Of a stretch of 64,000 nt of DNA, positions 1 through 64,000 are shown piece after piece. Source of the stretch: Streptomyces sp. NBC_01717 (GTDB lineage: Bacteria; Actinomycetota; Actinomycetes; Streptomycetales; Streptomycetaceae); assembly GCF_036248255.1 (NCBI RefSeq), contig NZ_CP109178.1:8127001-8191000 (forward strand). Direction: 5' to 3'. The translations under genes and the position numbers were made by a program. The notes under the pieces are model-generated. The model ran no database searches. It worked only from the letters and a program-made list of their open reading frames with translations, and had not been told where the DNA came from. How positions within the stretch are numbered: the first letter of the stretch is position 1; each line of letters begins with the position of its first letter.

Positions 1-2
1 GG

Positions 3-914
3 CGCCCGGTCACCGCGGACACGGTCTTCGACCTGGCCTCCCTCACCAAGGTGGTGGCGACCACGCCCGCCGTGCTGCGGCTCGCCGACACCGGGGCCTT
101 GCGACTTGACGACCCGGTGCGCCGCCACCTGCCGGCGTTCACCGGGGCGGGCAAGAGTGAAGTGACGATCCGTCATCTTCTGTCGCACTCCTCCGGACTG
201 CCTCCGCACCGGGACTTCTGGCAGCTCCCCGGCGCCCCCGCCGACCGGGTCGCCGCCGTGCTCGCAGAGCCCCTCGACCACCTGCCCGGCACCGTCGTCA
301 ACTACTCCGACCTGGGGTTCATCCTGCTCGGCGAGATCGTCGCCATGGTGGCCGGACAGCAGCTCGACACCGCCGTACGGGAGCTGGTGCTCGACCCGCT
401 GGGCCTGACCGCCACCCGCTACCTCCCGCCCGCGGACTGGCGGGCGGTCACCGCTGCGACCGAGGCACCGCCCGGCGGAGAGCCCAAGCGTGGCGTGGTG
501 CACGACGAGAACGCCGAGAGCCTGGGCGGCGTGGCAGGGCACGCCGGGCTGTTCGGCACTGCGCCGGACCTCGCGCACTACCTTCGTGCCTGCTGGCTGA
601 CCGACGAGTCGCCGCTGTCGGCCCGCACCCGCTCCGAGGCGCTCAGCCTGCAGACCGTGGGGCTGGACGGCGCGCGGGGGCTGGGCTGGACGCTGCCCGG
701 CGACGTCTGGGACCACATGTCCCCGCACTGGCCCGCGACCGGCGCCGGGCACACCGGCTTCACCGGCACCAGCCTGGCGCTCGACCCGGTCACCGGGATC
801 TGGGTGGTGCTGCTGACCAACGCCGTGCACTACGGACGCGGGGCGCGGGCGAAGGAGTTGCGACGTGCGGTGCACGCCGCCGTGGCGGCCCGCGCCGAGC
901 CCGTGCGCGGCTGA
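3..914 (+). CDS. Serine hydrolase, class C beta-lactamase/esterase family (5' partial)
   Basis: The gene enters from the left edge, so its N-terminus is missing and 303 residues remain. It belongs to the class C beta-lactamase/DD-peptidase/EstB family of active-site serine hydrolases. The nucleophile box SLTK is encoded at 39-50; a start at the GTG at 51 would therefore remove the catalytic Ser, which shows that the gene begins upstream. The second box is YSD (Tyr codon at 303; YxN is usual) and the third is HTG at 750-758 in place of KTG, as in many esterase-like members. Stop at 912-914, followed 86 bp later by an RpiR regulator on the same strand. Beside murQ and anmK, a role in trimming peptidoglycan peptides is plausible but inferred. 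A true beta-lactamase or an esterase cannot be excluded. Confidence 0.85.
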   Translation, partial: RPVTADTVFDLASLTKVVATTPAVLRLADTGALRLDDPVRRHLPAFTGAGKSEVTIRHLLSHSSGLPPHRDFWQLPGAPADRVAAVLAEPLDHLPGTVVNYSDLGFILLGEIVAMVAGQQLDTAVRELVLDPLGLTATRYLPPADWRAVTAATEAPPGGEPKRGVVHDENAESLGGVAGHAGLFGTAPDLAHYLRACWLTDESPLSARTRSEALSLQTVGLDGARGLGWTLPGDVWDHMSPHWPATGAGHTGFTGTSLALDPVTGIWVVLLTNAVHYGRGARAKELRRAVHAAVAARAEPVRG

Positions 915-1000
915 GCGCCAAGTGGTGCATCAAGGGCCCGAACCGTACATATCCCGGATACTCAGCGACGCGTACCCCAACGAACCCGTAGGATTCCCAC

Positions 1001-1948
1001 ATGGCTGCCCCACGTGACCGACAGCGCGGAGGCGGCGACGCCCCCCGGCGCTCCGCAGCACCCACCGCAGAGCGCGCGACGCCGCCACAGACGGTGCTGG
1101 TGCAGATCCGGGCCCTGCTGCCTTCTCTGCCACCCTCGGAGCGGCGGGTCGCCGAAGCCGCGATCGCCGATCCGGTCGGGGTGGCCGGGAAGACGATCAG
1201 CGAACTCGCCTTGGAATGCAGCACCTCCGAGACCACCGTCGTCCGCTTCTGCCGGGCCGTGGGCCTCAAGGGCTACCCCGACCTGCGGATCAAACTGGCC
1301 TCGGCGGCCGGCAGCGAGGACAGCGGCCCCGCCTGGTCCAGCGCCGGCAGCGACATCGGGCCCGGCGACTCGCTGGCCGACGTGGTCGGCAAGCTGGGCT
1401 TCGCCGACGCCCGCGCGGTCGAGGACACCATTGCCCAGCTCGACCTCCACATCCTGGAGCGGGCCATCGACGAGGTGGTCGGGGCGAGCGCGGTGGACCT
1501 GTACGGCGTCGGCGCGAGCGCGCTGATCGCGCTCGACTTCCAGCAGAAGCTGCACCGCATCGGGCGCCGGGCGACCGCCTGGCCCGACCCCGACGGTGCG
1601 CTCACGTCCGCCGCCCTGCTCGGCCGCGGGGACCTGGCGATCGGCATCTCGCACACCGGCGCCACCACGGACACCGTGGCAGCGCTGGGCGAGGCCTGGG
1701 ACAACGGTGCCACCACGATCGCGATCACCAACTTCCCGCGTTCGCCGATCGCCGAGGTGGCCGACCACGTGCTGACCACCGCGGTGCGTGAGACCACCTT
1801 CCGGTCCGGCGCGATGTCCAGCCGGATCGCCGCGCTGACACTGGTGGACTGCCTGTTCGTCGGGGTGGCCCAGCGCAACTACAGCCGTACGACACGTGCG
1901 TTGGAGCGCACGTACACGGCGGTGCACCGGCGGCGTTCCCCGCAGTGA
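1001..1948 (+). CDS. RpiR/MurR-family transcriptional regulator with SIS domain
   Basis: Probable phosphosugar-sensing regulator of 315 residues. An N-terminal HTH_6 domain occupies about residues 33-105 and a C-terminal SIS sugar-isomerase-fold domain about residues 160-295. The SIS part carries the phosphate-binding stretch ISHTGATTDT near residues 216-225. ATG at 1001 is preceded by AGGA with about 8 nt spacing. E. coli MurR, which senses N-acetylmuramate 6-phosphate, has the same architecture. The gene is convergent with murQ, so MurNAc-6-P or a related muropeptide sugar is the natural effector candidate (inference). The CGTAA repeats in the murQ/importer intergenic region are its best candidate operators. 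Confidence 0.9.
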   Translation: MAAPRDRQRGGGDAPRRSAAPTAERATPPQTVLVQIRALLPSLPPSERRVAEAAIADPVGVAGKTISELALECSTSETTVVRFCRAVGLKGYPDLRIKLASAAGSEDSGPAWSSAGSDIGPGDSLADVVGKLGFADARAVEDTIAQLDLHILERAIDEVVGASAVDLYGVGASALIALDFQQKLHRIGRRATAWPDPDGALTSAALLGRGDLAIGISHTGATTDTVAALGEAWDNGATTIAITNFPRSPIAEVADHVLTTAVRETTFRSGAMSSRIAALTLVDCLFVGVAQRNYSRTTRALERTYTAVHRRRSPQ

Positions 1949-1964
1949 CCGGCCCCGGGTGACC

Positions 1965-2001
1965 AGGATGCCCCGCGACCCATCGGGTCGCGGGGCATCC
2001 T
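1965..2001. terminator. Bidirectional terminator, perfect 17-bp inverted repeat
   Basis: Arms at 1965-1981 and 1985-2001 are perfectly complementary with a 3-nt loop. It sits between the convergent rpiR-type gene and murQ and would serve both strands. No U tract follows, as is usual for Streptomyces. Confidence 0.85.
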
Positions 2002-2010
2002 CGCCCGCTC

Positions 2011-2919
2011 TCAGGCGAGGGTGCGCAGGGCCGCGCGGACGCTCCCGCCGCCGGCCTCCAGCGCCTCGCGCGCCTGCTGCGGGGAGCAGTCGGCGAGCAG
2101 ACTGACCAGAGCGGTCTTCAACTCCCCTCCCGAGGCGGCGAGGGCGGCGCCGCAGCGGTCCTCGTCCAGCCCGGTGGCCTCCACCACGATGTTGAGGACC
2201 CGGCCGCGCAACTTGTCGTTGGTGGCGGCCACATCGACCATCAGGTTCGAGTACGTCCGGCCCTGCGCCACCATCACGGCCGTGGACAGGTTGTTGAGCA
2301 CCATCTTGTGCGCGGTGGCGGCCTTCAGCCGGGTGGAGCCCGCGATCGCCTCCGGACCGGTGTCCACCCCCAGGTGGACGTCCACCTGATCCGCCAGCTC
2401 GGCCCCGGGGTTGGCGCTGATCAGTGCGGTGAAGGCACCCGCCGCCCGAGCGGCGCGCAGGGCGCCGCCGACGTAGGGAGTGCGGCCGCTGGCGGCGATG
2501 CCGACCGCGACGTCGCCCGGCCCCACCTCGGCAGCGTCGGCCGCCCCGGCGGACTCCTGGTCCTCGACGCCCTCCACCGGTTCGACCAGTGCGCGCAGTC
2601 CACCCGCGTGATGGGCGACGACGACGCCGGGCGGGAGGCTGTAGGTGGGGATCAGCTCGGCGGCGTCCATCACCGCGAGGCGGCCCGACGTGCCCGCGCC
2701 GAAGTAGTGCAGCCGGCCGCCGGCCCGGATCCGGCGCGCCGTCTCGTCCACCAGCCGAGCCATGTCGGGCAGTACTGCGGCGACGGCCTCGGCCGGGATC
2801 CGGTCCTCGGCGTTGAGCAGACGCAGCACCTCCAGGGTGGGCACGTCGTCGATGTCGCGGGTGCGGGGGTTACGGCGTTCGGTGGGGGCGTCGATTCGTA
2901 CCGGAAGCTGCGGGTGCAT
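2011..2919 (-). CDS. murQ: N-acetylmuramic acid 6-phosphate etherase
   Basis: Cleaves the lactyl ether of MurNAc-6-phosphate to GlcNAc-6-phosphate and D-lactate in the cytoplasm, a central step of peptidoglycan sugar recycling. The 302-residue SIS-domain protein starts at the ATG whose complement is at 2917-2919, with a GAGAGG ribosome-binding site 8 nt upstream. The longer upstream reading frame (to 3102) lacks the family's features. Conserved blocks: TLEVLRLLNAED near residues 28-39, GAGTSGRLAVMDAAE at 74-88 with the family's catalytic Glu at 88, and a second acidic cluster EGVEDQES at 116-123. It is divergent from the first peptide importer across a 282-bp intergenic region with repeated operator-like sites, so the two are probably co-regulated. 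Confidence 0.96.
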   Translation of the reverse strand: MHPQLPVRIDAPTERRNPRTRDIDDVPTLEVLRLLNAEDRIPAEAVAAVLPDMARLVDETARRIRAGGRLHYFGAGTSGRLAVMDAAELIPTYSLPPGVVVAHHAGGLRALVEPVEGVEDQESAGAADAAEVGPGDVAVGIAASGRTPYVGGALRAARAAGAFTALISANPGAELADQVDVHLGVDTGPEAIAGSTRLKAATAHKMVLNNLSTAVMVAQGRTYSNLMVDVAATNDKLRGRVLNIVVEATGLDEDRCGAALAASGGELKTALVSLLADCSPQQAREALEAGGGSVRAALRTLA

Positions 2920-2960
2920 CGCGGTTTCCTCTCGGTGGGAGGGCGGGGCGGACGAGCGCG

Positions 2961-3081
2961 CGTAACTTTGCCACATGGTTTGAGAGTTGAGCGTAAGTTT
3001 CCGCCAGAGGGGGTGGCGCCGTTGTCGACCTCTCGCCGCGATTCGGGTCATCTCGGACCTCAGCTGTGGCGGTAAATTACG
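2961..3081. promoter_or_regulatory. Three CGTAA-type operator-like sites between murQ and importer 1
   Basis: Site A is CGTAACTTTGCC at 2961-2972 (+). Site B is CGTAAGTTTCCGCC at 2992-3005 (+). Site C is CGTAATTTACCGCC, reading on the minus strand at 3068-3081. A and B are 31 bp apart, about three helical turns. B and C differ at two of 14 positions and face each other. RpiR-family regulators are known to bind AT-rich GTAA/TTAC-type elements, so these are candidate operators for the neighbouring RpiR protein (inference). Confidence 0.55.
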
Positions 3082-3106
3082 AACTGGATTCAGCCAACGC
3101 AACTCA

Positions 3107-3136
3107 TTGACATACCCATGGCGCCGCTCCTACGGT
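3107..3136 (+). promoter_or_regulatory. Probable sigma-70-type promoter of importer 1
   Basis: TTGACA at 3107-3112 and TACGGT at 3131-3136 are separated by 18 bp. Predicted transcription start is near 3143, about 60 nt upstream of the chosen ATG at 3202. This argues against the in-frame ATG at 3118, which lies upstream of the start of transcription. Site C of the operator cluster lies just upstream of the -35. Confidence 0.6.
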
Positions 3137-3201
3137 CTGCACACCCCCCAGGCCTTGTCCCACACACTCCACTTCTGCCTGCCGATCGGAGACCACGCGC
3201 T

Positions 3202-5034
3202 ATGGTCCGGTTCAAGCACTTTGTCGCAGCGTCCGCCGCCCTCGCGACCCTCGGTACCCTCGCCGCGTGCGCACCGGATTCCGGTGCGAAGAACGGCGCC
3301 AACGGCGGTGGCGTCTTCACCACGGTCGACGCGAACAACCCGATCACCCCGGGCGCGCCGATGAACCCGTACAGCCCGAACGGGAACACGTTCCTCAGCT
3401 ACAACTCGATGCGCCTCGGGTTCGAGAAGAAGAATCCGATGGATGCGAACGACGCCTTCCCGGGCCTCGCCAAGAGCTGGGAGACCAAGGGCGACACGCT
3501 GGTCGCGCACATGCAGCCCGACGCCAAGTGGTCCGACGGCAAGCCGGTCACCGTCGAGGACATCAAGATGTCCATGGCCATCGCGCTCACCCAGGGCACC
3601 GCCTCGGTCGGCTCGGGCCAGCTGAGTGAGGGCCTCAACGTCGCCTCCGTGACGGCCGTCGGCAAGCACGACATCGAGTTCAAGCAGGCCGCCGGAACCA
3701 ACAACGCGAACTTCGCGAAGCAGATCCTGGGCCAGTCCATCGTCCCCAAGTCGGTCTACGGCCACCTCGTGCCGGCCGACATCTGGGACACCATCGCCGC
3801 AAGCCAGCAGGTGGACGCGGCCCAGGCGAAAGCCGCCCAGGCCGCTGTCGACAAGCTGAACGAGACCGGCAAGGCCATCGCGGCCTTCGCGCCGAAGCAG
3901 GACGTCTCGGCCGGCCCGTTCGTGGTCAAGCGTGTCAATCCCGGCTCGGCCATCCTCGTCCGCAACAAGTACTTCTACGACCTGGGCAAGATCGCTCCGA
4001 GCCAGGTGGTCATCCGCCACTACTCCGGCAACGAGCAGATCTGGGGCTTCATGAAGAACGGTGACCTGGACGCCGCGCCCTTCACCGCCATCCCCACGAA
4101 CGTCCTGAACCAGATCCTGGCCAAGGGCTACAAGCGCGCCGACGGCACCTCCTACGTCAACGCCTCCATCGCCTTCAACCAGAGCAAGGCACCGTACGAC
4201 AAGAAGGAGGTGCGTCAGGCCCTGACGTACATCCTCGACCGTGAGGCCATCACCAAGGTGGGCCAGCCGGTCGGCGGCATGGCGTCCACCGCCCCCGCCG
4301 GCATGATCCGCAAGTCGACCGAGCAGTGGCTGGGCGCCGACGCCGTAGGCAAGCTCAACCCGTACGCCCACGACGAGGCGAAGGCCACCGAGCTGCTGAA
4401 GGGCGCAGGCCTCAAGCAGAAGGGTGGCAAGTGGTACCTGGCGAACGGCAAGCAGTGGAAGATCACGCTGCAGACCGTCAACGGCTTCAGTGACTGGATC
4501 GCCGCCTCCACCGTCGTCGCCAACGAGCTCACCGCTTTCGGCATCGAGACCAAGCCGGCCCTCTCCGCCGACTTCGGCGCCTACCAGACGGACATGGCCG
4601 CCGAGAAGTTCGACGTCGGCTGGTGGCTGACCGCCGTCGGATCCGACCCGCGCCAGAACTTCCAGCGCCTGTACGGCGAGAGCGACGGCTTCGTCGCCAA
4701 CGGCAACAAGGTCACCCACACCGAGAAGAAGGGTGACGGGAACTGGATGCACGGCGACGAGACCTTCACGGTCGACGGGCAGTCCATCAACCCGGGTCAG
4801 CTGACGGCCGACCTCGCCGGCCTCGACACCGAGGCCAAGAAGCCCGTCATCACGCAGCTGGTCAAGGCCACCAACCAGGAAGTTCCCGTCATCCCGATCT
4901 GGGACTACACCAACGTGAAGTTCACCTACGACAAGAACTTCACCAACTGGCCGAAGAACGGGCAGGACGAGATCCTCGCCAACCAGCCCGGCGTGTGGAT
5001 GATGCAGGGCTACATCCAGGCCAAGACCAAGTGA
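3202..5034 (+). CDS. Oligopeptide ABC transporter, lipoprotein substrate-binding protein
   Basis: Extracytoplasmic solute-binding family 5 protein (SBP_bac_5; OppA/DppA/MppA type) of 610 residues, the capture component of importer 1. The chosen ATG at 3202 gives a textbook lipoprotein signal peptide with lipobox LAAC and Cys at residue 23; GGAGA lies about 10 nt upstream. Typical signatures are WSDGKPVTVEDI in the first third and RQALTYILDRE in the middle. It heads SBP-permease-permease-ATPase-ATPase followed by anmK and is divergent from murQ, so murein peptides or anhydromuropeptides are the likely ligand (inference from context). A hairpin lies between it and the first permease. Confidence 0.93.
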   Translation: MVRFKHFVAASAALATLGTLAACAPDSGAKNGANGGGVFTTVDANNPITPGAPMNPYSPNGNTFLSYNSMRLGFEKKNPMDANDAFPGLAKSWETKGDTLVAHMQPDAKWSDGKPVTVEDIKMSMAIALTQGTASVGSGQLSEGLNVASVTAVGKHDIEFKQAAGTNNANFAKQILGQSIVPKSVYGHLVPADIWDTIAASQQVDAAQAKAAQAAVDKLNETGKAIAAFAPKQDVSAGPFVVKRVNPGSAILVRNKYFYDLGKIAPSQVVIRHYSGNEQIWGFMKNGDLDAAPFTAIPTNVLNQILAKGYKRADGTSYVNASIAFNQSKAPYDKKEVRQALTYILDREAITKVGQPVGGMASTAPAGMIRKSTEQWLGADAVGKLNPYAHDEAKATELLKGAGLKQKGGKWYLANGKQWKITLQTVNGFSDWIAASTVVANELTAFGIETKPALSADFGAYQTDMAAEKFDVGWWLTAVGSDPRQNFQRLYGESDGFVANGNKVTHTEKKGDGNWMHGDETFTVDGQSINPGQLTADLAGLDTEAKKPVITQLVKATNQEVPVIPIWDYTNVKFTYDKNFTNWPKNGQDEILANQPGVWMMQGYIQAKTK

Positions 5035-5081
5035 TCCAGGCCGGGTAACCGCACCGGGCAACTACCGCACGGCGCACCACC

Positions 5082-5115
5082 GCGGGGCGGCAGCCGCACC
5101 AGGCCGTCGCCCCGC
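5082..5115 (+). terminator. Hairpin between binding protein and permease, importer 1
   Basis: Inverted repeat with 8-bp arms at 5082-5089 and 5108-5115 and an 18-nt loop, in the 133-bp gap between the binding-protein gene and the first permease. Such hairpins commonly reduce read-through or stabilise the upstream mRNA, so that binding protein exceeds permease. Function here is inferred. Confidence 0.45.
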
Positions 5116-5167
5116 TCGCGCGCTGATCCACAACAACCCCCTACGACAAGGAAGGAGGTGCAGGAAC

Positions 5168-6166
5168 GTGAAGGGACTGGCGCGCACCATCGCGATCCGA
5201 CTGGTCGGCGGCGCGGTCATGATCTGGATCGTGGCCACGTTTACGTTCTTCCTCGTCCACGCTCTGCCCGGCAAGCCGGGCGACGTGGCGTACGAGAAGT
5301 ACGTCGCCATGGGAATGAACTCCCAGGACGCCAAGGCCAAGGCCTCGATCATCTACGGGTTCACCTCACAGGACCCGCTGCTCACGCAGTACACGCACTA
5401 CATCGGCGACCTGCTCCACGGTCACCTCGGGATTTCGATCTCCTACAGCGGAGTGCCGGTCGCGGATGTCATCGGCGACGCCCTGCCGTGGACCGTCATC
5501 CCGATCATGAGCGGCCTGCTGATCAGCTTCTGCATCGGTGTCAGCAGTGGTGTGGTCGCGGCGGTGAAGCGGTCGTCCCGCCTGGGCGGCGGGCTGAGCC
5601 TGGCCGCCTCGATGATCGCCGGCATCCCGTCGTTCGTGATCGCGATCCTGCTCATCACCGTCTTCTACACCAACCTGGGAGCCTTGCCGTACGGGGGCAC
5701 CGTCTCCGAGACGCTCCTGGTGGACCCCGGATGGAACGTCGAGTACGTGTCGTCCGTCGCGTACCACGCGGTCCTCCCGGTCGCTACTTACGTCCTCATC
5801 TCCTACGGCGGCTGGATGCTCAGCATGCGCTCCAGCGTGGTGTCCGTCCTCGGTGACGACTTCATCCTCGCTTCCGAGCTGCGCGGCATCACCCCCAGCA
5901 CGCGGATGCGCTACATCGGGCGCAACGCGATCCTGCCGCTGTTCACCACCCTCGCCCTCTCGTTCGGCACGTTGTTCGGCGGAGCGATCCTGATCGAGGC
6001 CACCTTCAACTACCCCGGCGTCGGGCAGCTGTTGCTGGACAGCATCGGCAAGCGCGACTACCCCCTGATGACCGGCGCCTTCCTGCTGATCACCACCGCG
6101 GTGGTGCTTGCGAACATCGTCGCGGACCTCCTCTACTCCGTGATCGACCCCCGAGTGAGGCGCTGA
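5168..6166 (+). CDS. Oligopeptide ABC transporter permease, DppB/OppB type
   Basis: First transmembrane subunit of importer 1, 332 residues. The GTG start at 5168 has a very strong upstream Shine-Dalgarno, GAAGGAGGTG at 5151-5160. An N-terminal transmembrane helix is followed by a large extracytoplasmic loop and further helices (binding-protein-dependent transport, BPD_transp_1). The cytoplasmic EAA-type loop reads ASELRGITPSTRMRYIGRN and couples to the ATPases. The next permease starts 2 nt after its stop, so the two are translationally linked. Confidence 0.93.
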   Translation: MKGLARTIAIRLVGGAVMIWIVATFTFFLVHALPGKPGDVAYEKYVAMGMNSQDAKAKASIIYGFTSQDPLLTQYTHYIGDLLHGHLGISISYSGVPVADVIGDALPWTVIPIMSGLLISFCIGVSSGVVAAVKRSSRLGGGLSLAASMIAGIPSFVIAILLITVFYTNLGALPYGGTVSETLLVDPGWNVEYVSSVAYHAVLPVATYVLISYGGWMLSMRSSVVSVLGDDFILASELRGITPSTRMRYIGRNAILPLFTTLALSFGTLFGGAILIEATFNYPGVGQLLLDSIGKRDYPLMTGAFLLITTAVVLANIVADLLYSVIDPRVRR

Positions 6167-6168
6167 CC

Positions 6169-7080
6169 ATGACCACCGTGACGCTCACCGAGCCGCGCCG
6201 TCCGGCAGATGCCCCGTCGGCGAGGCGTTCCCGCTGGACCGGCATCTGGCGCGTCCTCACGCGCAAGCCCGGCCGGATCATCGGCCTGTCCATCCTGGTG
6301 TTGTTCGTCCTGATGGGCACCTTCGGCCCGATGCTCTACGGCGACCAGCTCGCGATCGACCCGGACGCGATCTATCAGCCGCCGAGCGCAGAGCACTGGC
6401 TCGGAACCGACTTCGCCGGTTCCGACGTGCTCCAGGCCACTGTCGTCGGCAGCCGCTACGTACTGCTCACCTGCTCGCTCGCCGCCCTGTTCGCCTCGAC
6501 GATCGGCACCGCCGTCGGGCTCCTGGCCGGTTTCCACCGCGGCTTGTCCGACTCCGCGCTGATGCGTGTCACCGACTTCGTACTCACGGTCCCCGGCCTG
6601 CCGCTGCTCGTCGTGCTCACCACCGTGTGGGAGTTCGACAGCCCGCTGGAGATGGGGTTCGTGCTCGGCGTCGTCGGCTGGGGCGGCATCGCCCGTGCCG
6701 TCCGCTCCCAGGCGTTGAGCCTGCGCGAGCGCGGCTTCCTGGAGGCCGCACGCGGCCTCGGGCTGCCCAGCCGGCACATCATCGTGCGCGAGCTCCTGCC
6801 GAACATCGCCCCGTACGTGGCGATGCACCTGCTCCTGTCGGTCATCGGCTTCGTCGAGGCCCAGGTCGGGCTGTTCTTCCTCGGCATCGTGCCGTTCACC
6901 AGTACCAACTGGGGCGTGATGATCAACCAGGCGGTGTTCTCCGGAGGAGCGCTGCAGAGCCCCGAGGCAATCTTCTACCTGCTGGCGCCACTCACCTGCA
7001 TCCTGCTCCTGATCATGGGCGTGGTGCTGTTCCTGGACGCGATCGACGAGCTCTTCAACCCGCGACTGAGGGAGCGCTGA
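6169..7080 (+). CDS. Oligopeptide ABC transporter permease, DppC/OppC type
   Basis: Second transmembrane subunit of importer 1, 303 residues. After a cytoplasmic N-terminus of about 40 residues there is one helix, then the GTDFAGSDVL-type motif typical of DppC proteins, then the helical transport domain with the EAA loop FLEAARGLGLPSRHIIVREL. Its TGA at 7078-7080 overlaps the ATG of the next gene by one base. Confidence 0.93.
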   Translation: MTTVTLTEPRRPADAPSARRSRWTGIWRVLTRKPGRIIGLSILVLFVLMGTFGPMLYGDQLAIDPDAIYQPPSAEHWLGTDFAGSDVLQATVVGSRYVLLTCSLAALFASTIGTAVGLLAGFHRGLSDSALMRVTDFVLTVPGLPLLVVLTTVWEFDSPLEMGFVLGVVGWGGIARAVRSQALSLRERGFLEAARGLGLPSRHIIVRELLPNIAPYVAMHLLLSVIGFVEAQVGLFFLGIVPFTSTNWGVMINQAVFSGGALQSPEAIFYLLAPLTCILLLIMGVVLFLDAIDELFNPRLRER

Positions 7081-8120
7081 TGACCACGACGACGAAGAAG
7101 GCCGCGCCCGAGGCCGGGGAGGCCGAGGTCCGCGTGCGCGACCTCAGGGTCCACTACCGCATCAACGGTACGGAGTACCCGGCTGTCGCGAACGCCTCCC
7201 TCGACCTGCGCCGCGGTGAGATCACCGGCCTGGTGGGGGAGTCCGGATCGGGCAAGTCGACCCTGGCCCTGTCCCTGATGAACGCCGTGCCCGAGCCGGG
7301 CCGGATCGCGGACGGCGCCATCCACGTCGACGGCATCGGTGACGTGACGACGCTCGGCGCCAAGGCGATGCGGGCGGTACGGGGTTCGGCGCTCGGATAC
7401 GTCTTCCAGGCGTCGCAGAACTCCATGAACCCGCTGAAGACCATCGGCAAGCAGATCCTGGACCTGGGCCGCTCACACGGCGTCAAGGATCTCCCGGCCC
7501 TGCTCTCCCGCGCCAAGCAGCTCGCCGAGCGGATGGGCCTGGACGGCAACCGCGTTCTGGACTCCTATCAGCACGAGCTGTCCGGCGGCATGCGCCAGCG
7601 CCTGGGCATCGTCTTCGCCCTCGTTCTGAACGCCAAGGTCCTCATCCTGGACGAGCCGACCACGGCTCTGGACGTACTGTCCCAGTCCGCGGTGCTGAAG
7701 ATCATCCGCCAGGTGCACGACGAGAACAACCTCAGCACCCTCATCGTCACCCACGACATGGGCGTGGTCTCGGAGCTCGCCGACAACCTGGCCGTGATGT
7801 ACGGCGGGCGGATCGTCGAACACGGCCCGACGCTGGATCTCCTCCGCAACCCCACCCACCCCTACACCAAGGCTCTGATCGGCGCCACGGCACGCATCGT
7901 CGGCGACCCGGCCGCGGCCCGTGCCCTGCCGGGCCGCCCGCCGGATCTCACCACCATCCCGAGGACGGGTTGCGTGTTCCGCGACCGCTGCGTCTTCAAG
8001 ATGGACATCTGCGCCGAGGACGAGCCGCAGCTCGCGGAGCACTCGGCCGGCCACCGGCGGGCGTGTCACGCGGACGCCGACGTGGTCGGCCCCACCACCT
8101 CGAAGGGAGACGCGTCGTGA
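7080..8120 (+). CDS. Oligopeptide ABC transporter ATP-binding protein, DppD/OppD type
   Basis: First ATPase of importer 1, 346 residues, starting at the ATG at 7080 that overlaps the permease stop. It has Walker A GESGSGKST, signature LSGGMRQRL, Walker B LILDEPTTALD and H-loop VTHD. The C-terminal oligopeptide-family extension holds the Cys-containing pattern GCVFRDRCVFKMDIC. All catalytic elements are intact, so it should hydrolyse ATP. Confidence 0.94.
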   Translation: MTTTTKKAAPEAGEAEVRVRDLRVHYRINGTEYPAVANASLDLRRGEITGLVGESGSGKSTLALSLMNAVPEPGRIADGAIHVDGIGDVTTLGAKAMRAVRGSALGYVFQASQNSMNPLKTIGKQILDLGRSHGVKDLPALLSRAKQLAERMGLDGNRVLDSYQHELSGGMRQRLGIVFALVLNAKVLILDEPTTALDVLSQSAVLKIIRQVHDENNLSTLIVTHDMGVVSELADNLAVMYGGRIVEHGPTLDLLRNPTHPYTKALIGATARIVGDPAAARALPGRPPDLTTIPRTGCVFRDRCVFKMDICAEDEPQLAEHSAGHRRACHADADVVGPTTSKGDAS

Positions 8121-9139
8121 TCGAGGCGCGCGGCATCACCCGCACCTACCATTCCCGCGGGGCCTTCACCGGCGAGCGCACGGTCCACGCCCTGCGCGGC
8201 GTGGACTTCACGCTCCCCAAGGGCGGTGCCGTCGCCTTCATCGGCGAATCGGGCTGCGGCAAGACGACGTTGGGCAAGATCCTCACGGGGATCGAGACCT
8301 TCGACGGCGGCGAACTCGTGGTCGACGGAGTGGAGCTCTCCAAGCTCGCGCCGCGTAAGCGCGCCCCGTACTTCCGCCGCATCCAGATGATCCACCAAGA
8401 CCCGTACTCGGCCCTGAACCCCACCCGCACGATCGAGCAGATCCTCGGCGACCCGCTGCGGATGCGCGCGAAGGAGACGGGCGGCGCCGCTTCGGCCTCC
8501 GGTGTACGGGCACGGGCCTCGGAACTCCTGGAACTGGTGGGTCTGGAGCCGGACGGGGTCCTCCCCAAGTACCCGCACCAGCTCTCGGGCGGTCAGCGTC
8601 AGCGTGTGGTCATCGCCCGCGCGCTCACCGTCGACCCCGAGGTGCTCATCGCCGACGAGGCCGTTTCGATGATCGACGTCTCGATGCGCCTGGGCATCCT
8701 CGCCCTGCTGCACGACCTGCGCGAACGCCTGGGTATCTCGCTGGTCTTCATCACCCACGACGTGGCGACGGCGCGGTACGTCGGCGAGGGCGCCGAGCTG
8801 CACGTCATCTACCGCGGGCAGGTCATCGAAAGCGGCCTCACCGACGACGTCATCCAGGGGCCCGTCCATCCGTACACGCAGTGCCTGCTGTCGGCGATCC
8901 CGATCATGCGGGGTCTGGAGGAGCCCGGCCCCGACCGGCTGGCGCCGCTCGCCCCGCTGGACGAGAAGGTGGCCACGGACGGCTGCCTGTTCGCACCCCG
9001 CTGCCCCTTCGCCACCGAGCGCTGCACAGCCGAACGGCCCGTCCTCGAAGCGGTGGGGGAGTCCGGGCAGCTCCATGCCTGCTTCCACCCCACGCCCCGG
9101 CGCGTGGTCGGAGTGGAGATCGCGCCGGCCGCCGTCTGA
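8117..9139 (+). CDS. Oligopeptide ABC transporter ATP-binding protein, DppF/OppF type
   Basis: Second ATPase of importer 1, 340 residues. GTG at 8117 forms a GTGA overlap with the previous stop, with GGGAGA a few nt upstream. Walker A is GESGCGKTT, the signature is LSGGQRQRV and the Cys-rich C-terminal extension is GCLFAPRCPF. The Walker B/D-loop region reads ADEAVSMIDVS where DEPvSaLD is usual: the catalytic Glu is kept but Pro and Leu are changed. This probably does not abolish activity. Confidence 0.93.
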   Translation: MIEARGITRTYHSRGAFTGERTVHALRGVDFTLPKGGAVAFIGESGCGKTTLGKILTGIETFDGGELVVDGVELSKLAPRKRAPYFRRIQMIHQDPYSALNPTRTIEQILGDPLRMRAKETGGAASASGVRARASELLELVGLEPDGVLPKYPHQLSGGQRQRVVIARALTVDPEVLIADEAVSMIDVSMRLGILALLHDLRERLGISLVFITHDVATARYVGEGAELHVIYRGQVIESGLTDDVIQGPVHPYTQCLLSAIPIMRGLEEPGPDRLAPLAPLDEKVATDGCLFAPRCPFATERCTAERPVLEAVGESGQLHACFHPTPRRVVGVEIAPAAV

Positions 9140-9156
9140 CCTCCGGCCCCGGCATC

Positions 9157-9192
9157 GGGCGGGCCCGCTCCATCCACGGGGCGGGCCCGCCC
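9157..9192 (+). terminator. GC-rich hairpin upstream of anmK
   Basis: Perfect 12-bp arms at 9157-9168 and 9181-9192 with a 12-nt loop, in the 78-bp gap between the last ATPase and anmK. It could attenuate or partly separate anmK expression from the importer. Confidence 0.55.
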
Positions 9193-9217
9193 GCACCCAT
9201 GTTCAGAAAGGAACCCT

Positions 9218-10372
9218 GTGAGAGTCCTGGGACTCAGCTCCGGCACCTCGCACGACGCGATCGACGCGGCCGTCGTCGAATTCAGCCTCGACGGCGACAC
9301 CTTGCACGGCACCCTCGTCCACGCGGCCGCACACCCCTACCCGGCCGGACTGCGCGCCGAGATCCTGGACGCGCTTCCCCCGCGGGATGTGACGCTGGCC
9401 GCGGTGTGCCGCCTGGACACCCTCATCGGGCAGTCCTTCGCCGACACCGCGGCGGCGACAGTGACCGCGGCAGAGCCGGTCGACCTGGTGTGCTCGCACG
9501 GCCAGACCCTCTACCACTGGGTGGACGACGGGACGGTGCGCGGCACCCTGCAACTCGGCCAGCCTGCCTGGATCGCCGAACGCCTGGGCGTGCCGGTGGT
9601 GTCCGATGTACGCACCGCGGACGTGGCGGCGGGCGGCCAGGGCGCACCCCTGGTGTCGCTCCTGGACACGCTGTTGCTCAGCGGACTCCCGGGTCCGGCG
9701 GGGGCGCTGAACCTCGGTGGGATCGCCAATCTGACATCGGTCGGGCAGGGCGCGCCGGTCGCCTTCGACACCGGTCCCGCAAACGCCCTGATGGACGCGG
9801 CCGCACTGGCCGGGACCGGCCGGCCGTACGACGAGGACGGCCGGCTCGCCGCCGCCGGACGGGTGGATCCGGCGCTGCTCGCCGCGCTGCTCGCCGAACC
9901 GTACTACCGGCGCGAGCCGCCGAAGAGCACCGGCAAGGAGCTCTTCCACGCCGACTACCTGACCGGGCACCTGGCCGGACGTCCCCCGCTCCCGGTCGAG
10001 GACCTCCTGGCCACACTGGCCGAACTGACCGCACGCACGGTTGCGGACGCGGTACGGGAGCGAGGCCTGCGGACCCTGGTGGTGTCCGGCGGCGGCGCGG
10101 ACAACCCGGTGCTGACCGAGCGGATCGGCGCACTGCTGCCGGGAGTCGAACTGCTGCGCTCCGACGCGCTGGGACTGCCCTCGGCAGCCAAGGAGGCGGT
10201 GGCCTTTGCCTTGCTCGGCTGGTTCACCGCGCACGGCCTGCCGGGCACGCTGCCCAGCTGCACCGGGGCGACGGGAGGACGGCTGCTGGGCCGGATCACC
10301 CCGGGCCACGGGCCGCTGCGGCTGCCGGAGCCGTTGACCGGGGCCCCGGCCGCCGCCCGCTTCAGCTGCTGA
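9218..10372 (+). CDS. anmK: 1,6-anhydro-N-acetylmuramic acid kinase
   Basis: Opens and phosphorylates 1,6-anhydroMurNAc to MurNAc-6-phosphate with ATP, feeding MurQ. 384 residues, GTG at 9218 with AAAGGAA upstream. It has the ASKHA sugar-kinase phosphate motif [12 protein letters not shown] at residues 7-18, the block [12 protein letters not shown] around 135-146, NLGGIANLT near 165-173, and [10 protein letters not shown] near 184, where Asp184 corresponds to the catalytic base. A second nucleotide-binding motif VSGGGADNP lies near the C-terminus. Anhydro-sugars arise from lytic transglycosylases, so the kinase implies import of, or internal turnover to, anhydromuropeptides. It closes importer 1's operon. 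Confidence 0.96.
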
Positions 10373-10384
10373 CTTCGCCTTCGT

Positions 10385-10425
10385 GCCCGCCCGGCCCGGA
10401 GAGCGGACGAACCGGCCGGGTGGGC
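10385..10425. terminator. Terminator hairpin between convergent anmK and S9 peptidase genes
   Basis: Arms of 12 bp at 10385-10396 and 10414-10425 with one G-U pair. It lies in the 88-bp convergent gap and can serve both strands. Confidence 0.6.
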
Positions 10426-10460
10426 CGAACCGCGACGCTCCTCCGGGCACGGGCGGCTGC

Positions 10461-12491
10461 TCAGCCCTGCGCCCCCGCCGCTGCGTCGGTGGTGTCCGAG
10501 AGGTCGACAAGGATGCCCATCGCATGCCCGTACAACTCCGCCTCGGCGCGCAGTGAGGCGCTCACGCTGGACGCCTGGCGGAAGCCGTGCCCCTCGCCCT
10601 CGAAGAGCAGGTAGCGGTGCCACAGCCCGCGTCGGGCCACCGCGTCGACGATGCGTTCGGCCTGGTCGGGGCGGCAGATGAAGTCATCGGCTCCCTGCAG
10701 CATCACCAGCGGGCTGGTGATCTGCCCGGCCTTCCGGATCGGCGACACCCGGTCGAACCGCTCCTGGTCCTCGGGCAATTTCCCGACCAGATACTCCATA
10801 TATCGGGACTCGAAGTCATGGGTCTGCCCGTAGATCCAGGTCTCCGGGGCACTGATGGGGTAGTACACCGCCCCGCAGCAGAAGGTGTCGGTCGACGTCA
10901 GTGCCGCGAGTGTCGTCCAGCCGCCCGCCGAGCCGCCGCGGATCGCGGTGCGCGACGGGTCCGCGAGCCCGGCGGAGGCCAGCTCCGAGGCGACCGTCAC
11001 CGAGTCCTCGACGTCGGTGACACCCCAGGTGTGCCGCAGCCGGTCCCGGTAGGCGCGGCCGTAGCCGGTGGAGCCGCCGTAGTCGACGGCGGCCACGGCG
11101 AAGCCCCGGCTGCAGAAGAGTGAGAACTCCGCATCGGGGGCGGCGCCGTTGGAGTTGGTGGGCCCGCCGTGGATGTGGATCAGCAGCGGCGGTGCCTCGC
11201 CTGCCGGGCCGGTGCAGTCCGGGCTGGTGGGCGGGTAGTAGACGTACTGCACATCGCCGCCGTCCGCGGCTTTGGCGACCCGCCGCTCCGGCACTGCCCG
11301 CCAGGCGTCGTACGTGGTGTCGCGCTCACCGTTGCAGCGCACCGGAGCGCTGCCGTCGAGCGGTACCCGCAGCACGGCGTGGCCGAGCGTGGGGGAGGCA
11401 GCCAGGACCACGGCTGCGTGGCCGTCCGCCCACAGGTCGGAGCCGAACTCCGTCCACTCGGGCGCCAGATCGCGCAGCGTGCCGTCGGCGGGGTCCCACA
11501 GTGCGAACCGCTGTTCGCCGACGCCGTGACGCAGCACCACTCCCGCCGCCGTCGCCGCGAACCAGCTCCCGCCGACCCGCCACAGGGCACCCGCGCACTC
11601 CCGCTCCATGGGAAGTACGCACTCGGCGTGCCAGTCCCCGTCGGGCGCCCGGGTGATCCGGAAGAGGTTCGCCCAGCCGTCCGGGTCGGCCATCGCGTAC
11701 AGCGTGCCGTCGGGCGCCCACGCGGCCTGCGGTACGGACACCGCACCGCCGCCCAGCACCCGCACCGGTTCGCCCGCCACGCCGTCGGCCAGCGGCGCGA
11801 CCATCAACTCGGTGGTCTCCCAAGGCATCTGCGGGTGGTCCCAGCCGAGCCACGCCAGGTGCCGTCCGTCCGGGCTGATCCGCGGGGTGGACAGGAAGTG
11901 GTGGTCGCCACCGACCACCCGCAGCCGGTCCGGCGCGGTGGCGGCCGAGCCGTCGAGCGGCACGGCGACGATGTCGCGACGGGTGCGGGGGGCCGGATCC
12001 TCGCCCGGTTCCCGGGCCGCCCGGGTGACCTCCCGGACCAGCCAGACCTCGGTGCCACCTGGCGCGAACACCGGGTCCGCCCAGCAGGTCTCGTACCCGG
12101 GCGGGTCGGCAGGGGTCAGGGGGGTCAGGTCGCTCGCACCGCCCGCTCCCAGCGGGGCGGTCCCGGCCGCGTACAGCCGCTGGTCGCGGTGGTCGGTGAA
12201 GACCAGCAGATGCGGGGCGCCGTCCTGGCCGGGCCGGACCGCGTACGGGCGGCCGCCGTAGCCCAGCGAGCGGTTGCGCACACTGACACCCGTCGGCAGC
12301 ACCGGCTCGGGGGTATGCCCGGGGCCGGTGCGCAACAGCCGTACGGTGGCGGTCGCCGGGTCGTTGGCGCACCACCAGGTCTCCTCGCCGACGCCGGACG
12401 GCCAACTCGTGGCCCTGGAGCCGGCCGCGGCCGAATCGGCGGTCAGCGGTGAGGGCCACTCCCCGTAGGGGAGGACGCGGCGCTCGGTCAT
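10461..12491 (-). CDS. S9 family (prolyl oligopeptidase-like) peptidase
   Basis: Cytoplasmic serine peptidase of 676 residues: an N-terminal beta-propeller with repeated DG(R)HLAW-like blades to about residue 400, then an alpha/beta-hydrolase domain. The catalytic triad can be read as Ser521 in GGSAGGW, Asp602 or Asp603 in QGADDF, and His635 in GEGHGF. The ATG (complement of 12489-12491) overlaps the stop of the upstream decarboxylase gene as ATGA, so the two are translationally coupled. The open frame runs far upstream through the decarboxylase gene on the same strand, but that part is a shadow frame. The size-excluding propeller restricts such enzymes to short peptides, which fits turnover of imported murein peptides (inference). 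No signal peptide is visible. Confidence 0.9.
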   Translation of the reverse strand: MTERRVLPYGEWPSPLTADSAAAGSRATSWPSGVGEETWWCANDPATATVRLLRTGPGHTPEPVLPTGVSVRNRSLGYGGRPYAVRPGQDGAPHLLVFTDHRDQRLYAAGTAPLGAGGASDLTPLTPADPPGYETCWADPVFAPGGTEVWLVREVTRAAREPGEDPAPRTRRDIVAVPLDGSAATAPDRLRVVGGDHHFLSTPRISPDGRHLAWLGWDHPQMPWETTELMVAPLADGVAGEPVRVLGGGAVSVPQAAWAPDGTLYAMADPDGWANLFRITRAPDGDWHAECVLPMERECAGALWRVGGSWFAATAAGVVLRHGVGEQRFALWDPADGTLRDLAPEWTEFGSDLWADGHAAVVLAASPTLGHAVLRVPLDGSAPVRCNGERDTTYDAWRAVPERRVAKAADGGDVQYVYYPPTSPDCTGPAGEAPPLLIHIHGGPTNSNGAAPDAEFSLFCSRGFAVAAVDYGGSTGYGRAYRDRLRHTWGVTDVEDSVTVASELASAGLADPSRTAIRGGSAGGWTTLAALTSTDTFCCGAVYYPISAPETWIYGQTHDFESRYMEYLVGKLPEDQERFDRVSPIRKAGQITSPLVMLQGADDFICRPDQAERIVDAVARRGLWHRYLLFEGEGHGFRQASSVSASLRAEAELYGHAMGILVDLSDTTDAAAGAQG

Positions 12492-13870
12492 CGAAGGTCT
12501 CCTGAGAGGTCTATGGCGGCGCCGGCGCCGTCGCGGAGCAGCAGGTCGGCGGGGGTCTCGCGACGCACCATGAGGCGTGCCTGCCCGTCGCGTACGGCGA
12601 CGACGGCGGGGCGCGGCTGGAAGTTGTAGTTGCTGGCCATGACGTGGTGGTAGGCGCCGGTCGCGGGCACCGCCAGCAGATCGCCGACCGCCAGGTCGGC
12701 CGGGAGGGCGATGTCGGGTACGACGATGTCGCCGCTCTCGCAGTGCCGGCCGACGACGAGGGAGTGCACGGGGCGGTCGGTCAGCCTGCGGTTGGCGGTC
12801 CAGGCGGTGTACGAGGCCTGGTAGAGAGCGGGGCGCAGGGCGTCGCTCATGCCGCCGTCGACGGAGACGAAGCGTCGCTCGAGGCCCTGCTTGACCACGC
12901 CGACCTCGTAGAGCGTGACACCGGCGGTGCCGATCAGAGAGCGGCCCGGCTCCACCGCGAGCCGGACGGAGGCAGGGTCCAGCTCCTCGGCGACCCCGGC
13001 CCGCAGCGCGGCTACGAACTCGGCGGGAGCCAGCCGTTGCTGGCCGGGCACATAGGCGATCCCGGCGCCGCCGCCGAGGTCCAGCTCGTCGATACCGATG
13101 CTGTGCCGCTCGGCGAGCATGCGGACGAATGCGGCAACCCGCGAGGCGGCCCGCCGGATGCCGGACGGGTCGAGGATCTGCGAACCCAGGTGGGAGTGGA
13201 TGCCCGTCAGACGCAACGAGGGGATGCCACTGACGGTGAGGACCGCCCGTTCGGCGAATCCACCGTTGACCGGGAAGCCGAACTTCACGTCGTCGCTGCC
13301 GGTGGCCATGTAGTCGTGGGTGTCGGCGGCGACGCCCGGCGCGATGCGCAGATACACGTCCTGGACCCGGCCGGCGTCGGCCGCGTAACCGGCGAGCCGG
13401 TCGATCTCCTCGGCGCAGTCGACGACGACCACCCCGACGCCGTGTGCCACGGCCGAGCTGAGCTCGGCGGGGAGCTTGTTGTTGCCGTGCAGCACGATGT
13501 GGGCGGGGTCGAAGCCCGCGGCGACGGCGAGTTCGAGCTCGCCGACGCTGCACACGTCCAGGTGCAGACGCTCCTCGCCGACCCAGCGGACCATCTCCGG
13601 GCAGAGGAAGGCCTTGGACGCGTAGTGCACGCGGTCCGCGCCGGACTCCCGCCACTGGCGGGCCCGCTCACGGAAGTCCGCCTCGTCCACGACGTAGAGC
13701 GGAGTGCCGCAGGCCTGGGCGAGACCTGTCAGCGGCACGGAACCCACGTGCAGTTCGCCGTTTATGTCCTTGGCGGTGAGCGGCCAGATGTCCGGCGCTT
13801 CGTCCGGGCCCGCGGCGCGGGCGGGGGCGGCGTCGGGCGCGTGGTCGGCGGGTGGAACCACCTGTGTCAC
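12488..13870 (-). CDS. lysA: Diaminopimelate decarboxylase (PLP, fold III)
   Basis: Decarboxylates meso-diaminopimelate at the D-centre to give L-lysine. 460 residues from the GTG at 13870, which overlaps the stop of the XRE regulator (GTGA). PLP-binding Lys86 sits in YASKAF. Further DapDC signatures are the HSHLGSQ phosphate/PLP loop, LDLGGGAGI, EPGRS, and CESGD near residue 380, whose Cys acts from the partner subunit. Streptomycetes normally keep a biosynthetic lysA near threonine genes. A copy coupled to a peptidase in a murein-recycling block looks catabolic, disposing of DAP freed from wall peptides. A fold III decarboxylase for another D-centre amino acid is the alternative. Confidence 0.87.
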   Translation of the reverse strand: MTQVVPPADHAPDAAPARAAGPDEAPDIWPLTAKDINGELHVGSVPLTGLAQACGTPLYVVDEADFRERARQWRESGADRVHYASKAFLCPEMVRWVGEERLHLDVCSVGELELAVAAGFDPAHIVLHGNNKLPAELSSAVAHGVGVVVVDCAEEIDRLAGYAADAGRVQDVYLRIAPGVAADTHDYMATGSDDVKFGFPVNGGFAERAVLTVSGIPSLRLTGIHSHLGSQILDPSGIRRAASRVAAFVRMLAERHSIGIDELDLGGGAGIAYVPGQQRLAPAEFVAALRAGVAEELDPASVRLAVEPGRSLIGTAGVTLYEVGVVKQGLERRFVSVDGGMSDALRPALYQASYTAWTANRRLTDRPVHSLVVGRHCESGDIVVPDIALPADLAVGDLLAVPATGAYHHVMASNYNFQPRPAVVAVRDGQARLMVRRETPADLLLRDGAGAAIDLSGDLR

Positions 13871-14490
13871 TCCTTCGTGAGGACGACGAGCAGAAGCAAG
13901 TCGTCGCTGGTCTGCGTGATCTGATGTTCTTCGGATGCGGCGAAGTGGCAGGCGTCGGCCGGATTCAGGACGCGCGCGGTGTCCGCGACACGGAGCCGGC
14001 ACTGTCCGGCCAGCACCACCACGAGTTCCTCTCCGGCGTGCCGGATCGGTCGGGCGTGATCGCCCGGTTCGCCCCTTATCAGGCGCGAGTGGAGCATGGT
14101 CGCGTCATGAGCCGTCATGTTCCAGATTCCCTGACCGTCCGACATTGCGGTCAAGCCCGGAAGTGTGGTGAAACGCGGCGGGAACGGGCTGTTGTCGGAA
14201 GTGTCGCCGGGTCCGGCGCCGAGCAGCTCGTGCAGTTCGAGACCCAGCACTCCGGCGAGCTGCGCCAGGCTGCGGACCGTCGGATTCGCCGAGCCGGATT
14301 CGATCTGCGAGACATATGCGGGCGAGAGGCCCGACCCGGCCGCGGTGGCGGCCAGGGTCAGTCCTGCCGTCCTGCGCGCCGAGGCAACGACCTTGGCCAG
14401 TTGGGCGGTTGCCCGATCGGCGGCGGACGCCTCGACCGGTGAGTCGACGGTCGGCGGGGCGGGGGCTGGAACATCCCTTGACTCAGGCAT
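13867..14490 (-). CDS. XRE-family regulator with cupin domain
   Basis: Transcriptional regulator of 207 residues: HTH_3 at about residues 28-88 (signature LSPAYVSQIESGSANPTVRS), then a cupin_2 ligand-sensing domain at about 120-205. No Shine-Dalgarno precedes the ATG (complement of 14488-14490). A -35/-10 pair on the minus strand places the predicted transcription start at the A of the ATG, so a leaderless mRNA is likely. It heads the XRE-decarboxylase-S9 peptidase operon with 4-bp overlaps throughout and faces a second RpiR-like regulator across a 114-bp gap. An amino acid such as DAP or lysine is a reasonable guess for the cupin ligand. Confidence 0.9.
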   Translation of the reverse strand: MPESRDVPAPAPPTVDSPVEASAADRATAQLAKVVASARRTAGLTLAATAAGSGLSPAYVSQIESGSANPTVRSLAQLAGVLGLELHELLGAGPGDTSDNSPFPPRFTTLPGLTAMSDGQGIWNMTAHDATMLHSRLIRGEPGDHARPIRHAGEELVVVLAGQCRLRVADTARVLNPADACHFAASEEHQITQTSDDLLLLVVLTKE

Positions 14491-14549
14491 GCGGTGACAG
14501 TAATACTCGCGCCACCTTAGATCAATGTATCCGCCAGCAAGTGATACTC
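14478..14549. promoter_or_regulatory. Overlapping divergent promoters with GTRATACTC repeats
   Basis: Plus strand: TTGACT 14478-14483, 17-bp spacer, TAATAC 14501-14506, toward the RpiR-like gene. Minus strand: TTGATC (complement of 14520-14525), 17-bp spacer, TACTGT (complement of 14497-14502), toward the XRE gene, ending exactly at its ATG. The two -10 boxes share 14501-14502. GTAATACTC at 14500-14508 covers both, and a near copy GTGATACTC lies at 14541-14549, 41 bp away. This geometry suggests mutually exclusive transcription controlled by one of the two flanking regulators (inference). Confidence 0.55.
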
Positions 14550-14604
14550 AGGGAAGAAATCCCTGGTCGCAGCGGTGGAGTTCACGGCATGGAGGGAGGT
14601 TTTG

Positions 14605-15507
14605 ATGTCTGTCCTGACGCCTGATCCTGTACTCCGGCTGTTGGAGCGCGCGGCTGCGCATTGCGGCTCCGGGGCCGCCCGCCTGCACGCCGTACTTGCT
14701 GCGGACTTCCCCGCCGCACTGTCCCGGCGCCCCGCCCAACTCCTGCGGACGGCCGAGGCGAACGCCGAGGATCTCGACCAGCTGCTCGCCATGGCGGGCT
14801 TCGCCGACACCGAGGACCTGCGTGCCTGCGCCGCCCGCGAGACGGGCCGCCGACTGCCCGTTCCCGACCAGCGCATCGCCGACCGGGAGGGGGAGCCCGG
14901 TGACCGCACCGCGCTGCGCCGCATCCTCGCCCGGGAACAGGAGAACCTGGCCGGCACCCTCGACGCGCTGCATGCCAACGGCGCCCTGGAACTCGCCGCG
15001 CGCGCCGTGGTCGCAGGCCGCCGCCGCTGGGTGTTCGGTGACATGAAGTCCATCGGGTACGCGGCTCTGGTCGCCGCCGATCTCTCCGCCGCGCTGCGTG
15101 ACGTCACCCTCGTCCAGCCAGGAGTGGGAGCGGCTGTCACCGCCCTCGCCGACGCCGGCGACCAGGACGTCCTGATCACCTTCAGCTTTCGCAGTTACAG
15201 CCGCCACACCGTACGCGTGGCCCGTGAGTTCCATGCGCTGGGCGGCACGGTCGTAGCAATCACCGACGGCTACGACAGCCCGGTGTGCGCGTACGCCACC
15301 CACGTCCTCGCGGTGAACACCCGGAGCGAGTCGCGCACCCACTCGCCGACCGCCGTCACCGCCACCGGCCATCTGCTCGCCTCACTTGCCGCTGCCGGCG
15401 CGAAGGGCGCGGCCCGTCGCGCCCAGCGCCGCCACGCACTCACCCGGGCCCTGAGCGACGGCGAGGTCACCACTCCCGCCGACCCTCCTGAGAGGACTGC
15501 TCCGTGA
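14605..15507 (+). CDS. RpiR-like regulator with SIS domain
   Basis: Second RpiR-type protein, 300 residues. ATG at 14605 is chosen because GGAGGGAGG at 14591-14599 lies 5 nt upstream; the frame can be extended to 14575 without an RBS. The N-terminal helical region (about 10-85) is a diverged RpiR HTH_6. The SIS domain (about 130-260) has VFGDMKSIGYAAL and LITFSFRSYSRHT in place of the usual sugar-phosphate loop. The stop overlaps the GTG of the following M20 gene (GTGA), so regulator and peptidase are coupled. It is divergent from the XRE regulator through overlapping promoters. Confidence 0.85.
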   Translation: MSVLTPDPVLRLLERAAAHCGSGAARLHAVLAADFPAALSRRPAQLLRTAEANAEDLDQLLAMAGFADTEDLRACAARETGRRLPVPDQRIADREGEPGDRTALRRILAREQENLAGTLDALHANGALELAARAVVAGRRRWVFGDMKSIGYAALVAADLSAALRDVTLVQPGVGAAVTALADAGDQDVLITFSFRSYSRHTVRVAREFHALGGTVVAITDGYDSPVCAYATHVLAVNTRSESRTHSPTAVTATGHLLASLAAAGAKGAARRAQRRHALTRALSDGEVTTPADPPERTAP

Positions 15508-16868
15508 TCCAGGAGCTCACCGACCCTTCCGCGGAACAGTTCTCCCACCACGAGACACTGGCCACCGACACGATCGACCACTGCTCGCGGCTGATCCGCT
15601 TCGACACCAGCAACTACGGCGGCGGCGATTCGCGCGGCGAGCGGGAAGCCGCCGAGTGGGTGGCCGAAGTCCTCGCGGACGCCGGATACGCGCCGCAGGT
15701 CCTGGAGTCGGAGCCGCGCCGCGCGTCCACCGTGGTCCGGATCCCGGGCGCCGACGCGCTGGCCCCCGCACTGCTGGTCCACGGTCATCTGGATGTCGTG
15801 CCCGCCGAACCCTCCGACTGGTCCTTCGATCCGTTCAGCGGCGAGGTCACCGACGGCGCGGTACGCGGCCGCGGCGCCCTGGACATGAAGGACATGGACG
15901 CGATGATGCTGGCCTGCGCCACCGGATTCGCCCGGACCGGTACCCGCCCGCCGCGCGACATCGTGATGGCGTTCGTCGCCGACGAGGAGGACACCGGCGC
16001 CTACGGAGCGGGGTTCCTCGTCGACAAGCACCCCGGACTCTTCGAAGGTGTCACCGCCGCCATCAGTGAGTCCGGCGGCTACAGCGTCCATCTGCCCAAC
16101 GGCCGCCGCCTCTACCCGGTCGCCACCGGTGAGCGCGGCAGCGCCTGGATGACCCTCAGCGCGCACGGCGCCGCAGGCCACGGTTCCCGCCGCAACCCCG
16201 ACAACGCGGTGGCCACTCTGGTACGCACCGTGGCCGAACTGGCCGCGCACACCTGGCCGGTTCATCTGATCCCGCCGGTCCGGGCGCTCCTCGACGGGCT
16301 CGGGTCGGAGCTCGGCATCACGATCGACCCGGCCGACCCGGCGAGCGTCGCCCAACTCGGCGAAGCTGCCCGGCTGGTGGAGTCGACCATGTCCAACTCC
16401 CTCAACCCGACCCGGCTGAACGCCGGTTACAAGCACAACGTCATCCCCAGCGAAGCCACCGCCGGCATCGACGGACGGGTCCTGCCCGGCGCCGAGAAGG
16501 AGTTCTTCGCCGCCGTCGACGCGGTGCTCGGTACCAAGGTGACCCGCGAGTTCGCCAGCTGGACCGAGCCGGTCGCGGCCGACCACACCTCGCCCGAGTT
16601 CGCGGCCATGGCGGACGCCCTGCGCGCCCATGACCCGCAGGCCCTGGTCCTGCCGTTCTGCATGTCCGGCGGCACCGATGCCAAGGCGTTCGCCCGGCTG
16701 GGCATCGCCGGCTACGGCTTCGCCCCCGGCACCACCCCGCCCGGCTTCAACAGCTGGGACTACGTACACGGCGTCGACGAGCACGTCCTCACCGACAGCC
16801 TCGCCTTCGGTGTCCGGGTCCTGGACACCTTCCTCCGGGCGGACCCCTCCAGCCCCGCATCGGACTGA
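15504..16868 (+). CDS. M20 family metallopeptidase
   Basis: Dinuclear zinc peptidase of 454 residues, GTG at 15504 overlapping the regulator's stop. Metal and catalytic motifs of the M20 ArgE/DapE/CPG2 group are present: HGHLDVVP (first ligand), RGALDMKDMDA (bridging Asp) and ADEEDTGAYG (catalytic Glu-Glu pair), followed by a dimerisation domain with NVIPSEATAGIDGRV. No signal peptide, so it acts in the cytoplasm. It lies directly before the importer 2 binding protein, separated by a hairpin. Hydrolysis of dipeptides or N-acyl amino acids derived from murein peptides is likely. Confidence 0.88.
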   Translation: MIQELTDPSAEQFSHHETLATDTIDHCSRLIRFDTSNYGGGDSRGEREAAEWVAEVLADAGYAPQVLESEPRRASTVVRIPGADALAPALLVHGHLDVVPAEPSDWSFDPFSGEVTDGAVRGRGALDMKDMDAMMLACATGFARTGTRPPRDIVMAFVADEEDTGAYGAGFLVDKHPGLFEGVTAAISESGGYSVHLPNGRRLYPVATGERGSAWMTLSAHGAAGHGSRRNPDNAVATLVRTVAELAAHTWPVHLIPPVRALLDGLGSELGITIDPADPASVAQLGEAARLVESTMSNSLNPTRLNAGYKHNVIPSEATAGIDGRVLPGAEKEFFAAVDAVLGTKVTREFASWTEPVAADHTSPEFAAMADALRAHDPQALVLPFCMSGGTDAKAFARLGIAGYGFAPGTTPPGFNSWDYVHGVDEHVLTDSLAFGVRVLDTFLRADPSSPASD

Positions 16869-16961
16869 CTCGACGGCCGTCACCGGCCGCACGACAGGCG
16901 AGCCACCCGGCATTGCCCCGGCTCGCCACAGCAAGGCAGCACACAGCACGTTCACCGGTAC

Positions 16962-16985
16962 GACGCGGACCCCTTGGTCCGCGTC
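16962..16985 (+). terminator. Hairpin upstream of importer 2
   Basis: Perfect 10-bp arms at 16962-16971 and 16976-16985 with a CCTT tetraloop, 94 bp after the M20 stop and 27 bp before the chosen ATG of the binding protein. Likely terminator or attenuator. It overlaps the frame's upstream GTG at 16974, another reason not to start the protein there. Confidence 0.6.
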
Positions 16986-17012
16986 CTGCCCACGCTCCTG
17001 GATTGGCACGAA

Positions 17013-18857
17013 ATGACACACACAATGGTCCGCAGCGCGATAGGCCGACGCGCCACCGCACTGGCCGCCGCAGCCCTCACCGGTGCTCTCGCCCTCGGCT
17101 CGGTCGCCCTGGCCCCCGGGGCCGCCGCCGACACCAAGGGCACCACCCTGCGCGCCGCGATGACCGGCAACGGCATCGACTCGCTGAACCCGTTCCTGGC
17201 GTACTTCGCCGGCTCGCTGGACGTCTTCAGCGCCGTCTACCCCTCGCTGAACTCCCTGAACACCGACGGAACCCCCGCGCCGTACCTGGCGACCAAGTGG
17301 ACGCCGTCGGCCGACAAGCTCACCTGGACCTTCACCCTCCGCAAGGGACTGAAGTGGTCGGACGGTCGGCCGATCACCGCCGAGGACGCCGCCTGGACCC
17401 TCGATCTGATCCGTACGAACGAGGTGGCAGGCACTGCCAACGGCTCACTCGTCGAGAACTTCGCCTCGGTCACCGCGCCCGACGCCACGACGCTGGTCAT
17501 CAAGACCAAGAAGCCCCAGGCGAACACCCCGTTCGTGTCCATCCCCTACAGCGGTGTGCCGATCGTCCCCAAGCACGTCTGGGAAAAGCACGTCACGGAC
17601 CTCAAGGACTTCAAGAACGACTCCGGCGACATCGTCGGTTACGGTCCCTGGACGCTCACGGCCTACAAGCCCGAGCAGTACGTCAAGTACGACGCCAACA
17701 AGGACTTCGTCCTCGGCGCCCCCAAGTTCGACCACCTGGTCCAGCAGCGGTACAAGGCCGTCGACGGCGCTGTCGCCGCACTGCGCAGCGGCCAGCTCGA
17801 CTACGTGTCCGATCTGAATTCCACCCAGTTCAAGGCGCTGCAGAGCGACAAGCGGACCGCCGCTTTCCAGAACGCCGGCCGCCGCTGGATGAGCGTCGCG
17901 ATCAACTCCGGTGCCCGTACCCGCTCCGGCAAGAAGATCGGCACCGGGAACCCGGCCCTCGCCGACGCCGCCGTGCGCCGCGCCCTCGCGCTGGCGACCG
18001 ACAAGCAGACCCTCGTCGACAAGGTGCTCGACGGCCTGGGCCAGGTCGGCTCCGGCTACATCCCGCCCACCTGGAAGCAGTGGGCGTGGAAGCCCGCCCC
18101 GGGCGAGGAGCAGTCGTACGACATCGCGAAGGCCAACTCCCTGCTGGATGCGGCCGGTTACGCCAAGGGCAAGGACGGTATCCGTGTCTCGCCCAAGACG
18201 AAGAAGCCGTTGAAGCTGCGCCTGGGCACCCACTCCGACGCCGCCACCGACACCCAGATCGCCACCTACCTCACGGGATGGATGAAGCAGATCGGTGTCG
18301 AGCTGACCGCCGAGCCGCTGAGCTCCACCAAGCTCAACGACGATCTCGCCAAGGGCGACTGGGACCTGCTGATGGACGGCTGGGGCACCGGCCCCGACCC
18401 GACGTACCTGCTCTCCATCCAGAACTGCGACGCCCTGCCGCTGGACGACGGCACGAACGGCTCCACGGACTCCTTCCACTGCGACAAGGAGTTCGACAAG
18501 CTCTTCAAGCAGCAGGTCACCGAGTTCGACCCGGCGCAGCGCGCGGCGACCGTCGGCAAGATGCAGGACATCCTCTACAAGGCCGACAACAACGTCATCC
18601 TGTACTACGCCACGGGCCTGAGCGCGACGAACGCCCGCACCGTGAAGAACCTCGCGGTCGGCAAGGCGGACTCGGCGGGCGTCTACCCGATGCAGTACAC
18701 CTTCGGCCAGTTCCGCAGCGCGACCCCGGTCGCTTCCGTGAAGGAAGCCTCGTCGGGCTCCACCACTCTGTGGACCGGCATCGGAATCGGCGTGCTCGTC
18801 GTGGCGGGCCTCGCCTTCGGCATCAAGCGCCGCTCGTCGGCCGACGAGCGGGAGTAA
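17013..18857 (+). CDS. Peptide ABC transporter substrate-binding protein with C-terminal membrane anchor
   Basis: SBP_bac_5 family binding protein of importer 2, 614 residues. ATG at 17013 gives a Sec signal peptide ending near APGAAAD; ATG at 17025 is an equally possible start and neither has a strong RBS. There is no lipobox Cys. Instead the C-terminus carries a hydrophobic helix (GIGIGVLVVAGLAFGI) followed by a basic tail, so the protein appears tethered by a transmembrane helix. WSDGRPITAEDAAWTL is the family signature. It closely resembles the orphan binding protein at 35.9-37.7 kb over its full length. Ligand is probably a peptide; the downstream D-amino-acid and LD-carboxypeptidase genes point to murein peptides. 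Confidence 0.91.
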   Translation: MTHTMVRSAIGRRATALAAAALTGALALGSVALAPGAAADTKGTTLRAAMTGNGIDSLNPFLAYFAGSLDVFSAVYPSLNSLNTDGTPAPYLATKWTPSADKLTWTFTLRKGLKWSDGRPITAEDAAWTLDLIRTNEVAGTANGSLVENFASVTAPDATTLVIKTKKPQANTPFVSIPYSGVPIVPKHVWEKHVTDLKDFKNDSGDIVGYGPWTLTAYKPEQYVKYDANKDFVLGAPKFDHLVQQRYKAVDGAVAALRSGQLDYVSDLNSTQFKALQSDKRTAAFQNAGRRWMSVAINSGARTRSGKKIGTGNPALADAAVRRALALATDKQTLVDKVLDGLGQVGSGYIPPTWKQWAWKPAPGEEQSYDIAKANSLLDAAGYAKGKDGIRVSPKTKKPLKLRLGTHSDAATDTQIATYLTGWMKQIGVELTAEPLSSTKLNDDLAKGDWDLLMDGWGTGPDPTYLLSIQNCDALPLDDGTNGSTDSFHCDKEFDKLFKQQVTEFDPAQRAATVGKMQDILYKADNNVILYYATGLSATNARTVKNLAVGKADSAGVYPMQYTFGQFRSATPVASVKEASSGSTTLWTGIGIGVLVVAGLAFGIKRRSSADERE

Positions 18858-18869
18858 CCAACTCGCCCG

Positions 18870-18905
18870 CCCCGCGCACCCGGGCGCAGCACCGGGTGCG
18901 CGGGG
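18870..18905 (+). terminator. Hairpin between binding protein and permease, importer 2
   Basis: Perfect 14-bp arms at 18870-18883 and 18892-18905 with an 8-nt loop, in the 76-bp gap between the binding-protein gene and the first permease. Importer 1 has a hairpin at the equivalent place, consistent with making more binding protein than permease. Confidence 0.6.
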
Positions 18906-18933
18906 TCCACCAGACCGAGCAGATCGAGAACTC

Positions 18934-20004
18934 ATGACCATTACGTCCGATACGTCCGACAGCGCGAGCGCCGTCGGCCCCGTGCCCGGGAGCGACGCGG
19001 CCGACGCCGCCTCCCGCCCGGGCTCGGGGCGGGCAGACTTCCTCCGCTTCCTGGGCACCAAGCTCGCCGCAGCCGCCGTCAGCTTCGTCATCGTCCTGGG
19101 CATCGGCTTCGTGATCTTCCAGCTGATGCCCTCGGACCCGGTCCAGACGATGACCCGCGGCCGGCCCACCAGCGATGCGCAGATGGCCCATCTGCGCCAG
19201 ACACTGGGCCTGGACCAGCCGGTGTGGGAGCGGTTCCTGCACTTCGTGAACGACATCGTCCACCTGGATCTGGGCCGTTCCTGGCAGTACCAGCAGTCCG
19301 TCTCCTCCCTCATCGGCGAACGCGTCGGCCCCACCCTGCTCCTGATGGGCACGGCCACCGCGATATCCGTGGTGGTCGGCCTGTGGCTGGGGGTGCGCAG
19401 CGGGTGGCGGCACGGCAGCCTCTTCGACAAGATCACTTCCTCGGCGGCGCTGACCTTCTGGTCGGTCCCCACCTACTGGCTGGGCATGATCCTGCTGATC
19501 TGGCTCAGCGTCGGCCTCGATCTGTTCCCCTCCGGCGGTATGTCCGACCCGTCGCTCGGCGCCACCGGCTTCGGCCATGTTCTCGACGTGGCCCGCCACA
19601 TGGTGCTGCCGTGTCTGACGATGGTGCTCGTGGTCTTCGCCCAGTACGTGTCGATCATGCGCTCGTCGATCATCGATGAGCTGGGCAGTCCCTATCTCCT
19701 GACCGCCCGGGCCAAGGGGCTTGTCGACGACGCCGTTCGCCGCAAGCACGCCGTGCCCAACGCGTTGCTTCCCTCGGTCACCGTGATCTTTCTTCACCTG
19801 GGCACGATGGTCGGCGGTGCGATCACGGTCGAGACCGTCTTCAGCTGGCCGGGTCTCGGCTCGCTGACCATCGAGGCACTCAAGGTGCCCGACATCCCCG
19901 TACTGCAGGGCACGTTCATCATCTTCAGCGCCAGTGTGATCCTGATGAACCTCCTCGCCGACGTGCTCTACCGCTTCCTCGACCCCCGGGTGCGTGTGCG
20001 ATGA
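18934..20004 (+). CDS. Peptide ABC transporter permease, DppB/OppB type
   Basis: First membrane subunit of importer 2, 356 residues. A Ser/Ala-rich cytoplasmic tail of about 40 residues precedes the first helix (AAAVSFVIVLGIGFVIF). The DppB-type LMPSDPVQTMTRGRPT segment follows, then the transport domain with the EAA-like loop YLLTARAKGLVDDAVRRKH. Its stop overlaps the next ATG (ATGA). Confidence 0.93.
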   Translation: MTITSDTSDSASAVGPVPGSDAADAASRPGSGRADFLRFLGTKLAAAAVSFVIVLGIGFVIFQLMPSDPVQTMTRGRPTSDAQMAHLRQTLGLDQPVWERFLHFVNDIVHLDLGRSWQYQQSVSSLIGERVGPTLLLMGTATAISVVVGLWLGVRSGWRHGSLFDKITSSAALTFWSVPTYWLGMILLIWLSVGLDLFPSGGMSDPSLGATGFGHVLDVARHMVLPCLTMVLVVFAQYVSIMRSSIIDELGSPYLLTARAKGLVDDAVRRKHAVPNALLPSVTVIFLHLGTMVGGAITVETVFSWPGLGSLTIEALKVPDIPVLQGTFIIFSASVILMNLLADVLYRFLDPRVRVR

Positions 20005-20915
20005 CGATTTCCGACACCACTGACATCACCGCCGCGGCATCCCCGGCCGGTTCGCCTCCCCGGCTGGCCTCCGTCGGCCGCTTCGCGCGCGCCTACGCCA
20101 AGCGCCCGTCCGGTCTCGTCGGCCTGGGCATCCTGCTCGTCGCCACGATCCTCGCGCTCTGCGCCCCGCTCTTCATAGGCCCCGAGCAGCTCGACGTCAC
20201 CAAGGTCGACGGCCCGCTGCTCTCCGCGCCCGGCTCCGGCTACCTCCTCGGCACCGACCAGGCCGGCCGCTCCGTGGTGGACCTGCTGATCTGGGGTTCG
20301 CGCTCCTCGCTGTCCATCGGCGTCATCGCGACCGTGCTCACCATGGTGCTCGGCTCCACGATCGGACTGCTCGCAGGCCACTACCCGGGCAAGCTCGGCA
20401 AGGCCCTGATGCATGTCACCGACTGGTTCATCGCGCTGCCCAGCCTGCCGCTGGCCATCTCCCTCGCCGCGGTCCTGGGGCAGGGCACGGCGTCCATCAC
20501 CATCGCCATCGCGGTGACCTCCTGGACGTCCACCGCCCGCCTGGTCCGTGCCCAGACCCTCGCCGTGGAGGCACGCCCGTTCATCGAGCGCGCCAAGGTC
20601 CTCGGCGCGGGCAACCGCCAGGTGATGGTCCGTCATGTACTCCCGAACGTGGCCCCGTTGATCCTGGTCTCCGCCACCCTCACCGTGGCCTCGGCGATCC
20701 TCTCCGAGGCCACCCTGACCTTCCTCGGTCTCGGCGACCCGACCGGGGTCTCCTGGGGTTCCATGCTCAATGCCGCCTTCTACCAGGGCGCCATGACCTC
20801 CGGTGCCTGGTGGTACGTCGGCACGCCCGGTATCGCGATCCTTCTCGTCGTCCTCGGCTTCACCCTCACCGGGCGTGCCGTGGAACACGTCCTCAACCCG
20901 CGGATGGTGGGCTGA
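20001..20915 (+). CDS. Peptide ABC transporter permease, DppC/OppC type
   Basis: Second membrane subunit of importer 2, 304 residues, with ATG at 20001 inside the previous stop. It shows the DppC signature GTDQAGRSVVDLLIWG and the EAA loop PFIERAKVLGAGNRQVMVRH. The next gene starts 2 nt after its stop. Confidence 0.93.
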   Translation: MTISDTTDITAAASPAGSPPRLASVGRFARAYAKRPSGLVGLGILLVATILALCAPLFIGPEQLDVTKVDGPLLSAPGSGYLLGTDQAGRSVVDLLIWGSRSSLSIGVIATVLTMVLGSTIGLLAGHYPGKLGKALMHVTDWFIALPSLPLAISLAAVLGQGTASITIAIAVTSWTSTARLVRAQTLAVEARPFIERAKVLGAGNRQVMVRHVLPNVAPLILVSATLTVASAILSEATLTFLGLGDPTGVSWGSMLNAAFYQGAMTSGAWWYVGTPGIAILLVVLGFTLTGRAVEHVLNPRMVG

Positions 20916-20917
20916 CC

Positions 20918-21910
20918 ATGACCCTGCTCGACGTACGCGACCTCTCCGTCACCTACCGCGACGGCGACAGCCTCATCCCCGCCGTGCGCGGTGTCAGCTT
21001 CACCCTGGACCGGGGTGAGACCCTCGGCGTGGCCGGCGAGTCCGGCTCCGGCAAGTCCACCATGGTGCTCAGCCTGCTGCGGCTGCTGCCCAAGAGCGCC
21101 AAGGTCACCGGACAGGTGCTGTACGAAGGCGAGGACCTGCTCACCGCCAAGTGGTCCGCACTGCGCACCGTGCGCTGGAACGGCGCGTCCGTGGTCTTCC
21201 AGGGCGCCATGAGCGCCCTCAACCCGGTGCGCCCCATCGGCGAGCAGATCTGCGAGCCGATCCTGCTCCACGAGAAGGTGTCCCCGCGCACCGCCCGCGG
21301 ACGCGCCGCCGAACTGCTCGACAGCGTCGGCATATCGCCGCAGCGGATGGGCAGTTACCCGCACGAGTTCTCCGGCGGCCAGCGCCAGCGCATCATGATC
21401 GCCATGGCGCTCGCCTGCCGCCCCGACCTGATCATCGCCGACGAGCCCACCACCGCCCTCGATGTGATGGTGCAGGCGCAGATCATGGAGCTCTTCACCG
21501 AGCTGGTACGGAACTCCGGCGTCGGCGTCATCATGATCAGCCACGACCTCTCGGTGCTCTCCGAGATGTGCGGCCGGCTCGCCGTGATGTACGCCGGCGA
21601 GATCGTCGAGACCGGACCTTCGCAGCAGGTCATCGAAGCTCCCCGGCACCCGTACACCGACGCACTGGCCAGGGCGTTCCCCACCATCGGCGACCCCGCG
21701 TCCCGGTTCGCGCCCTCCGGACTGCCCGGCGACCCGCCGGACGTCGCGGCGCTCGGCGCGGGCTGCGCCTTCGTCCCGCGCTGTGTGCACGCCGTCGACG
21801 CCTGCCGCACGAAGGCCGTCGAGCTGTGGCCCGCGGGCGATCGGCGCAGCGCCGCCTGTCTGCGCGTTCTGGACGCCCACACCCCCGTAACCGAAGGGAG
21901 CCAGGCATGA
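20918..21910 (+). CDS. Peptide ABC transporter ATP-binding protein, DppD/OppD type
   Basis: First ATPase of importer 2, 330 residues, ATG at 20918. Walker A GESGSGKST, signature FSGGQRQRI, Walker B IIADEPTTALD, H-loop SHD, and the Cys-containing C-terminal extension GCAFVPRCVHAVDAC. The stop overlaps the next ATG (ATGA). Confidence 0.94.
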   Translation: MTLLDVRDLSVTYRDGDSLIPAVRGVSFTLDRGETLGVAGESGSGKSTMVLSLLRLLPKSAKVTGQVLYEGEDLLTAKWSALRTVRWNGASVVFQGAMSALNPVRPIGEQICEPILLHEKVSPRTARGRAAELLDSVGISPQRMGSYPHEFSGGQRQRIMIAMALACRPDLIIADEPTTALDVMVQAQIMELFTELVRNSGVGVIMISHDLSVLSEMCGRLAVMYAGEIVETGPSQQVIEAPRHPYTDALARAFPTIGDPASRFAPSGLPGDPPDVAALGAGCAFVPRCVHAVDACRTKAVELWPAGDRRSAACLRVLDAHTPVTEGSQA

Positions 21911-22893
21911 GCACCACCGCCCCGGCCCTGGAGGTCAGCGACCTCCGCATCACCTACCCGGCGCGCGCGGGCCGTGGGCCCGCCCGCGCCGTGGACGGAG
22001 CCAACCTGACCGTCGGCCAGGGCGAGATCGTCGCCCTGATCGGCGAGTCGGGGTGTGGCAAGTCCACCCTCGCCCGCGCGCTCGTCGGCCTGATCAAGCC
22101 CACCAGCGGTGAGATCCGCTATCAGGGCAAGCCCCTCACCTACTCCGCCCGGGCGCTCAAGGAGTACCGCCGCCATGCCCAGCTGGTGCTCCAGGACCCG
22201 GGCGGCGCCCTCAACCCGCGGCAGAACGTCTACGACGCCGTCGCTGAGGGGCCCCGGCTGCACGGTACGACGGAGGAGCTCAACAGCCGTGTGCACACGG
22301 CTCTTTCGCGTGCCGGGCTGCGTCCTCCGGAGCGGTTCCTGCACCGCTTCCCGCACGAGATGTCCGGCGGCCAGCAACAGCGCGTCGTCATCGCGGGGGC
22401 CCTGGCCCTGGACCCGTCGGTGATCGTCGCCGACGAGCCGGTCGCATCCCTCGACGCCTCGGTGCGCGGCGAGATCCTCAAGCTGATACTCGAACTCCGC
22501 GACAGCCTCGGCCTGTCCGCCCTCGTCGTCAGCCACGACCTGGGCCTGGCCTGGAACATCGCCGACCGGGTCGCCGTGATGTACCTCGGCCGGATCGTCG
22601 AGGTCGGCACCGTCGAGGAGGTGCTGCTGCACCCCAAGCACCCGTACACCAAGGCCCTGCTCTCGGTGCTGCCCGAGGCCGGACGCGACCAGCGGCCGAC
22701 CGTACTGACGGGTGAGCCCCCGGACCCGACCCGCATCCCGTCCGGCTGCCGCTTCCACCCGCGCTGCCCGCTCTGGCCGGAACTGGAGGGCGCCGAACGG
22801 GCCGCCGCCGGCTGCGACACACGCGAGCTGCCCGTACTGACCGCCGACCCGGCGTCCGCCCAGGCGGCCTGCCATCTCGCCCATGGCCGCTGA
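21907..22893 (+). CDS. Peptide ABC transporter ATP-binding protein, DppF/OppF type
   Basis: Second ATPase of importer 2, 328 residues, starting at 21907 within the previous stop. Walker A GESGCGKST, signature MSGGQQQRV, Walker B VADEPVASLD, H-loop SHD, and the C-terminal oligopeptide extension with GCRFHPRCPLW. Its last 11 bases overlap the start of the GNAT gene, so transport and D-amino-acid conversion are tied in one transcript. Confidence 0.94.
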   Translation: MSTTAPALEVSDLRITYPARAGRGPARAVDGANLTVGQGEIVALIGESGCGKSTLARALVGLIKPTSGEIRYQGKPLTYSARALKEYRRHAQLVLQDPGGALNPRQNVYDAVAEGPRLHGTTEELNSRVHTALSRAGLRPPERFLHRFPHEMSGGQQQRVVIAGALALDPSVIVADEPVASLDASVRGEILKLILELRDSLGLSALVVSHDLGLAWNIADRVAVMYLGRIVEVGTVEEVLLHPKHPYTKALLSVLPEAGRDQRPTVLTGEPPDPTRIPSGCRFHPRCPLWPELEGAERAAAGCDTRELPVLTADPASAQAACHLAHGR

Positions 22894-23677
22894 ACCCGCA
22901 CTCGCCGTACGCGACGTCGAAGGTCCTGCCGCCATGGCGGCCTGTATCGCCCTGTATGCCGAGGTGATGGGGCTGCGGCCGTCGGACGGGGGCCTCAACC
23001 CCCGCCTGCTGACCGCGCTCCAGTCCAACGGAGGCATCGTCGTCGCCGCGTACGAGGGCGACCTGGCGCGGCCGGTCGGATTCGCATACAGCTTCCTGGC
23101 CCGCGAGGGGGGCGGCGAGCTGTTCCAGTTCTCGCAGCTCGCCGTGGTCGCCCGCCACCTCCAGGGGCAGGGGGTGGGCCGGCTCCTCAAGCACGCGCAG
23201 CGCGAGCGGACCCTGGCCATGGGGCTGACCCGGATCCGCTGGTCCTACGACCCCCTGAAGACCCGTAACGCGCACTTCAACCTGGACGTGCTCGGCGGGC
23301 GGGTCCACGTACTCAAACCGTCGATGTACGGCGGCGAGGGCTTCGGCGACGACGCGGGCGAGCCCACCGACCGGTTCCTCCTCGACTGGGACCTGACGCG
23401 GCCGGCCACGGTCCGGCCCACGCTCCCCGACCGGGCCTGGCAACCCGGTGAGTGTCTGGCCCAGGGCGACGACCTGCTGATCGCCGTACCCGCCCGCTGG
23501 GATCTGCACCGCACCGCCGTAGGAGCGCCCGCCGCCGCCGCACTGCGCACCTCGCTCAGGGAAACTTTCACCGAGGCCCTGGCCACCCATGTCGGGGTCT
23601 CCTGCCTGCGTGTCACCGACGACCTCGCGGTCTACCGGTTCGTTCCGCGCGGCACCGACCAGGAGGGCGCCTCATGA
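22883..23677 (+). CDS. GNAT family N-acyltransferase (candidate D-amino-acid N-succinyltransferase)
   Basis: Acyl-CoA-dependent N-acyltransferase of 264 residues, ATG at 22883. The GNAT core is at about residues 10-130, with the acyl-CoA-binding stretch VVARHLQGQGVGRLL (Q/RxxGxG type) near 90-104. It is larger than a minimal GNAT and carries RIRWSYDPLKTRNAHFNLD, which I recognise from the COG3375-type group. That type is found next to N-succinylamino-acid racemases and, in Geobacillus kaustophilus, acts as a D-amino-acid N-succinyltransferase. Here a racemase and an M20 hydrolase follow with overlapping or adjacent starts, matching that three-gene set. Substrate assignment is by family and context. 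Confidence 0.85.
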   Translation: MAAEPALAVRDVEGPAAMAACIALYAEVMGLRPSDGGLNPRLLTALQSNGGIVVAAYEGDLARPVGFAYSFLAREGGGELFQFSQLAVVARHLQGQGVGRLLKHAQRERTLAMGLTRIRWSYDPLKTRNAHFNLDVLGGRVHVLKPSMYGGEGFGDDAGEPTDRFLLDWDLTRPATVRPTLPDRAWQPGECLAQGDDLLIAVPARWDLHRTAVGAPAAAALRTSLRETFTEALATHVGVSCLRVTDDLAVYRFVPRGTDQEGAS

Positions 23678-24804
23678 CGATCACCATCACCGAGATCGAA
23701 CTCTCCCTTGTACGGCTGGACCTGATCCACGAGTTCGAGACCAGCTCCCACCGCAAGTCGCACCTCGACCACATCGTGGTCAGAGCGACCGCATCCGACG
23801 GCACGGTCGGCTGGGGCGAGTGCGCCTCGCCCAGCGACCCCTACTACTGCAGCGAATCCACCGAGAGCTGCTGGTACGTCCTGAGCGAGCACCTCGCCCC
23901 CATGGTCCTCGGCCGCCCCTGGGAGCACCCCGACGACGCGGCTGCCCTCACCACCCGCCTCTCGGGCAACCACTTCGCCCGCGCCGGGCTCGACATGGCC
24001 TGCTGGGATCTGTACGGGCAGGCCCGCGGCGAGACCCTCGCCAACCTCGTCGGCGGCACCGCCGAGAGGATCAGCGCGGGTGTCAGTCTCGGTATCGAGC
24101 CGACCGTCGACGCTCTCCTGGACCAGGTCGCCCGGCATGTCGGCGACGGCTACCGCCGCATCAAGCTCAAGTGCCGCCCGGGCTGGGACCTCGAGCCGGT
24201 ACGGGCCGTACGCGCGGCCTTCCCCGGTATCGCCCTCCAGGTCGACGCCAACACCGGCTACCGGGCCGACTCCGCCGAGCACCTGGCCGCCCTCACCGCC
24301 CTCGACGACCAGGGCCTGCTGATGATCGAGCAGCCCTTCGCCGAGGACGACCTGCTCGGCCACGCCGGCCTCGCCGCCCGGCTCGAGACCCCCGTCTGTC
24401 TCGACGAGTCGATCACCTCACCCGCCGTACTGGCCACCGCTCTGCACCTGGGCGCCGCCGACATCGTCAACATCAAGGTGTCCCGGCTCGGCGGAATCGG
24501 ACCGTCCGTAGCGGTGCACGACGTGTGCCGCGAGGCCGGAATCCCGGTGTGGTGCGGGGGGATGCACGAGTTCGGCATCGGGCGCGCGGCCAACCTCGCC
24601 GTCGCCTCGCTGCCGGGCTTCACCCTGCCCTCGGACGTCTCCGGCTCCGACAAGTACTACCGCCAGGACATCGTCACCCCGCCGATCCGTGCCACCGAGG
24701 GCCTGGTCCCGGTGCCCGACGCCCGCCCGGGCCTCGGTGTCCATGTCGACGAGTCCCTGATCCGGGCGAACCGGCTGCGGCACGCCGTACTGAAGGAAGG
24801 CTGA
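23674..24804 (+). CDS. N-succinylamino-acid racemase / o-succinylbenzoate synthase-type enolase
   Basis: Enolase-superfamily protein (muconate-lactonising subgroup) of 376 residues, ATG at 23674 inside the GNAT stop. Catalytic and metal residues are all readable: Lys164-x-Lys166 in IKLKCRPGWD, metal ligands Asp191 (VDANTGY), Glu219 (MIEQPF) and Asp244 (CLDESI), and the opposite catalytic Lys268 in NIKVSRLGG. The tail block CGGMHEFGIGRAAN is typical of the OSBS/NSAR family. In that family o-succinylbenzoate synthase (menaquinone) and N-succinylamino-acid racemase share a fold. The GNAT and M20 neighbours and absence of other men genes favour the racemase. Dipeptide epimerase is a weaker alternative. 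Confidence 0.9.
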   Translation: MTITITEIELSLVRLDLIHEFETSSHRKSHLDHIVVRATASDGTVGWGECASPSDPYYCSESTESCWYVLSEHLAPMVLGRPWEHPDDAAALTTRLSGNHFARAGLDMACWDLYGQARGETLANLVGGTAERISAGVSLGIEPTVDALLDQVARHVGDGYRRIKLKCRPGWDLEPVRAVRAAFPGIALQVDANTGYRADSAEHLAALTALDDQGLLMIEQPFAEDDLLGHAGLAARLETPVCLDESITSPAVLATALHLGAADIVNIKVSRLGGIGPSVAVHDVCREAGIPVWCGGMHEFGIGRAANLAVASLPGFTLPSDVSGSDKYYRQDIVTPPIRATEGLVPVPDARPGLGVHVDESLIRANRLRHAVLKEG

Positions 24805-24808
24805 GCCG

Positions 24809-25948
24809 ATGCGATTCGACGCCGAGCAGCTGCGCGAGCGGGCACTCGCCCGCCTGGAAACCCTCGTCATGGCCGAGAGCCCGTCCGGAGAACCCGAACT
24901 CCTCCGGATCGTCAACGCCGATCTGGAGCAGGCTTATCGGGCTCTCGGAGCCCGGGTCACCCGCGAGAGCGGACCGCACGGCGACCACCTGGTCTGCGAG
25001 TGGCCGGGCACGGCCCCCGATGACGCACACATACTCCTCATCGGCCACAGCGACACCGTCCTCCCCGTCGGCACCACTGTCGAGCGCCCCTTCACGCTCC
25101 ACGAGGACGGCGACACCGTCACCGGCCCCGGCGTGTACGACATGAAGGGCTCACTCGTCGCCATCGAGCTGGCCTTCGCCCTACTTCGCGAACAGGGCCT
25201 CTCCCCGTCCCGCCCGGTGCGCCTGGTCGTCGTCAACGACGAGGAGATCGGCTCCCCGGACGGCCGCCGCATCATCGCCGCCCACGCCGAGGGCGCCTTC
25301 GCAGCCCTGGGCTTCGAACCGCCGCTGCCCGGCGGCACACTGAAGACCGGCAGGCGGGGAGTGGCCCGGGTGCGCATCGACGTCCAGGGCGTGGAGGCGC
25401 ACGCCGGGCTCGACGCCTCGCTCGGCACCTCCGCGATCGACGAGCTCATCGACCAGATCGCGGTTGTACGGGGTGCCGTCCCGGCGCCGCCCGCCGCCGA
25501 GTTCAACATCGGCACCATCAGCGGCGGCACCCGCGCCAACGTCGTCGCCGGTACGGCTTCGGCCGAGATCGGTCTGCGGTTCGCCACGCCTGCCGCCGAG
25601 GCCGCCGTACTCGGCGCTCTCGACTCCCTCACTCCGGTCCGCCCCGACGCAAAGGTGACCGTCACCCGGCTGTCGTACCGCCCCGCCTGGGAGCGCGACC
25701 CGGCGAACCCCCTCGCCGCGCGACTCGCCGCGCTCGCCGCCGAGCGGGGCACCGATCTGCTCACCGGCACCTCGGGCGGTGCAGGTGACACCAATCTCAC
25801 CGGCTCGCTCGGCATCCCCACCGCCGACGGCCTCGGCCCGGACGGTGCGGGCGCCCACTCCATGTCCGAACGCGCCTCGGTCGCCTCACTGCTGGACCGT
25901 GCCGCTCTGCTCGCCGCCTACCTCATCGCACCCGAGGAGTCCGCATGA
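24809..25948 (+). CDS. M20 family hydrolase (candidate N-succinyl-L-amino-acid desuccinylase)
   Basis: Zinc hydrolase of 379 residues, ATG at 24809 four nt after the racemase stop, in the CPG2/ArgE part of M20. Motifs: GHSDTVLPVG (metal ligand), GPGVYDMKGS (bridging Asp), VVNDEEIGSP (catalytic Glu pair), dimerisation domain near 180-290 with NIGTISGGTRANVV, and a final GAHSMSE metal-site His. Placed after GNAT and racemase it fits the L-specific desuccinylase that makes D-to-L conversion irreversible; ordinary peptidase activity is the alternative. The stop overlaps the LD-carboxypeptidase ATG. Confidence 0.87.
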   Translation: MRFDAEQLRERALARLETLVMAESPSGEPELLRIVNADLEQAYRALGARVTRESGPHGDHLVCEWPGTAPDDAHILLIGHSDTVLPVGTTVERPFTLHEDGDTVTGPGVYDMKGSLVAIELAFALLREQGLSPSRPVRLVVVNDEEIGSPDGRRIIAAHAEGAFAALGFEPPLPGGTLKTGRRGVARVRIDVQGVEAHAGLDASLGTSAIDELIDQIAVVRGAVPAPPAAEFNIGTISGGTRANVVAGTASAEIGLRFATPAAEAAVLGALDSLTPVRPDAKVTVTRLSYRPAWERDPANPLAARLAALAAERGTDLLTGTSGGAGDTNLTGSLGIPTADGLGPDGAGAHSMSERASVASLLDRAALLAAYLIAPEESA

Positions 25949-26883
25949 CCTCCCCCGAAAACACCGGCCTGCTCCGCCCGTCCGCTCTCCGAGCAGGTGA
26001 CCGGGTCGCCGTCACCGCCGCCTCGGGCGCGCCGCGCGCCGAGGACCTGGAGAAGGGCGTCGCGGCCCTGGAGAGTCTCGGCCTGATCGTCGACGTGCTG
26101 CCCTCGGCGCGCGCCGCCGGCGTCCCTCTCGACTATCTCGCAGGCGACGACGCCACCCGCGCCGCCGACCTCGCCACCGCTCTCACCGACCCCCGCTACC
26201 GTGCCGTCTTCATGGCTCGGGGCGGTTACGGCGCCCAACGCACCCTGGAGGGCGTCGACTTCGCTTCCCTGGGCACCCCCGCGCCGCGTGTGCTCGTCGG
26301 CTACTCGGACGTCACCGCGCTCATCGAGGCGGTCTCGGTGCACCTGGGCTGGGTGTCGCTGTTCGGACCGATGCCCGTCTCGGACGACTTCACCCCTGGT
26401 TCGTACGCCTTCGACTCCCTGGCCAGGACCCTCTTCACCCCGGCCGAGGCCACCCGTCTCACCTTCCCCGCGGCCCGCACCCTGGTGGGCGGCACGGCCG
26501 CGGGCGTCACGCTCGGCGGCACCGCGAGCCTGCTCTGCTCCTCGCTCGCGACCCCCACCTCGCGCCCGGCACGCGGCGGCATCCTCTTCCTGGAGGACGT
26601 CGACGAGGAGCCGTACCGGCTGGACCGCATCCTCACCCAGCTGCGCCGGTCCGGCTACCTCGACGGGGTCGCGGGCATCCTCTGCGGAACCTTCACCGGC
26701 TGCGGTGACCCGGCCGAGATCGACGCCCTGCTGCTCGACCGGCTCGGCGACCTCGGCGCCCCCGTGCTGGCCGGCGCCGACATCGGCCACGGCGTCCCGA
26801 TGCAGACCTTCCCGGTCGGCGTCCCGGCCCGCCTCGACGCCGACGGGGGCACGCTCACCTTCGACGGACCGGTGCTCGCCTGA
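25945..26883 (+). CDS. LD-carboxypeptidase (peptidase S66, LdcA/MccF family)
   Basis: Removes the terminal D-amino acid from L-centre-linked muropeptides (tetrapeptide to tripeptide) in the cytoplasm, the committing step of wall-peptide recycling. 312 residues, ATG at 25945 overlapping the M20 stop. The S66 triad is readable as Ser121 in GYSDVTAL, Glu217 in LFLEDVDEEPYRLDR and His282 in DIGHG, at spacing matching characterised LdcA proteins. The nucleophile-elbow region ARGGYGAQR is intact. MccF-like deacylation of a peptide antibiotic is a family alternative, but murQ, anmK and two importers nearby favour the murein role. Last gene of the importer 2 operon; a terminator follows. Confidence 0.92.
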   Translation: MTSPENTGLLRPSALRAGDRVAVTAASGAPRAEDLEKGVAALESLGLIVDVLPSARAAGVPLDYLAGDDATRAADLATALTDPRYRAVFMARGGYGAQRTLEGVDFASLGTPAPRVLVGYSDVTALIEAVSVHLGWVSLFGPMPVSDDFTPGSYAFDSLARTLFTPAEATRLTFPAARTLVGGTAAGVTLGGTASLLCSSLATPTSRPARGGILFLEDVDEEPYRLDRILTQLRRSGYLDGVAGILCGTFTGCGDPAEIDALLLDRLGDLGAPVLAGADIGHGVPMQTFPVGVPARLDADGGTLTFDGPVLA

Positions 26884-26950
26884 ACGGACCGACGGCCGGT
26901 CAGATGCCCTTCGGGGGGTGGCCGGGAGCACCGGACGGAGAAGTGCGGCC

Positions 26951-26975
26951 GCGGCGGGGAGGAGTTCCCCGCCGC
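26951..26975 (+). terminator. Terminator after the LD-carboxypeptidase gene
   Basis: Perfect 9-bp GC arms at 26951-26959 and 26967-26975 with a 7-nt loop, 67 bp after the stop. It separates the murein block from the next regulator and its operon. Confidence 0.7.
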
Positions 26976-27043
26976 TTCCGCATGTCCTGACCAGGACTGA
27001 TCATTCGCAGTCGACCGCCGCGCCGGACGCGGTACGGACCACC

Positions 27044-27103
27044 TTTCATTCAGTTGAAGTTCTTCACTCTGAGGGGTTGTTTTCAATCTGGTGAAGCTCT
27101 TCA
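27044..27103. promoter_or_regulatory. Two 23-bp operator-like repeats upstream of the XRE-cupin gene
   Basis: Direct repeats at 27044-27066 and 27081-27103 match at 18 of 23 positions, 37 bp apart. Each ends in a perfect palindrome, TGAAGTTCTTCA (27055-27066) and TGAAGCTCTTCA (27092-27103). A possible promoter is TTGTTT 27077-27082 with TTCAAT 27100-27105 at 17-bp spacing, so the second copy would cover the -10. Likely operators of the adjacent XRE regulator. The remaining 326-bp gap (26884-27209) holds only the upstream terminator and a short leader. Confidence 0.6.
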
Positions 27104-27209
27104 ATATGACCAAGCCCGGGTCGCCGAGGCCGCACATGCTCCGCCGGAGCGCTCGCTGTTCAACGGCGAAGCTCCTTCCGTCCCCACGCCACTGAGGCAG
27201 GTCGAAGCT

Positions 27210-27818
27210 GTGAGTGACGCAACCTACGTACCCCAGGACGGTCAGCCGGATCTGGACGCGCTCGTCGCCACAGTGGGAATCCAGATCAAGGCACTGCGCA
27301 AGCAGGCCGGTTACACCCTCGACGACCTCAGCCGAGGATCCGGTGTGAGTACCGGACTCATCAGTCAGATCGAACGAGGCAAGGGCAATCCGTCCTTTGC
27401 CACCCTGGTCCAGATCGCGCACGGGCTGGACATCCCCATCGGCAGGCTCTTCCACCTGACCGAACAGATCAGCCCCGTGGTGCGGCGTGCCGAACGGCGC
27501 ACTCTCGATTTCCACGGCACCGATGGACCCGACGACGCCAGCTACGAGCTGCTCACCCCTACGCTGAACGGCGCGCTCGAGGTCCTCTGGGTCGAGACCC
27601 AACCGGGGCATGACACCAGCAGCACCCCGTTCCGCCACAACGGCGAAGAGTTCGGAATCGTTCTCTCCGGCGTCAAGGACGTCTATCTCGACGGCGTCCG
27701 GCACCGGCTCGAGGCCGGTGACTCGATCACGTACTCGTCGAGCGTCCCCCACTGGTACGCCAACCCCGGCGACGAGCCGTCCACTTCCGTCTGGGTCATC
27801 ACCCCGCCCAGCTGGTAG
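27210..27818 (+). CDS. XRE-family regulator with cupin domain
   Basis: 202-residue regulator. GTG at 27210 is chosen because the protein then begins shortly before the HTH; the frame is open back to 27054, but that part runs through the operator repeats. HTH_3 lies at about residues 22-80 (GVSTGLISQIERGKGNPSFATL) and a C-terminal cupin_2 domain at about 110-195 with RHNGEEFGIVLSG and SSVPHWYANPGDEP. This architecture is that of ligand-sensing local regulators. It stands at the head of the transporter and CoA-pathway genes and most likely controls them together with itself. Confidence 0.88.
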   Translation: MSDATYVPQDGQPDLDALVATVGIQIKALRKQAGYTLDDLSRGSGVSTGLISQIERGKGNPSFATLVQIAHGLDIPIGRLFHLTEQISPVVRRAERRTLDFHGTDGPDDASYELLTPTLNGALEVLWVETQPGHDTSSTPFRHNGEEFGIVLSGVKDVYLDGVRHRLEAGDSITYSSSVPHWYANPGDEPSTSVWVITPPSW

Positions 27819-27924
27819 GCCCCGCCTCCGCCGTACTCCGCTCCCTCAACGCCCCGGCCGTCGGCCCGGGCGCAGGTCCCGCACGGCCTGAGCCGTGCGC
27901 CTTTCACCGCGAGGTGCCCCCGCT

Positions 27925-29241
27925 ATGGCATCGCTCCACGAAAGATCAGCCACCGCAGTCCGTACTCCCCTCTCCCAGCGGCGCGCACTGCTGGCCCTCG
28001 GCGGCGGCAACGCCGTCGAGTGGTACGACTGGATGGTCTACGGCCTGCTCGCGTCCTCCATAGGACCGCAGTTCTTCCCGTCCACCGACGGCCTTTCATC
28101 GACCATGTCCGCCCTGGCCGTCTTCGCGGTGGGGTTCGCCGCCCGGCCACTGGGCGCCATCGTGTTCGGCACGCTGGCCGACCGGCTGGGCAGGCGGCTG
28201 GTCATGCTGCTGTCCATCGGATCGATGGTCCTCACCACCACCGTCATCGCAGTGCTGCCCACCCACGCGGTCATCGGCGTGTGGGCAGGCGTGATCCTCC
28301 TGGCCTGCCGGATCCTGCAAGGGCTGTCCACCGGCATCGAGGCACCGCTCAACTCCGCCTACATCGTGGAGATGGCGCCGGAGGGCCGCACCGCCCGCTT
28401 CGGCAGCATCATCAGCATCTACGTCCAGGTCGGCATCGTCGCGGCGTCACTGGTCTGCTTCCTCACCAGCGAGGCCGTCGGCCCCGAGGTCATGGGTGAC
28501 TGGGGCTGGCGCATCCCGTTCGTGATCGGCGCGTTGGGCGGCCTCTTCTTCCTCTGGCTGCGCCGCTCCCTGCCGGAGACCCTGCACACCGCGGCCGAGG
28601 CCGCGGACCCCGCCACCGCCGGGAAGCCCCGGAAGACGGGGGAGGTGTGGGCAGAGGTCGCCCACCACAAGCTGGCGCTGCTCACCATCGTCTTCGTCGT
28701 CGCAGCCGCCCAGGCGATCAACTACACCTGGACCACCGGTCTGCCCAACCTGGCCCGCTCCGCATACGCGGAGGATCCCAGCACCGTGTTCGCGGTCACC
28801 ACCCTGTCGGGCGTGGTCGTCGGCGCGCTCTACCCTCTGGTCGGCCGGCTCGCCGACCGGAAGCGGATCTCGCGGACCTTCGTCGTCACCCGCCTCGCCG
28901 TCGTCCCGCTGGTGTTCGTCGTCCTCGCCTACCAGGGCAAGGGGATGACCACCTTCGCCCTCGTGATGCTGGTGGGCGCCCCGGTACTGGCCTTCACGAT
29001 GGGCCTCTACAACACGGTGTCCGCCACCTTGATGCCGGCCAGCTGCCGCGTCACCGGCGTCGGTCTCGGCTACGCAGTCGGCGTCGCCGGCTTCGGCGGC
29101 ACCGCCCCGTACGTCCTGCTGTGGCTGCAGGACGCCGGCGCCGGATGGGCGTTCCCTGTCTACGTCGCCGTGCTGTGCCTGCTCAGCGTTCTGCTCTACA
29201 TGCTCGCCTTCCGCCGCGGTTCCGTTCGCGCCGGAAGCTGA
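27925..29241 (+). CDS. MFS transporter, metabolite:H+ symporter (MHS) type
   Basis: Twelve-helix major facilitator of 438 residues. ATG at 27925 has GAGGTG 8 nt upstream and is preferred to the GTG at 27895. The N-terminal NAVEWYDWMVYGLL and the loop-2 motif GTLADRLGRRLVM are typical of the MHS group, which moves carboxylates and betaines such as citrate, ketoglutarate, shikimate and proline betaine. A second motif copy, GRLADRKRISR, lies in the second half. It precedes a CoA-transferase/hydratase/aldolase set, so it probably imports the pathway's organic-acid or betaine-like substrate. Confidence 0.92.
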   Translation: MASLHERSATAVRTPLSQRRALLALGGGNAVEWYDWMVYGLLASSIGPQFFPSTDGLSSTMSALAVFAVGFAARPLGAIVFGTLADRLGRRLVMLLSIGSMVLTTTVIAVLPTHAVIGVWAGVILLACRILQGLSTGIEAPLNSAYIVEMAPEGRTARFGSIISIYVQVGIVAASLVCFLTSEAVGPEVMGDWGWRIPFVIGALGGLFFLWLRRSLPETLHTAAEAADPATAGKPRKTGEVWAEVAHHKLALLTIVFVVAAAQAINYTWTTGLPNLARSAYAEDPSTVFAVTTLSGVVVGALYPLVGRLADRKRISRTFVVTRLAVVPLVFVVLAYQGKGMTTFALVMLVGAPVLAFTMGLYNTVSATLMPASCRVTGVGLGYAVGVAGFGGTAPYVLLWLQDAGAGWAFPVYVAVLCLLSVLLYMLAFRRGSVRAGS

Positions 29242-29254
29242 AAGGAGTCCCCCC

Positions 29255-30646
29255 ATGTCCACAACAGCCGCGCCGTCCGGCGCACTCGTCCAGGGACAGT
29301 CCGTCACACTTGACGCCGTCGAGGCGCCGGTCGTCCGGCGTTCGGACGTGGTCGTGGTCGGCGGAGGCCCCGCCGGTGTGAGCGCCGCGGTCTCCGCCGC
29401 CCGCAGCGGGGCAAGCGTGACACTGCTGGAGCGCTACTCGGCGCTCGGCGGACTCGCCTCCGGCGGCATGGTCCTCGTCCTGGACGACATGATCAACGGC
29501 GACGAGATCACGGTCACCGGCATCGTCGACGAGTACGTCGAGCGGATGGCCAAGCTGGGACTCGCGGTCTACCCGCCGGCCGAGGAGCGCGTCTCCTCCC
29601 AGGAGATGTGGAACAAGTGGGGCCGCTGGGGGGCATTCGACTTCCACTCCCACACCAGCCCCAAGCCGATCTGCTACGCGGTCGCCTTCGACCCCGACGG
29701 CTGGAAGCGCGTGTCCAACGACCTCGTCCGCGAGAGCGGGGTCGACCTCCGGCTGCACAGCTGGTTCTCGCGGCCGATCGTCCAGGACGGGGCGGTCAAG
29801 GGCGTCGTCTGCGAGACCAAGTCCGGCCCCCAGGCGGTCATGGGGGATGTCGTCATCGACACCACCGGGGACATCGACGTGGCCTCCCGGGCCGGCGCCA
29901 CGTACGACAAGGACAACTACCTCGTCACCCTGGTCTTCCGGCTCGGCGGCGTGGACACCGCGGCCGCGGAGCGCTTCGAGCAGGAGAACCCGCGGGAGGC
30001 CCGCGCGATCAACCGCAAGATCAAGCGGCTGCTCGGCGGCGCCTGGGAGCTGTGGTGGCTCAAGACGCCCGTACCCGGTGTGGTGTGGTGCAACGCGCCG
30101 CACATGACCGGCTTCGACGGCACCGACCCGGAGTCGCTCACCGAGGCCGAGTTCGAGGCGCGGAGCCGTATCGGCAACGTGCTCGACCACATCAGGTCGG
30201 ACCTGCCGGGCTTCGCGAGTGCGTATCTGCTCGATGTCGCCGAGCAGATGGGTGTCCGCCAGACCCGTCTGCTGCAGGGCGAGTACGTCGTCACCAAGGA
30301 CGACGTCACCTCCCGTCGCCACTTCGCCGACAGTGTCTCGCGCGGCCGTGACTACTACACGCCGTACCGCTCGCTTCTGCCGCGCGGCGTCGACCAGTTG
30401 CTGGTCGCCGGCCGCCACTACTCGGCCACACCCGAGGCACAGCGCATCTCGCGCGAGATTCCGCCCTGCATGGCCATGGGCCAGGCCGCCGGTATCGCCG
30501 CGGCGACCGCGGTCGAGCAGGGCGTCCTGGTGCGGGACGTCGACCCGGCCATGATCCAGAGCCGGATGCGCGACCAGGGCGCCGACCCGGGCGACATCCC
30601 CGCCGAGAACGCTACCGTCGACGCGACCGTGGAGGCCCGCGCATGA
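29255..30646 (+). CDS. FAD-dependent oxidoreductase (FAD_oxidored family)
   Basis: 463-residue flavoprotein, ATG at 29255 with AAAGGAG upstream. Rossmann motif VVGGGPAGVSAAVSAARSG with the following acid in LLER at about residues 33-58. The FAD_oxidored (PF12831-like) hallmark GALGG-type segment appears as ALGGLASGGM, and the DTTGDIDVASRAGA segment contacts FAD near residues 206-219. No acyl-CoA dehydrogenase fold. It is the first enzyme of the operon and its stop overlaps the CoA-transferase ATG. It could oxidise the imported acid or a pathway intermediate; the substrate is unknown. Confidence 0.87.
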   Translation: MSTTAAPSGALVQGQSVTLDAVEAPVVRRSDVVVVGGGPAGVSAAVSAARSGASVTLLERYSALGGLASGGMVLVLDDMINGDEITVTGIVDEYVERMAKLGLAVYPPAEERVSSQEMWNKWGRWGAFDFHSHTSPKPICYAVAFDPDGWKRVSNDLVRESGVDLRLHSWFSRPIVQDGAVKGVVCETKSGPQAVMGDVVIDTTGDIDVASRAGATYDKDNYLVTLVFRLGGVDTAAAERFEQENPREARAINRKIKRLLGGAWELWWLKTPVPGVVWCNAPHMTGFDGTDPESLTEAEFEARSRIGNVLDHIRSDLPGFASAYLLDVAEQMGVRQTRLLQGEYVVTKDDVTSRRHFADSVSRGRDYYTPYRSLLPRGVDQLLVAGRHYSATPEAQRISREIPPCMAMGQAAGIAAATAVEQGVLVRDVDPAMIQSRMRDQGADPGDIPAENATVDATVEARA

Positions 30647-31830
30647 GCACCGTACAGCCGCTGAGCGGCATCACCGTCGTCGACTTCACCCAGGTCTTCA
30701 TGGGCCCGTCGTGCACGCAGCTGCTCGGCGACTACGGCGCAGATGTGATCAAGGTGGAGCGGCCCGGTACGGGCGACATCGCCCGTACCTCGATCCCGGA
30801 CCCCGCGGGCCTGGACAACCCCATCTTCCTGTCGATCAACCGCAACAAGCGGAGCATCAGCATCGACACCCGTACCGAGGAGGGCCTCAAGGCCGTCCAG
30901 GAGCTGGTGCGCGGCGCCGACGTCGTGGTCAGCAACTTCCGGGCCGGCGTCATGGAGCGTCTCGGCCTCGGTTACGAGGCCCTTCGGGAGCTGAGCCCGC
31001 GGATCATCTGGGCATCCGGAACCGGCTTCGGCACCTCGGGGCCTTACGCGCACAAGGGCGGCCAGGACGCCATCGCCCAGGCGTACAGCGGTGTGATGTG
31101 GCGCCGGGTCGCCGACGACGACCCCGTGACGCTCTACCCGACCACGCTGTGCGACTACACCACCGGTATGCACCTGCTCCAGGGCATCCTGCTCGCCCTG
31201 CTGCATCGCGACCGGACGGGCGAAGGGCAGAAGGTCGAGGTGTCGATGTACGACTCCATGCTCCACATGCAGATGCAGGAGGCGTGCCAGCAGCTCAACC
31301 GCGGATCCGAGATCAACTGGGCCGCCATGCCGCTCACCGCCGTGCTTCCCACCAGCGACGGTGCACTGATCATGGTCGGCGGCTTCAAGGCCAACCCGCT
31401 GCACCACATCAGCCGCGCCCTGGAGCTCGACGAGGACCTGGGCGAGCGCGCCGAGTTCGACACCCTCGAGAAGCAGTTCACCCACAGGCCCGAGCTGCAG
31501 CGCATCTTCGCCGAGGCGGTCGCAGGCAAATCCACCGACTACTGGGTCAAGCGCCTGGAGGAGGAGGACATCCTCTGCGCCCCGGTGCGCAGTCTGGAGC
31601 AGACGCTGGACGACGAACAGACCGCGGTCAACAACATGATCGTCGAGATGGACCACCCGGTCGCGGGCCGCATCCGCGCGCTCAACGCGCCGATCCACCT
31701 GTCCGAGGGCGCGGCCACCGTCCGCCGGGTGCCGCCGCAGCTGGGCGAGCACGGCGAGGAGATCCTCGGCGAACTCGGCTACGACATGCAGCAGATAGCC
31801 GTGCTGCGCGAGAAGGGCATCCTTCGATGA
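30643..31830 (+). CDS. CaiB/BaiF-family (class III) CoA transferase
   Basis: Activates a carboxylic acid by CoA transfer through an enzyme-bound anhydride. 395 residues, ATG at 30643 inside the previous stop. The N-terminal GSITVVDFTQVFMGP-type opening, the DVIKVERPGTGD block and the active-site Asp in LCDYTTGMHL are all present, as is the GEGQKVEVSMYDSM segment. The following gene is a CaiD-like hydratase with overlapping start, the same pairing as carnitine caiB/caiD, though many other acids are handled by such pairs. Confidence 0.92.
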   Translation: MSTVQPLSGITVVDFTQVFMGPSCTQLLGDYGADVIKVERPGTGDIARTSIPDPAGLDNPIFLSINRNKRSISIDTRTEEGLKAVQELVRGADVVVSNFRAGVMERLGLGYEALRELSPRIIWASGTGFGTSGPYAHKGGQDAIAQAYSGVMWRRVADDDPVTLYPTTLCDYTTGMHLLQGILLALLHRDRTGEGQKVEVSMYDSMLHMQMQEACQQLNRGSEINWAAMPLTAVLPTSDGALIMVGGFKANPLHHISRALELDEDLGERAEFDTLEKQFTHRPELQRIFAEAVAGKSTDYWVKRLEEEDILCAPVRSLEQTLDDEQTAVNNMIVEMDHPVAGRIRALNAPIHLSEGAATVRRVPPQLGEHGEEILGELGYDMQQIAVLREKGILR

Positions 31831-32624
31831 GCGACCCGTACACCGACGAGGTGCGCTACGAGCGCGACGGGCACGTCGCCCGGGTCACCATCAGCCGCCC
31901 CAAGGTGCTCAACGCCGTCGACGCGAAGACGCTGGCCCGGCTGAACGAGATCTGGGCCGAGATCGAGGCCGACCGAGAGGTCCGCGTCGTCGTGGTCACC
32001 GGCGACGGCGACCGGGCGTTCTGTGTCGGCGCCGACATGTCCGCCGACGCGGTCGGCAAGACCGGCCTGCAGTACTGGGCCGACCTCGACCCCAACGGCT
32101 TCGGCGGCCTGAGCCTGCGCACCAGCCTCGACGTCCCGGTCATCGCCCGGGTCAACGGCTACGCGCTCGGCGGCGGCATGGAGATGGTGCTCGGCTGCGA
32201 CATCGTCGTGGCCGCAGAGAACGCCAGGTTCGGCCTCACCGAACCACGCGTCGGCCGGATTCCGCTCGACGGCGGCGTCTTCCGGCTCGTCCGCCGGCTG
32301 CAGCACACTCAGGCCATGGGACTGCTGCTCACCGGGCGCAAGGTGCCCGCGGCCGAACTGCACCGCATGGGACTGGTCAACGAGGTCGTACCGGCCGAGG
32401 AGCTGGACGAGGCCGTCGACCGCTGGGTCGCCGACATCCTCGCCTGCGCCCCCACCTCGCTGCGCGCCATCAAGCAGATGGTGCAGCGCACCGAGCACCT
32501 GTCGGCGCGGGAGGCCCACGCGATGCGGCTGCCCGCCCTCACCGAGGCGCTGGACAGCGAGGACGGCAAGGAGGGCGTGCTCGCCTTCCAGGAGAAGCGC
32601 GCGCCCGTCTGGCCGGGCCGGTAA
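31827..32624 (+). CDS. Enoyl-CoA hydratase/isomerase family, CaiD-like
   Basis: Crotonase-fold protein of 265 residues, ATG at 31827 overlapping the CoA-transferase stop. Oxyanion-hole segments are CVGADMSA and GYALGGGMEMVLGCD. The acidic positions of the active site are in TEPRVGRIPLDGG. The C-terminal SEDGKEGVLAFQEKR followed by PVW-GR resembles E. coli CaiD (carnitinyl-CoA dehydratase) more than beta-oxidation hydratases. Works on the acyl-CoA made by the preceding enzyme; hydration, dehydration or isomerisation are all possible. Confidence 0.9.
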   Translation: MSDPYTDEVRYERDGHVARVTISRPKVLNAVDAKTLARLNEIWAEIEADREVRVVVVTGDGDRAFCVGADMSADAVGKTGLQYWADLDPNGFGGLSLRTSLDVPVIARVNGYALGGGMEMVLGCDIVVAAENARFGLTEPRVGRIPLDGGVFRLVRRLQHTQAMGLLLTGRKVPAAELHRMGLVNEVVPAEELDEAVDRWVADILACAPTSLRAIKQMVQRTEHLSAREAHAMRLPALTEALDSEDGKEGVLAFQEKRAPVWPGR

Positions 32625-32636
32625 AGGAGAGCATTC

Positions 32637-33542
32637 ATGGTCGACAATTTGTCCTCCGGCGTCTGGGGAGTGGTCGCCACACCGTTCCTCGGCCCGTCCC
32701 TGGAGGTCGACGAGACCAGCCTGTCCCGGCTGGTGAAGCACTACGAGGGGATCGGTGTCACCGGCCTCACCGTGCTCGGCGTCTTCGGCGAGGCCGCCCG
32801 GCTCTCCGGCGAGGAGCGCCGCACGGTGCTCGAGGCGGTCGCCGCGTCCGTGGAACTGCCGCTCGTCGTCGGCGTCACCGGGCTCGCCACGGCACCGGTG
32901 ATCGAAGAGGCCCGGCAGGTACGCGAGGTGGTCGGGGACCGCCTCGCCGGGCTCATGGTCCAGGTCAACTCCCCGGACCCGCGCGTCGTCGCCGCGCACC
33001 TGAACGCCGTGCACGACGCCACGGGCGCAGGCATCGTCGTCCAGGACTACCCGGAGGCCAGCAAGGTCGCCATCCGTACGGCCGACCTGGTCCGCGCCGT
33101 GCAGGCGGTCCCCTCTGCGGTCGGGGTGAAGGCCGAGGCACCGCCGACCCCGGCGGCCGTCGCGGTCCTGACCGCCCAGCTCGACGTGCCCGTCTTCGGC
33201 GGCCTCGGAGGGCTCGGTCTGCTGGACGAGCTGGCGGCCGGGGCCGCCGGCGCGATGACCGGGTTCTCCTGCCCGGAGGGCCTGGTCGCCTGCGTCGACG
33301 CCTGGCGCTGCGGCGGTTACGACGCCGCCCGCGAGGCATACCTGCCGTATCTGCCGCTGGTCAACTTCGAGGCCCAGGCGGGAATCGGACTGGCCGTCCG
33401 TAAGGAGGCGATCCGGCGTCGCGGGCTGGTCATGGAGTCCGGCGTGAGGCCGCCGGCCGCTGCCATGCCGGAGTCGCTCGTCCCGCAACTGGAGCGGCAC
33501 CTGGGGCCCGCCCTGGCCGCTCTGCAGAAGGAGGTGCGGTGA
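32637..33542 (+). CDS. DapA-superfamily (NAL/DHDPS) lyase or dehydratase
   Basis: Class I aldolase-fold TIM barrel of 301 residues, ATG at 32637 with AAAGGAGA upstream. The Schiff-base Lys is in SAVGVKAEAPPTP near residue 163 and the catalytic Tyr in VVQDYPEAS near 137. The carboxylate-binding GTTGE of true DHDPS is replaced by LGVFGEAARLS, so this is not the lysine-biosynthetic DapA. Related enzymes are keto-deoxy-sugar-acid dehydratases/aldolases and hydratase-aldolases. With the semialdehyde-type dehydrogenase downstream, formation of an aldehyde or semialdehyde from a 2-oxo acid is plausible. Confidence 0.87.
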   Translation: MVDNLSSGVWGVVATPFLGPSLEVDETSLSRLVKHYEGIGVTGLTVLGVFGEAARLSGEERRTVLEAVAASVELPLVVGVTGLATAPVIEEARQVREVVGDRLAGLMVQVNSPDPRVVAAHLNAVHDATGAGIVVQDYPEASKVAIRTADLVRAVQAVPSAVGVKAEAPPTPAAVAVLTAQLDVPVFGGLGGLGLLDELAAGAAGAMTGFSCPEGLVACVDAWRCGGYDAAREAYLPYLPLVNFEAQAGIGLAVRKEAIRRRGLVMESGVRPPAAAMPESLVPQLERHLGPALAALQKEVR

Positions 33543-34321
33543 TGGATCTCGGAATCCGTGGACGTACCGCCGTCGTCGCCGCCTCCACCGGTGGCCTGGG
33601 CCGCGCGGTGGCCGAGGCGCTCGCGGCCGAGGGGGCCGCTGTCGTCGTCGCCGGACGGCGCGGTGACCTGGCCGAGGAGATCGCCGCCGGGCTGCCCGAG
33701 GCCGTTGGTGTCCAGGCCGACCTCACGGCACCGGACGGGCCGCGTGAACTGATCGAGGCCGCCCGCGCGGCGTACGGTGACCCGGACATCCTGGTACTCA
33801 ACGGCCCGGGCCCGAAGCCCGGCCGCGCCGTCGATCTCGACGGCGCCGGCACGGACCTCGGATCGGCCGTGGACTCGCTCCTGCTGGCCCAGCAACGTCT
33901 GGTCGCACAGGTGCTGCCCGGCATGCGGGAGCGCGGCTGGGGGCGGATCCTCGCCGTCGGCTCCAGCGGTGTCGCCGAGCCGCTGGCCGGCCTGGTGCTG
34001 TCCAACGCCGGCCGGGCCGCCCTCGCGGCCTACCTCAAGACCCTCGCCGCCGAGGTCGCCCGCGACGGAGTCACCGTCAACCTGCTGCTGCCGGGCCGGA
34101 TCGCCACCGACCGGGTCGCGCAGCTCGACGCCGCGCGCGCGGAACGGGAGCAGCGGCCGGTCGCCGATGTCACGGCCGACTCCCGGGCCGCCATCCCCGC
34201 CAGGCGGTACGGCACCCCGGAGGAGTTCGCCGCAGCAGCGGCCTTCCTCTGCAGCGCGCCCGCCTCGTACGTCACCGGAACGGCACTGCGGTGCGACGGC
34301 GGCCTCGTCCGCAGCCTGTGA
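33542..34321 (+). CDS. Atypical short-chain dehydrogenase/reductase
   Basis: SDR-fold protein of 259 residues. ATG at 33542 overlaps the previous TGA by one base and has AAGGAGG upstream; GTG at 33539 is also in frame. The cofactor motif ASTGGLGRAV and the acidic/arginine pocket AGRRGD look functional. At the usual YxxxK active site the sequence reads LVLSNAGRAAL, so the catalytic Tyr and Lys are absent, although the preceding Ser (VGSSGVAEP) is kept. It resembles an FabG-like SDR subgroup with this LSNA-R pattern. It may use another acid-base residue or be non-redox. Confidence 0.82.
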   Translation: MDLGIRGRTAVVAASTGGLGRAVAEALAAEGAAVVVAGRRGDLAEEIAAGLPEAVGVQADLTAPDGPRELIEAARAAYGDPDILVLNGPGPKPGRAVDLDGAGTDLGSAVDSLLLAQQRLVAQVLPGMRERGWGRILAVGSSGVAEPLAGLVLSNAGRAALAAYLKTLAAEVARDGVTVNLLLPGRIATDRVAQLDAARAEREQRPVADVTADSRAAIPARRYGTPEEFAAAAAFLCSAPASYVTGTALRCDGGLVRSL

Positions 34322-34356
34322 CCGGCCGGAACACACCTGATGAAGGAACACAATTC

Positions 34357-35796
34357 ATGAGCACTGTGCATCGGATCAGCAACCTGATCGGTGGCAAGGA
34401 CTTCCCCGGCGACGGCTACGAGCGTCGCAATCCCGCGGACCCGTCCGACCTGGTGTCCGTCTCACCGGCCTCCGGCGCGGATGCCGTGGACGCTGCGGTC
34501 ACGGCGGCCTGCGACGCCCAGCCGGGCTGGGCGGCACTGCCCGCACCCGCGCGCGGCGCCATCCTGATGGACGCGGCGGAGATTCTGCGCGGCCGTCACG
34601 AGGAGATCGCCCGTGACCTGGTGCGGGAGGAAGGCAAGACGCTGGCCGAGGCCCGGGGCGAAGTCCGCCGGGCGATCGATGTGTTCCGCTTCTTCGGTTC
34701 CGAGGGCTGGCGGCTCGGCGGTCCGACGCTGCCCAGCTCGCAGCCCGACACCCTGGTGCACACCCGCCGCGAGGCGCTGGGCGTGGTCGGACTGATCACC
34801 CCGTGGAACTTCCCGATCGCCATCCCGGCCTGGAAGACGGCGCCGGCACTGATCGCGGGAAACGCGGTGGTCCTCAAGCCCGCCGAGCTCACCCCGGTGT
34901 CGACCCGTCACCTCGCCGACGCACTGGTGCAGGCGGGTCTGCCGGCCGGCGTGCTGAATGTGGTGCACGGCGCCGGGCCGGTCGTCGGTGAAGCGCTGGT
35001 GACCGACCCCCGGGTGTCGGCGGTGTCGTTCACCGGGTCCACGACGGTCGGCATGCACATCGAGCGCACCGTTCACGAGCGACGCGGCCGGGTGCAGGTC
35101 GAGATGGGCGGCAAGAACGCCTTGGTGGTGCTCGACGACGCGGACGTCGAGCAGGCCGCGCGGATCGCCGCGGCCGGCGGCTTCGCCCTCACCGGACAGG
35201 CGTGCACCGCGTCCTCCCGGGTCATCTGTACCCCGGGCGTGTACGAGGCCTTCGTGGCGGCGCTCACCAAGCAGGCGGAGCGCTACCGTCCGGGCAACGG
35301 TCTGGACGGTGGCACGCTGATGGGCCCGGTGGTCAGCGAGCAACAGCTCGCCGGTATCGCGACGGCGATCGAGCGAGCCCGGGACGAGGGCGTGACCGTC
35401 GCAGCCGGCGGTGACGCCCCCCAGGGCCTGATGCTGGCACCCACCGTGCTCACCGGTGTCGGCCGGGACAGCGCCGTGGCGCGTGACGAGATATTCGGCC
35501 CTGTGGTGGCCGTGCTCGTCGCCCAGGATCTCGACGACGCGATCGAGCTGGTCAACGGCTCCCGGTACGGGCTGGCCGCAGGCGTGTGCACCCGGAGCCT
35601 CGCCCACGCCCAGCGGTTCGCTGCGCGGGTCCGGGCCGGCGTGATCAAGGTCAACCGCCCGACGACCGGACTCGACCTGAACGTGCCCTTCGGAGGTGTG
35701 AAGGATTCGTCCAGCAATACCTACCGGGAGCAGGGAACCGTGGCCACCGAGTTCTACTCCTGGTCCAAGTCCGTCTACATGGGCTGGGACGACTGA
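34357..35796 (+). CDS. NAD(P)-dependent aldehyde dehydrogenase, ketoglutarate-semialdehyde type
   Basis: Aldehyde dehydrogenase of 479 residues; ATG at 34357 with GAAGGAA upstream is preferred to the in-frame start at 34291. Motifs: TPWNFPIAIPAWK cofactor segment, general base Glu in VEMGGKNALV, nucleophile Cys in TGQACTASSR, and EIFGPVVAV. The C-terminal INRPT-like segment KVNRPTTGLDLNVPFGG and the NTYREQG motif resemble alpha-ketoglutaric semialdehyde dehydrogenases of sugar-acid and hydroxyproline pathways. Last gene of the operon, probably oxidising the aldehyde product of the DapA-like enzyme. Confidence 0.9.
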   Translation: MSTVHRISNLIGGKDFPGDGYERRNPADPSDLVSVSPASGADAVDAAVTAACDAQPGWAALPAPARGAILMDAAEILRGRHEEIARDLVREEGKTLAEARGEVRRAIDVFRFFGSEGWRLGGPTLPSSQPDTLVHTRREALGVVGLITPWNFPIAIPAWKTAPALIAGNAVVLKPAELTPVSTRHLADALVQAGLPAGVLNVVHGAGPVVGEALVTDPRVSAVSFTGSTTVGMHIERTVHERRGRVQVEMGGKNALVVLDDADVEQAARIAAAGGFALTGQACTASSRVICTPGVYEAFVAALTKQAERYRPGNGLDGGTLMGPVVSEQQLAGIATAIERARDEGVTVAAGGDAPQGLMLAPTVLTGVGRDSAVARDEIFGPVVAVLVAQDLDDAIELVNGSRYGLAAGVCTRSLAHAQRFAARVRAGVIKVNRPTTGLDLNVPFGGVKDSSSNTYREQGTVATEFYSWSKSVYMGWDD

Positions 35797-35824
35797 GCCA
35801 CTGACCAGCCCCACGATCCCGCGG

Positions 35825-35871
35825 ACCGCTGCGGTTGCCGGAGCCCCTTCGGGCCCGGCAACCGCAGCGGT
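35825..35871. terminator. Bidirectional terminator, perfect 17-bp inverted repeat
   Basis: Arms at 35825-35841 and 35855-35871 are perfectly complementary around a 13-nt loop. It separates the convergent aldehyde dehydrogenase and orphan binding-protein genes. Confidence 0.85.
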
Positions 35872-35931
35872 TCTGTCGTCGGCCGGGGCACCGAAGCCGT
35901 GACGGCCTCGGTGCCCGGTCCGGTGCGTGGG

Positions 35932-37749
35932 CTACTCGCGGTCGCCCGCTCCGGCCTTGCGGCGGCGGACCGCCAGCCCGCCGACGACGCCGAGCACCGC
36001 CACAGCACCGACGCCGGCGGCCACGGTCCCGGTGGACATGGAGGAGTCGGCGCTCTTGGCGGCCGGTGCGGCCTTGGTGTAGTTCCAGAAGGAAAGCTGG
36101 GTGGGCATCACGCCTGCCGCGTCCGCCTTGCCGGAGACAAGGCCCTTCACGGTGTCCGTACGGGCCGCGTACAGGCCGTTGTCGTAGTACAGGATCATGT
36201 CCTGGTTGTGCCGGTACAGGATGTCCTGCATCCGACCGACGATCCGGGCGCGCTCGGCCGGGTCGAAGGCCTTGATCTGCTCCTGGAAGAGCTTGTCGTA
36301 CTCCTTGTCGCAGTGGAACGCGTCGGTGGAGCCGCTGGTGCCGTCGTCCTGCGGGCGCGTGTCGCAGGTCTGGATGCCGAGCATGTAGCTCGGGTCGGGG
36401 CCGGTGCCCCAGCTGTCCATCAGCATGTCCCAGTCGCCCTTGGCGAGGTTGTCGTTCAGCTTGGTCATGCCGAACGGCTGGATGGTGACCTCGATGCCGA
36501 TGTCCTTGAGCCAGCCCTTGACGTAGGACGAGATCTGCGCGTCGCCGGTGCTGTCGGAGTGGATACCCAGGCGCAGATTCAGTTTCTTGCCGGACTTCGG
36601 GGCCGTCCGTATGCCGTCCTTGCCCTTCTTGTAACCGGCCTCGTCGAGCAGCGCGTTGGCCTTGGCCGGGTCGAAGTCCGTCGCCTCACCGGGCTCGGGG
36701 GTCCACGCCCACTGGCTCCAGGCGGGCGGCAGGTAACCCACACCAGGCGCGCCCAGGTTGTTGAGGACCTTCTTGACCAGCGTCTTCTTGTCCGTCGCGT
36801 AGGCGATGGCGGTGCGCACGGCCTGGTCGGCGAGCACGGGGTTCGCCGTGCCGATCGCCTTCTCGTTACGGGTTTTCGCCCCGGCGTTGATCTCGATGGC
36901 GCTCCAGTGGTGACCGGGCGTCTGGAAGGCCTTGACGTTCTTCTCGCTCTGCAGGGCCTTGAACTGGGTGGAGTTCATCGTGGTGACGTAGTCGAGCTGC
37001 CCGCTGCGCAGCGCTGCCACCGCGGCGTCGGTGCTCTTGTACTGCTGCTCGAGCAGGTGGTCGAACTTGGGGGCGCCGAGGAAGAAGTCCTTGTTGGCGT
37101 CGAGCTTGGCGTACTGCTCGGTCTTGTAGGTGGCGAGCTTCCAGGGGCCGTAACCGACCAGCGGAAAGCTGTTGTTCTTGAAGCTCTTCAGGTCACCGGT
37201 GTGCTTCTCCCAGATGTGCTTGGGCACGATCGGGATGCTGCTGGGGGTGGAGACGTACAGCATGTTCGACTGCGGATCCTTGGTGGTGATCACCAGGGTG
37301 TTCGCGTCGGGGGCCTCGACCTTGGCGAAGTTTCGGACCAGTGAGCCGTTGGCGGTGGCGGCGGTCTCGTTCGTCATGATCAGGTTCAGCGTCCAGGCGG
37401 CGTCCTCGGCCGTGATCGGCTGACCGTCGGACCACTTCAGACCCTTGTGGATCTTGAAGGTCCAGCTGAGCTTGTCGGCGGAGGTGGTCCAGGAGTCGGC
37501 GAGGTAGGGCGCCGCGCTGCCGTCCGGGCGGAGCGAGTTCAGCGACGGGTAGACCTGACCGAAAATGTCCAGGGCGCCGTCGAAGTACGCAAGGAAGGGG
37601 TTGAGGGTGTCCACTCCGGAGGTGTCCATCGTCACCCGGAGGGTGGTGCCGGCGTCGTCGGCCTGGGCGGCGGGCAGGGGAAGCGCGAGGATCGGCAGGG
37701 CGAGAGCGGCGAGGGCGGCGGCGGCTCTGCGCGGGATGCGCACGTTCAC
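35932..37749 (-). CDS. Orphan peptide ABC substrate-binding protein with C-terminal anchor
   Basis: SBP_bac_5 family protein of 605 residues with no permease or ATPase beside it. The GTG start (complement of 37747-37749) has AAGGGAG about 9 nt upstream and gives a Sec signal peptide ending near PAAQADD; the open frame reaches 37839 without features. Like the importer 2 binding protein it lacks a lipobox and ends in a hydrophobic helix (GTVAAGVGAVAVLGVVGGLAV) with a basic tail. The two proteins share long identical stretches such as QLDYV-NSTQFKALQS and GWGTGPDP-like segments, so it probably docks on the same permease with a different ligand range (inference). Confidence 0.9.
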   Translation of the reverse strand: MNVRIPRRAAAALAALALPILALPLPAAQADDAGTTLRVTMDTSGVDTLNPFLAYFDGALDIFGQVYPSLNSLRPDGSAAPYLADSWTTSADKLSWTFKIHKGLKWSDGQPITAEDAAWTLNLIMTNETAATANGSLVRNFAKVEAPDANTLVITTKDPQSNMLYVSTPSSIPIVPKHIWEKHTGDLKSFKNNSFPLVGYGPWKLATYKTEQYAKLDANKDFFLGAPKFDHLLEQQYKSTDAAVAALRSGQLDYVTTMNSTQFKALQSEKNVKAFQTPGHHWSAIEINAGAKTRNEKAIGTANPVLADQAVRTAIAYATDKKTLVKKVLNNLGAPGVGYLPPAWSQWAWTPEPGEATDFDPAKANALLDEAGYKKGKDGIRTAPKSGKKLNLRLGIHSDSTGDAQISSYVKGWLKDIGIEVTIQPFGMTKLNDNLAKGDWDMLMDSWGTGPDPSYMLGIQTCDTRPQDDGTSGSTDAFHCDKEYDKLFQEQIKAFDPAERARIVGRMQDILYRHNQDMILYYDNGLYAARTDTVKGLVSGKADAAGVMPTQLSFWNYTKAAPAAKSADSSMSTGTVAAGVGAVAVLGVVGGLAVRRRKAGAGDRE

Positions 37750-37813
37750 AGGGGGCAACTCCCTTGGGCGGGGACGGGAATGCAGCGGAGGGGCATTGGC
37801 TGGTGTGCATCTT

Positions 37814-37859
37814 CGTAAGTGACATGCGCCAAAGTCCATAGCGACGGCAGAAATTTACA
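37814..37859. promoter_or_regulatory. CGTAA-type sites upstream of the orphan binding protein
   Basis: TGTAAATTTCTGCC reads on the minus strand at 37846-37859 and differs from murQ-region site B (CGTAAGTTTCCGCC) at three of 14 positions. A plus-strand half-site CGTAAGT lies at 37814-37820, giving an inverted pair like B/C near murQ. It is about 100 bp upstream of the start codon. This suggests shared control with the murQ region by an RpiR protein (inference). Confidence 0.4.
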
Positions 37860-37878
37860 AAGATCCACTGGCGAAAGC

Positions 37879-37912
37879 GGCGGCCGGCCCACATCGTGCG
37901 GAGCCGGCCGCC
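37879..37912 (-). terminator. Terminator after the NlpC/P60 gene
   Basis: 10-bp GC-rich arms at 37879-37888 and 37903-37912 with a 14-nt loop, about 27 bp beyond the stop of the minus-strand NlpC/P60 gene. Confidence 0.6.
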
Positions 37913-37937
37913 TGAGCTGAGCTGAGCTGGGCTGAGC
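37913..37937. repeat. Pentanucleotide tandem repeat (TGAGC)5
   Basis: Five tandem TGAGC units at 37913-37937; the fourth is TGGGC. The tract lies between the stop of the NlpC/P60 gene (at 37939) and the terminator stem, so it is transcribed but not translated. A 5-bp unit is prone to slippage. Confidence 0.85.
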
Positions 37938-37938
37938 G

Positions 37939-39018
37939 TCAGCCGGTGAGGTGGTAGTAGCCGAGCAGGTCGCTGTGCGAAGCGATGGTGTCGTCGCGCA
38001 CGTACGAGGCCGTCTCCGGGGCGTTGACCATCATCGCCACCCCGTTCACGGTGCCGGTGTAGACCCCGACATGGTGCACGGTCGCCGCCGAGCCGCCGAA
38101 GAACACCAGGTCACCGGGGATCGCGGTGGCAGCGGTGACCTTGGTGAAGCGCGGGTTGACCACCTGGTCCTTGGTGGTCTGGCCGATGTCGCCGGCCCCC
38201 GCCCGCCAGTACAGCCAGCGGGCGAATCCCGAGCAGTCCAGGCCCACCTCCTTGTCGGCCGGGCACGGTGTGATCGAGCCGCCGTAGCCGTCGCAGATAC
38301 CGATCGACGGGCCGAAGTCCGTCTCGTGGCCGCCGCCCCAGACGTACTGGATGTTCTGGCCGGTGGCCTGCTCGCCGAAATTGACGACCGCCGCGTAGCG
38401 GCCCGAGCCGAGGTCGGTCGGTTGCTGCGGCGCCGGGTCGCCGTACAGCTTCGCCTTGGTGGCGGGGTTCACCACACCGGAAGCCGGCAGCCCCACCGAG
38501 GACTGGTAGGTGCGCACCGCATTGGTGGTGCCGGTGCCGAGGACATGGTCCACGGTCAGCGAGGCGCCATGGGCGTTGAGCTTGTTCTGCAGCTCGGTGA
38601 CGCAGCCGTCGTTCTCGTTGGGCTCCAGATCCACCGGGCAGCGCAGGGAGCGCAGGTCGATGGCGACCGTGGGGTCCTCGTAGTACAGCGCGGACTTGGT
38701 GGCCGGGCCTACCAGACCGTCCGAGGTGAGGCCCTTGGAGGTCTGGTACGACTGGACCGCCGCAGTCGTCGCCGGGCCGAAGTCGCCGTCCACCGTCAGC
38801 GAGGCGCCGCCGAAGTTGAGCAGCGTCTGAAGCTCGGTCACACAGCCGCTCAGCTGCCCCTGCTTGACGGTGCTCGGGCAGTCGGAGGAGAGCAGATTGG
38901 TCCGTGCGGGAATGGTGGCCGCCGCAGCGGGCATCGCGGTGCTCAGTGCGAGCAGTCCCGCTGCCGCCGCGACCGCGAAACCGCGGCCGGCCCGGCGGAG
39001 ATTTCCGTACACAGGCAT
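37939..39018 (-). CDS. Secreted NlpC/P60 peptidoglycan hydrolase with two PG-binding domains
   Basis: Predicted secreted gamma-D-glutamyl-diamino-acid endopeptidase of 359 residues. The ATG at 39018 is preferred (GGGAG about 6 nt upstream) over the in-frame ATG at 39045, which lies only 11 nt from the upstream gene's stop and lacks an RBS. Order: Sec signal peptide to about residue 33, two PG_binding_1 repeats (about 45-100 and 120-180; hallmark GDFGPATTAAVQSYQ), then the NlpC/P60 domain. Catalytic Cys is in GLDCSGFARW and His in TVHHVGVYTG. Several Cys pairs in the repeats suggest disulfides. It could release wall peptides for the neighbouring importers. Confidence 0.91.
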   Translation of the reverse strand: MPVYGNLRRAGRGFAVAAAAGLLALSTAMPAAAATIPARTNLLSSDCPSTVKQGQLSGCVTELQTLLNFGGASLTVDGDFGPATTAAVQSYQTSKGLTSDGLVGPATKSALYYEDPTVAIDLRSLRCPVDLEPNENDGCVTELQNKLNAHGASLTVDHVLGTGTTNAVRTYQSSVGLPASGVVNPATKAKLYGDPAPQQPTDLGSGRYAAVVNFGEQATGQNIQYVWGGGHETDFGPSIGICDGYGGSITPCPADKEVGLDCSGFARWLYWRAGAGDIGQTTKDQVVNPRFTKVTAATAIPGDLVFFGGSAATVHHVGVYTGTVNGVAMMVNAPETASYVRDDTIASHSDLLGYYHLTG

Positions 39019-39055
39019 GGTTCTCCCAGGAGTCTGAATCGCCATGGATCGGGGG

Positions 39056-40816
39056 TTACTTGCCGGCTTGCAGGGCGGACCAGGACAGATTCCCGACGAT
39101 CCCGTCCGAGGTCAGACCCTGGGCGGTCTGGTACGCCTTGACCGCGGTGGTGGTCGCCGGGCCGAAGTCGCCGTCGATGGTGAGCGTCTGACCGCGGGCC
39201 GCGATCAGCGCACGCTGCAGGCGCTTCACGTCGGTGCCGGTGGAGCCGGACTGCAGGGTCGGCCTGGTGCCCGCGGACAGCAGGGCGGTCCAGGTGTGGG
39301 AGTCGACGGTGCCGGTGACCGGCAGCGACTTGGCGCTCTGGAAGGACTGGACGGCGCTCGTGGTGCCCGAGCCGAAGGCCCCGTCCACGGTGCCGGTGAA
39401 GTACCCCTGGCGCGTCAGCAGGCACTGGGCGGCGCTGACCAGGCCGCCGGAGGAGCCCGCGGAGATCGATCCGTACGCCGAGAAGTCGAGGCTCGCCGTG
39501 CAGGAACCGGCGAACGGTCCCACTCCGACGTCCAGGTAGTCGCGGTCGATGTTGATGGTCACGCCGCCCCAGGTCTCGTCGGTGTCCCCGCTGAGCTGGT
39601 GGATGCGCTGGTGGTCGGCCCAGTACTCGTCGGGAACGTAGGGCGTGGCGTCGTTGTCGGCCTTGCCGTTCCAGCGGGCGAACCAGATGTGGTCCGGCAT
39701 CGTGTACGTGCCGGTGGTGTACTCCCCGGCCAGGTCGGCCATGGAGGTGGCGGAGGTGTAGACGCCGGAGAGGTAGCCGCTGGTGTGCAGTTCCTCGGTC
39801 CAGGCGCTGAGGAAGGTCATCACCGCGTTACTGCATGCGGTGTTGGTCTGGTCGTACGCCTCCATGTCGTCGTAGAGCACGCTGCCCTGCGGCAGCCCGA
39901 GCGCGGCAGCGGCGGCGACGGCTTCCTGCGCCTCGCTGTGACCCTGGCTCGCGGCGGTGGAAAGGGTGGACGACACCTTGTGGCTGAAGGAGTTGCACGG
40001 CGCCTGGAGTCCCACATGGATGGGGATGATGTGCCAGCCCGCCGAGGTCTGCGTCTGGATCCACGGCGCGGTCAGATTCGGCTGGTCGCAGGCGGCGCTG
40101 ATGCCGCTGATGTACACCCCGATGGCCCGGAACGGCGAGGCTGACCAGGCGGACATCTGTGCGTTGGACGGTGCCGCGCACGGGTCGAAGCCGAGACCCG
40201 TGTACGTGCCGGGCTGCGCGGCGACGGCGGACGCGGACATGGCCTCGGCCCGGCCCGCCGGGGCTGCGGACAGTGTCACCGCCTCGGCGTCGGCGTCGAG
40301 ATCGGCGCTGTCCAGGATGGTCTGCGCGGCGGCATCGTCCGCGCCCACCGAGGCGGTGACCAGCACTCCGGCTGCCGGCACCGCCTGGCGTATCCGCCCG
40401 GACGGAGCACCGCCGGTCCGCGGGGCCGCGGCCCTGGCGGCGCCCTTGGGCGCGATGCGGGTGGAGTCGTCCACCGACTTCCGGCCGGTGGCGTCCAGCG
40501 GTTCGATCACCAGCGCTTCGGTGCGGCCGACCAGCCCGGCCGGGCAGGTTGCCTGACCGGCATCGGTGGCGTGGCCGAGGTAGACCGCGTGGCGGTCGAA
40601 GCGCACACAGGTATCGGGTTGCGCGGCCAGGTCGATGACCGGCCAACTGCTGGGCACACGTACGTGATAGCCCCGGTAGGAGACATCCTTGGCGCCGTCG
40701 GCGGCGCCCGCCGGTGCTGCGGCGGTGGCCAGGGCGGCGGTGCTCAGTGCGGCCAGCGCGGTGAGCACGGTGGTCGCGACGCGCAGGTGCGCTCGTGGTG
40801 GTCTGGGCAGTCTCAT
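39056..40816 (-). CDS. Secreted DUF1906 glycoside-hydrolase-like protein with two PG-binding domains
   Basis: 586-residue secreted protein. The ATG (complement of 40814-40816) has GGAG 5 nt upstream and precedes a long Sec signal peptide; the frame is open to 40951. After a variable N-terminal region (about 40-200) lies a DUF1906 (Rv2525c-like, GH25-fold) domain at about 205-430, with FDPCAAPS, GVYISG and the acidic LYDDMEAYD segment likely at the active centre. Two PG_binding_1 repeats (about 450-510 and 520-583; GDFGPATTTAVKAYQ) end the protein. Transcribed with the NlpC/P60 gene 37 bp downstream. A wall-lytic or wall-binding role is inferred; activity of DUF1906 is unproven. Confidence 0.87.
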   Translation of the reverse strand: MRLPRPPRAHLRVATTVLTALAALSTAALATAAAPAGAADGAKDVSYRGYHVRVPSSWPVIDLAAQPDTCVRFDRHAVYLGHATDAGQATCPAGLVGRTEALVIEPLDATGRKSVDDSTRIAPKGAARAAAPRTGGAPSGRIRQAVPAAGVLVTASVGADDAAAQTILDSADLDADAEAVTLSAAPAGRAEAMSASAVAAQPGTYTGLGFDPCAAPSNAQMSAWSASPFRAIGVYISGISAACDQPNLTAPWIQTQTSAGWHIIPIHVGLQAPCNSFSHKVSSTLSTAASQGHSEAQEAVAAAAALGLPQGSVLYDDMEAYDQTNTACSNAVMTFLSAWTEELHTSGYLSGVYTSATSMADLAGEYTTGTYTMPDHIWFARWNGKADNDATPYVPDEYWADHQRIHQLSGDTDETWGGVTINIDRDYLDVGVGPFAGSCTASLDFSAYGSISAGSSGGLVSAAQCLLTRQGYFTGTVDGAFGSGTTSAVQSFQSAKSLPVTGTVDSHTWTALLSAGTRPTLQSGSTGTDVKRLQRALIAARGQTLTIDGDFGPATTTAVKAYQTAQGLTSDGIVGNLSWSALQAGK

Positions 40817-41123
40817 GGCACTCCAGGTCGGCCTCTGGGATGGACAGGACATGCGCCTTTCACCCGGACCACGGGGCCGGCTCGCATCGTTGTGCGGCGC
40901 CGCCGTGGGCAGGGCAGGCGAAAGGTAGCGCGTCATTGAGTTGCGTTGCACTACCTATTGCCGAAAATTTCTTACCAAGCTCGCGAAGCCGTGCCGATCG
41001 CCAACCGCACTGACCGGTCCGGAAGTTCGAGGCCGAACCTCACGGAGTACAGCTCCCGCGTGCAGCGGTTTCGGGGGTCCCGGCACCGGGAATGACGGAC
41101 TGCGCAGCAATGTTGCGACGTTC
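40817..41123. promoter_or_regulatory. Divergent intergenic region, 307 bp
   Basis: Holds the divergent promoters of the wall-hydrolase pair (minus) and the thioesterase (plus). An AT-rich core lies around 40950-40980, including GAAAATTTC at 40963-40971. I find no convincing paired -35/-10, no riboswitch-like structure and no small gene here. Confidence 0.4.
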
Positions 41124-41540
41124 ATGACCTTCTTTGTCGATGTGACGGTGCGCGGCTACGAGCTCGACACACAGGGACACCTGAACCAGGCCGTCTATCT
41201 GCAGTACGCCGAGCACGCCCGGTGGGAGCTGCTGCGAGCGGCCGGCCTGCCGCAGGAGAAACTGCTGGCCAGCGGCGTGGGTCCGGTCGCGCTCGAAGTG
41301 ACGGTGAAGTTCCTGCGGGAGCTGCGCGGCGGCGAACGGGTGCGGGTGACCTGTCAGTTCGTATACGGCAGCGGGAAGACCTTCGAGGTGGTGCAGAAGA
41401 TCATCAAAGAGGACGGCACAGTCGCGGCGGAGGTCACGGGCGTGGCGGGCATGCTCGACCTGGCCGCCCGCAGGCTCATCGCCGATCCGGCCGGCCATCT
41501 CGCCTCTCTCGCCGGAAACCCGGATCTGCTCAGCGGCTGA
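41124..41540 (+). CDS. Hotdog-fold acyl-CoA thioesterase (4HBT family)
   Basis: 138-residue single hotdog domain, ATG at 41124 with only a weak RBS. The catalytic-loop pattern YELDTQGHLNQAVYLQYAEH matches 4-hydroxybenzoyl-CoA thioesterase/YbgC-like proteins, in which the Asp or Asn of the DxxGHxN(N) motif acts at the thioester. Substrate unknown. It stands alone on the plus strand upstream of a winged-helix regulator. Confidence 0.87.
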   Translation: MTFFVDVTVRGYELDTQGHLNQAVYLQYAEHARWELLRAAGLPQEKLLASGVGPVALEVTVKFLRELRGGERVRVTCQFVYGSGKTFEVVQKIIKEDGTVAAEVTGVAGMLDLAARRLIADPAGHLASLAGNPDLLSG

Positions 41541-41679
41541 CCGCAGGCGGCCCGGCCGTGCGGGAGGCGGCGCGCATGGCGGCCCCGCCTCATGTGTGGC
41601 GTCGGCGCAGCGCCCGCTCTCGTGCAGGGGAAAGGATCTGTTCCGGCGGTCCTGTGCCCGTGCTGCGATGCACGGCAAA

Positions 41680-41697
41680 GTACGATGGGTCTCGTAC
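41680..41697. promoter_or_regulatory. Palindrome upstream of the winged-helix regulator
   Basis: GTACGA at 41680-41685 and TCGTAC at 41692-41697 form a 6-6-6 inverted repeat just upstream of the regulator's start. TACGAT within it could also be a -10. Candidate autoregulatory operator. Confidence 0.4.
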
Positions 41698-41734
41698 CAT
41701 GGAGCTTCCGGACGAAGCGACGACAGGAGCCGAC

Positions 41735-42121
41735 GTGACCGCGACCAGCGCCACTGCCGCGCGTGGCACCGCCGCCCCGGGCGCCGGTGCCCGCGTGCTG
41801 GCCCACCCGGCACGTGAGGAGATCCGCATCGAGGCGGTGCTCCACGCGCTCTCCGACCCGATGCGCCTGCGGGTGGTCCGCGAGCTGGCCGCCGCCGAGG
41901 GCGAGCTCACCTGCTCCCGTATCGAACTGCCGGTGTCCAAGTCCACCACCACGCACCACTTCCGGGTGCTGCGCGAGAGCGGCATCGTCAGTCAGACCTA
42001 CCGGGGCACCGCCAAGATGAACGGGCTGCGCCGCGACGACCTGGACGCGCTCTTCCCCGGACTCCTCGACAGCGTTCTCGCCGCCGCGACCCGGCAGGCG
42101 GACCGGCTCGGCGAAGGCTGA
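41735..42121 (+). CDS. ArsR-like winged-helix transcriptional regulator
   Basis: Small DNA-binding protein of 128 residues from the GTG at 41735, which has AGGAG 5 nt upstream; the in-frame ATG at 41699 (140 residues) abuts the palindrome and lacks an RBS. Winged HTH at about residues 30-110, with DPMRLRVVRELAAAEGELTCS and the recognition-helix region SKSTTTHHFRVLRESGIV. No conserved Cys pair of metal-sensing ArsR proteins is seen, so it belongs to the broader HTH_20/ArsR group. Downstream gene is convergent; target genes are unclear. Confidence 0.86.
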   Translation: MTATSATAARGTAAPGAGARVLAHPAREEIRIEAVLHALSDPMRLRVVRELAAAEGELTCSRIELPVSKSTTTHHFRVLRESGIVSQTYRGTAKMNGLRRDDLDALFPGLLDSVLAAATRQADRLGEG

Positions 42122-42175
42122 CAGCGCGTTCGGCGGAGGCCGACATCGCGCCGCGGGTCGTCCGCGGTCCTCGAT

Positions 42176-43558
42176 TCAGCGCCGGTCACTGTGTGCGGCC
42201 TCCAGCAGTCCCGCCCAGTCCGGGATCTTCACGGGCCCACGGCCGAGCGACCGCCCCAGTGCCGCTTCCGCCCGCTCGATCGACTGCCAGCCGTCCCACT
42301 CCACCGGCCGCAGCCCCCGAGCCCGCATCGCGGCCACCGGATCGGGGGCCGCCGGCCGCCGCTCGAGCAGTGGCGCGTCGTCCAGCAGCGAAGCGACCGT
42401 CTCCTTTGCGCACGACCGGTTCGAGCCGATCACTCCGGTCGGCCCCCGCTTGATCCACCCCGCGACATACTCGCCGGGTGACGGAACCCCGTCGCGCAGC
42501 ACCCGCCCCGCCAGATGGGGCACGGTGCCGTGGGCCGGATCGAACGGCAGACCGGGCAGCGGCAGCCCGCGGTAGCCGACGGCCCGCAGTACGAGCTGGG
42601 CGTCGATCTCCTCGTAGGTACCGGTGTCCTGTATGCCTCCGCCGCCGTCCGGTGCGGTACGCGCGAACCGCACCCCGGCCACCCGCCCGTCCCGTTCGAG
42701 GAGCTCGACCGGGCGCAGATAGAACCGCAGGTGGATCGTGCGTGCCGGGTCCGGCCCGGCGGCAGGGGCATCGGCTTCCGCCCACCCGCGCAGCACCTCG
42801 ATATTGCGCCGCGCCACCGCCGGCAGCGGCACCGGTGAATCAGCCTGCGCCCCGGCGGAGGCGTATGCCGGATCGAGGGCCAGCTCCGCCCTGTCCACCA
42901 CGACCCGCGCCCCCGGCAGCCCACCCAGCTCGCGCAGCTCCTTGGTGGTGAACCTGGCCTGGGAGGGTCCGCGCCTGCCCGCCATGTGCACCTCGCGCAC
43001 CCGGCTGCCGGCCAGCGCGCCGAGGGCCGGGTGCGGGACATCGGTGGGCCGCAGCTCCTCGGCGCTGCGCGCGAGGATCCGCGCCACGTCGACCGCCACA
43101 TTGCCGACCCCGATCACCACGACCGAACGGGCCTGCAGAGCAAAGTGGTCGGCGGCCGAGTCGGGGTGCGCGCTGTACCAGGAGACGAACTCGGTCGCCG
43201 AGTGGCTGCCGGGCAGATCCTCGCCGGGAACGCCGAGACCGCGGTCGGTCGCCGCCCCGACGCAGTAGACCACCGCATGGTAGAGCTCGCTCAGCCGATC
43301 GGGTGGCAGTCCCTCCCCGCCCACCTGGACATTGCCGAGAAAGGTGATCCGCTCGTGCTCCAGGACGGTTCGCAGACTGTTCTGCAGCGACTTGATCTTC
43401 TCGTGGTCGGGGGCGACGCCGTAACGCACCAGGCCGTACGGGCAGGGCAGCCTGTCCAGCACATCGACCCGGACATCGGGCACCCGGGACTGCTGGACCA
43501 GACACTGCGCGGTGTAGACCCCGCTGGGTCCGGAGCCGACGACGGCGACACGAAGCAC
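42176..43558 (-). CDS. fprA: Ferredoxin/adrenodoxin-type NADP+ reductase
   Basis: FAD- and NADPH-binding reductase of 460 residues, passing electrons between NADPH and ferredoxin, for example to cytochromes P450. GTG start (complement of 43556-43558) with GAGGTG 7 nt upstream. FAD motif VVGSGPSGVYTAQ at residues 5-17, PCPYGLVRYGVAPDHEK typical of adrenodoxin reductase/FprA, NADP motif VIGVGNVAVDVAR near 152-164, and the C-terminal FAD-contacting GWIKRGPTGVIGSNR. Length matches mycobacterial FprA (about 456). No ferredoxin or P450 gene lies next to it here. Confidence 0.94.
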   Translation of the reverse strand: MLRVAVVGSGPSGVYTAQCLVQQSRVPDVRVDVLDRLPCPYGLVRYGVAPDHEKIKSLQNSLRTVLEHERITFLGNVQVGGEGLPPDRLSELYHAVVYCVGAATDRGLGVPGEDLPGSHSATEFVSWYSAHPDSAADHFALQARSVVVIGVGNVAVDVARILARSAEELRPTDVPHPALGALAGSRVREVHMAGRRGPSQARFTTKELRELGGLPGARVVVDRAELALDPAYASAGAQADSPVPLPAVARRNIEVLRGWAEADAPAAGPDPARTIHLRFYLRPVELLERDGRVAGVRFARTAPDGGGGIQDTGTYEEIDAQLVLRAVGYRGLPLPGLPFDPAHGTVPHLAGRVLRDGVPSPGEYVAGWIKRGPTGVIGSNRSCAKETVASLLDDAPLLERRPAAPDPVAAMRARGLRPVEWDGWQSIERAEAALGRSLGRGPVKIPDWAGLLEAAHSDRR

Positions 43559-43636
43559 GGTGCACCTCTTCCCGGAGTGTGCCTCCAGCATCGCACCGGT
43601 CGGCGGGGCAGGGGAGAGACGCGGCCGCGCGGCGCG

Positions 43637-44317
43637 TCAGATGGACAGCGCGCGCATCCGGTCGATCTCGACCGTCTGCTGGGCGACGACGTCGCCGGCC
43701 ATCTCCTCGATCTGAACGTTGTTCCCCTCCGAGAGGGCCTCGGTCGCCATCGTGATCGCTCCCTGGTGGTGGGTGATCATCAGCTTCAGGAAGAGTTCGT
43801 CGAAGGCCTTGCCCTCGGCCGCGCGCAACTGCTTCCGCTGCGCCTGCGTCGCCATACCGGGCATCCCGGCGTGGTCGTGGCCACTCGTGCGCTTCTCGCC
43901 GCCATTGTGTTTGAGCCATCCTTCCATGGCACCGATCTCCGGCTTCTGGGCTGCGGAGATGCGCTCGGCGAGCCGCTTGACCGGGGTGGACGAGGAACGG
44001 GACGGCACCAGGGCCGTCAACTCCAGCGCCTGGGCGTGGTGCTGGATCATCAGCTGCGCGTAGCGGAAGTCGGCCGAGTTGGGAGTGTCGTCGACGGTGG
44101 CCTTCGCCGCTTCCTCGGCGGACAGCGTCTGCGCGGGCTCTCCGGGCTTGCCCGGTGCCACGACCGAAGGGCCCCCGCCTGCCCTTGCGTTCGCGTCATG
44201 GTCTCCGCCGCCCGCATCGCACGCACCGAGGGAGAGCACGGCGGCCGCGACGGCGGCGAGGACCAGGGATCTGCGCACCTGCGCAACCTGACGGTATATC
44301 AACAAGGCTGCCTCCAT
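43637..44317 (-). CDS. DUF305 family lipoprotein
   Basis: Secreted, membrane-tethered protein of 226 residues. The chosen ATG (complement of 44315-44317) gives a lipoprotein signal with lipobox LGAC; no clear RBS is seen. Two DUF305 four-helix repeats each carry the paired-His motif: MIQHHAQALEL and MITHHQGAITMA, with downstream Met/His-rich stretches (SGHDHAGMPGM). Such clusters suggest copper or other soft-metal binding, although the family's function is not established. Divergent from the LVIVD-repeat gene across 164 bp. Confidence 0.88.
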   Translation of the reverse strand: MEAALLIYRQVAQVRRSLVLAAVAAAVLSLGACDAGGGDHDANARAGGGPSVVAPGKPGEPAQTLSAEEAAKATVDDTPNSADFRYAQLMIQHHAQALELTALVPSRSSSTPVKRLAERISAAQKPEIGAMEGWLKHNGGEKRTSGHDHAGMPGMATQAQRKQLRAAEGKAFDELFLKLMITHHQGAITMATEALSEGNNVQIEEMAGDVVAQQTVEIDRMRALSI

Positions 44318-44481
44318 CGGTATATGGGGTGGTTGCAAATCGTTCGGCACACTTGCGCGATCTCAAGTGCCGGGAACTTTCATTACGTTCCTGTTGCCAT
44401 CTGTTGGGATACCCGTGGGAAGGACGATACTGCCGGGGTCAGTCAACCGTTCAACCACGCATTGGTACAGGGGAGGACGCA
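44318..44481. promoter_or_regulatory. Divergent region between DUF305 and LVIVD genes
   Basis: Contains an inverted repeat GGAAC (44373-44377)/GTTCC (44387-44391). GGAAC also resembles an ECF sigma-factor -35, but I see no well-spaced -10. The LVIVD gene has a strong RBS, GGGGAGG, at 44470-44476. Confidence 0.35.
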
Positions 44482-45972
44482 GTGACTTCGTTGCACACCA
44501 CCCAAGTGCGGCGCAGACGTCTGGGTGTGGCGGCAGCCGCCGCCGGGCTCTTCGCCACTCTGCTGATGGCCGGACCAGCGGCCGCGACACCCGACCCCGG
44601 TGATCACCCAGCCATCGGTACCGGTCTCTCCGCGAGCCAGGAGGCTGTGGCCGCGGCCGCCATCGAGGACGGCGAGATACCCGGCGTGGACGAGATCGTC
44701 CACAGCGACAACATCACCCCGCTGGCGAACATCCCGAAGGACGCGCTCAAGGGCCTCAACACGGACCTGGCGTTCCAGGGGAAGTACGCCTTCGCCGGGA
44801 ACTACGACGGCTTCCGGATCTTCGACATCAGCAACCCGAGGTCCCCGAAGACCGTCGCCCAGGTCCTCTGCCCCGGATCGCAGAACGACGTCTCGGTCTC
44901 CGGGAACCTGCTGTTCCTGTCCACCGACTCGTCGCGCAGCGACAACTCGTGCGCCAGCACCACCCAGCCCGCCACGGAGAAGTCCTCCTGGGAGGGCATG
45001 AAGATCTTCGACATCAGTGACAAGCGCAACCCGAAGTACGTCGCCGCCGTCGAGACCGCGTGCGGCTCGCACACCCACACGCTGGTTCCGGAGCGCAGCA
45101 GCGTGTACGTGTACGTGTCCTCGTACTCGCCGAACGAGACGTTCCCCGACTGCCAGCCGCCGCACGACGGGATCTCCGTCATCAAGGTGCCGCGCAAGTC
45201 GCCCGAGAAGGCCGCGATCGTGAACTTCCCGGTGCTCTTCCCGGACGGCGGCAACCCGGGCGCGCCCACCAACCCGGGAGTCTCCAAGACGACCGGCTGC
45301 CACGACATCACGGTGCTGCCTTCGAAGGACCTGGCAGCCGGCGCCTGCATGGGCGACGGCCTGCTGTTCTCCATCAAGGACCCGGAGAACCCGAAGATCA
45401 TCGACCGGGTCCAGGACAATGTGAACTTCGCGTTCTGGCACTCGGCGACGTTCAACCAGAAGGCGGACAAGGTCGTCTTCACCGATGAGCTCGGCGGCGG
45501 TGGCGCCGCCACCTGCAACGAGGAGATCGGGCCGAAGCGCGGCGCCGACGGCATCTACGACATCGTCGGCAGGGGAGACCACCGCAAGCTGGTCTTCCGC
45601 AGCTACTTCAAGATCGACCGTCCGCAGGCCGCCACCGAGGTCTGCGTCGCCCACAACGGTTCGATCATCCCGGTGAAGGGCCGAGACCTGATGGTCCAGG
45701 CCTGGTACCAGGGCGGAGTCTCGGTATGGGACTTCACCAACTCCTCGGCGCCGAAGGAGATCGCGTACTTCGAGCGCGGCCCCGTCAGTCTGGACGCCGT
45801 CACCACGGCCGGCCCCTGGTCGGCGTACTACTACAACGGCTACATCTACTCCAACGACATCGCCAAGGGCTTCGACGTCCTGAAGCTCGACGACCGGCGG
45901 ACCGACCCCGCGAAGCGGGTGCGGATGCCGGAGCTCAACGTTCAGACGCAGCCGGACTACTTCGACCACTGA
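44482..45972 (+). CDS. Secreted LVIVD-repeat beta-propeller protein
   Basis: 496-residue secreted protein from the GTG at 44482. A twin-Arg-containing signal region (TTQVRRRRLGVAAAAAG) suggests Sec or possibly Tat export, ending near AAAT. Blades with FRIFDISNPRSPK and MKIFDISDKRNPK are LVIVD repeats, which build a propeller. Conserved His/Cys segments SHTHTLVPE and TGCHDITVLP recur along the chain. Function unknown; it is divergent from DUF305, and the two may act together on the cell surface. A perfect 18-bp terminator follows. Confidence 0.88.
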   Translation: MTSLHTTQVRRRRLGVAAAAAGLFATLLMAGPAAATPDPGDHPAIGTGLSASQEAVAAAAIEDGEIPGVDEIVHSDNITPLANIPKDALKGLNTDLAFQGKYAFAGNYDGFRIFDISNPRSPKTVAQVLCPGSQNDVSVSGNLLFLSTDSSRSDNSCASTTQPATEKSSWEGMKIFDISDKRNPKYVAAVETACGSHTHTLVPERSSVYVYVSSYSPNETFPDCQPPHDGISVIKVPRKSPEKAAIVNFPVLFPDGGNPGAPTNPGVSKTTGCHDITVLPSKDLAAGACMGDGLLFSIKDPENPKIIDRVQDNVNFAFWHSATFNQKADKVVFTDELGGGGAATCNEEIGPKRGADGIYDIVGRGDHRKLVFRSYFKIDRPQAATEVCVAHNGSIIPVKGRDLMVQAWYQGGVSVWDFTNSSAPKEIAYFERGPVSLDAVTTAGPWSAYYYNGYIYSNDIAKGFDVLKLDDRRTDPAKRVRMPELNVQTQPDYFDH

Positions 45973-46009
45973 CACGGCCGCGCAGACATCGCCGAACCGT
46001 AGGCTCACG

Positions 46010-46049
46010 CCGAGTGCCGCCGGGCGGATCCCCGCCCGGCGGCACTCGG
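46010..46049 (+). terminator. Terminator, perfect 18-bp inverted repeat
   Basis: Arms at 46010-46027 and 46032-46049 with a 4-nt loop, 38 bp after the LVIVD gene. The rest of the gap to 46190 holds no gene I can support. Confidence 0.85.
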
Positions 46050-46190
46050 CCGCCACCGTGGTGCGACGTCTCGTTGACCGGCGTCCGGCGCGGGCGCATG
46101 CTGTACCTCTGCGTTGACCGGTTCATGCCGTCCGTCATCAGCGCGGCCCCCGACCGGTGCCCGCGAGCCCGGCCGACCGGGGTGGCTGCC

Positions 46191-46223
46191 TGATTCCGGC
46201 GACGCAGGGGATCGCCGGAATCA
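46191..46223 (-). terminator. Terminator hairpin after the 74-residue gene
   Basis: Perfect 12-bp arms at 46191-46202 and 46212-46223 around a 9-nt loop, 8 bp beyond the stop of the minus-strand small gene. Confidence 0.65.
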
Positions 46224-46231
46224 GCTGTTCC

Positions 46232-46456
46232 TTACGCGGCTTCGTACCGGTGGGCCCGGCCGCCCCGCCACTCGACCCATTCCGGACTGTCGAGGATGTG
46301 CTCGGGGTCGTCGAGCCCCGCACCCTCCAGGAAGACGATCACATCGTGATCGGAGTGGGCCAGCCCCAGGATCTGGAACCGCCCGTCACGCTGCACGGTG
46401 ACGCGGCGCCCGCCGGAGGGGGATGGGCGGAAAATCACGATCGGGGGAGAAGTCAT
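46232..46456 (-). CDS. Small conserved-type protein, function unknown
   Basis: 74 residues, ATG complement at 46454-46456 with TGGAGG very close upstream. Acidic, no signal or membrane helix. The sequence runs as short beta-type segments (TVQRDGRFQILGLAHSDHDV) followed by an acidic helix (DDPEHILDSPEWVEW). GC3 is high and a tailored terminator follows, supporting a real gene. I do not recognise the family. Confidence 0.65.
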   Translation of the reverse strand: MTSPPIVIFRPSPSGGRRVTVQRDGRFQILGLAHSDHDVIVFLEGAGLDDPEHILDSPEWVEWRGGRAHRYEAA

Positions 46457-46516
46457 GCCTCCAGGGTGCGACGCGCCGAAGGCGGCCGCACAGCGAATGG
46501 CCCAGCCGGTCGGTCG

Positions 46517-46696
46517 TCAGGCGGCAGACCTCGCACTCCCGCCCGTCACCGCGGCCCACTCCACCAGCAGTCGCTGGTACTCCTGCTCGTCGTCCGGTGA
46601 AAGACATCCGCCAGAACGCTGCCACAGGTCACGAATCTCTTCATTCACCACTGCGGCGGAACGCATGGAATTGGAGGAGTGCGGAGAACGGGACAT
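46517..46696 (-). CDS. Very small acidic protein, function unknown
   Basis: 59 residues on the minus strand, ATG complement at 46694-46696, stop complement at 46517-46519. Sequence features: Ser-rich N-terminus, then helical EEIRDLWQRSGG and SPDDEQEYQRLLVEW. The latter pattern looks like small streptomycete proteins of about 60 residues, from memory of similar sequences. An internal ATG at 46666 is an alternative start. It is directly upstream of the 74-residue gene on the same strand. Confidence 0.55.
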   Translation of the reverse strand: MSRSPHSSNSMRSAAVVNEEIRDLWQRSGGCLSPDDEQEYQRLLVEWAAVTGGSARSAA

Positions 46697-46775
46697 GCCT
46701 ACAGGCTAAGGCCCCGATGTGACAATCCGACCCATTGGGCGTCAGGGACATCTCTCACATGTCTCCTTGCCCGGA

Positions 46776-47468
46776 TCATGGAACCAACCCGAGCGCCCGC
46801 AGTCCGTCCGGCCGTTGCTCCACAGGCAGATGGTCCACGAAGCGCACCTTGCACCCCAATGCCGCCGCTCCACCGTCCGCGTGTCGGCTGTCGCCGACCA
46901 TCACCACATCCGTGGGATCCTGTCCGACAAGCGTGCAGGCGATGTGAAAAAGCTGTGGGTCCGGCTTCTGGATGCCGTGCTCGTACGACAGGACGTAGGC
47001 GTCGACGAGGGCGTCCAGACCGTGGGCGCGGAAGACCGGTCGAAGGTCCCAGCCGATGTTGCTGACCACGCCGATCCGGGCCCCGTTCGTGCGCAGCGCC
47101 CCCAGCACCTCGGCCGCATCCGGGTACGGGCGCCACGCCGCCGGTGACTTGTGCCGGTCGTACAGCGCGTCGTACAGCCCCGGATCCGGCAGGCCGACCT
47201 GGCGGGCCAGCCCGGTGTACGCCGCCCGGTGCCGTTCCGCGCTCTCGTCACGGGTGGCCCACACCTCGGCCAACCGGTCGGGTACGCGTTCCGGGTCCGG
47301 GCCGCCCGGCAGCGCCCCGGCAGTCGTCAGCTCCTCCACGTACCGGTCGAAGTCCTCATCGGTCACGGTCGCCTCCCGCTCGGCGAGGACCGCGCCCAGC
47401 CAGGACCGGACCGATTCGACGCGGAAGAGCGTCCCGGAGAAGTCGAAGAGCGCACCCTTGAACACCAT
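46776..47468 (-). CDS. HAD-superfamily hydrolase
   Basis: 230-residue haloacid-dehalogenase-fold protein, ATG complement at 47466-47468 with AAGGAT about 7 nt upstream; longer frames lack a start with RBS. Motif I is FDFSGTLF (nucleophile Asp; the usual second Asp is Ser), motif II in VVSNIGWD, motif III Lys in IQKPDPQLF, motif IV VMVGDSRHAD. A helical cap lies between. With Ser in place of the general-acid Asp, phosphatase activity may be reduced or different. Confidence 0.87.
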   Translation of the reverse strand: MVFKGALFDFSGTLFRVESVRSWLGAVLAEREATVTDEDFDRYVEELTTAGALPGGPDPERVPDRLAEVWATRDESAERHRAAYTGLARQVGLPDPGLYDALYDRHKSPAAWRPYPDAAEVLGALRTNGARIGVVSNIGWDLRPVFRAHGLDALVDAYVLSYEHGIQKPDPQLFHIACTLVGQDPTDVVMVGDSRHADGGAAALGCKVRFVDHLPVEQRPDGLRALGLVP

Positions 47469-47487
47469 GGGTCCGATCCTTGCTCCT

Positions 47488-48207
47488 TCAGGGACGACCG
47501 GGCAAGGCCGCCCCGCCTGCGCCGCCCCGCCCACACCCCCCGTACCGTGCGAACCCGGCGATCGAGAACGCGACCACCGCCGCTCCGAGCAGCCAGCCGC
47601 CGAGCACATCGGTCAGCCAGTGAACCCCCAGGTAGAGCCGGGTGAGCCCCACCCCGATCCCCGAGACCCACGCCACCGTGAGCGCCGCCCACCACACCCG
47701 TCGCCCCGCGCCGTGCCGGCGCAGCAGCCACAGCAGCAGGCCGCAGCTCACCACGGCCGTCATGGCGTGTCCGGACGGGAAGGCCGCGTAATGGGCGGAG
47801 TCCACCGGGTCCGGCCACCGCGGCCGCTCCCTGCCCACGGCGGCCTTCAGACCCTGCTGCAGCAGGGTGGCGAGCAGGCTCGTCGCCGCCACCCATCCCG
47901 CGAGCAGCCGGGCGCCGCGCCACCACAGCCCCACCACGGCGACGGCGATCAGGGCACGCATCGTCCAGGGATCCCACACCCAGTCCGTCAGGATCCGGTT
48001 GGCGTGGACGAGTCCGGGCTCGGTCACCGCCCGCCGGTGCAGCGCGTCGGCGACCGTGCGGTCCACCGACATCAGCGGTGACCAGCCCACGGTGACCAGG
48101 ATCAACAGCACCAGGGCGAGGGATCCGCAGACGATGCCCGTCCCGAGAGCCGGCACGGGGGCGGGCGCGCGGTCCGGCGGGGAAAGGGGCGGTGAGGGGG
48201 AGCGCAT
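47488..48207 (-). CDS. PAP2-family membrane phosphatase
   Basis: 239-residue membrane protein with about five to six helices and a type 2 phosphatidic-acid-phosphatase site: KAAVGRERP (motif 1), PSGH (motif 2) and GLTRLYLGVHWLTDV (motif 3 with catalytic His). Candidate substrates are phosphatidate, undecaprenyl pyrophosphate or other lipid phosphates. ATG near 48207; it lies 19 bp upstream of the HAD gene on the same strand, so the two may be co-transcribed. Confidence 0.88.
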   Translation of the reverse strand: MRSPSPPLSPPDRAPAPVPALGTGIVCGSLALVLLILVTVGWSPLMSVDRTVADALHRRAVTEPGLVHANRILTDWVWDPWTMRALIAVAVVGLWWRGARLLAGWVAATSLLATLLQQGLKAAVGRERPRWPDPVDSAHYAAFPSGHAMTAVVSCGLLLWLLRRHGAGRRVWWAALTVAWVSGIGVGLTRLYLGVHWLTDVLGGWLLGAAVVAFSIAGFARYGGCGRGGAGGAALPGRP

Positions 48208-48241
48208 GGGGGTGATCTTCGCGGACGGACCGCCGCACCCG

Positions 48242-49177
48242 CTATCCCAGCGCGCTGAGTCCCGGCACGAAGGCCACCAGGAGCGGCACCACCGGCACCA
48301 GGGCGGCCGCCGCGGTCAGCCGCAGCCGACGTCCGGCGGTGAGCCGCTCCACCGGGGACAGCAGCCGGTTCACCCGCAGCGGCAGTTGCGCGTCCGGCGT
48401 CGGGCAGGGGCCGAACACGCCCCGGTCCTCGTTCAGTTCGACCAGCGCCAGAGCGATCGTCAGCCGTCCGAAGCGCCGTGACGCCACATCGTCGGCGGCC
48501 AGTTCGACGAGCCGGTGCATCTCGTCGCGGAACGCGGCGAACACCGGGACCTGCGGGAACCCTGTCGCCAGCGCCGCGGAACAGTGCAGCAGCCAGTCGT
48601 GCCGTGCCTGGGCGTGCCCCTGCTCATGAGCCAGCACCGCATCCAGCTGGCGGCCTTTCAGCCGACCAAGTGCCGCGGTGGTGATCACCAGTTGGGGCGC
48701 GGTCCCCGGCAGCCACCAGGCATCCGGGCGTTCGCCCTCCAGCACCACGAGCGGGCCGCCGCCGGGCTCCTCGCCGGGCATCAACGGGGAACGGACCAGC
48801 AGTTCGGCCCGGCGCCGCCGGCGCCGCAGCCGTGCCCGGCGGATCTCCCGGGTCAGCATCGCACCGCTCCAGACGCCGCCGAGCGCCAGCAGCACGGCGA
48901 TGACGGCGGACCACGGCCCGTACGCGGCCAGCGCGTACGCCTCCACCACGGCATGGGGCGCGGGCGCGAACACCTGCCCGCGTACCGCCTGCCAGGCGGC
49001 AGCCGCGCTGAAGGTCATGGAGAGCCCGAAGGACAGCAGCACTCCTGCGACCACGCACTGCCACACCCACAGGGCCACGACGGGCTCGCGCTCCGGCCAT
49101 TCGGCCCGCGCCATCAATCGCGGGGTCACGACGGCGGCCAGTGCACCGAGCAGCAGCAGCGCAAGCGAGACCAACAT
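48242..49177 (-). CDS. M56-family membrane metallopeptidase
   Basis: 311-residue BlaR1/MecR1-like integral membrane zinc protease. Helices at about 1-25, 35-60 and 85-110, then a cytoplasmic domain with the zinc motif HEQGH and downstream ELAADD third-ligand region, and a C-terminal helix. In most actinomycetes such genes are paired with a BlaI/MecI repressor; none is visible within this window. There is no sensor penicillin-binding domain. Confidence 0.89.
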   Translation of the reverse strand: MLVSLALLLLGALAAVVTPRLMARAEWPEREPVVALWVWQCVVAGVLLSFGLSMTFSAAAAWQAVRGQVFAPAPHAVVEAYALAAYGPWSAVIAVLLALGGVWSGAMLTREIRRARLRRRRRRAELLVRSPLMPGEEPGGGPLVVLEGERPDAWWLPGTAPQLVITTAALGRLKGRQLDAVLAHEQGHAQARHDWLLHCSAALATGFPQVPVFAAFRDEMHRLVELAADDVASRRFGRLTIALALVELNEDRGVFGPCPTPDAQLPLRVNRLLSPVERLTAGRRLRLTAAAALVPVVPLLVAFVPGLSALG

Positions 49178-49263
49178 GGCGTCAGCCTATGAGCGGCGCA
49201 CTACCCACGGGTATGGCTGCGCTCGGCAAGTGACGTACGCCACGGACTGCCGTGCCTCCTGTC

Positions 49264-49839
49264 TCACAACGTGAGCAACATCGCGAACATGGCGATCCCC
49301 ATCGTCAGCCTGCAGGCCAGCGCAAGCTCGGGCCGTGCGCCCCATGCGCCCCCGGTCGGCCCGCCGCCCGCGCCCACCGTGGCGGCGACCGGTATCAGCC
49401 GCGCCCCGGACCGCAGCACATAGGCGGCGTAGTAGACGAGCAGCATCCCGGTCAGCAGCGGCAATCCCCCGGCGACCTGTGCCACCTGATGCCCGCCGTG
49501 CCCGGTGTGCCCCCCGGGCGCCGCCATCGCCACCGCCATGTAGACCATCGCCAGCGAGCCGACCAGATGGTGCAGATGGTGCCCCTTGTGCCGGGCGAAC
49601 CACAGGGCGCGCAACGCGGCCCCGCCGAACAGCACCACGTACACCGCCCATCCCCACACGGGCGGCGTGACCACCGCGGCGGGCACTGCCATGGCCGCCA
49701 TGCCGAAGCCCATCAGGGCCTCCGCGCGCGCCGTTCTGCGCTCCTCCTGCGTCCCGTTGCGCATCCGCAGCAGGCAGTACGCGCCCGTCACCCCGCACAA
49801 CGCCATCAGCAGCCAACTGGACATCGCCGGTCCGTGCAC
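49264..49839 (-). CDS. DUF5134 membrane protein
   Basis: 191-residue polytopic membrane protein with about five helices and His-rich loops (HKGHHLHHLVGS, PGGHTGHGGH). GTG start complement at 49837-49839 with GGAGGTG about 5 nt upstream; ATG at 49824 is an alternative. Matches the DUF5134 pattern commonly seen beside M56 peptidases, as here. His clusters suggest metal or heme contact, but function is unknown. Confidence 0.8.
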   Translation of the reverse strand: MHGPAMSSWLLMALCGVTGAYCLLRMRNGTQEERRTARAEALMGFGMAAMAVPAAVVTPPVWGWAVYVVLFGGAALRALWFARHKGHHLHHLVGSLAMVYMAVAMAAPGGHTGHGGHQVAQVAGGLPLLTGMLLVYYAAYVLRSGARLIPVAATVGAGGGPTGGAWGARPELALACRLTMGIAMFAMLLTL

Positions 49840-49983
49840 AGCGCACCTCCCCAGGACGTACGACGTCGGTGTCGACTAGTCGATGCCCCGGCCGGACAGG
49901 TCGTACGCGGCGCACTGATGTACGAGGGGAGCGCGTGGCAGGAACTCGCCGGAGGGAAACACCACTTCCGCGCCGTCGAGGGA

Positions 49984-50370
49984 TCAGGGCCGGGAGCGCA
50001 ACGGGTGGTCCGCCGGCACCTCGACGACCGCGATCCGGACCCCGTCAGGATCGGAGATCCACATCTCCACGAGCCCCCACGGCTCGCGCACCGGTGGCCG
50101 CTCCACGTCGACGCCGCGGGCCGACAGCTCCTCGTACGCCGCCTGGACGTCCGCGACCTGGACCCACAGCCGCAGCGCGGGCGAGGGCGGCGCTGCGGAG
50201 CGCCCGGAGACCTCGAGGAAGCCACCGCCGAGAAAGTAGACCGTGCCCCGCTCGGGACCGGTGCCGAACTCCCGGTACACCGGGAGCCCGAGGGACTCTC
50301 CGTAGAACACCCGTGACCGCTCGGGATCCGTCGGGCTCAACAGGACCCTGCTGCTCAGCACATGCACCAT
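49984..50370 (-). CDS. VOC-superfamily (glyoxalase/bleomycin-resistance fold) protein
   Basis: 128 residues with paired beta-alpha-beta-beta-beta modules: RVLLSPTDPERSRVFYGESLGLP opening and a closing WISDPDGVRIAVVEVP segment, typical of glyoxalase I/VOC proteins. Likely metal-dependent; substrate unknown. Divergent from the GNAT gene across 74 bp. Confidence 0.86.
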   Translation of the reverse strand: MVHVLSSRVLLSPTDPERSRVFYGESLGLPVYREFGTGPERGTVYFLGGGFLEVSGRSAAPPSPALRLWVQVADVQAAYEELSARGVDVERPPVREPWGLVEMWISDPDGVRIAVVEVPADHPLRSRP

Positions 50371-50444
50371 GGCCAGACCCTAGGCACAGAGCTCCGGGTT
50401 ACGCTGCTGCGGCACGGCCCAGCAGAGAAACGGAGAGCCTCACC

Positions 50445-51002
50445 ATGGACACCGCCCCGCCCCGTGACTCGGGACAGCTGACCTTCCGAGACGCGACCGA
50501 CGCCGATGTGCCCGCGCTCGTGACGCTGATCGAGTCGGCGTACCGGGGGGACTCCAGCCGGGCCGGGTGGACCACCGAGGCGGACATCCTGGACGGGCAG
50601 CGGACCGACCCGGACGGGGTCCGTCAGGTCCTCGAGGCTGCCGGCAGCCGGCTGCTCGTGGTGGAACGGGACGGCGAGCCGATCGCCTGCTGCCAGCTGG
50701 AACACCGCGGCGAGGCCGCCTACTTCGGGATGTTCGCGGTCCGCCCCGAGTTGCAGGGCGGCGGACTCGGCAAGGTCATCATCGCCGAGGCGGAGCGCAC
50801 CGTTCGGGAGAGCTGGGGCGCGACGGAGATGCACATGACCGTGATCTCGGTGCGCGAGGAGCTGATCGCCTGGTACGAACGCCGCGGCTATCGCCGTACG
50901 GGAAAGCTGACCCCGTTCCCGTACGGCGACGAACGCTTCGGCATTCCGCAGCGTGACGATCTCGCCTTCGAACTGCTGATCAAGGATCTGAAGGCCGTCT
51001 AG
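50445..51002 (+). CDS. GNAT family N-acetyltransferase
   Basis: 185-residue acetyl-CoA-dependent acyltransferase. ATG at 50445 with GGAGAG about 7 nt upstream. Core signature FAVRPELQGGGLGKVIIAEAE (Q/RxxGxG/A) near residues 96-116, C-terminal YERRGYRRTGK. Acceptor unknown. Confidence 0.88.
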   Translation: MDTAPPRDSGQLTFRDATDADVPALVTLIESAYRGDSSRAGWTTEADILDGQRTDPDGVRQVLEAAGSRLLVVERDGEPIACCQLEHRGEAAYFGMFAVRPELQGGGLGKVIIAEAERTVRESWGATEMHMTVISVREELIAWYERRGYRRTGKLTPFPYGDERFGIPQRDDLAFELLIKDLKAV

Positions 51003-51066
51003 CAGTACCCGGTACGACCGGTCGCACGCAGCAGGCAAGGACAACCAGCAGTTCCGCGTACTGCGA

Positions 51067-51750
51067 CTACGCGGTGAAGCGGCCGGCGCGGCGGATCTCC
51101 GGGAAGTCGGTGGTCGCGCCGTCCAGCCCCAGGCCGCGAGCCAGGCGCAGATGATCCTGGGTGTTCACCACCCAGCCGATGACCTTCAGGCCCTCGGCGT
51201 GCGCCTGCTCGACGACCTCCAGGGTGAGGCGGCGGATGTTCAGCACGAGCGTCGCCGCGCCCACCGCTTTGGCCCGGTCCACCACATCGCTCTTCCAGCG
51301 GCTGGCGACGAGCGCGGTCCGCACCCCTGGCACGAGCTGGGCGATCTCGGCGACCGCCTCGTCGTGGAACGACAACACCTCGACCCGGTCGACGAGATCG
51401 CGTCGCCGCATCACTTCGGCCAGCGCCCGGGCGGCCGCCACGTCCTTGATCTCCGCCTGCACGGGGGAGCGCACGGCGTCGAGCACCTCCTCGAAGACGG
51501 GCACCCGCTCGCCTTGCCCGGCATCGAGTTCACGCAGCTCGGCGAGGGTTTTCTCGGCGATCAGGCCCGCGCCGTCGGTCGTACGGTCCACGTCGGCGTC
51601 GTGCATGACGGCGAGCGCGCCATCCTTGCTGAGATGAAGGTCCAGCTCGATGGCGTCCATTCCGGCCCGTTCGGCGTGGACGAACGACCGCAGAGTGTTC
51701 TCCGGCTCGACACCCATCACCCCGCGATGACCGATGGTGAGAAAAGTCAA
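51067..51750 (-). CDS. Glycerophosphodiester phosphodiesterase
   Basis: 227-residue GDPD TIM-barrel enzyme hydrolysing glycerophosphodiesters to glycerol-3-phosphate and an alcohol. Catalytic motifs IGHRGVMGVEPENT, ELDLHLSKDG and MHDADVDRTT are near the N-terminus; AEIKD supplies a further metal ligand. The likely start is TTG (complement of 51748-51750) with GGAAG/GCGAG upstream. Later GTG/ATG codons would delete the essential GHRG. Cytoplasmic form, no signal peptide. Confidence 0.88.
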   Translation of the reverse strand: MTFLTIGHRGVMGVEPENTLRSFVHAERAGMDAIELDLHLSKDGALAVMHDADVDRTTDGAGLIAEKTLAELRELDAGQGERVPVFEEVLDAVRSPVQAEIKDVAAARALAEVMRRRDLVDRVEVLSFHDEAVAEIAQLVPGVRTALVASRWKSDVVDRAKAVGAATLVLNIRRLTLEVVEQAHAEGLKVIGWVVNTQDHLRLARGLGLDGATTDFPEIRRAGRFTA

Positions 51751-51841
51751 GGCAATCTCGCTTCCGTCGACGGCGGCTCCCCGCGTGGTGCTCCTACCCA
51801 CGCGGCAGTACGGCACTACAGCCTTGCGGCAATTCGGCAGC

Positions 51842-51967
51842 CTAGCGACCCGGCGTGAAGAGGGGGGCGGCCCCGCGCGGGGGCGTGGCGCCGTGCCCCT
51901 GGATCTCGGCGGCGCCGAGCAGGAATCCCGTGATGACGGCTGCGACCAGGACGGCACGGATGCTCAC
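51842..51967 (-). CDS. Small secreted or membrane peptide
   Basis: 41 codons on the minus strand: GTG (complement of 51965-51967) with GGGAGAG about 7 nt upstream, stop complement at 51842-51844. Nearly every codon ends in G or C. The first half is hydrophobic (RAVLVAAVITGFLLGAAE), like a signal or single-span anchor; the tail is Pro/Gly-rich. Small proteins of this layout are common in Streptomyces. Function unknown. Confidence 0.5.
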   Translation of the reverse strand: MSIRAVLVAAVITGFLLGAAEIQGHGATPPRGAAPLFTPGR

Positions 51968-52239
51968 GCGGAAACTCTCCCGTTGGGTGGGTGGTGCGCC
52001 AGGGGGCGGTACGGCAGTCGGCGGGGGTGTACGCCGTCCGTCCTACCGCCGGCGGCAGGTGTGCCGCGAGCCGTGTCACTCGTGTGTGGGCGCGCCGTGC
52101 CCGGCCTTAACGAACAGGTGTACGAGTCAGAGGCGCCGCGCTTCCTGCCCGGCCGACGGAAGCGGTCGCGAGAGCGAGATACGACAGGAAAAATAGCGGT
52201 GACCATGGGGGGTCGGCAGGATAATTTTCTGAGGCCCAC

Positions 52240-52269
52240 TTGTCTCGAGGAACCGCACACGGATACGGT
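52240..52269 (+). promoter_or_regulatory. Probable promoter of the DUF6421 operon
   Basis: TTGTCT 52240-52245, 18-bp spacer, TACGGT 52264-52269. Predicted start near 52276, giving about a 28-nt leader with GGAGG before the ATG at 52305. The upstream stretch 51968-52239 holds no further gene that I can support. Confidence 0.6.
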
Positions 52270-52304
52270 TGCTTAACGCGAGGTTCTCCCGTGGAGGAAG
52301 TGTG

Positions 52305-53702
52305 ATGACGGAAATTCTTGTGCTCGATGCCGCCGCCGGCGCGATAACTGCTGCCCAGCGGGTGGTCGAGCAGCCGGCCTGGCCTGCGCTCAAGAATGCC
52401 GTGGAGGAGATCCGCCCCTGGCAGTCGAAGGACGGATCGATCGACTTCGACGCCGACGGCGCGCCCTCCCCGGCCACCGTCCGGGCGACGCTGGACCGGG
52501 CGATCGCCGCGATCGAGGAGCTGGCCCCGCTGCTCCCGCACGACGCCGCGTACCACCGCGCCCTTGTCATGGACCTGCGTCGCTGGGCGGACGGCGGCTT
52601 CGGCGTGCCGGACTTCCTGGACTCGCTGCTCGCCTTCCAGCCTGCCAGGAACCGCGCCGACGGCCTGCAGCACCTGGTCGTCTTCGCGATGTACACGCAG
52701 AACGGCAACCCGGACCGCAACCTCGAAGCGGTCGTGCTGCGGATGGTCTGGCCCGAGTGGCTCGCCGAGCTCGAAGCCACCCGTTATGACAACCCGCTGT
52801 TCTGCGGCATCACCTTCGAGGACTTCACCTCCGGTTACGACACCAACTCCGCGGTGCTCTTCCCGGAGACGATCGCCGTGCGCGAGGCGCCCGAGCGCTT
52901 CAGCTGGGGCGGCATCTTCTGTGACCGCGAGGCCGCTCGCTTCCGCCGTGTCACCGAGGCCTCCGTCGAACTGCTCGGGGTCGAGCTGCCCGAGGACATC
53001 CGCGACATGGTCGGCGACCAGCAGCGCTGCGAGCAGGCTTTCGTGCTCTGGGACATGGTCCACGACCGCACCCACAGCCACGGCGACCTGCCGTTCGACC
53101 CGTTCATGATCAAGCAGCGCCAGCCGTTCTGGATGTACGGCCTGGAGGAGCTGCGCTGTGACCTCACCGCCTTCAAGGAGGCCGTGAAGCTGCAGGCCGA
53201 CGGCTTCCCGCAGGGCCGCGACGTGCAGTACGCCGTGCTCTTCGACCGGATGTTCCGCTTCCCGGTCACCGGCGAGCGCGTCCGCAACTACGACGGTCTC
53301 GGCGGCCAGCTGCTCTTCGCGTACCTGCACAAGCACGACGTGATCCGCTGGACCGACAACACCCTGAAGATCGACTGGGACCGCGCCCCGCAGGTCACCA
53401 ACCAGCTCTGCGGCGAGATCGAGAAGCTCTACCGCGACGGCATCGACCGCCCGAAGCTGGTCCACTGGTTCGCCGCGTACGACCTGGTCTCGACCTACCT
53501 CGCCCCGCACCCCGGCTCCCGATGGGCGAAGGGCCCGGACGCGCTGGACCTGACGCAGCCGCCGCGCAAGCTCGTGGACGACGTGCTTCCGGACGAGTTT
53601 CCCCTGAGCATGTTCTATGAGGCGCTCTCCAAGAAGCTGAAGCATGTGATCGCCTCCACCAAGGGGATCACCGCCGCGCACGCCGAGCAGGCAGCCGCGT
53701 GA
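52305..53702 (+). CDS. DUF6421 family protein
   Basis: 465-residue soluble protein of an actinobacterial family without known function, recognised by overall sequence. ATG at 52305 with GGAGG 7 nt upstream. No signal or membrane segment. Possible metal or active-site cluster: MVHDRTHSHGDLPFDPF, plus many conserved Trp/Tyr segments (WMYGLEELRCDL, VHWFAAYDLVSTY). Head of an operon with an SDR and a threonine-aldolase-type enzyme, the frames overlapping, so an enzymatic role on a hydroxy-amino acid or related compound is possible. Confidence 0.8.
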   Translation: MTEILVLDAAAGAITAAQRVVEQPAWPALKNAVEEIRPWQSKDGSIDFDADGAPSPATVRATLDRAIAAIEELAPLLPHDAAYHRALVMDLRRWADGGFGVPDFLDSLLAFQPARNRADGLQHLVVFAMYTQNGNPDRNLEAVVLRMVWPEWLAELEATRYDNPLFCGITFEDFTSGYDTNSAVLFPETIAVREAPERFSWGGIFCDREAARFRRVTEASVELLGVELPEDIRDMVGDQQRCEQAFVLWDMVHDRTHSHGDLPFDPFMIKQRQPFWMYGLEELRCDLTAFKEAVKLQADGFPQGRDVQYAVLFDRMFRFPVTGERVRNYDGLGGQLLFAYLHKHDVIRWTDNTLKIDWDRAPQVTNQLCGEIEKLYRDGIDRPKLVHWFAAYDLVSTYLAPHPGSRWAKGPDALDLTQPPRKLVDDVLPDEFPLSMFYEALSKKLKHVIASTKGITAAHAEQAAA

Positions 53703-53728
53703 GCGCCCGTACCGAGGAGGCGATGGCC

Positions 53729-54496
53729 ATGAACGCAAACGGCACGGGCAACGGCAACGGCGCGCTCGAAGGCGCTGTCATCGCGGTCGCAGGAGCCGCA
53801 GGACCGGCGGGCCGGGCGACGCTGCTCAGGCTCGCGGACGCCGGCGCGATCGTGGTCGCCTCGGACGCGGACCCCACCCGGCTGGCCGAGGCCGTGGACG
53901 CCGCGCGGTACGCCCACGGCGGCGCCACCGTCACCGGCGACACCGTCGATCTCCTCGACCTCGCCGCCACCCGCGAATGGGCGGCCAGGACCGAGAAGGA
54001 ATTCGGCCGGATCGACGGCCTGGTCCATCTCGTCGGCGGCTGGCGCGGCAGTGCCACCTTCGCCGAGACCGACCTCGCCGACTGGGATCTGTTGGAGAAG
54101 CTGCTGATCCGTACCGTGCAGCACACCTCGCTGGCCTTCCACGACGGGCTGCTGCGCAGCGACCGCGGCCGCTTCCTGCTGATCAGCGCGGCCGGGGCGA
54201 GCCAGCCCACCGCGGGCAACGCCGCCTACGCCGCGTCGAAGGCCGCCGCCGAGGCCTGGACCCTCGCGCTCGCCGATGCCTTCCGTAAGGCGGGGGGCGA
54301 CGAAGGGCCGAAGACGGCGGCTGCGATCCTGATCGTCAAGGCACTGGTGCACGACGCGATGCGCGCCGAGCGCCCGAATGCGAAGTTCGCGGGCTTCACC
54401 GACGTCAAGGAGCTGGCCGATGCCATCGCCGGCGTATGGGAACGGCCCGCCCCGGAAGTGAACGGAAAGCGTCTGTGGCTGACCCCGCAACCATGA
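53729..54496 (+). CDS. Short-chain dehydrogenase/reductase
   Basis: 255-residue SDR. The ATG at 53729 has GAGGAGG 8 nt upstream; the frame is open from a GTG at 53699 that overlaps the DUF6421 stop and may be used for coupling. Cofactor motif AVAGAAGPAGRA, acidic pocket ASDADP, catalytic Ser in LLISAAGAS and the intact YAASK (YxxxK). The TGN-rich N-terminus (NGTGNGNGA) is unusual. Stop overlaps the next ATG. Confidence 0.85.
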   Translation: MNANGTGNGNGALEGAVIAVAGAAGPAGRATLLRLADAGAIVVASDADPTRLAEAVDAARYAHGGATVTGDTVDLLDLAATREWAARTEKEFGRIDGLVHLVGGWRGSATFAETDLADWDLLEKLLIRTVQHTSLAFHDGLLRSDRGRFLLISAAGASQPTAGNAAYAASKAAAEAWTLALADAFRKAGGDEGPKTAAAILIVKALVHDAMRAERPNAKFAGFTDVKELADAIAGVWERPAPEVNGKRLWLTPQP

Positions 54497-55554
54497 GGAC
54501 CGACGCGCGACGTCACCACGATCCGCAGGTGCGCGGTTTCGCCAGTGACAACTACGCGGGTGCCCACCCGGAAGTTCTCGCGGCCATCGCCCTGGCCAAC
54601 GGCGGTCACCAGGTCGCCTACGGCGAGGACGACTACACCGAACATCTCCAGCGGGTCATGCACAGCCACTTCGGCTCTACTGCGGAGGCGTTCCCGGTCT
54701 TCAACGGAACGGGCGCGAATGTCGTCTCCCTCCAGGCGATGACCGACCGCTGGGGTGCGGTGATCTGCGCCGAGTCCGCGCACATCAACGTGGACGAGGG
54801 CGGTGCCCCGGAGCGTGTCGGCGGCCTGAAGCTGCTGACCGTCCCGACGCCGGACGGCAAGCTCACCCCTGAGCTCATCGACCGGCAGGCGTACGGCTGG
54901 GACGACGAGCACCGGGCCATGCCCCAGGTCGTGTCCATCACGCAGAACACCGAACTCGGCACGGTCTACACGCCCGACGAGATCCGGGCCATCTGCGAGC
55001 ACTCCCACGAGCGGGGCATGAAGGTCCATCTCGACGGGGCGCGGATAGCCAACGCCGCGGCGTCGCTGGACGTACCCATGCGCACGTTCACCAACGCGGT
55101 CGGGGTCGATGTCCTCTCCTTCGGCGGCACCAAGAACGGGGCGCTGTTCGGCGAGGCCGTCGTCGTCCTCAACCCGGACGCCGTACGGGCCATGAAGCAC
55201 CTGCGCAAACTGTCCATGCAGCTCGCCTCGAAGATGCGCTTCGTGTCGGTGCAGCTGGAGGCGCTGCTCGCCCGGGACCTGTGGCTCCGCAACGCCCGGC
55301 ACGCCAATGCCATGGCCCAGCGGCTCGCCGAGGGCGTCCGTGCGGTCGACGGCGTGGAGATCCTCCACCCGGTGCAGGCCAACGCCGTCTTCGCACGGCT
55401 GCCCCACGAGGTGAGCGAGCGGCTCCAGAAGCGCTTCCGCTTCTACTTCTGGGACGAAGCCGCCGGTGACGTGCGCTGGATGTGCGCCTTCGACACCACG
55501 GCGGACGACGTCGACGCATTCGTTCTCGCGCTGAAGGAAGAGATGGCCAAGTAG
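54493..55554 (+). CDS. Low-specificity threonine aldolase / beta-eliminating lyase family
   Basis: PLP-dependent fold-type I enzyme of 353 residues cleaving beta-hydroxy amino acids, typically L-threonine or L-allo-threonine to glycine and aldehyde. ATG at 54493 overlaps the SDR stop; GTG at 54475 with GGAAAG upstream is an alternative. N-terminal SDNYAGAHPEV, PLP-contacting VFNGTGANVVSLQ and HLDGARIANAA, and the Schiff-base Lys in SFGGTKNGALFG. It closes the DUF6421 operon. Confidence 0.92.
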   Translation: MRTDARRHHDPQVRGFASDNYAGAHPEVLAAIALANGGHQVAYGEDDYTEHLQRVMHSHFGSTAEAFPVFNGTGANVVSLQAMTDRWGAVICAESAHINVDEGGAPERVGGLKLLTVPTPDGKLTPELIDRQAYGWDDEHRAMPQVVSITQNTELGTVYTPDEIRAICEHSHERGMKVHLDGARIANAAASLDVPMRTFTNAVGVDVLSFGGTKNGALFGEAVVVLNPDAVRAMKHLRKLSMQLASKMRFVSVQLEALLARDLWLRNARHANAMAQRLAEGVRAVDGVEILHPVQANAVFARLPHEVSERLQKRFRFYFWDEAAGDVRWMCAFDTTADDVDAFVLALKEEMAK

Positions 55555-55575
55555 CGCGAGCGGTCGTATGAATAT

Positions 55576-55624
55576 GCGGTCGACCGGAAAGTAATTGTCT
55601 TCCGGTCGACCGCTTCCGTATGCT
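55576..55624 (+). terminator. Terminator hairpin overlapping a promoter
   Basis: Perfect 14-bp arms at 55576-55589 and 55600-55613 with a 10-nt loop end the aldolase operon. Within and after it, TTGTCT 55596-55601 and TATGCT 55619-55624 are 17 bp apart. Transcription would start around 55631-55633, at the next gene's ATG. Confidence 0.6.
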
Positions 55625-55632
55625 CTCCGTGT

Positions 55633-56232
55633 ATGGAGCTGACACAGCAAGTCCCCGAGATCGCCGCCTATCTCGCTGCTGACGAGGCCATCGATCATGA
55701 GCATCCGCTCGTGAGGGAGACCGTCGACCGCCTTCGCGCCGAGACTGTCGATGCATACTCATACGCAGTCGCGGCCTATGAGTGCGTACGCGACACCATT
55801 GAGCACTCCGTCGACTCGGGTGATCTGCGGGTCACCTGGCGGGCCTCCGACGTCCTGGCCGCCCGCCATGGCATCTGCCACTCCAAGTCCCACGCGCTGG
55901 CCGCTCTGCTGCGCGCGGCGGGCATTCCGGCCGCGCTCTGCTACCAGGGCTTCGTCGACGACAACGGGAGTCCGGACGTCCTGCACGGCCTGATCGCCGT
56001 GCGCCTGCCGGGGCGGGACCGGTGGGACCGTCAGGACCCCCGTGGCAACAGGCCCGGTATCGACGCCCAGTTCTCGCTCGACGGGGAGCGGTTGGCCTGG
56101 GCGATCGGACCGCAGTCCAATGGAGTGGACTATCCAGTACTCTATGCCGCACCACACCCGGCAGTTCTGCGCGCCATGCAGTGCGCCGAGGACCGCACGC
56201 AGCTCTGGCGCACTCTCCCGACCGCGCTCTGA
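55633..56232 (+). CDS. Transglutaminase-like (cysteine-protease fold) protein, probably leaderless
   Basis: 199-residue transglut_core-type protein: nucleophile Cys in RHGICHSKSHALAALLRAAG, His in VLHGLIAV and Asp in RPGIDAQF form the Cys-His-Asp set. No signal peptide. No Shine-Dalgarno; a promoter ends right at the ATG at 55633, indicating a leaderless mRNA. Related proteins act as peptidases or amidases; substrate unknown. The B3/B4 gene follows 23 bp downstream. Confidence 0.85.
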   Translation: MELTQQVPEIAAYLAADEAIDHEHPLVRETVDRLRAETVDAYSYAVAAYECVRDTIEHSVDSGDLRVTWRASDVLAARHGICHSKSHALAALLRAAGIPAALCYQGFVDDNGSPDVLHGLIAVRLPGRDRWDRQDPRGNRPGIDAQFSLDGERLAWAIGPQSNGVDYPVLYAAPHPAVLRAMQCAEDRTQLWRTLPTAL

Positions 56233-56255
56233 ACCGTTTCGAGGCAAGGCAGCCG

Positions 56256-56948
56256 ATGACCCCGACGCTCACCGTTTCCGACGACGTACGCACGCTCGCC
56301 CCCGGCTTCACCTGCCTCGCCGTCGAGGCGCGCGGCCTGGTCAACGGGGAGAGCAACGAAGAAAGTTCGGCCCTGCTCGACGATGCCACCCGACGGCTCG
56401 TCGCGCGGCTCGACGGCAGGGCGCCGCACGAGGACCCTCATGTCGCCGCCTGGCGGGACACCTACACCGCCTTCGGCGCCAAGCCGTCCCGTACCCGCAA
56501 CTCCGCCGAGGCTCTCGCCAGGCGGGCCCTCACGGACGCGGGTCTGCCGCGCATCAACCTGCTGGTCGACCTCTACAACGCGATCAGCGTCGCCCATCTG
56601 ATCCCGGTGGGCGGCGAGGACACCGACCGCATCAAGGGCGCCATGCGGCTGGTGCGCTCCACCGGCCAGGAGCCGTTCCGCATCGTCGCGGGTGGCGAGG
56701 AGGCCGTGGAGCACCCCGAGCCCGGCGAAGTCGTCTGGTGCGACGACGAGGGCGTCACCTGCCGGCGGTGGAACTGGCGGCAGGGCGTACGCACCCGGCT
56801 CACCGAGGAGTCCGTCAATGCCTTGTTCCTGCTGGAGAGCCTCGCCCCCATGACGATCGGCGAGCTCGAAGCCGCAGGCGCCGAACTCGCCGAATCGCTG
56901 GAGAAGCTCAGCCCCGGAGCGCAGATCACCGTCCGCACCCCGGAGTGA
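56256..56948 (+). CDS. B3/B4 (phenylalanyl-tRNA synthetase beta-like) domain protein
   Basis: 230-residue stand-alone B3/B4 domain, similar to the editing region of PheRS beta chain. ATG at 56256 with GAGGCAAGG upstream. Segments FGAKPSRTRNSAEAL and RINLLVDLYNAISVAHLIPVG are typical of the family. Proteins of this kind are proposed, not proven, to act on mischarged tRNA or to bind amino acids. Same strand and 23 bp after the transglutaminase-like gene, so probably co-transcribed. Confidence 0.85.
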   Translation: MTPTLTVSDDVRTLAPGFTCLAVEARGLVNGESNEESSALLDDATRRLVARLDGRAPHEDPHVAAWRDTYTAFGAKPSRTRNSAEALARRALTDAGLPRINLLVDLYNAISVAHLIPVGGEDTDRIKGAMRLVRSTGQEPFRIVAGGEEAVEHPEPGEVVWCDDEGVTCRRWNWRQGVRTRLTEESVNALFLLESLAPMTIGELEAAGAELAESLEKLSPGAQITVRTPE

Positions 56949-56978
56949 CGTTTCAGCCGTGTCCGTGACCCGGTCGGG

Positions 56979-57701
56979 TCAGCTCGTCTCGCGTACCTCG
57001 GCGGCCGTCGGAGCCGTACCGCCGAGATGCGTGGGCACCCACCAGGTGTCGCTCGCGTCCCTCGGCCGCACCGGATACGCGCGCTGGGCAGCTTCGAGAA
57101 GCTCCTGCACCCGCTCGCGCAGCCGCCGGGTGATCGCACCCGCGTACTGGTCGGTGGGGGCTTCGACCGGCTCACCGACCCGGATCGTCACCGGGATGTG
57201 GCTGCGCTTGAAGTTGCGCGGCCGGCCCTTGGTCCAGATCCGCTGGGTCCCCCACAGCGCCATCGGGATCAGCGGTACGCCGGCCTCCTGGGCCAGTCGT
57301 GCTGCGCCCGACTTGAAGCTCTTCAGGGTGAACGACTGGGAGATGGTCGCCTCGGGGAAAACGCCGATGATCTCGCCGGACCGAAGTGAGGCGAGTGCGT
57401 GCGCGTACGCGTCCTCGCCCTGCTTCCGGTCGACCGGGATGTGCTTCATGCCGCGCATCAGCGGACCGGAGATCTTGTGCCGGAAGACCGATTCCTTCGC
57501 CATGAAGCGGACCAGCCGCTTCTGCGGCAGAGCGGTCAGCCCGGAGAAAATGAAGTCGAGATAGCTGATGTGGTTGCTGACCAGTACGGCACCGCCGGTC
57601 TTCGGGATGTGCTCCGAACCCTGAGTGTCGATCTTCAGGTCCAACGCCTTGAACATGGTGCGAGCGGCGCCGATGACCGGCCGATAGACGAGTTCTGCCA
57701 T
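56979..57701 (-). CDS. 1-acyl-sn-glycerol-3-phosphate acyltransferase (PlsC-like)
   Basis: Membrane-associated acyltransferase of phospholipid synthesis, 240 residues from the ATG complement at 57699-57701; upstream frame to 57794 is unlikely. Motif I NHISYLD (HX4D), motif II near GMKHIPVDRK, motif III FPEATIS (variant of FPEGTRS), motif IV PLIPMALWG. Convergent with the B3/B4 gene. Confidence 0.9.
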   Translation of the reverse strand: MAELVYRPVIGAARTMFKALDLKIDTQGSEHIPKTGGAVLVSNHISYLDFIFSGLTALPQKRLVRFMAKESVFRHKISGPLMRGMKHIPVDRKQGEDAYAHALASLRSGEIIGVFPEATISQSFTLKSFKSGAARLAQEAGVPLIPMALWGTQRIWTKGRPRNFKRSHIPVTIRVGEPVEAPTDQYAGAITRRLRERVQELLEAAQRAYPVRPRDASDTWWVPTHLGGTAPTAAEVRETS

Positions 57702-57919
57702 CTGGGGAAGACCCTTCTTCTGCGCCTGAGGAGGGTTCTCCCGGCGGAAGTTACGCAGCCGTAGGTTTTCGGCATTGCGCCGATCGTGCCCCATGTGCGT
57801 CGCGCTGGCCAGTCTCCGCGAGCACGGGGCGCGAGATTCTCGTCACGTGGAGCGGCCGGGAATGCCTCTGCGTCCCGTGGTGCTGACCCTTTGCGAAGAG
57901 CTCTGACAGGAGGCCGAAG

Positions 57920-58246
57920 GTGGACGGGCAGACACATGCGGGAAGGCTGGACGCAGCCCAACTCGGCGCGGAATTGGGGGACCGGGCCACCCTTGTGCAG
58001 TTCTCGAGCGCCTTCTGCCAGCCCTGCCGGGCCACCCGCCGCACCCTTGACGAGGTGGCGCGAATGGTCGACGGCGTCGCCCACGTCGAGATCGACGCCG
58101 AGGCGCATCTCACTCTCGTGCGCGAACTCGACATCAGCCGCACCCCGACCGTGCTGGTGCTCGACGCGGCCGGCCGGATCGTCCGGCGAGCGGTCGGGCA
58201 GCCACGCACCGTGGATGTCGTCGCGGCACTGGGGCACGCGATGTGA
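57920..58246 (+). CDS. Thioredoxin-like protein with CQPC active site
   Basis: 108-residue single thioredoxin fold, GTG at 57920 with AGGAGG upstream. Redox site is Cys33-Gln-Pro-Cys36 instead of the canonical CGPC; cis-Pro is in SRTPTVLVL. Cytoplasmic. The 218-bp divergent gap to the plsC-like gene contains no other feature I can support. Confidence 0.88.
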   Translation: MDGQTHAGRLDAAQLGAELGDRATLVQFSSAFCQPCRATRRTLDEVARMVDGVAHVEIDAEAHLTLVRELDISRTPTVLVLDAAGRIVRRAVGQPRTVDVVAALGHAM

Positions 58247-58282
58247 CGGACCGTGATGCATCTCCCACATTGCGGAACCTAC

Positions 58283-58312
58283 TTGACTGCACCCACCACG
58301 CATCGTCAGTCT
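58283..58312 (+). promoter_or_regulatory. Probable promoter of the leader peptide and flavin reductase
   Basis: TTGACT 58283-58288 and CAGTCT 58307-58312 with 18-bp spacing. The predicted transcription start is at or next to the A of the leader-peptide ATG at 58319. Confidence 0.5.
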
Positions 58313-58318
58313 GACGCT

Positions 58319-58399
58319 ATGCCGCCGGAACTCCTTCTCCACAGCCGGGCCCACGTGGACCTGGCCCGCAACGCGAGTGCGCGCTGTCCGGGTGCCTGA
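58319..58399 (+). CDS. Actinobacterial Cys-containing leader peptide (attenuator-type)
   Basis: 26-residue ORF with the pattern LLLHSRAHVDLARNASARC, matching the actinobacterial 'putative leader peptide' type (R-x-HVDL-R---S--C) found upstream of sulfur and redox genes. A single Cys codon lies four codons from the stop. Probably leaderless, and the next gene starts 43 bp after its stop. In related systems translation of Cys codons senses cysteine supply and controls the downstream gene; that mechanism is inferred here. Confidence 0.75.
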   Translation: MPPELLLHSRAHVDLARNASARCPGA

Positions 58400-58442
58400 G
58401 CACCCACGGCCCCGTACGCCTCCCTCGCAGAAGGACATCTCC

Positions 58443-58949
58443 ATGACGGCTTCGCCCGAGCTCGGCACCGCCCGCACGGCATCCCCCGACCTCCTCCGCT
58501 CCGTCTTCCGGCAGCACGCCGCCGGTGTCGCCGTGATCACCGCGGCCGGCGACCGGCCGGTCGGCTTCACCGCCACCTCCCTGAACTCCGTCGCCGCCGA
58601 GCCGCCGCTGATCTCCTTCGGCGTGGGGACCTCGTCGTCCAGCTGGCCGGTCGTGGCGGAGGCCGAGCATGTCGGCGTGCACATACTCGGCGAGCACCAG
58701 CAGGAACTGGCCGCCACATTCGCGCGCAGCGGCGCCGACCGGTTCGGCCCGTCCACCTATTGGCGCAACGGGCCGGAAGGAGTGCCGGTACTCGGCGGAG
58801 TGCTGGCGTGGCTGGTCTGCCGCGTGGTGGCGCGCATCCCGGCGGGCGACCACCGGATCGTGATCGCCGAGGCGGTCGTCGGCGATCCGACCGGAGCCGG
58901 CCGTCCGCTCCTCTACCATCAGGGTCGTTTCACGGCGCTGCGGGACTGA
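58443..58949 (+). CDS. Flavin reductase-like, FMN-binding split-barrel protein
   Basis: 168-residue flavin reductase domain, ATG at 58443 with GAAGGA about 7 nt upstream. Family signatures FRQHAAGVAVITA and GFTATSLNSVAAEPPLISF, and a C-terminal LLYHQGRFTAL. Such enzymes supply reduced FMN to two-component monooxygenases (aromatic hydroxylases or sulfonate desulfonation). The Cys leader peptide just upstream suggests a link to sulfur supply. No partner monooxygenase lies nearby. Confidence 0.88.
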   Translation: MTASPELGTARTASPDLLRSVFRQHAAGVAVITAAGDRPVGFTATSLNSVAAEPPLISFGVGTSSSSWPVVAEAEHVGVHILGEHQQELAATFARSGADRFGPSTYWRNGPEGVPVLGGVLAWLVCRVVARIPAGDHRIVIAEAVVGDPTGAGRPLLYHQGRFTALRD

Positions 58950-59149
58950 GAGATCCCAGGCGGCGCACGGGCGCCGAGCGTCGGCTAGGTCACAGTCAAA
59001 GCGCTTGCTTATGGGTGCCGCACTGGGTGTACTGACGAGTAATATTTCGCTCGGAGCGTCGGTCGCCCCGACCGGAATCCGCCCCATCAGGCGCCTATGC
59101 TGCGTGCATCAAGGCAGCCCAGAAATGACGATGCAGTAGGAGAGCCGGC
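58950..59149. promoter_or_regulatory. Region upstream of etfB
   Basis: 200 bp. TCAAAGCGCTTG around 58996-59007 contains the palindrome AAGCGCTT, like some LacI-family operators, but only one half-convincing copy is seen. TATGCT near 59096 could be a -10 with no clear -35. AGGAGAG precedes the etfB GTG. Confidence 0.3.
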
Positions 59150-59935
59150 GTGAGCTTGAGGATCGTTGTCTGTGTGAAGTACGTGCCCGACGCTACTGGT
59201 GACCGGCATTTCGCCGATGATCTGACGCTGGACCGTGAGGATGTCGACGGTCTGTTGTCGGAGCTGGACGAGTATGCGGTGGAGCAGGCTTTGCAGATCG
59301 CGGACGAGGCGGATGATGCGGAGATCACCGTGTTGACGGTGGGTCCGGAGGATGCCAAGGACGCGTTGCGCAAGGCGTTGTCGATGGGTGCGGACAAGGC
59401 TGTTCATGTCGAGGACGACGATCTGCACGGTACGGATGTGATCGGTACGTCGTTGGTGCTGGCGAAGGCGATCGAGAAGACGGGTTACGACCTGGTCGTG
59501 TGTGGGATGGCGTCGACGGACGGGACGATGGGTGTGCTGCCGGCGGTGCTGGCGGAGCGTCTGGGTGTTCCGCAGGTGACGTTGCTGTCGGAGGTGAAGG
59601 TCGAGGGCGGCACGGTGACCGGGCGTCGTGACGGTGACAGTGCGTCGGAGCAGTTGCAGGCGTCGTTGCCGGCGGTGGTGTCGGTGACGGACCAGTCGGG
59701 TGAGGCGCGTTACCCGTCGTTCAAGGGGATCATGGCGGCGAAGAAGAAGCCGGTCGAGTCCTTGGATCTGGAGGATCTGGGCATCGAGGCGGGCGAGGTC
59801 GGTCTGGCGGGTGCGTGGACCGCGGTGGACTCCGCGGCGCAGCGTCCGGCTCGCACGGCGGGCACGATCGTCAAGGACGAGGGTGAGGGCGGCAAGCAGC
59901 TCGCCGAGTTCCTCGCGGGTCAGAAGTTCATCTAG
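59150..59935 (+). CDS. etfB: Electron transfer flavoprotein beta subunit
   Basis: 261-residue ETF beta chain, GTG at 59150 with AGGAGAG upstream. With EtfA it carries electrons from acyl-CoA dehydrogenases to the quinone pool. Signature segments: IVVCVKYVPDA at the start, DEYAVEQALQIAD, VGPEDAKDALRKALSMGADKAVHV and CGMASTDGTMGVLPA near the middle. Codon usage is unusual for the window, with many GGT, GAT, TTG and TCG codons. Confidence 0.96.
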   Translation: MSLRIVVCVKYVPDATGDRHFADDLTLDREDVDGLLSELDEYAVEQALQIADEADDAEITVLTVGPEDAKDALRKALSMGADKAVHVEDDDLHGTDVIGTSLVLAKAIEKTGYDLVVCGMASTDGTMGVLPAVLAERLGVPQVTLLSEVKVEGGTVTGRRDGDSASEQLQASLPAVVSVTDQSGEARYPSFKGIMAAKKKPVESLDLEDLGIEAGEVGLAGAWTAVDSAAQRPARTAGTIVKDEGEGGKQLAEFLAGQKFI

Positions 59936-59992
59936 AGCCGGCTGTTCGGTCCGTTCCTCGTTCCTTCGTTAGTTGCAGGAGATTGAAGTCCC

Positions 59993-60955
59993 ATGGCTGA
60001 AGTTCTCGTCTATGTCGATCACGTGGACGGTGCCGTCCGCAAGCCCACTCTGGAGCTTTTGACGCTGGCGCGTCGGGTGGGTGAGCCGGTCGCGGTCGCG
60101 CTGGGTGCCGGTGCCGAGGCCACCGCGTCGGTGCTGGGTGAGCACGGTGCGGTGAAGGTCCTTGCGGTGGATGCTCCCGAGTTCGCGGATTATCTGGTGG
60201 TGCCGAAGGTGGATGCGCTGCAGGCCGCGGTCGAGGCGGTGTCCCCGGTCGCGGTGCTGGTTCCGTCCTCCGCCGAGGGCAAGGAGATCGCGGCCCGCCT
60301 GGCGGTCCGGATCGGCTCGGGCATCATCACGGACGCCGTGGATCTGGAGGCGGGTGAGCAGGGCCCGGTGGCGACGCAGGCGGCGTTCGCGGCGTCGTTC
60401 ACCACGAAGTCCCGTGTTTCCAGGGGGGTCCCGGTGATCACGGTGAAGCCGAACTCGGCGCCGGTCGAGGCGGCCCCGGCCGCGGGTGCGGTCGAGGCCC
60501 TGTCCGTGAGCTTCTCGGCGCAGGCCACCGGCACGAAGGTGCTGTCGCGGACCCCGCGTGAGTCGACCGGGCGTCCGGAGCTGACCGAGGCCGCGATCGT
60601 GGTCTCCGGTGGCCGTGGTGTCAACGGTGCGGAGAACTTCGCGATCATCGAGGCGCTCGCCGACTCGCTCGGTGCGGCGGTCGGTGCCTCGCGTGCCGCG
60701 GTCGACGCCGGCTGGTACCCGCACTCCAACCAGGTCGGCCAGACCGGCAAGTCCGTCTCCCCGCAGCTGTACATCGCGTCGGGTATCTCCGGTGCGATCC
60801 AGCACCGGGCCGGGATGCAGACCTCGAAGACCATCGTCGCGATCAACAAGGACTCCGAGGCCCCGATCTTCGACCTCGTCGACTACGGCGTCGTCGGCGA
60901 CCTCTTCCAGGTCGTCCCCCAGCTCACCGACGAGGTCAACACCCGCAAGGGCTGA
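59993..60955 (+). CDS. etfA: Electron transfer flavoprotein alpha subunit
   Basis: 320-residue ETF alpha chain, ATG at 59993, 57 bp after etfB. N-terminal domain pairs with EtfB; the C-terminal FAD domain carries [50 protein letters not shown] and [10 protein letters not shown], all typical. Codon usage drifts from T-ending codons in the first half to nearly pure C/G-ending codons in the last 250 bp. A perfect 16-bp terminator follows. Confidence 0.96.
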
Positions 60956-60982
60956 TCCTCCGAGGAGCTGTACCCGTTCTCG

Positions 60983-61030
60983 ACGGTCCGGGGCCGCGTG
61001 GTGTGTTCTCACCGCGCGGCCCCGGACCGT
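60983..61030 (+). terminator. Terminator after etfA
   Basis: Perfect 16-bp arms at 60983-60998 and 61015-61030, 16-nt loop, followed by TTTCT. Strong intrinsic terminator. Confidence 0.85.
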
Positions 61031-61042
61031 TTCTGATCACCA

Positions 61043-61080
61043 TTGACGCAGGTCCGACAGCCTTATAACTTCACTATACG
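61043..61080 (+). promoter_or_regulatory. AT-rich promoter region upstream of the DUF6986 gene
   Basis: TTGACG at 61043-61048 is followed by two AT-rich boxes, TTATAAC (61063-61069) and TATACG (61075-61080). TATA near 61064 and TATA near 61075 flank CTTCAC and could be part of an operator. Which -10 is used is unclear. Confidence 0.4.
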
Positions 61081-61131
61081 GATTACTGATTCCGGGAAGC
61101 GGAAACAGTGAGAGTGTGGAGGGTGCCGAAA

Positions 61132-62430
61132 ATGGGTCAGCAGGAGAAGGTGGCAACGAGCCTCGCCGGTGCCGTCAGCGAGGAGATCAGCGCCTCCCTC
61201 ACGGCGGTGGACACCGAGCTCGCCCGCCGCTACCCGGGAGACCCCGGCACCCGCCAGCCCGTCCACACGGTCTACGTCCCCGGCGACATCTTCACCGCCG
61301 GCACCATCCGCTCCTGGGGCGACCAGGCTCTGAAGGCCCTCGACGAGCATGCCCCCGACGCGGCCTCGTTCGCAGCCGTCCTCGGCATCCCGGAGGAGCT
61401 TGCCGCGCCTGTCCACGACCGCGTACGCGCCAAGCTGAGCCGCGAGCCCGTCGAGGACCTGCGCATCGACTTCGAGGACGGCTACGGACCCCGGCCCGAT
61501 GCCGAGGAGGACGAGGCGGCCGCCCGAGCCGCCCGGCTGATCTCGGAGGCGTACGAGAACGGCACGGCGGCCCCGTACATGGGCATCCGGATGAAGTGCA
61601 TGGAGGCCGCCGTACGCGACCGGGGCATCCGCACCACGGACATCTTCCTCACCGGGCTCATGCGGGCGGGCGGCCTCCCCGAGGGCCTGGTCCTCACCCT
61701 TCCCAAGGTGACGTACCCCGAACAGGTCACCGCCTTCGTCCGGCTCCTCGAAGCCTTCGAAGAGGCCCACGGTCTGCCGTCGGGCCGGCTCGGCTTCGAG
61801 ATCCAGATCGAGACCAGCCAGTCGATCCTGGCCGCCGACGGCACCGCCGCCGTGGCCCGCATGATCGACGCCGCGCGCGGCCGCGCGACCGGCCTGCACT
61901 ACGGCACCTTCGACTACAGCGCCTGTGTCGGCGTCAGCGCCGCCTACCAGGCGAGCGACCACCCGGCCGCGGACCACGCCAAGGCCGTCATGCAGGTGGC
62001 CGCCGCAGGCACCGGCGTGCGCGTCTCCGACGGCTCCACCAACGTCCTCCCTGTCGGCCCCACCCACCAGGTCCACGAAGCCTGGCGACTCCACTACGGC
62101 CTCACCCGCCGTGCCCTGGCCCGCGCCTACTACCAGGGCTGGGACATGCACCCGGGCCACCTGCCGACCCGTTACGCGGCTGTCTACACCTTCTACCGCG
62201 AGGGCCTGGAACAGGCCGCGGCCCGACTCGCCGCCTATGTGGCCAAGGCGGGCGGCGACGTGATGGACGAGCCCGCAACCGCCAAGGCCCTCAGTGGATA
62301 CCTGCTGCGCGGCATCGACTGCGGCGCCCTGGACACCCCCGAGGTCGCCCGCCTGACGGGACTGACCCGGGCGGACCTCGACGCCTTCGCCTCGCCGCGA
62401 CGCGGGGGACTGACGGTGACTGCTCCGTAG
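61132..62430 (+). CDS. DUF6986 family HpcH/citrate-lyase-like aldolase superfamily protein
   Basis: 432-residue TIM-barrel-type protein. ATG at 61132 has GGAGGGTG about 9 nt upstream and is preferred to the GTG at 61108. Segments DLRIDFEDGYG (acidic Mg site), GIRMKCMEA, LTLPKVTYPEQV and FEIQIETSQSIL place it in the HpcH/HpaI/citrate-lyase-beta superfamily as the larger DUF6986 group. Probable C-C lyase on an acyl-CoA or 2-oxo acid, substrate unknown. Transcribed alone. Confidence 0.83.
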   Translation: MGQQEKVATSLAGAVSEEISASLTAVDTELARRYPGDPGTRQPVHTVYVPGDIFTAGTIRSWGDQALKALDEHAPDAASFAAVLGIPEELAAPVHDRVRAKLSREPVEDLRIDFEDGYGPRPDAEEDEAAARAARLISEAYENGTAAPYMGIRMKCMEAAVRDRGIRTTDIFLTGLMRAGGLPEGLVLTLPKVTYPEQVTAFVRLLEAFEEAHGLPSGRLGFEIQIETSQSILAADGTAAVARMIDAARGRATGLHYGTFDYSACVGVSAAYQASDHPAADHAKAVMQVAAAGTGVRVSDGSTNVLPVGPTHQVHEAWRLHYGLTRRALARAYYQGWDMHPGHLPTRYAAVYTFYREGLEQAAARLAAYVAKAGGDVMDEPATAKALSGYLLRGIDCGALDTPEVARLTGLTRADLDAFASPRRGGLTVTAP

Positions 62431-62495
62431 CGCGCTTGGTTTCAGGCCCGTGCCGGAACCCGCCCTCAGCAAGGCGTGGGCTCCGGCCCGTACCG

Positions 62496-63338
62496 TCAGC
62501 CCCGCAGGAACGTCTCGACGGTCCCGCTGAAGCGGAAGGGATCGTCGAGCCACGGGAAGTGGCCGGCGCCCGGCTGGACGGCGAGTTCGGCCTTGGGGAA
62601 CAACCCCGCGACGGTGGCCGCGACGCGAGGAAGCGGACCACTGTCCAGCTCGCCCGCAAGGATCAGCACCCGGGCGTCCAGCGCGGCGATGGCGTCGCGG
62701 GCCGCGGCAGGGGCGAAAGCGCCGTCCGACGCGTAGACGTCCGCGGCCCCGTAGTTGCTCTGCTCGACGTCGGCTGCCGCGTGGGCCTGGGCGGCCGCGT
62801 CCCAACGCCCGTAGAAGAACGGGGCGATGGCATCCCAGTCGGCTTCGGTGGCGGAGCCTGCCCGGACGGCCTCGTACGCGTCCCACGCGGTCTTGAACCA
62901 CGGCTCGGCCGTGCGCAGGGCGGCGCCTTCGCGACGATGCTCCTCGGTGAAGTCGACACCGAGGGCGCGCGCACGGGCGGTGATCAGCGTAAGCGTCCGG
63001 ATGCGCCGGGGATGCCGGGCCGCGTGGAGGATCGCGAGATCGCCGCCCGCGGAGTGCGCAAGCACGTCCACGCGATCCAGACCGAGGTGTTCGCGGAACG
63101 CCTCCACATCAGCCACCTGCCGGTCGACGCGGTAGGTGGCCGGGTCGGCGGGGATGCCTGAGTCGCCGGTGCCCCGCAGGTCGAGCATGACCAGTCGGCG
63201 TCGGCTCGACAGCCCACCCAGATCGCCGAGGTAGGCGGAGGCACGCATGGGGCCACCGGGCAGAACGAGCAGCGGCTCGCCTTCACCCACGACGTGATAG
63301 GCGAGTTCGGTTCCGTCAGCAGCGGCGAAGGCAGGCAT
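62496..63338 (-). CDS. Alpha/beta-hydrolase (proline-iminopeptidase/esterase-like)
   Basis: 280-residue alpha/beta hydrolase, ATG complement at 63336-63338 with AGGA about 8 nt upstream. Oxyanion-hole region VLPGGPMRAS, nucleophile Ser in LAHSAGGDLA, Asp in AGELDSG and His in GAGHFPWLD. The GGPG-like start and cap region suggest a proline iminopeptidase-type or general esterase; substrate not predictable. Confidence 0.88.
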   Translation of the reverse strand: MPAFAAADGTELAYHVVGEGEPLLVLPGGPMRASAYLGDLGGLSSRRRLVMLDLRGTGDSGIPADPATYRVDRQVADVEAFREHLGLDRVDVLAHSAGGDLAILHAARHPRRIRTLTLITARARALGVDFTEEHRREGAALRTAEPWFKTAWDAYEAVRAGSATEADWDAIAPFFYGRWDAAAQAHAAADVEQSNYGAADVYASDGAFAPAAARDAIAALDARVLILAGELDSGPLPRVAATVAGLFPKAELAVQPGAGHFPWLDDPFRFSGTVETFLRG

Positions 63339-63481
63339 GGCGTAATCCTGATGACCGTACGGCAGGGACGACAAGCGGTTTACGCAGAGCTCCCCGGCCA
63401 CGCCGGTCGCCCTTGTCAGGACCGGGTGGCACGGGAGCCGAAAACGGTGAGGATAGGGGGACCGACTCGCGAGGAGACGCC

Positions 63482-64000
63482 ATGACCGATGCAGCTCGCC
63501 GCCCCGCCGACCTCCGTGGATCCGCCGCCGCGCTCCTGCCCGAACTGGTCGCGCTGCGCCGCGCCCTGCACCGGGAGCCCGAAATCGGCCTGGAACTGCC
63601 GCTGACCCAGGCGAAAGTACTGGCGGCGCTGGACGGGCTGCCCCTGGAGATCACCCTCGGCAAACAGCTCGCCTCGGTCACGGCCGTGCTGCGTGGCGCG
63701 CTGCCCGGTCCGGTGGTGCTGCTCCGCGGCGACATGGACGCGCTGCCGGTGCAGGAGACGAGCGGGCTGCCGTACGCCTCAGAGATCCCCGGCGTGATGC
63801 ACGCCTGCGGCCACGACCTGCACACCGCCGGACTGGTCGGCGCCGTACGGCTGCTCTGCGAGCGGCGCGACACACTGGCCGGAACCGTGGTGTTCATGTT
63901 TCAGCCCGGCGAGGAAGGCGACGCCGGGGCCCGGGTCATGGTCGACGAAGGTGTGCTCGACGCTGCGGGAACCAGGCCGGTGGCCGCATACGCCCTCCAT
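63482..64000 (+). CDS. M20D-type amidohydrolase (3' partial)
   Basis: Runs off the right edge after 173 codons. ATG at 63482 with GAGGAGA upstream. Motifs LRRALHREPEIG, LRGDMDALPVQE, MHACGHDLHTAGLVGA (metal His/Cys) and FQPGEEGDAGARVM (catalytic Glu pair) mark the M20D amidohydrolase group (hippurate, IAA-amino-acid or N-acyl-amino-acid hydrolases). The dimerisation domain and C-terminus lie outside the window. Confidence 0.9.
   Translation, partial: MTDAARRPADLRGSAAALLPELVALRRALHREPEIGLELPLTQAKVLAALDGLPLEITLGKQLASVTAVLRGALPGPVVLLRGDMDALPVQETSGLPYASEIPGVMHACGHDLHTAGLVGAVRLLCERRDTLAGTVVFMFQPGEEGDAGARVMVDEGVLDAAGTRPVAAYALH

Follow-up and report, generated by a model that had tools for sequence, protein, structure and literature searches.

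The first 26,883 nucleotides of the analysed DNA (64,000 nucleotides of contig NZ_CP109178.1 of Streptomyces sp. NBC_01717, hereafter the window) probably carry two adjacent catabolic units that act on peptidoglycan fragments. Unit A (positions 1-10,372) codes for an AmiE/PBP4B-like hydrolase, MurR, MurQ, an Opp importer and AnmK. Unit B (10,461-26,883) is a divergon: one arm carries the genes of an XRE-cupin regulator, LysA and an S9 peptidase; the other carries those of a SIS protein, an M20 hydrolase, an Opp importer, a GNAT, an NSAR-type racemase, another M20 hydrolase and LdcA. An earlier note described the whole region as a single integrated supercluster. The enzymes and importers that it named are all found in 1-26,883 as profile matches, with intact catalytic motifs where these were checked. 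The peptide half (unit B) is indeed a conserved unit; a joining of units A and B across Streptomycetaceae is not supported.

The genes of unit A are as follows.

1..914, plus strand: AmiE/PBP4B-like serine hydrolase (PF00144, 213 bits on the part within the window; 5' end outside the window)
1001..1948, plus strand: MurR/RpiR family regulator (PRK11337, 199.7 bits, below the cut-off of 378)
2011..2919, minus strand: murQ, MurNAc-6-phosphate etherase (TIGR00274, 308.5 bits, above the cut-off of 302)
3118..5034, plus strand: SBP1, binding protein of family 5, lipobox LAAC; probably starts near 3,202
5168-6166 and 6169-7080, plus strand: permeases of opp1BCDF (5168..9139)
about 7077-8120, and 8117-9139, plus strand: ATPases of opp1BCDF (start codon of the first uncertain)
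9218..10372, plus strand: anmK, anhydro-MurNAc kinase (NF007146, 576.8 bits, above the cut-off of 440)

The reading frame of the PF00144 hydrolase extends into the flank L009, from 14,748 or 14,898 there, and its best NCBIfam match is PBP4B (114.6 bits, under the cut-off of 385). The RpiR/MurR-type regulator adjoins murQ and belongs to the RpiR family, with scores below the equivalog cut-offs. A GH3/NagZ-type gene lies just upstream of the unit. According to PMC5061867, the murQ/MurNAc clusters of E. coli, B. subtilis and S. coelicolor (SCO4305-4308) comprise MurQ, MurR, AmiE/PBP4B-like and GH3/NagZ-type proteins, and MurNAc-6P recycling in S. coelicolor depends on MurQ. Unit A and its upstream gene have the same components. 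Unlike these clusters, unit A also contains AnmK, an extra feature not present in every murQ-type cluster, and its transporter is of the Opp type, no MurP-type PTS importer being found among the genes scanned. A BPD_transp_2-type ABC importer and a LacI regulator are encoded approximately 5-9 kb upstream of the window.

From this gene content, the AmiE/PBP4B-like protein and the upstream GH3/NagZ-type product would trim muropeptides and Opp1 would take in the trimmed product. AnmK would phosphorylate anhydroMurNAc, and MurQ would give GlcNAc-6P and D-lactate, with MurR as the putative controller. The Agrobacterium ABC transporter YejBEF-YepA is described in PMC9790009 as importing muropeptides where AmpG is missing; the Opp importers are likened to it by their putative role in muropeptide import.

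In the neighbourhood comparison, A adjoins B in three strains only: that of the window, NBC_00154 and JH14. The juxtaposition could be accidental, with A acting alone and Opp1 importing something unrelated, an explanation that we consider rather unlikely. It would account for the lack of unit A genes in the fetched flanks of B in G003, G095 and G818, the three further Streptomyces that carry B, and for the rarity of Opp1's SBP1, which at E<=1e-60 was detected in a single Streptomyces genome out of 246, that of the window itself. AnmK is present in 112 of the 246, and elsewhere in Streptomyces it has SSF or MFS neighbours instead of Opp: SSF symporters lie beside it in both Pfam-scanned loci (L078 and L082) and MFS-type matches in 7/20 neighbourhoods; SBP1, S9, LdcA or NSAR were found near AnmK in none of the 20 examined. 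On the other hand, A and B have the same order and orientation in NBC_00154 and JH14, at about 87-100% identity (98% and 94%, respectively, for SBP1), despite changed genes downstream of B in JH14. No operator common to A and B was noticed when the intergenic regions were aligned and judged by eye. The earlier note would have been refuted by gene groups that never occur together in relatives; this does not apply to unit B and applies in part to A combined with B.

Unit B, by contrast, does recur as a set. Importer 2, both M20 hydrolases, S9, LysA, GNAT/NSAR and LdcA are kept in G003, G095 and G818, with 49-77% amino acid identity per gene to the window. All three genomes add an M55-type gene, named via a homologue in the window's own genome. 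LdcA is present in all six Streptomyces blocks examined. A contig scan with a single GNAT sequence matched only two close relatives; the wider conservation figures come from a separate genome search. Unit B is composed of the following features.

10461..12491, minus strand: S9 prolyl-oligopeptidase-family aminopeptidase (PF00326)
12488..13870, minus strand: lysA paralogue, diaminopimelate decarboxylase (TIGR01048, 417.7 bits, above 297.9)
13867..14490, minus strand: XRE-cupin regulator (profile match)
14491..14530, no strand assigned: conserved element in the XRE-cupin/RpiR2 gap (GCGGTGACAGTAATACTCGC..CTTAGATCAA; alignment)
14575..15507, plus strand: RpiR2, SIS-domain protein with a divergent N-terminal region and a non-canonical phosphosugar loop
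15504..16868, plus strand: M20a metallopeptidase (PRK07906 subfamily, 625.4 bits, above 382)
16974..18857, plus strand: SBP2, binding protein with a signal peptide and a C-terminal hydrophobic segment, no lipobox
18934-20004 and 20001-20915, plus strand: permeases of opp2BCDF (18934..22893; profile match)
about 20912-21910, and 21907-22893, plus strand: ATPases of opp2BCDF (profile match)
22883..23677, plus strand: GNAT N-acyltransferase (family assignment)
23674..24804, plus strand: NSAR/OSBS-type racemase (profile and alignment)
24809..25948, plus strand: M20b, probable deacylase (closest PDB entry, carboxypeptidase G2)
25945..26883, plus strand: LdcA, S66 LD-carboxypeptidase (GYSD, Glu and His align with the S66 triad)

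From RpiR2 through LdcA, the genes overlap or are separated by short gaps. The conserved element is present in the window, NBC_00154, JH14, G003, G095 and G818, and its similarity reaches into the first codons of the XRE-cupin gene. The divergon strings GACAGTAA and TTAGATCAA occur once each on the plus strand of the window. Scanning the window with Rfam and for tRNAs returned nothing. The HTH region of RpiR2 appears divergent, judging from the alignment and because no HTH in it was matched by Pfam. In other families, genes of related SIS proteins, which seem to stand alone, lie between those of GNAT and NSAR.

The block LysA keeps the CESGD motif. Its orthologues are 71-97% identical to one another, and the other LysA-like proteins of the window genome show 45-50% (three proteins) and 31% (one) identity. 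These identities place the block LysA in a lineage of its own; they are relied on because tree support is weak, the block sequences forming a single group with values of only 42/40 and the outgroup branch being long. The five-gene peptide ABC importer is complete, and the hydrophobic segment of SBP2 is probably a membrane anchor. Likeness to MppA is remote for both SBP2 (63 bits) and SBP1 (24.7 bits); the specificity of the binding proteins is not readable from their sequences, which counts against the pathway proposed below.

Lys165, Lys267 and Arg270 of the racemase correspond in the alignment to Lys163, Lys263 and Arg266 of 1sja, which gives it both catalytic lysines and a counterpart of Arg266. 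The gene scores 295.3 with the MenC/NSAR model (cut-off 200.65), versus 83.8 and 67 bits with epimerase models (cut-offs 500 and 343). An OSBS role is unnecessary since the genome contains two MqnA/MqnD-family genes. Membership in the DgcN-DgcA D-glutamate route, as presented in PMC10845958, is not claimed, the DgcA model giving 100.6 against a cut-off of 400.

Downstream of unit B, the MFS, FAD-oxidoreductase, CoA-transferase, enoyl-CoA hydratase, DHDPS-type, SDR and ALDH genes of 27.9-35.8 kb were set aside because the neighbours of the JH14 block yielded only an MFS piece and a 36% ALDH match (SDR left out). The segment 35.9-41.0 kb, absent from the earlier note, is likely to be an extension of the unit.

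35932..37839, minus strand: SBP2b, SBP2 paralogue (65% identity to SBP2), a possible second receptor for Opp2
37939..39045, minus strand: secreted NlpC/P60 protein with two PG_binding_1 stretches
39056..40951, minus strand: Rv2525c-like glycoside-hydrolase-like protein with PG_binding domains

SBP2b is kept in NBC_00154 (97%) and JH14 (89%), as is the NlpC/P60 protein (97% and 85%).

The D-to-L pathway built on the N-succinylamino acid racemase of Geobacillus consists of a GNAT, an NSAR and an M20 enzyme. The same three families occur in one gene string in unit B, overlapping or adjoining; unlike the Geobacillus genes, they are embedded with LdcA, the importer and LysA, and their activity is predicted. 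The B. subtilis locus dppB-E - ykfABCD, according to PMC2954226, combines a peptide ABC importer, the LD-carboxypeptidase YkfA, an enzyme of the enolase superfamily and a murein-peptide peptidase. Unit B likewise has a peptide ABC importer, an S66 LD-carboxypeptidase, an enolase-superfamily enzyme and a peptidase. It differs in having NSAR, GNAT and M20 where B. subtilis has the L-Ala-D/L-Glu epimerase YkfB, in the lack of an NlpC/P60 gene (YkfC type) among the genes of 10.4-26.9 kb (the secreted NlpC/P60 protein being encoded at 37,939-39,045), and in its additional LysA, S9, M20a, SIS and XRE-cupin genes. The M55 family, found in the relatives of the block, was also found in B. subtilis in a control search, and DppA (M55) belongs to the B. 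subtilis dpp operon.

Unit B probably serves to break down imported murein stem peptides, with their D-residues inverted by acylation, racemization and deacylation; more tentatively, we propose that it defines an actinobacterial murein-peptide pathway in which this GNAT-NSAR-M20 cycle replaces dipeptide epimerization. Stem peptides would be freed outside the cell, with the linked NlpC/P60 protein as one candidate releasing enzyme, delivered by SBP2 (perhaps also SBP2b) and imported by Opp2. LdcA would then take off D-Ala, and S9 and M20a would break down the remaining peptide. The freed D-amino acid, most likely D-Glu or D-Ala, would be N-acylated by GNAT and racemized by NSAR, and M20b would release the L-amino acid; the dedicated LysA would decarboxylate DAP to lysine. 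The divergon is likely to be switched by the XRE-cupin and SIS proteins. The SIS protein, with a non-canonical and perhaps lost phosphosugar loop and no recognizable HTH, may instead respond to a peptide or to an N-acyl amino acid. Against this pathway, no enzyme cutting D-Glu from DAP was identified in unit B.

Related islands in Agromyces and its relatives combine GNAT-NSAR-M20, LdcA and an importer. Among 120 genomes of Agromyces' family, GNAT was detected in 8, LdcA in 8 (two of these matches being weak, E about 1e-28) and both in 5, where the two genes lie within about 1-10 kb of each other (hypergeometric P 1.5e-5, phylogeny ignored). In the chosen loci scanned, the neighbours include M19 dipeptidase (four loci), Beta-lactamase2 (three) and S13 DD-carboxypeptidase (one). 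No tblastn match to LysA was obtained in the Microbacteriaceae islands, which also counts against the proposed pathway.

Many actinomycetes have M20-GNAT-NSAR without LdcA or an importer nearby, so the trio alone is not wall-specific. Unit B might be a general scavenger of D-amino-acid-containing peptides (microbial peptide natural products or racemized soil protein), and the broad substrate range of NSAR enzymes is consistent with this, as is the closest solved relative of S9, 3azo ('Aminopeptidase', 506 bits), a Streptomyces enzyme that hydrolyses puromycin. We regard it as improbable, given the separate DAP decarboxylase lineage in the block, the presence of LdcA in each of the six Streptomyces blocks, the S13, M19 and M55 neighbours in relatives and the adjoining murQ-anmK unit. 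The resemblance of S9 to 3azo, and the MccF immunity proteins within the S66 family, could also suggest self-immunity or detoxification, with S66 (MccF-like) and S9 inactivating a peptide antibiotic. This is very improbable: the best PDB match in S66 is the LD-carboxypeptidase 6uuk (104.2 bits, against 72.6 for the best MccF; scores only), LysA, the importer and the D-to-L module would have no evident role, and biosynthetic genes were absent among those scanned (non-exhaustive).

No description of this locus was found in the literature covered, which leaves out most subscription papers, so that novelty is only weakly indicated. The parts are known; the peptide gene set seems to be an actinobacterial version without an earlier description. 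To our knowledge, use of the peptide part of peptidoglycan by Gram-positive soil actinomycetes has been little described compared with MurNAc recycling. A compact set that recurs and whose substrates can be tested would assign a physiological role to NSAR/GNAT/M20 trios, and unit B would connect the salvage of D-amino acids with wall turnover or with the lysis of other bacteria; muropeptide import in Streptomyces could readily be tested at this locus. The window block lacks an M55 D-aminopeptidase (DppA type); one is encoded elsewhere in the genome of the strain, which also carries a second LdcA-S9-M20a-M55 set.

The gene list that the earlier note had given for this locus proved correct on open reading frames, codon-position GC and profile searches. 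The window lies at C1:8,127,001–8,191,000 of a 10.2 Mb genome, which near relatives place in Streptomyces. The relevant features of the window are as follows.

1–10,372, unit A: AmiE/PBP4B-like serine hydrolase, MurR, MurQ, five-gene Opp importer (Opp1, with binding protein SBP1), AnmK
within 10,461–26,883, unit B, left arm, minus strand: S9 peptidase, LysA, XRE-cupin regulator
within 10,461–26,883, unit B, right arm, plus strand: SIS/RpiR protein (RpiR2, 14575–15507), M20 hydrolase M20a, second five-gene Opp importer (Opp2, with SBP2), GNAT, NSAR-type racemase, M20 hydrolase M20b, LdcA
35932–37839, minus strand: binding protein SBP2b, 65% identical to SBP2
within 35932–40951, minus strand: NlpC/P60 protein with PG_binding_1 (wall-binding) domains
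within 35932–40951, minus strand: Rv2525c-like protein with PG-binding domains

The interval 10,461–26,883 looks like one divergon, because the arms XRE-cupin–LysA–S9 and RpiR2 to LdcA diverge and eight of the right-arm junctions are overlaps or gaps of at most 4 bases, only two being wider (105 and 76 bases). The element between the arms is present in all six Streptomyces blocks.

The locus is two units rather than the single integrated supercluster previously proposed. Units A and B do adjoin in the window and, in the same order, in its relatives NBC_00154 and JH14 (approx. 87–100% identity), but unit B recurs in three other Streptomyces genomes (G003, G095 and G818; per-gene identity to the window 49–77%), where no unit A gene was found in the fetched flanks (approx. 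10 kb past S9 in G003 and G095, 16 kb in G818). The GNAT marker is present at E ≤ 1e-50 in 4 of 392 Streptomyces genomes, our own included; in an earlier, overlapping draw of 246 genomes it matched 71 at E ≤ 0.001, with at least 58% identity in 3 only. SBP1 was found in 1 of 246 Streptomyces genomes (E ≤ 1e-60; five candidates scored per genome) and AnmK in 112 of 246.

From the remaining 111 genomes with AnmK, 20 neighbourhoods (L078–L097; 20 kb each) were sampled. They contain a murR-like match in nine cases, murQ in four and an opp1B-like match in one; SBP1, S9, LdcA and NSAR occur in none of the 20. MFS-type matches lie beside AnmK in 7/20, and a sodium:solute symporter (SSF) does so in both loci scanned by Pfam (L078 and L082), making these proteins candidate (anhydro)MurNAc transporters. 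Since other transporters adjoin AnmK in other Streptomyces, Opp1 may be a swapped importer. L078 also carries a BadF/BcrA-type gene. Just upstream of the window, a GH3 (NagZ-type) glycosidase (L009 12183–13712, minus strand) adjoins the AmiE-like gene; farther upstream (L009 ~6000–12000) are a BPD_transp_2-type ABC importer, a LacI regulator and an aldose 1-epimerase.

In G003, G095 and G818, an M55-type gene, assigned through a 55% identical homologue in our own genome, lies between NSAR and M20b. M55 is the family of the D-aminopeptidase DppA. The own-genome copy belongs to a second set, LdcA–S9–M20a–M55 (L146 6604–11719, ~C1:1,920,600–1,925,720), whose LdcA, S9 and M20a are 46, 44 and 53% identical to the window proteins and whose M55 is 55% identical to that of G003; an S15-type peptidase adjoins it. 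The commoner relative of the module in Streptomyces is M20–GNAT–NSAR: 29 short loci (L013–L041; 2–3.8 kb) have NSAR in 28, M20b in 22 and LdcA in none, the G003 and G095 loci being included with their LdcA outside the stretch. LdcA was also absent within 20 kb in two widened loci (L046 and L047).

At class level, GNAT matched 18 of 394 genomes (E ≤ 1e-30), two of them Streptomyces. Surrounding DNA was fetched for 13 of the 16 others; 12 have M20b–GNAT–SIS–NSAR without LdcA in the stretch fetched, and Agromyces protaetiae has SBP2–Opp2–S9–LdcA–M20b–GNAT–SIS–NSAR with M20a just upstream. Across 120 genomes of its family (E ≤ 1e-20), GNAT and LdcA each occur in eight (two LdcA matches being weak) and together in five, approx. 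1–10 kb apart (hypergeometric P = 1.5e-5, uncorrected for phylogeny). The Opp2 set accompanies GNAT in six of the eight carriers; G686 and G694 have the quartet only, and the G710 locus gave no SIS match. Among hand-chosen neighbours searched with Pfam (the counts are not rates), four loci carry an M19 membrane dipeptidase, three Beta-lactamase2, two DAO-type flavoproteins and one an S13 D-Ala-D-Ala carboxypeptidase. G710 is a very small actinobacterial genome (~1.5 Mb) with M20b–SBP2–Opp2–LdcA, GNAT–NSAR, M19 dipeptidase and Beta-lactamase2 genes (L166).

RpiR2 has Pfam matches to SIS only. Its relatives outside Streptomyces, encoded between GNAT and NSAR, appear to be stand-alone SIS proteins without an HTH. 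The loop SHTGAT of the window MurR is SFRSYS in RpiR2 and SLRRYR in others; RpiR2 and the aligned ones among the RpiR2-like proteins of L121–L133 and L163–L169 carry S[FL]R.Y.R.T in place of the phosphosugar loop. RpiR2 may respond to a ligand other than a sugar phosphate.

Block LysA is 71–97% identical among six blocks, 44–51% to three own-genome copies and ~31% to a fourth, a distant homologue; by these identities it is a lineage of its own. No other single feature points as strongly to DAP-containing peptides as the coupling of this DAP decarboxylase to S9 in the left arm; the lack of a LysA match in the Agromyces-family islands counts against this. As the DAP of Streptomyces walls is the LL form and the substrate of LysA is meso-DAP, the pathway would need either an epimerase encoded elsewhere or walls of foreign origin.

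Unit A represents a variant murQ cluster; PMC5061867 shows MurQ-dependent recycling in S. coelicolor. Unit B resembles in its working the Bacillus subtilis dpp-ykf murein-peptide genes, as described in PMC2954226; it is not a member of that group, having tested negative for the epimerase type. YejBEF–YepA (PMC9790009) is a precedent for muropeptide import by an ABC transporter. The best reading of the whole, which we consider probable, is that hydrolases outside the cell would release sugars and stem peptides for import by Opp1 and Opp2. Inside, unit A would yield GlcNAc-6P; in unit B, LdcA would trim D-Ala, S9 and M20a hydrolyse peptides, GNAT, NSAR and M20b invert D-residues via N-acyl intermediates, and DAP be converted to lysine.

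No unit B gene was identified for cutting D-Glu from DAP. A candidate for this activity lies in 35932–40951, a likely extension of the locus absent from the earlier note, where the N-terminus of the NlpC/P60 protein suggests secretion. All three extension genes are kept in NBC_00154 and JH14 (~16.7 kb from LdcA in JH14 versus 9 kb in the window); they were not found adjoining unit B in the fetched flanks of G003, G095 and G818. The intervening 27054–35796 is a separate catabolic cluster (XRE-cupin, MFS, FAD oxidoreductase, CoA-transferase, enoyl-CoA hydratase, DHDPS-type, SDR, ALDH), mostly not found at the corresponding place in JH14, where the XRE-cupin is present. SBP2 (16974–18857) and SBP2b have a signal peptide and, in place of a lipobox, a C-terminal hydrophobic segment, as does an Agromyces binding protein (L124 1–1812).
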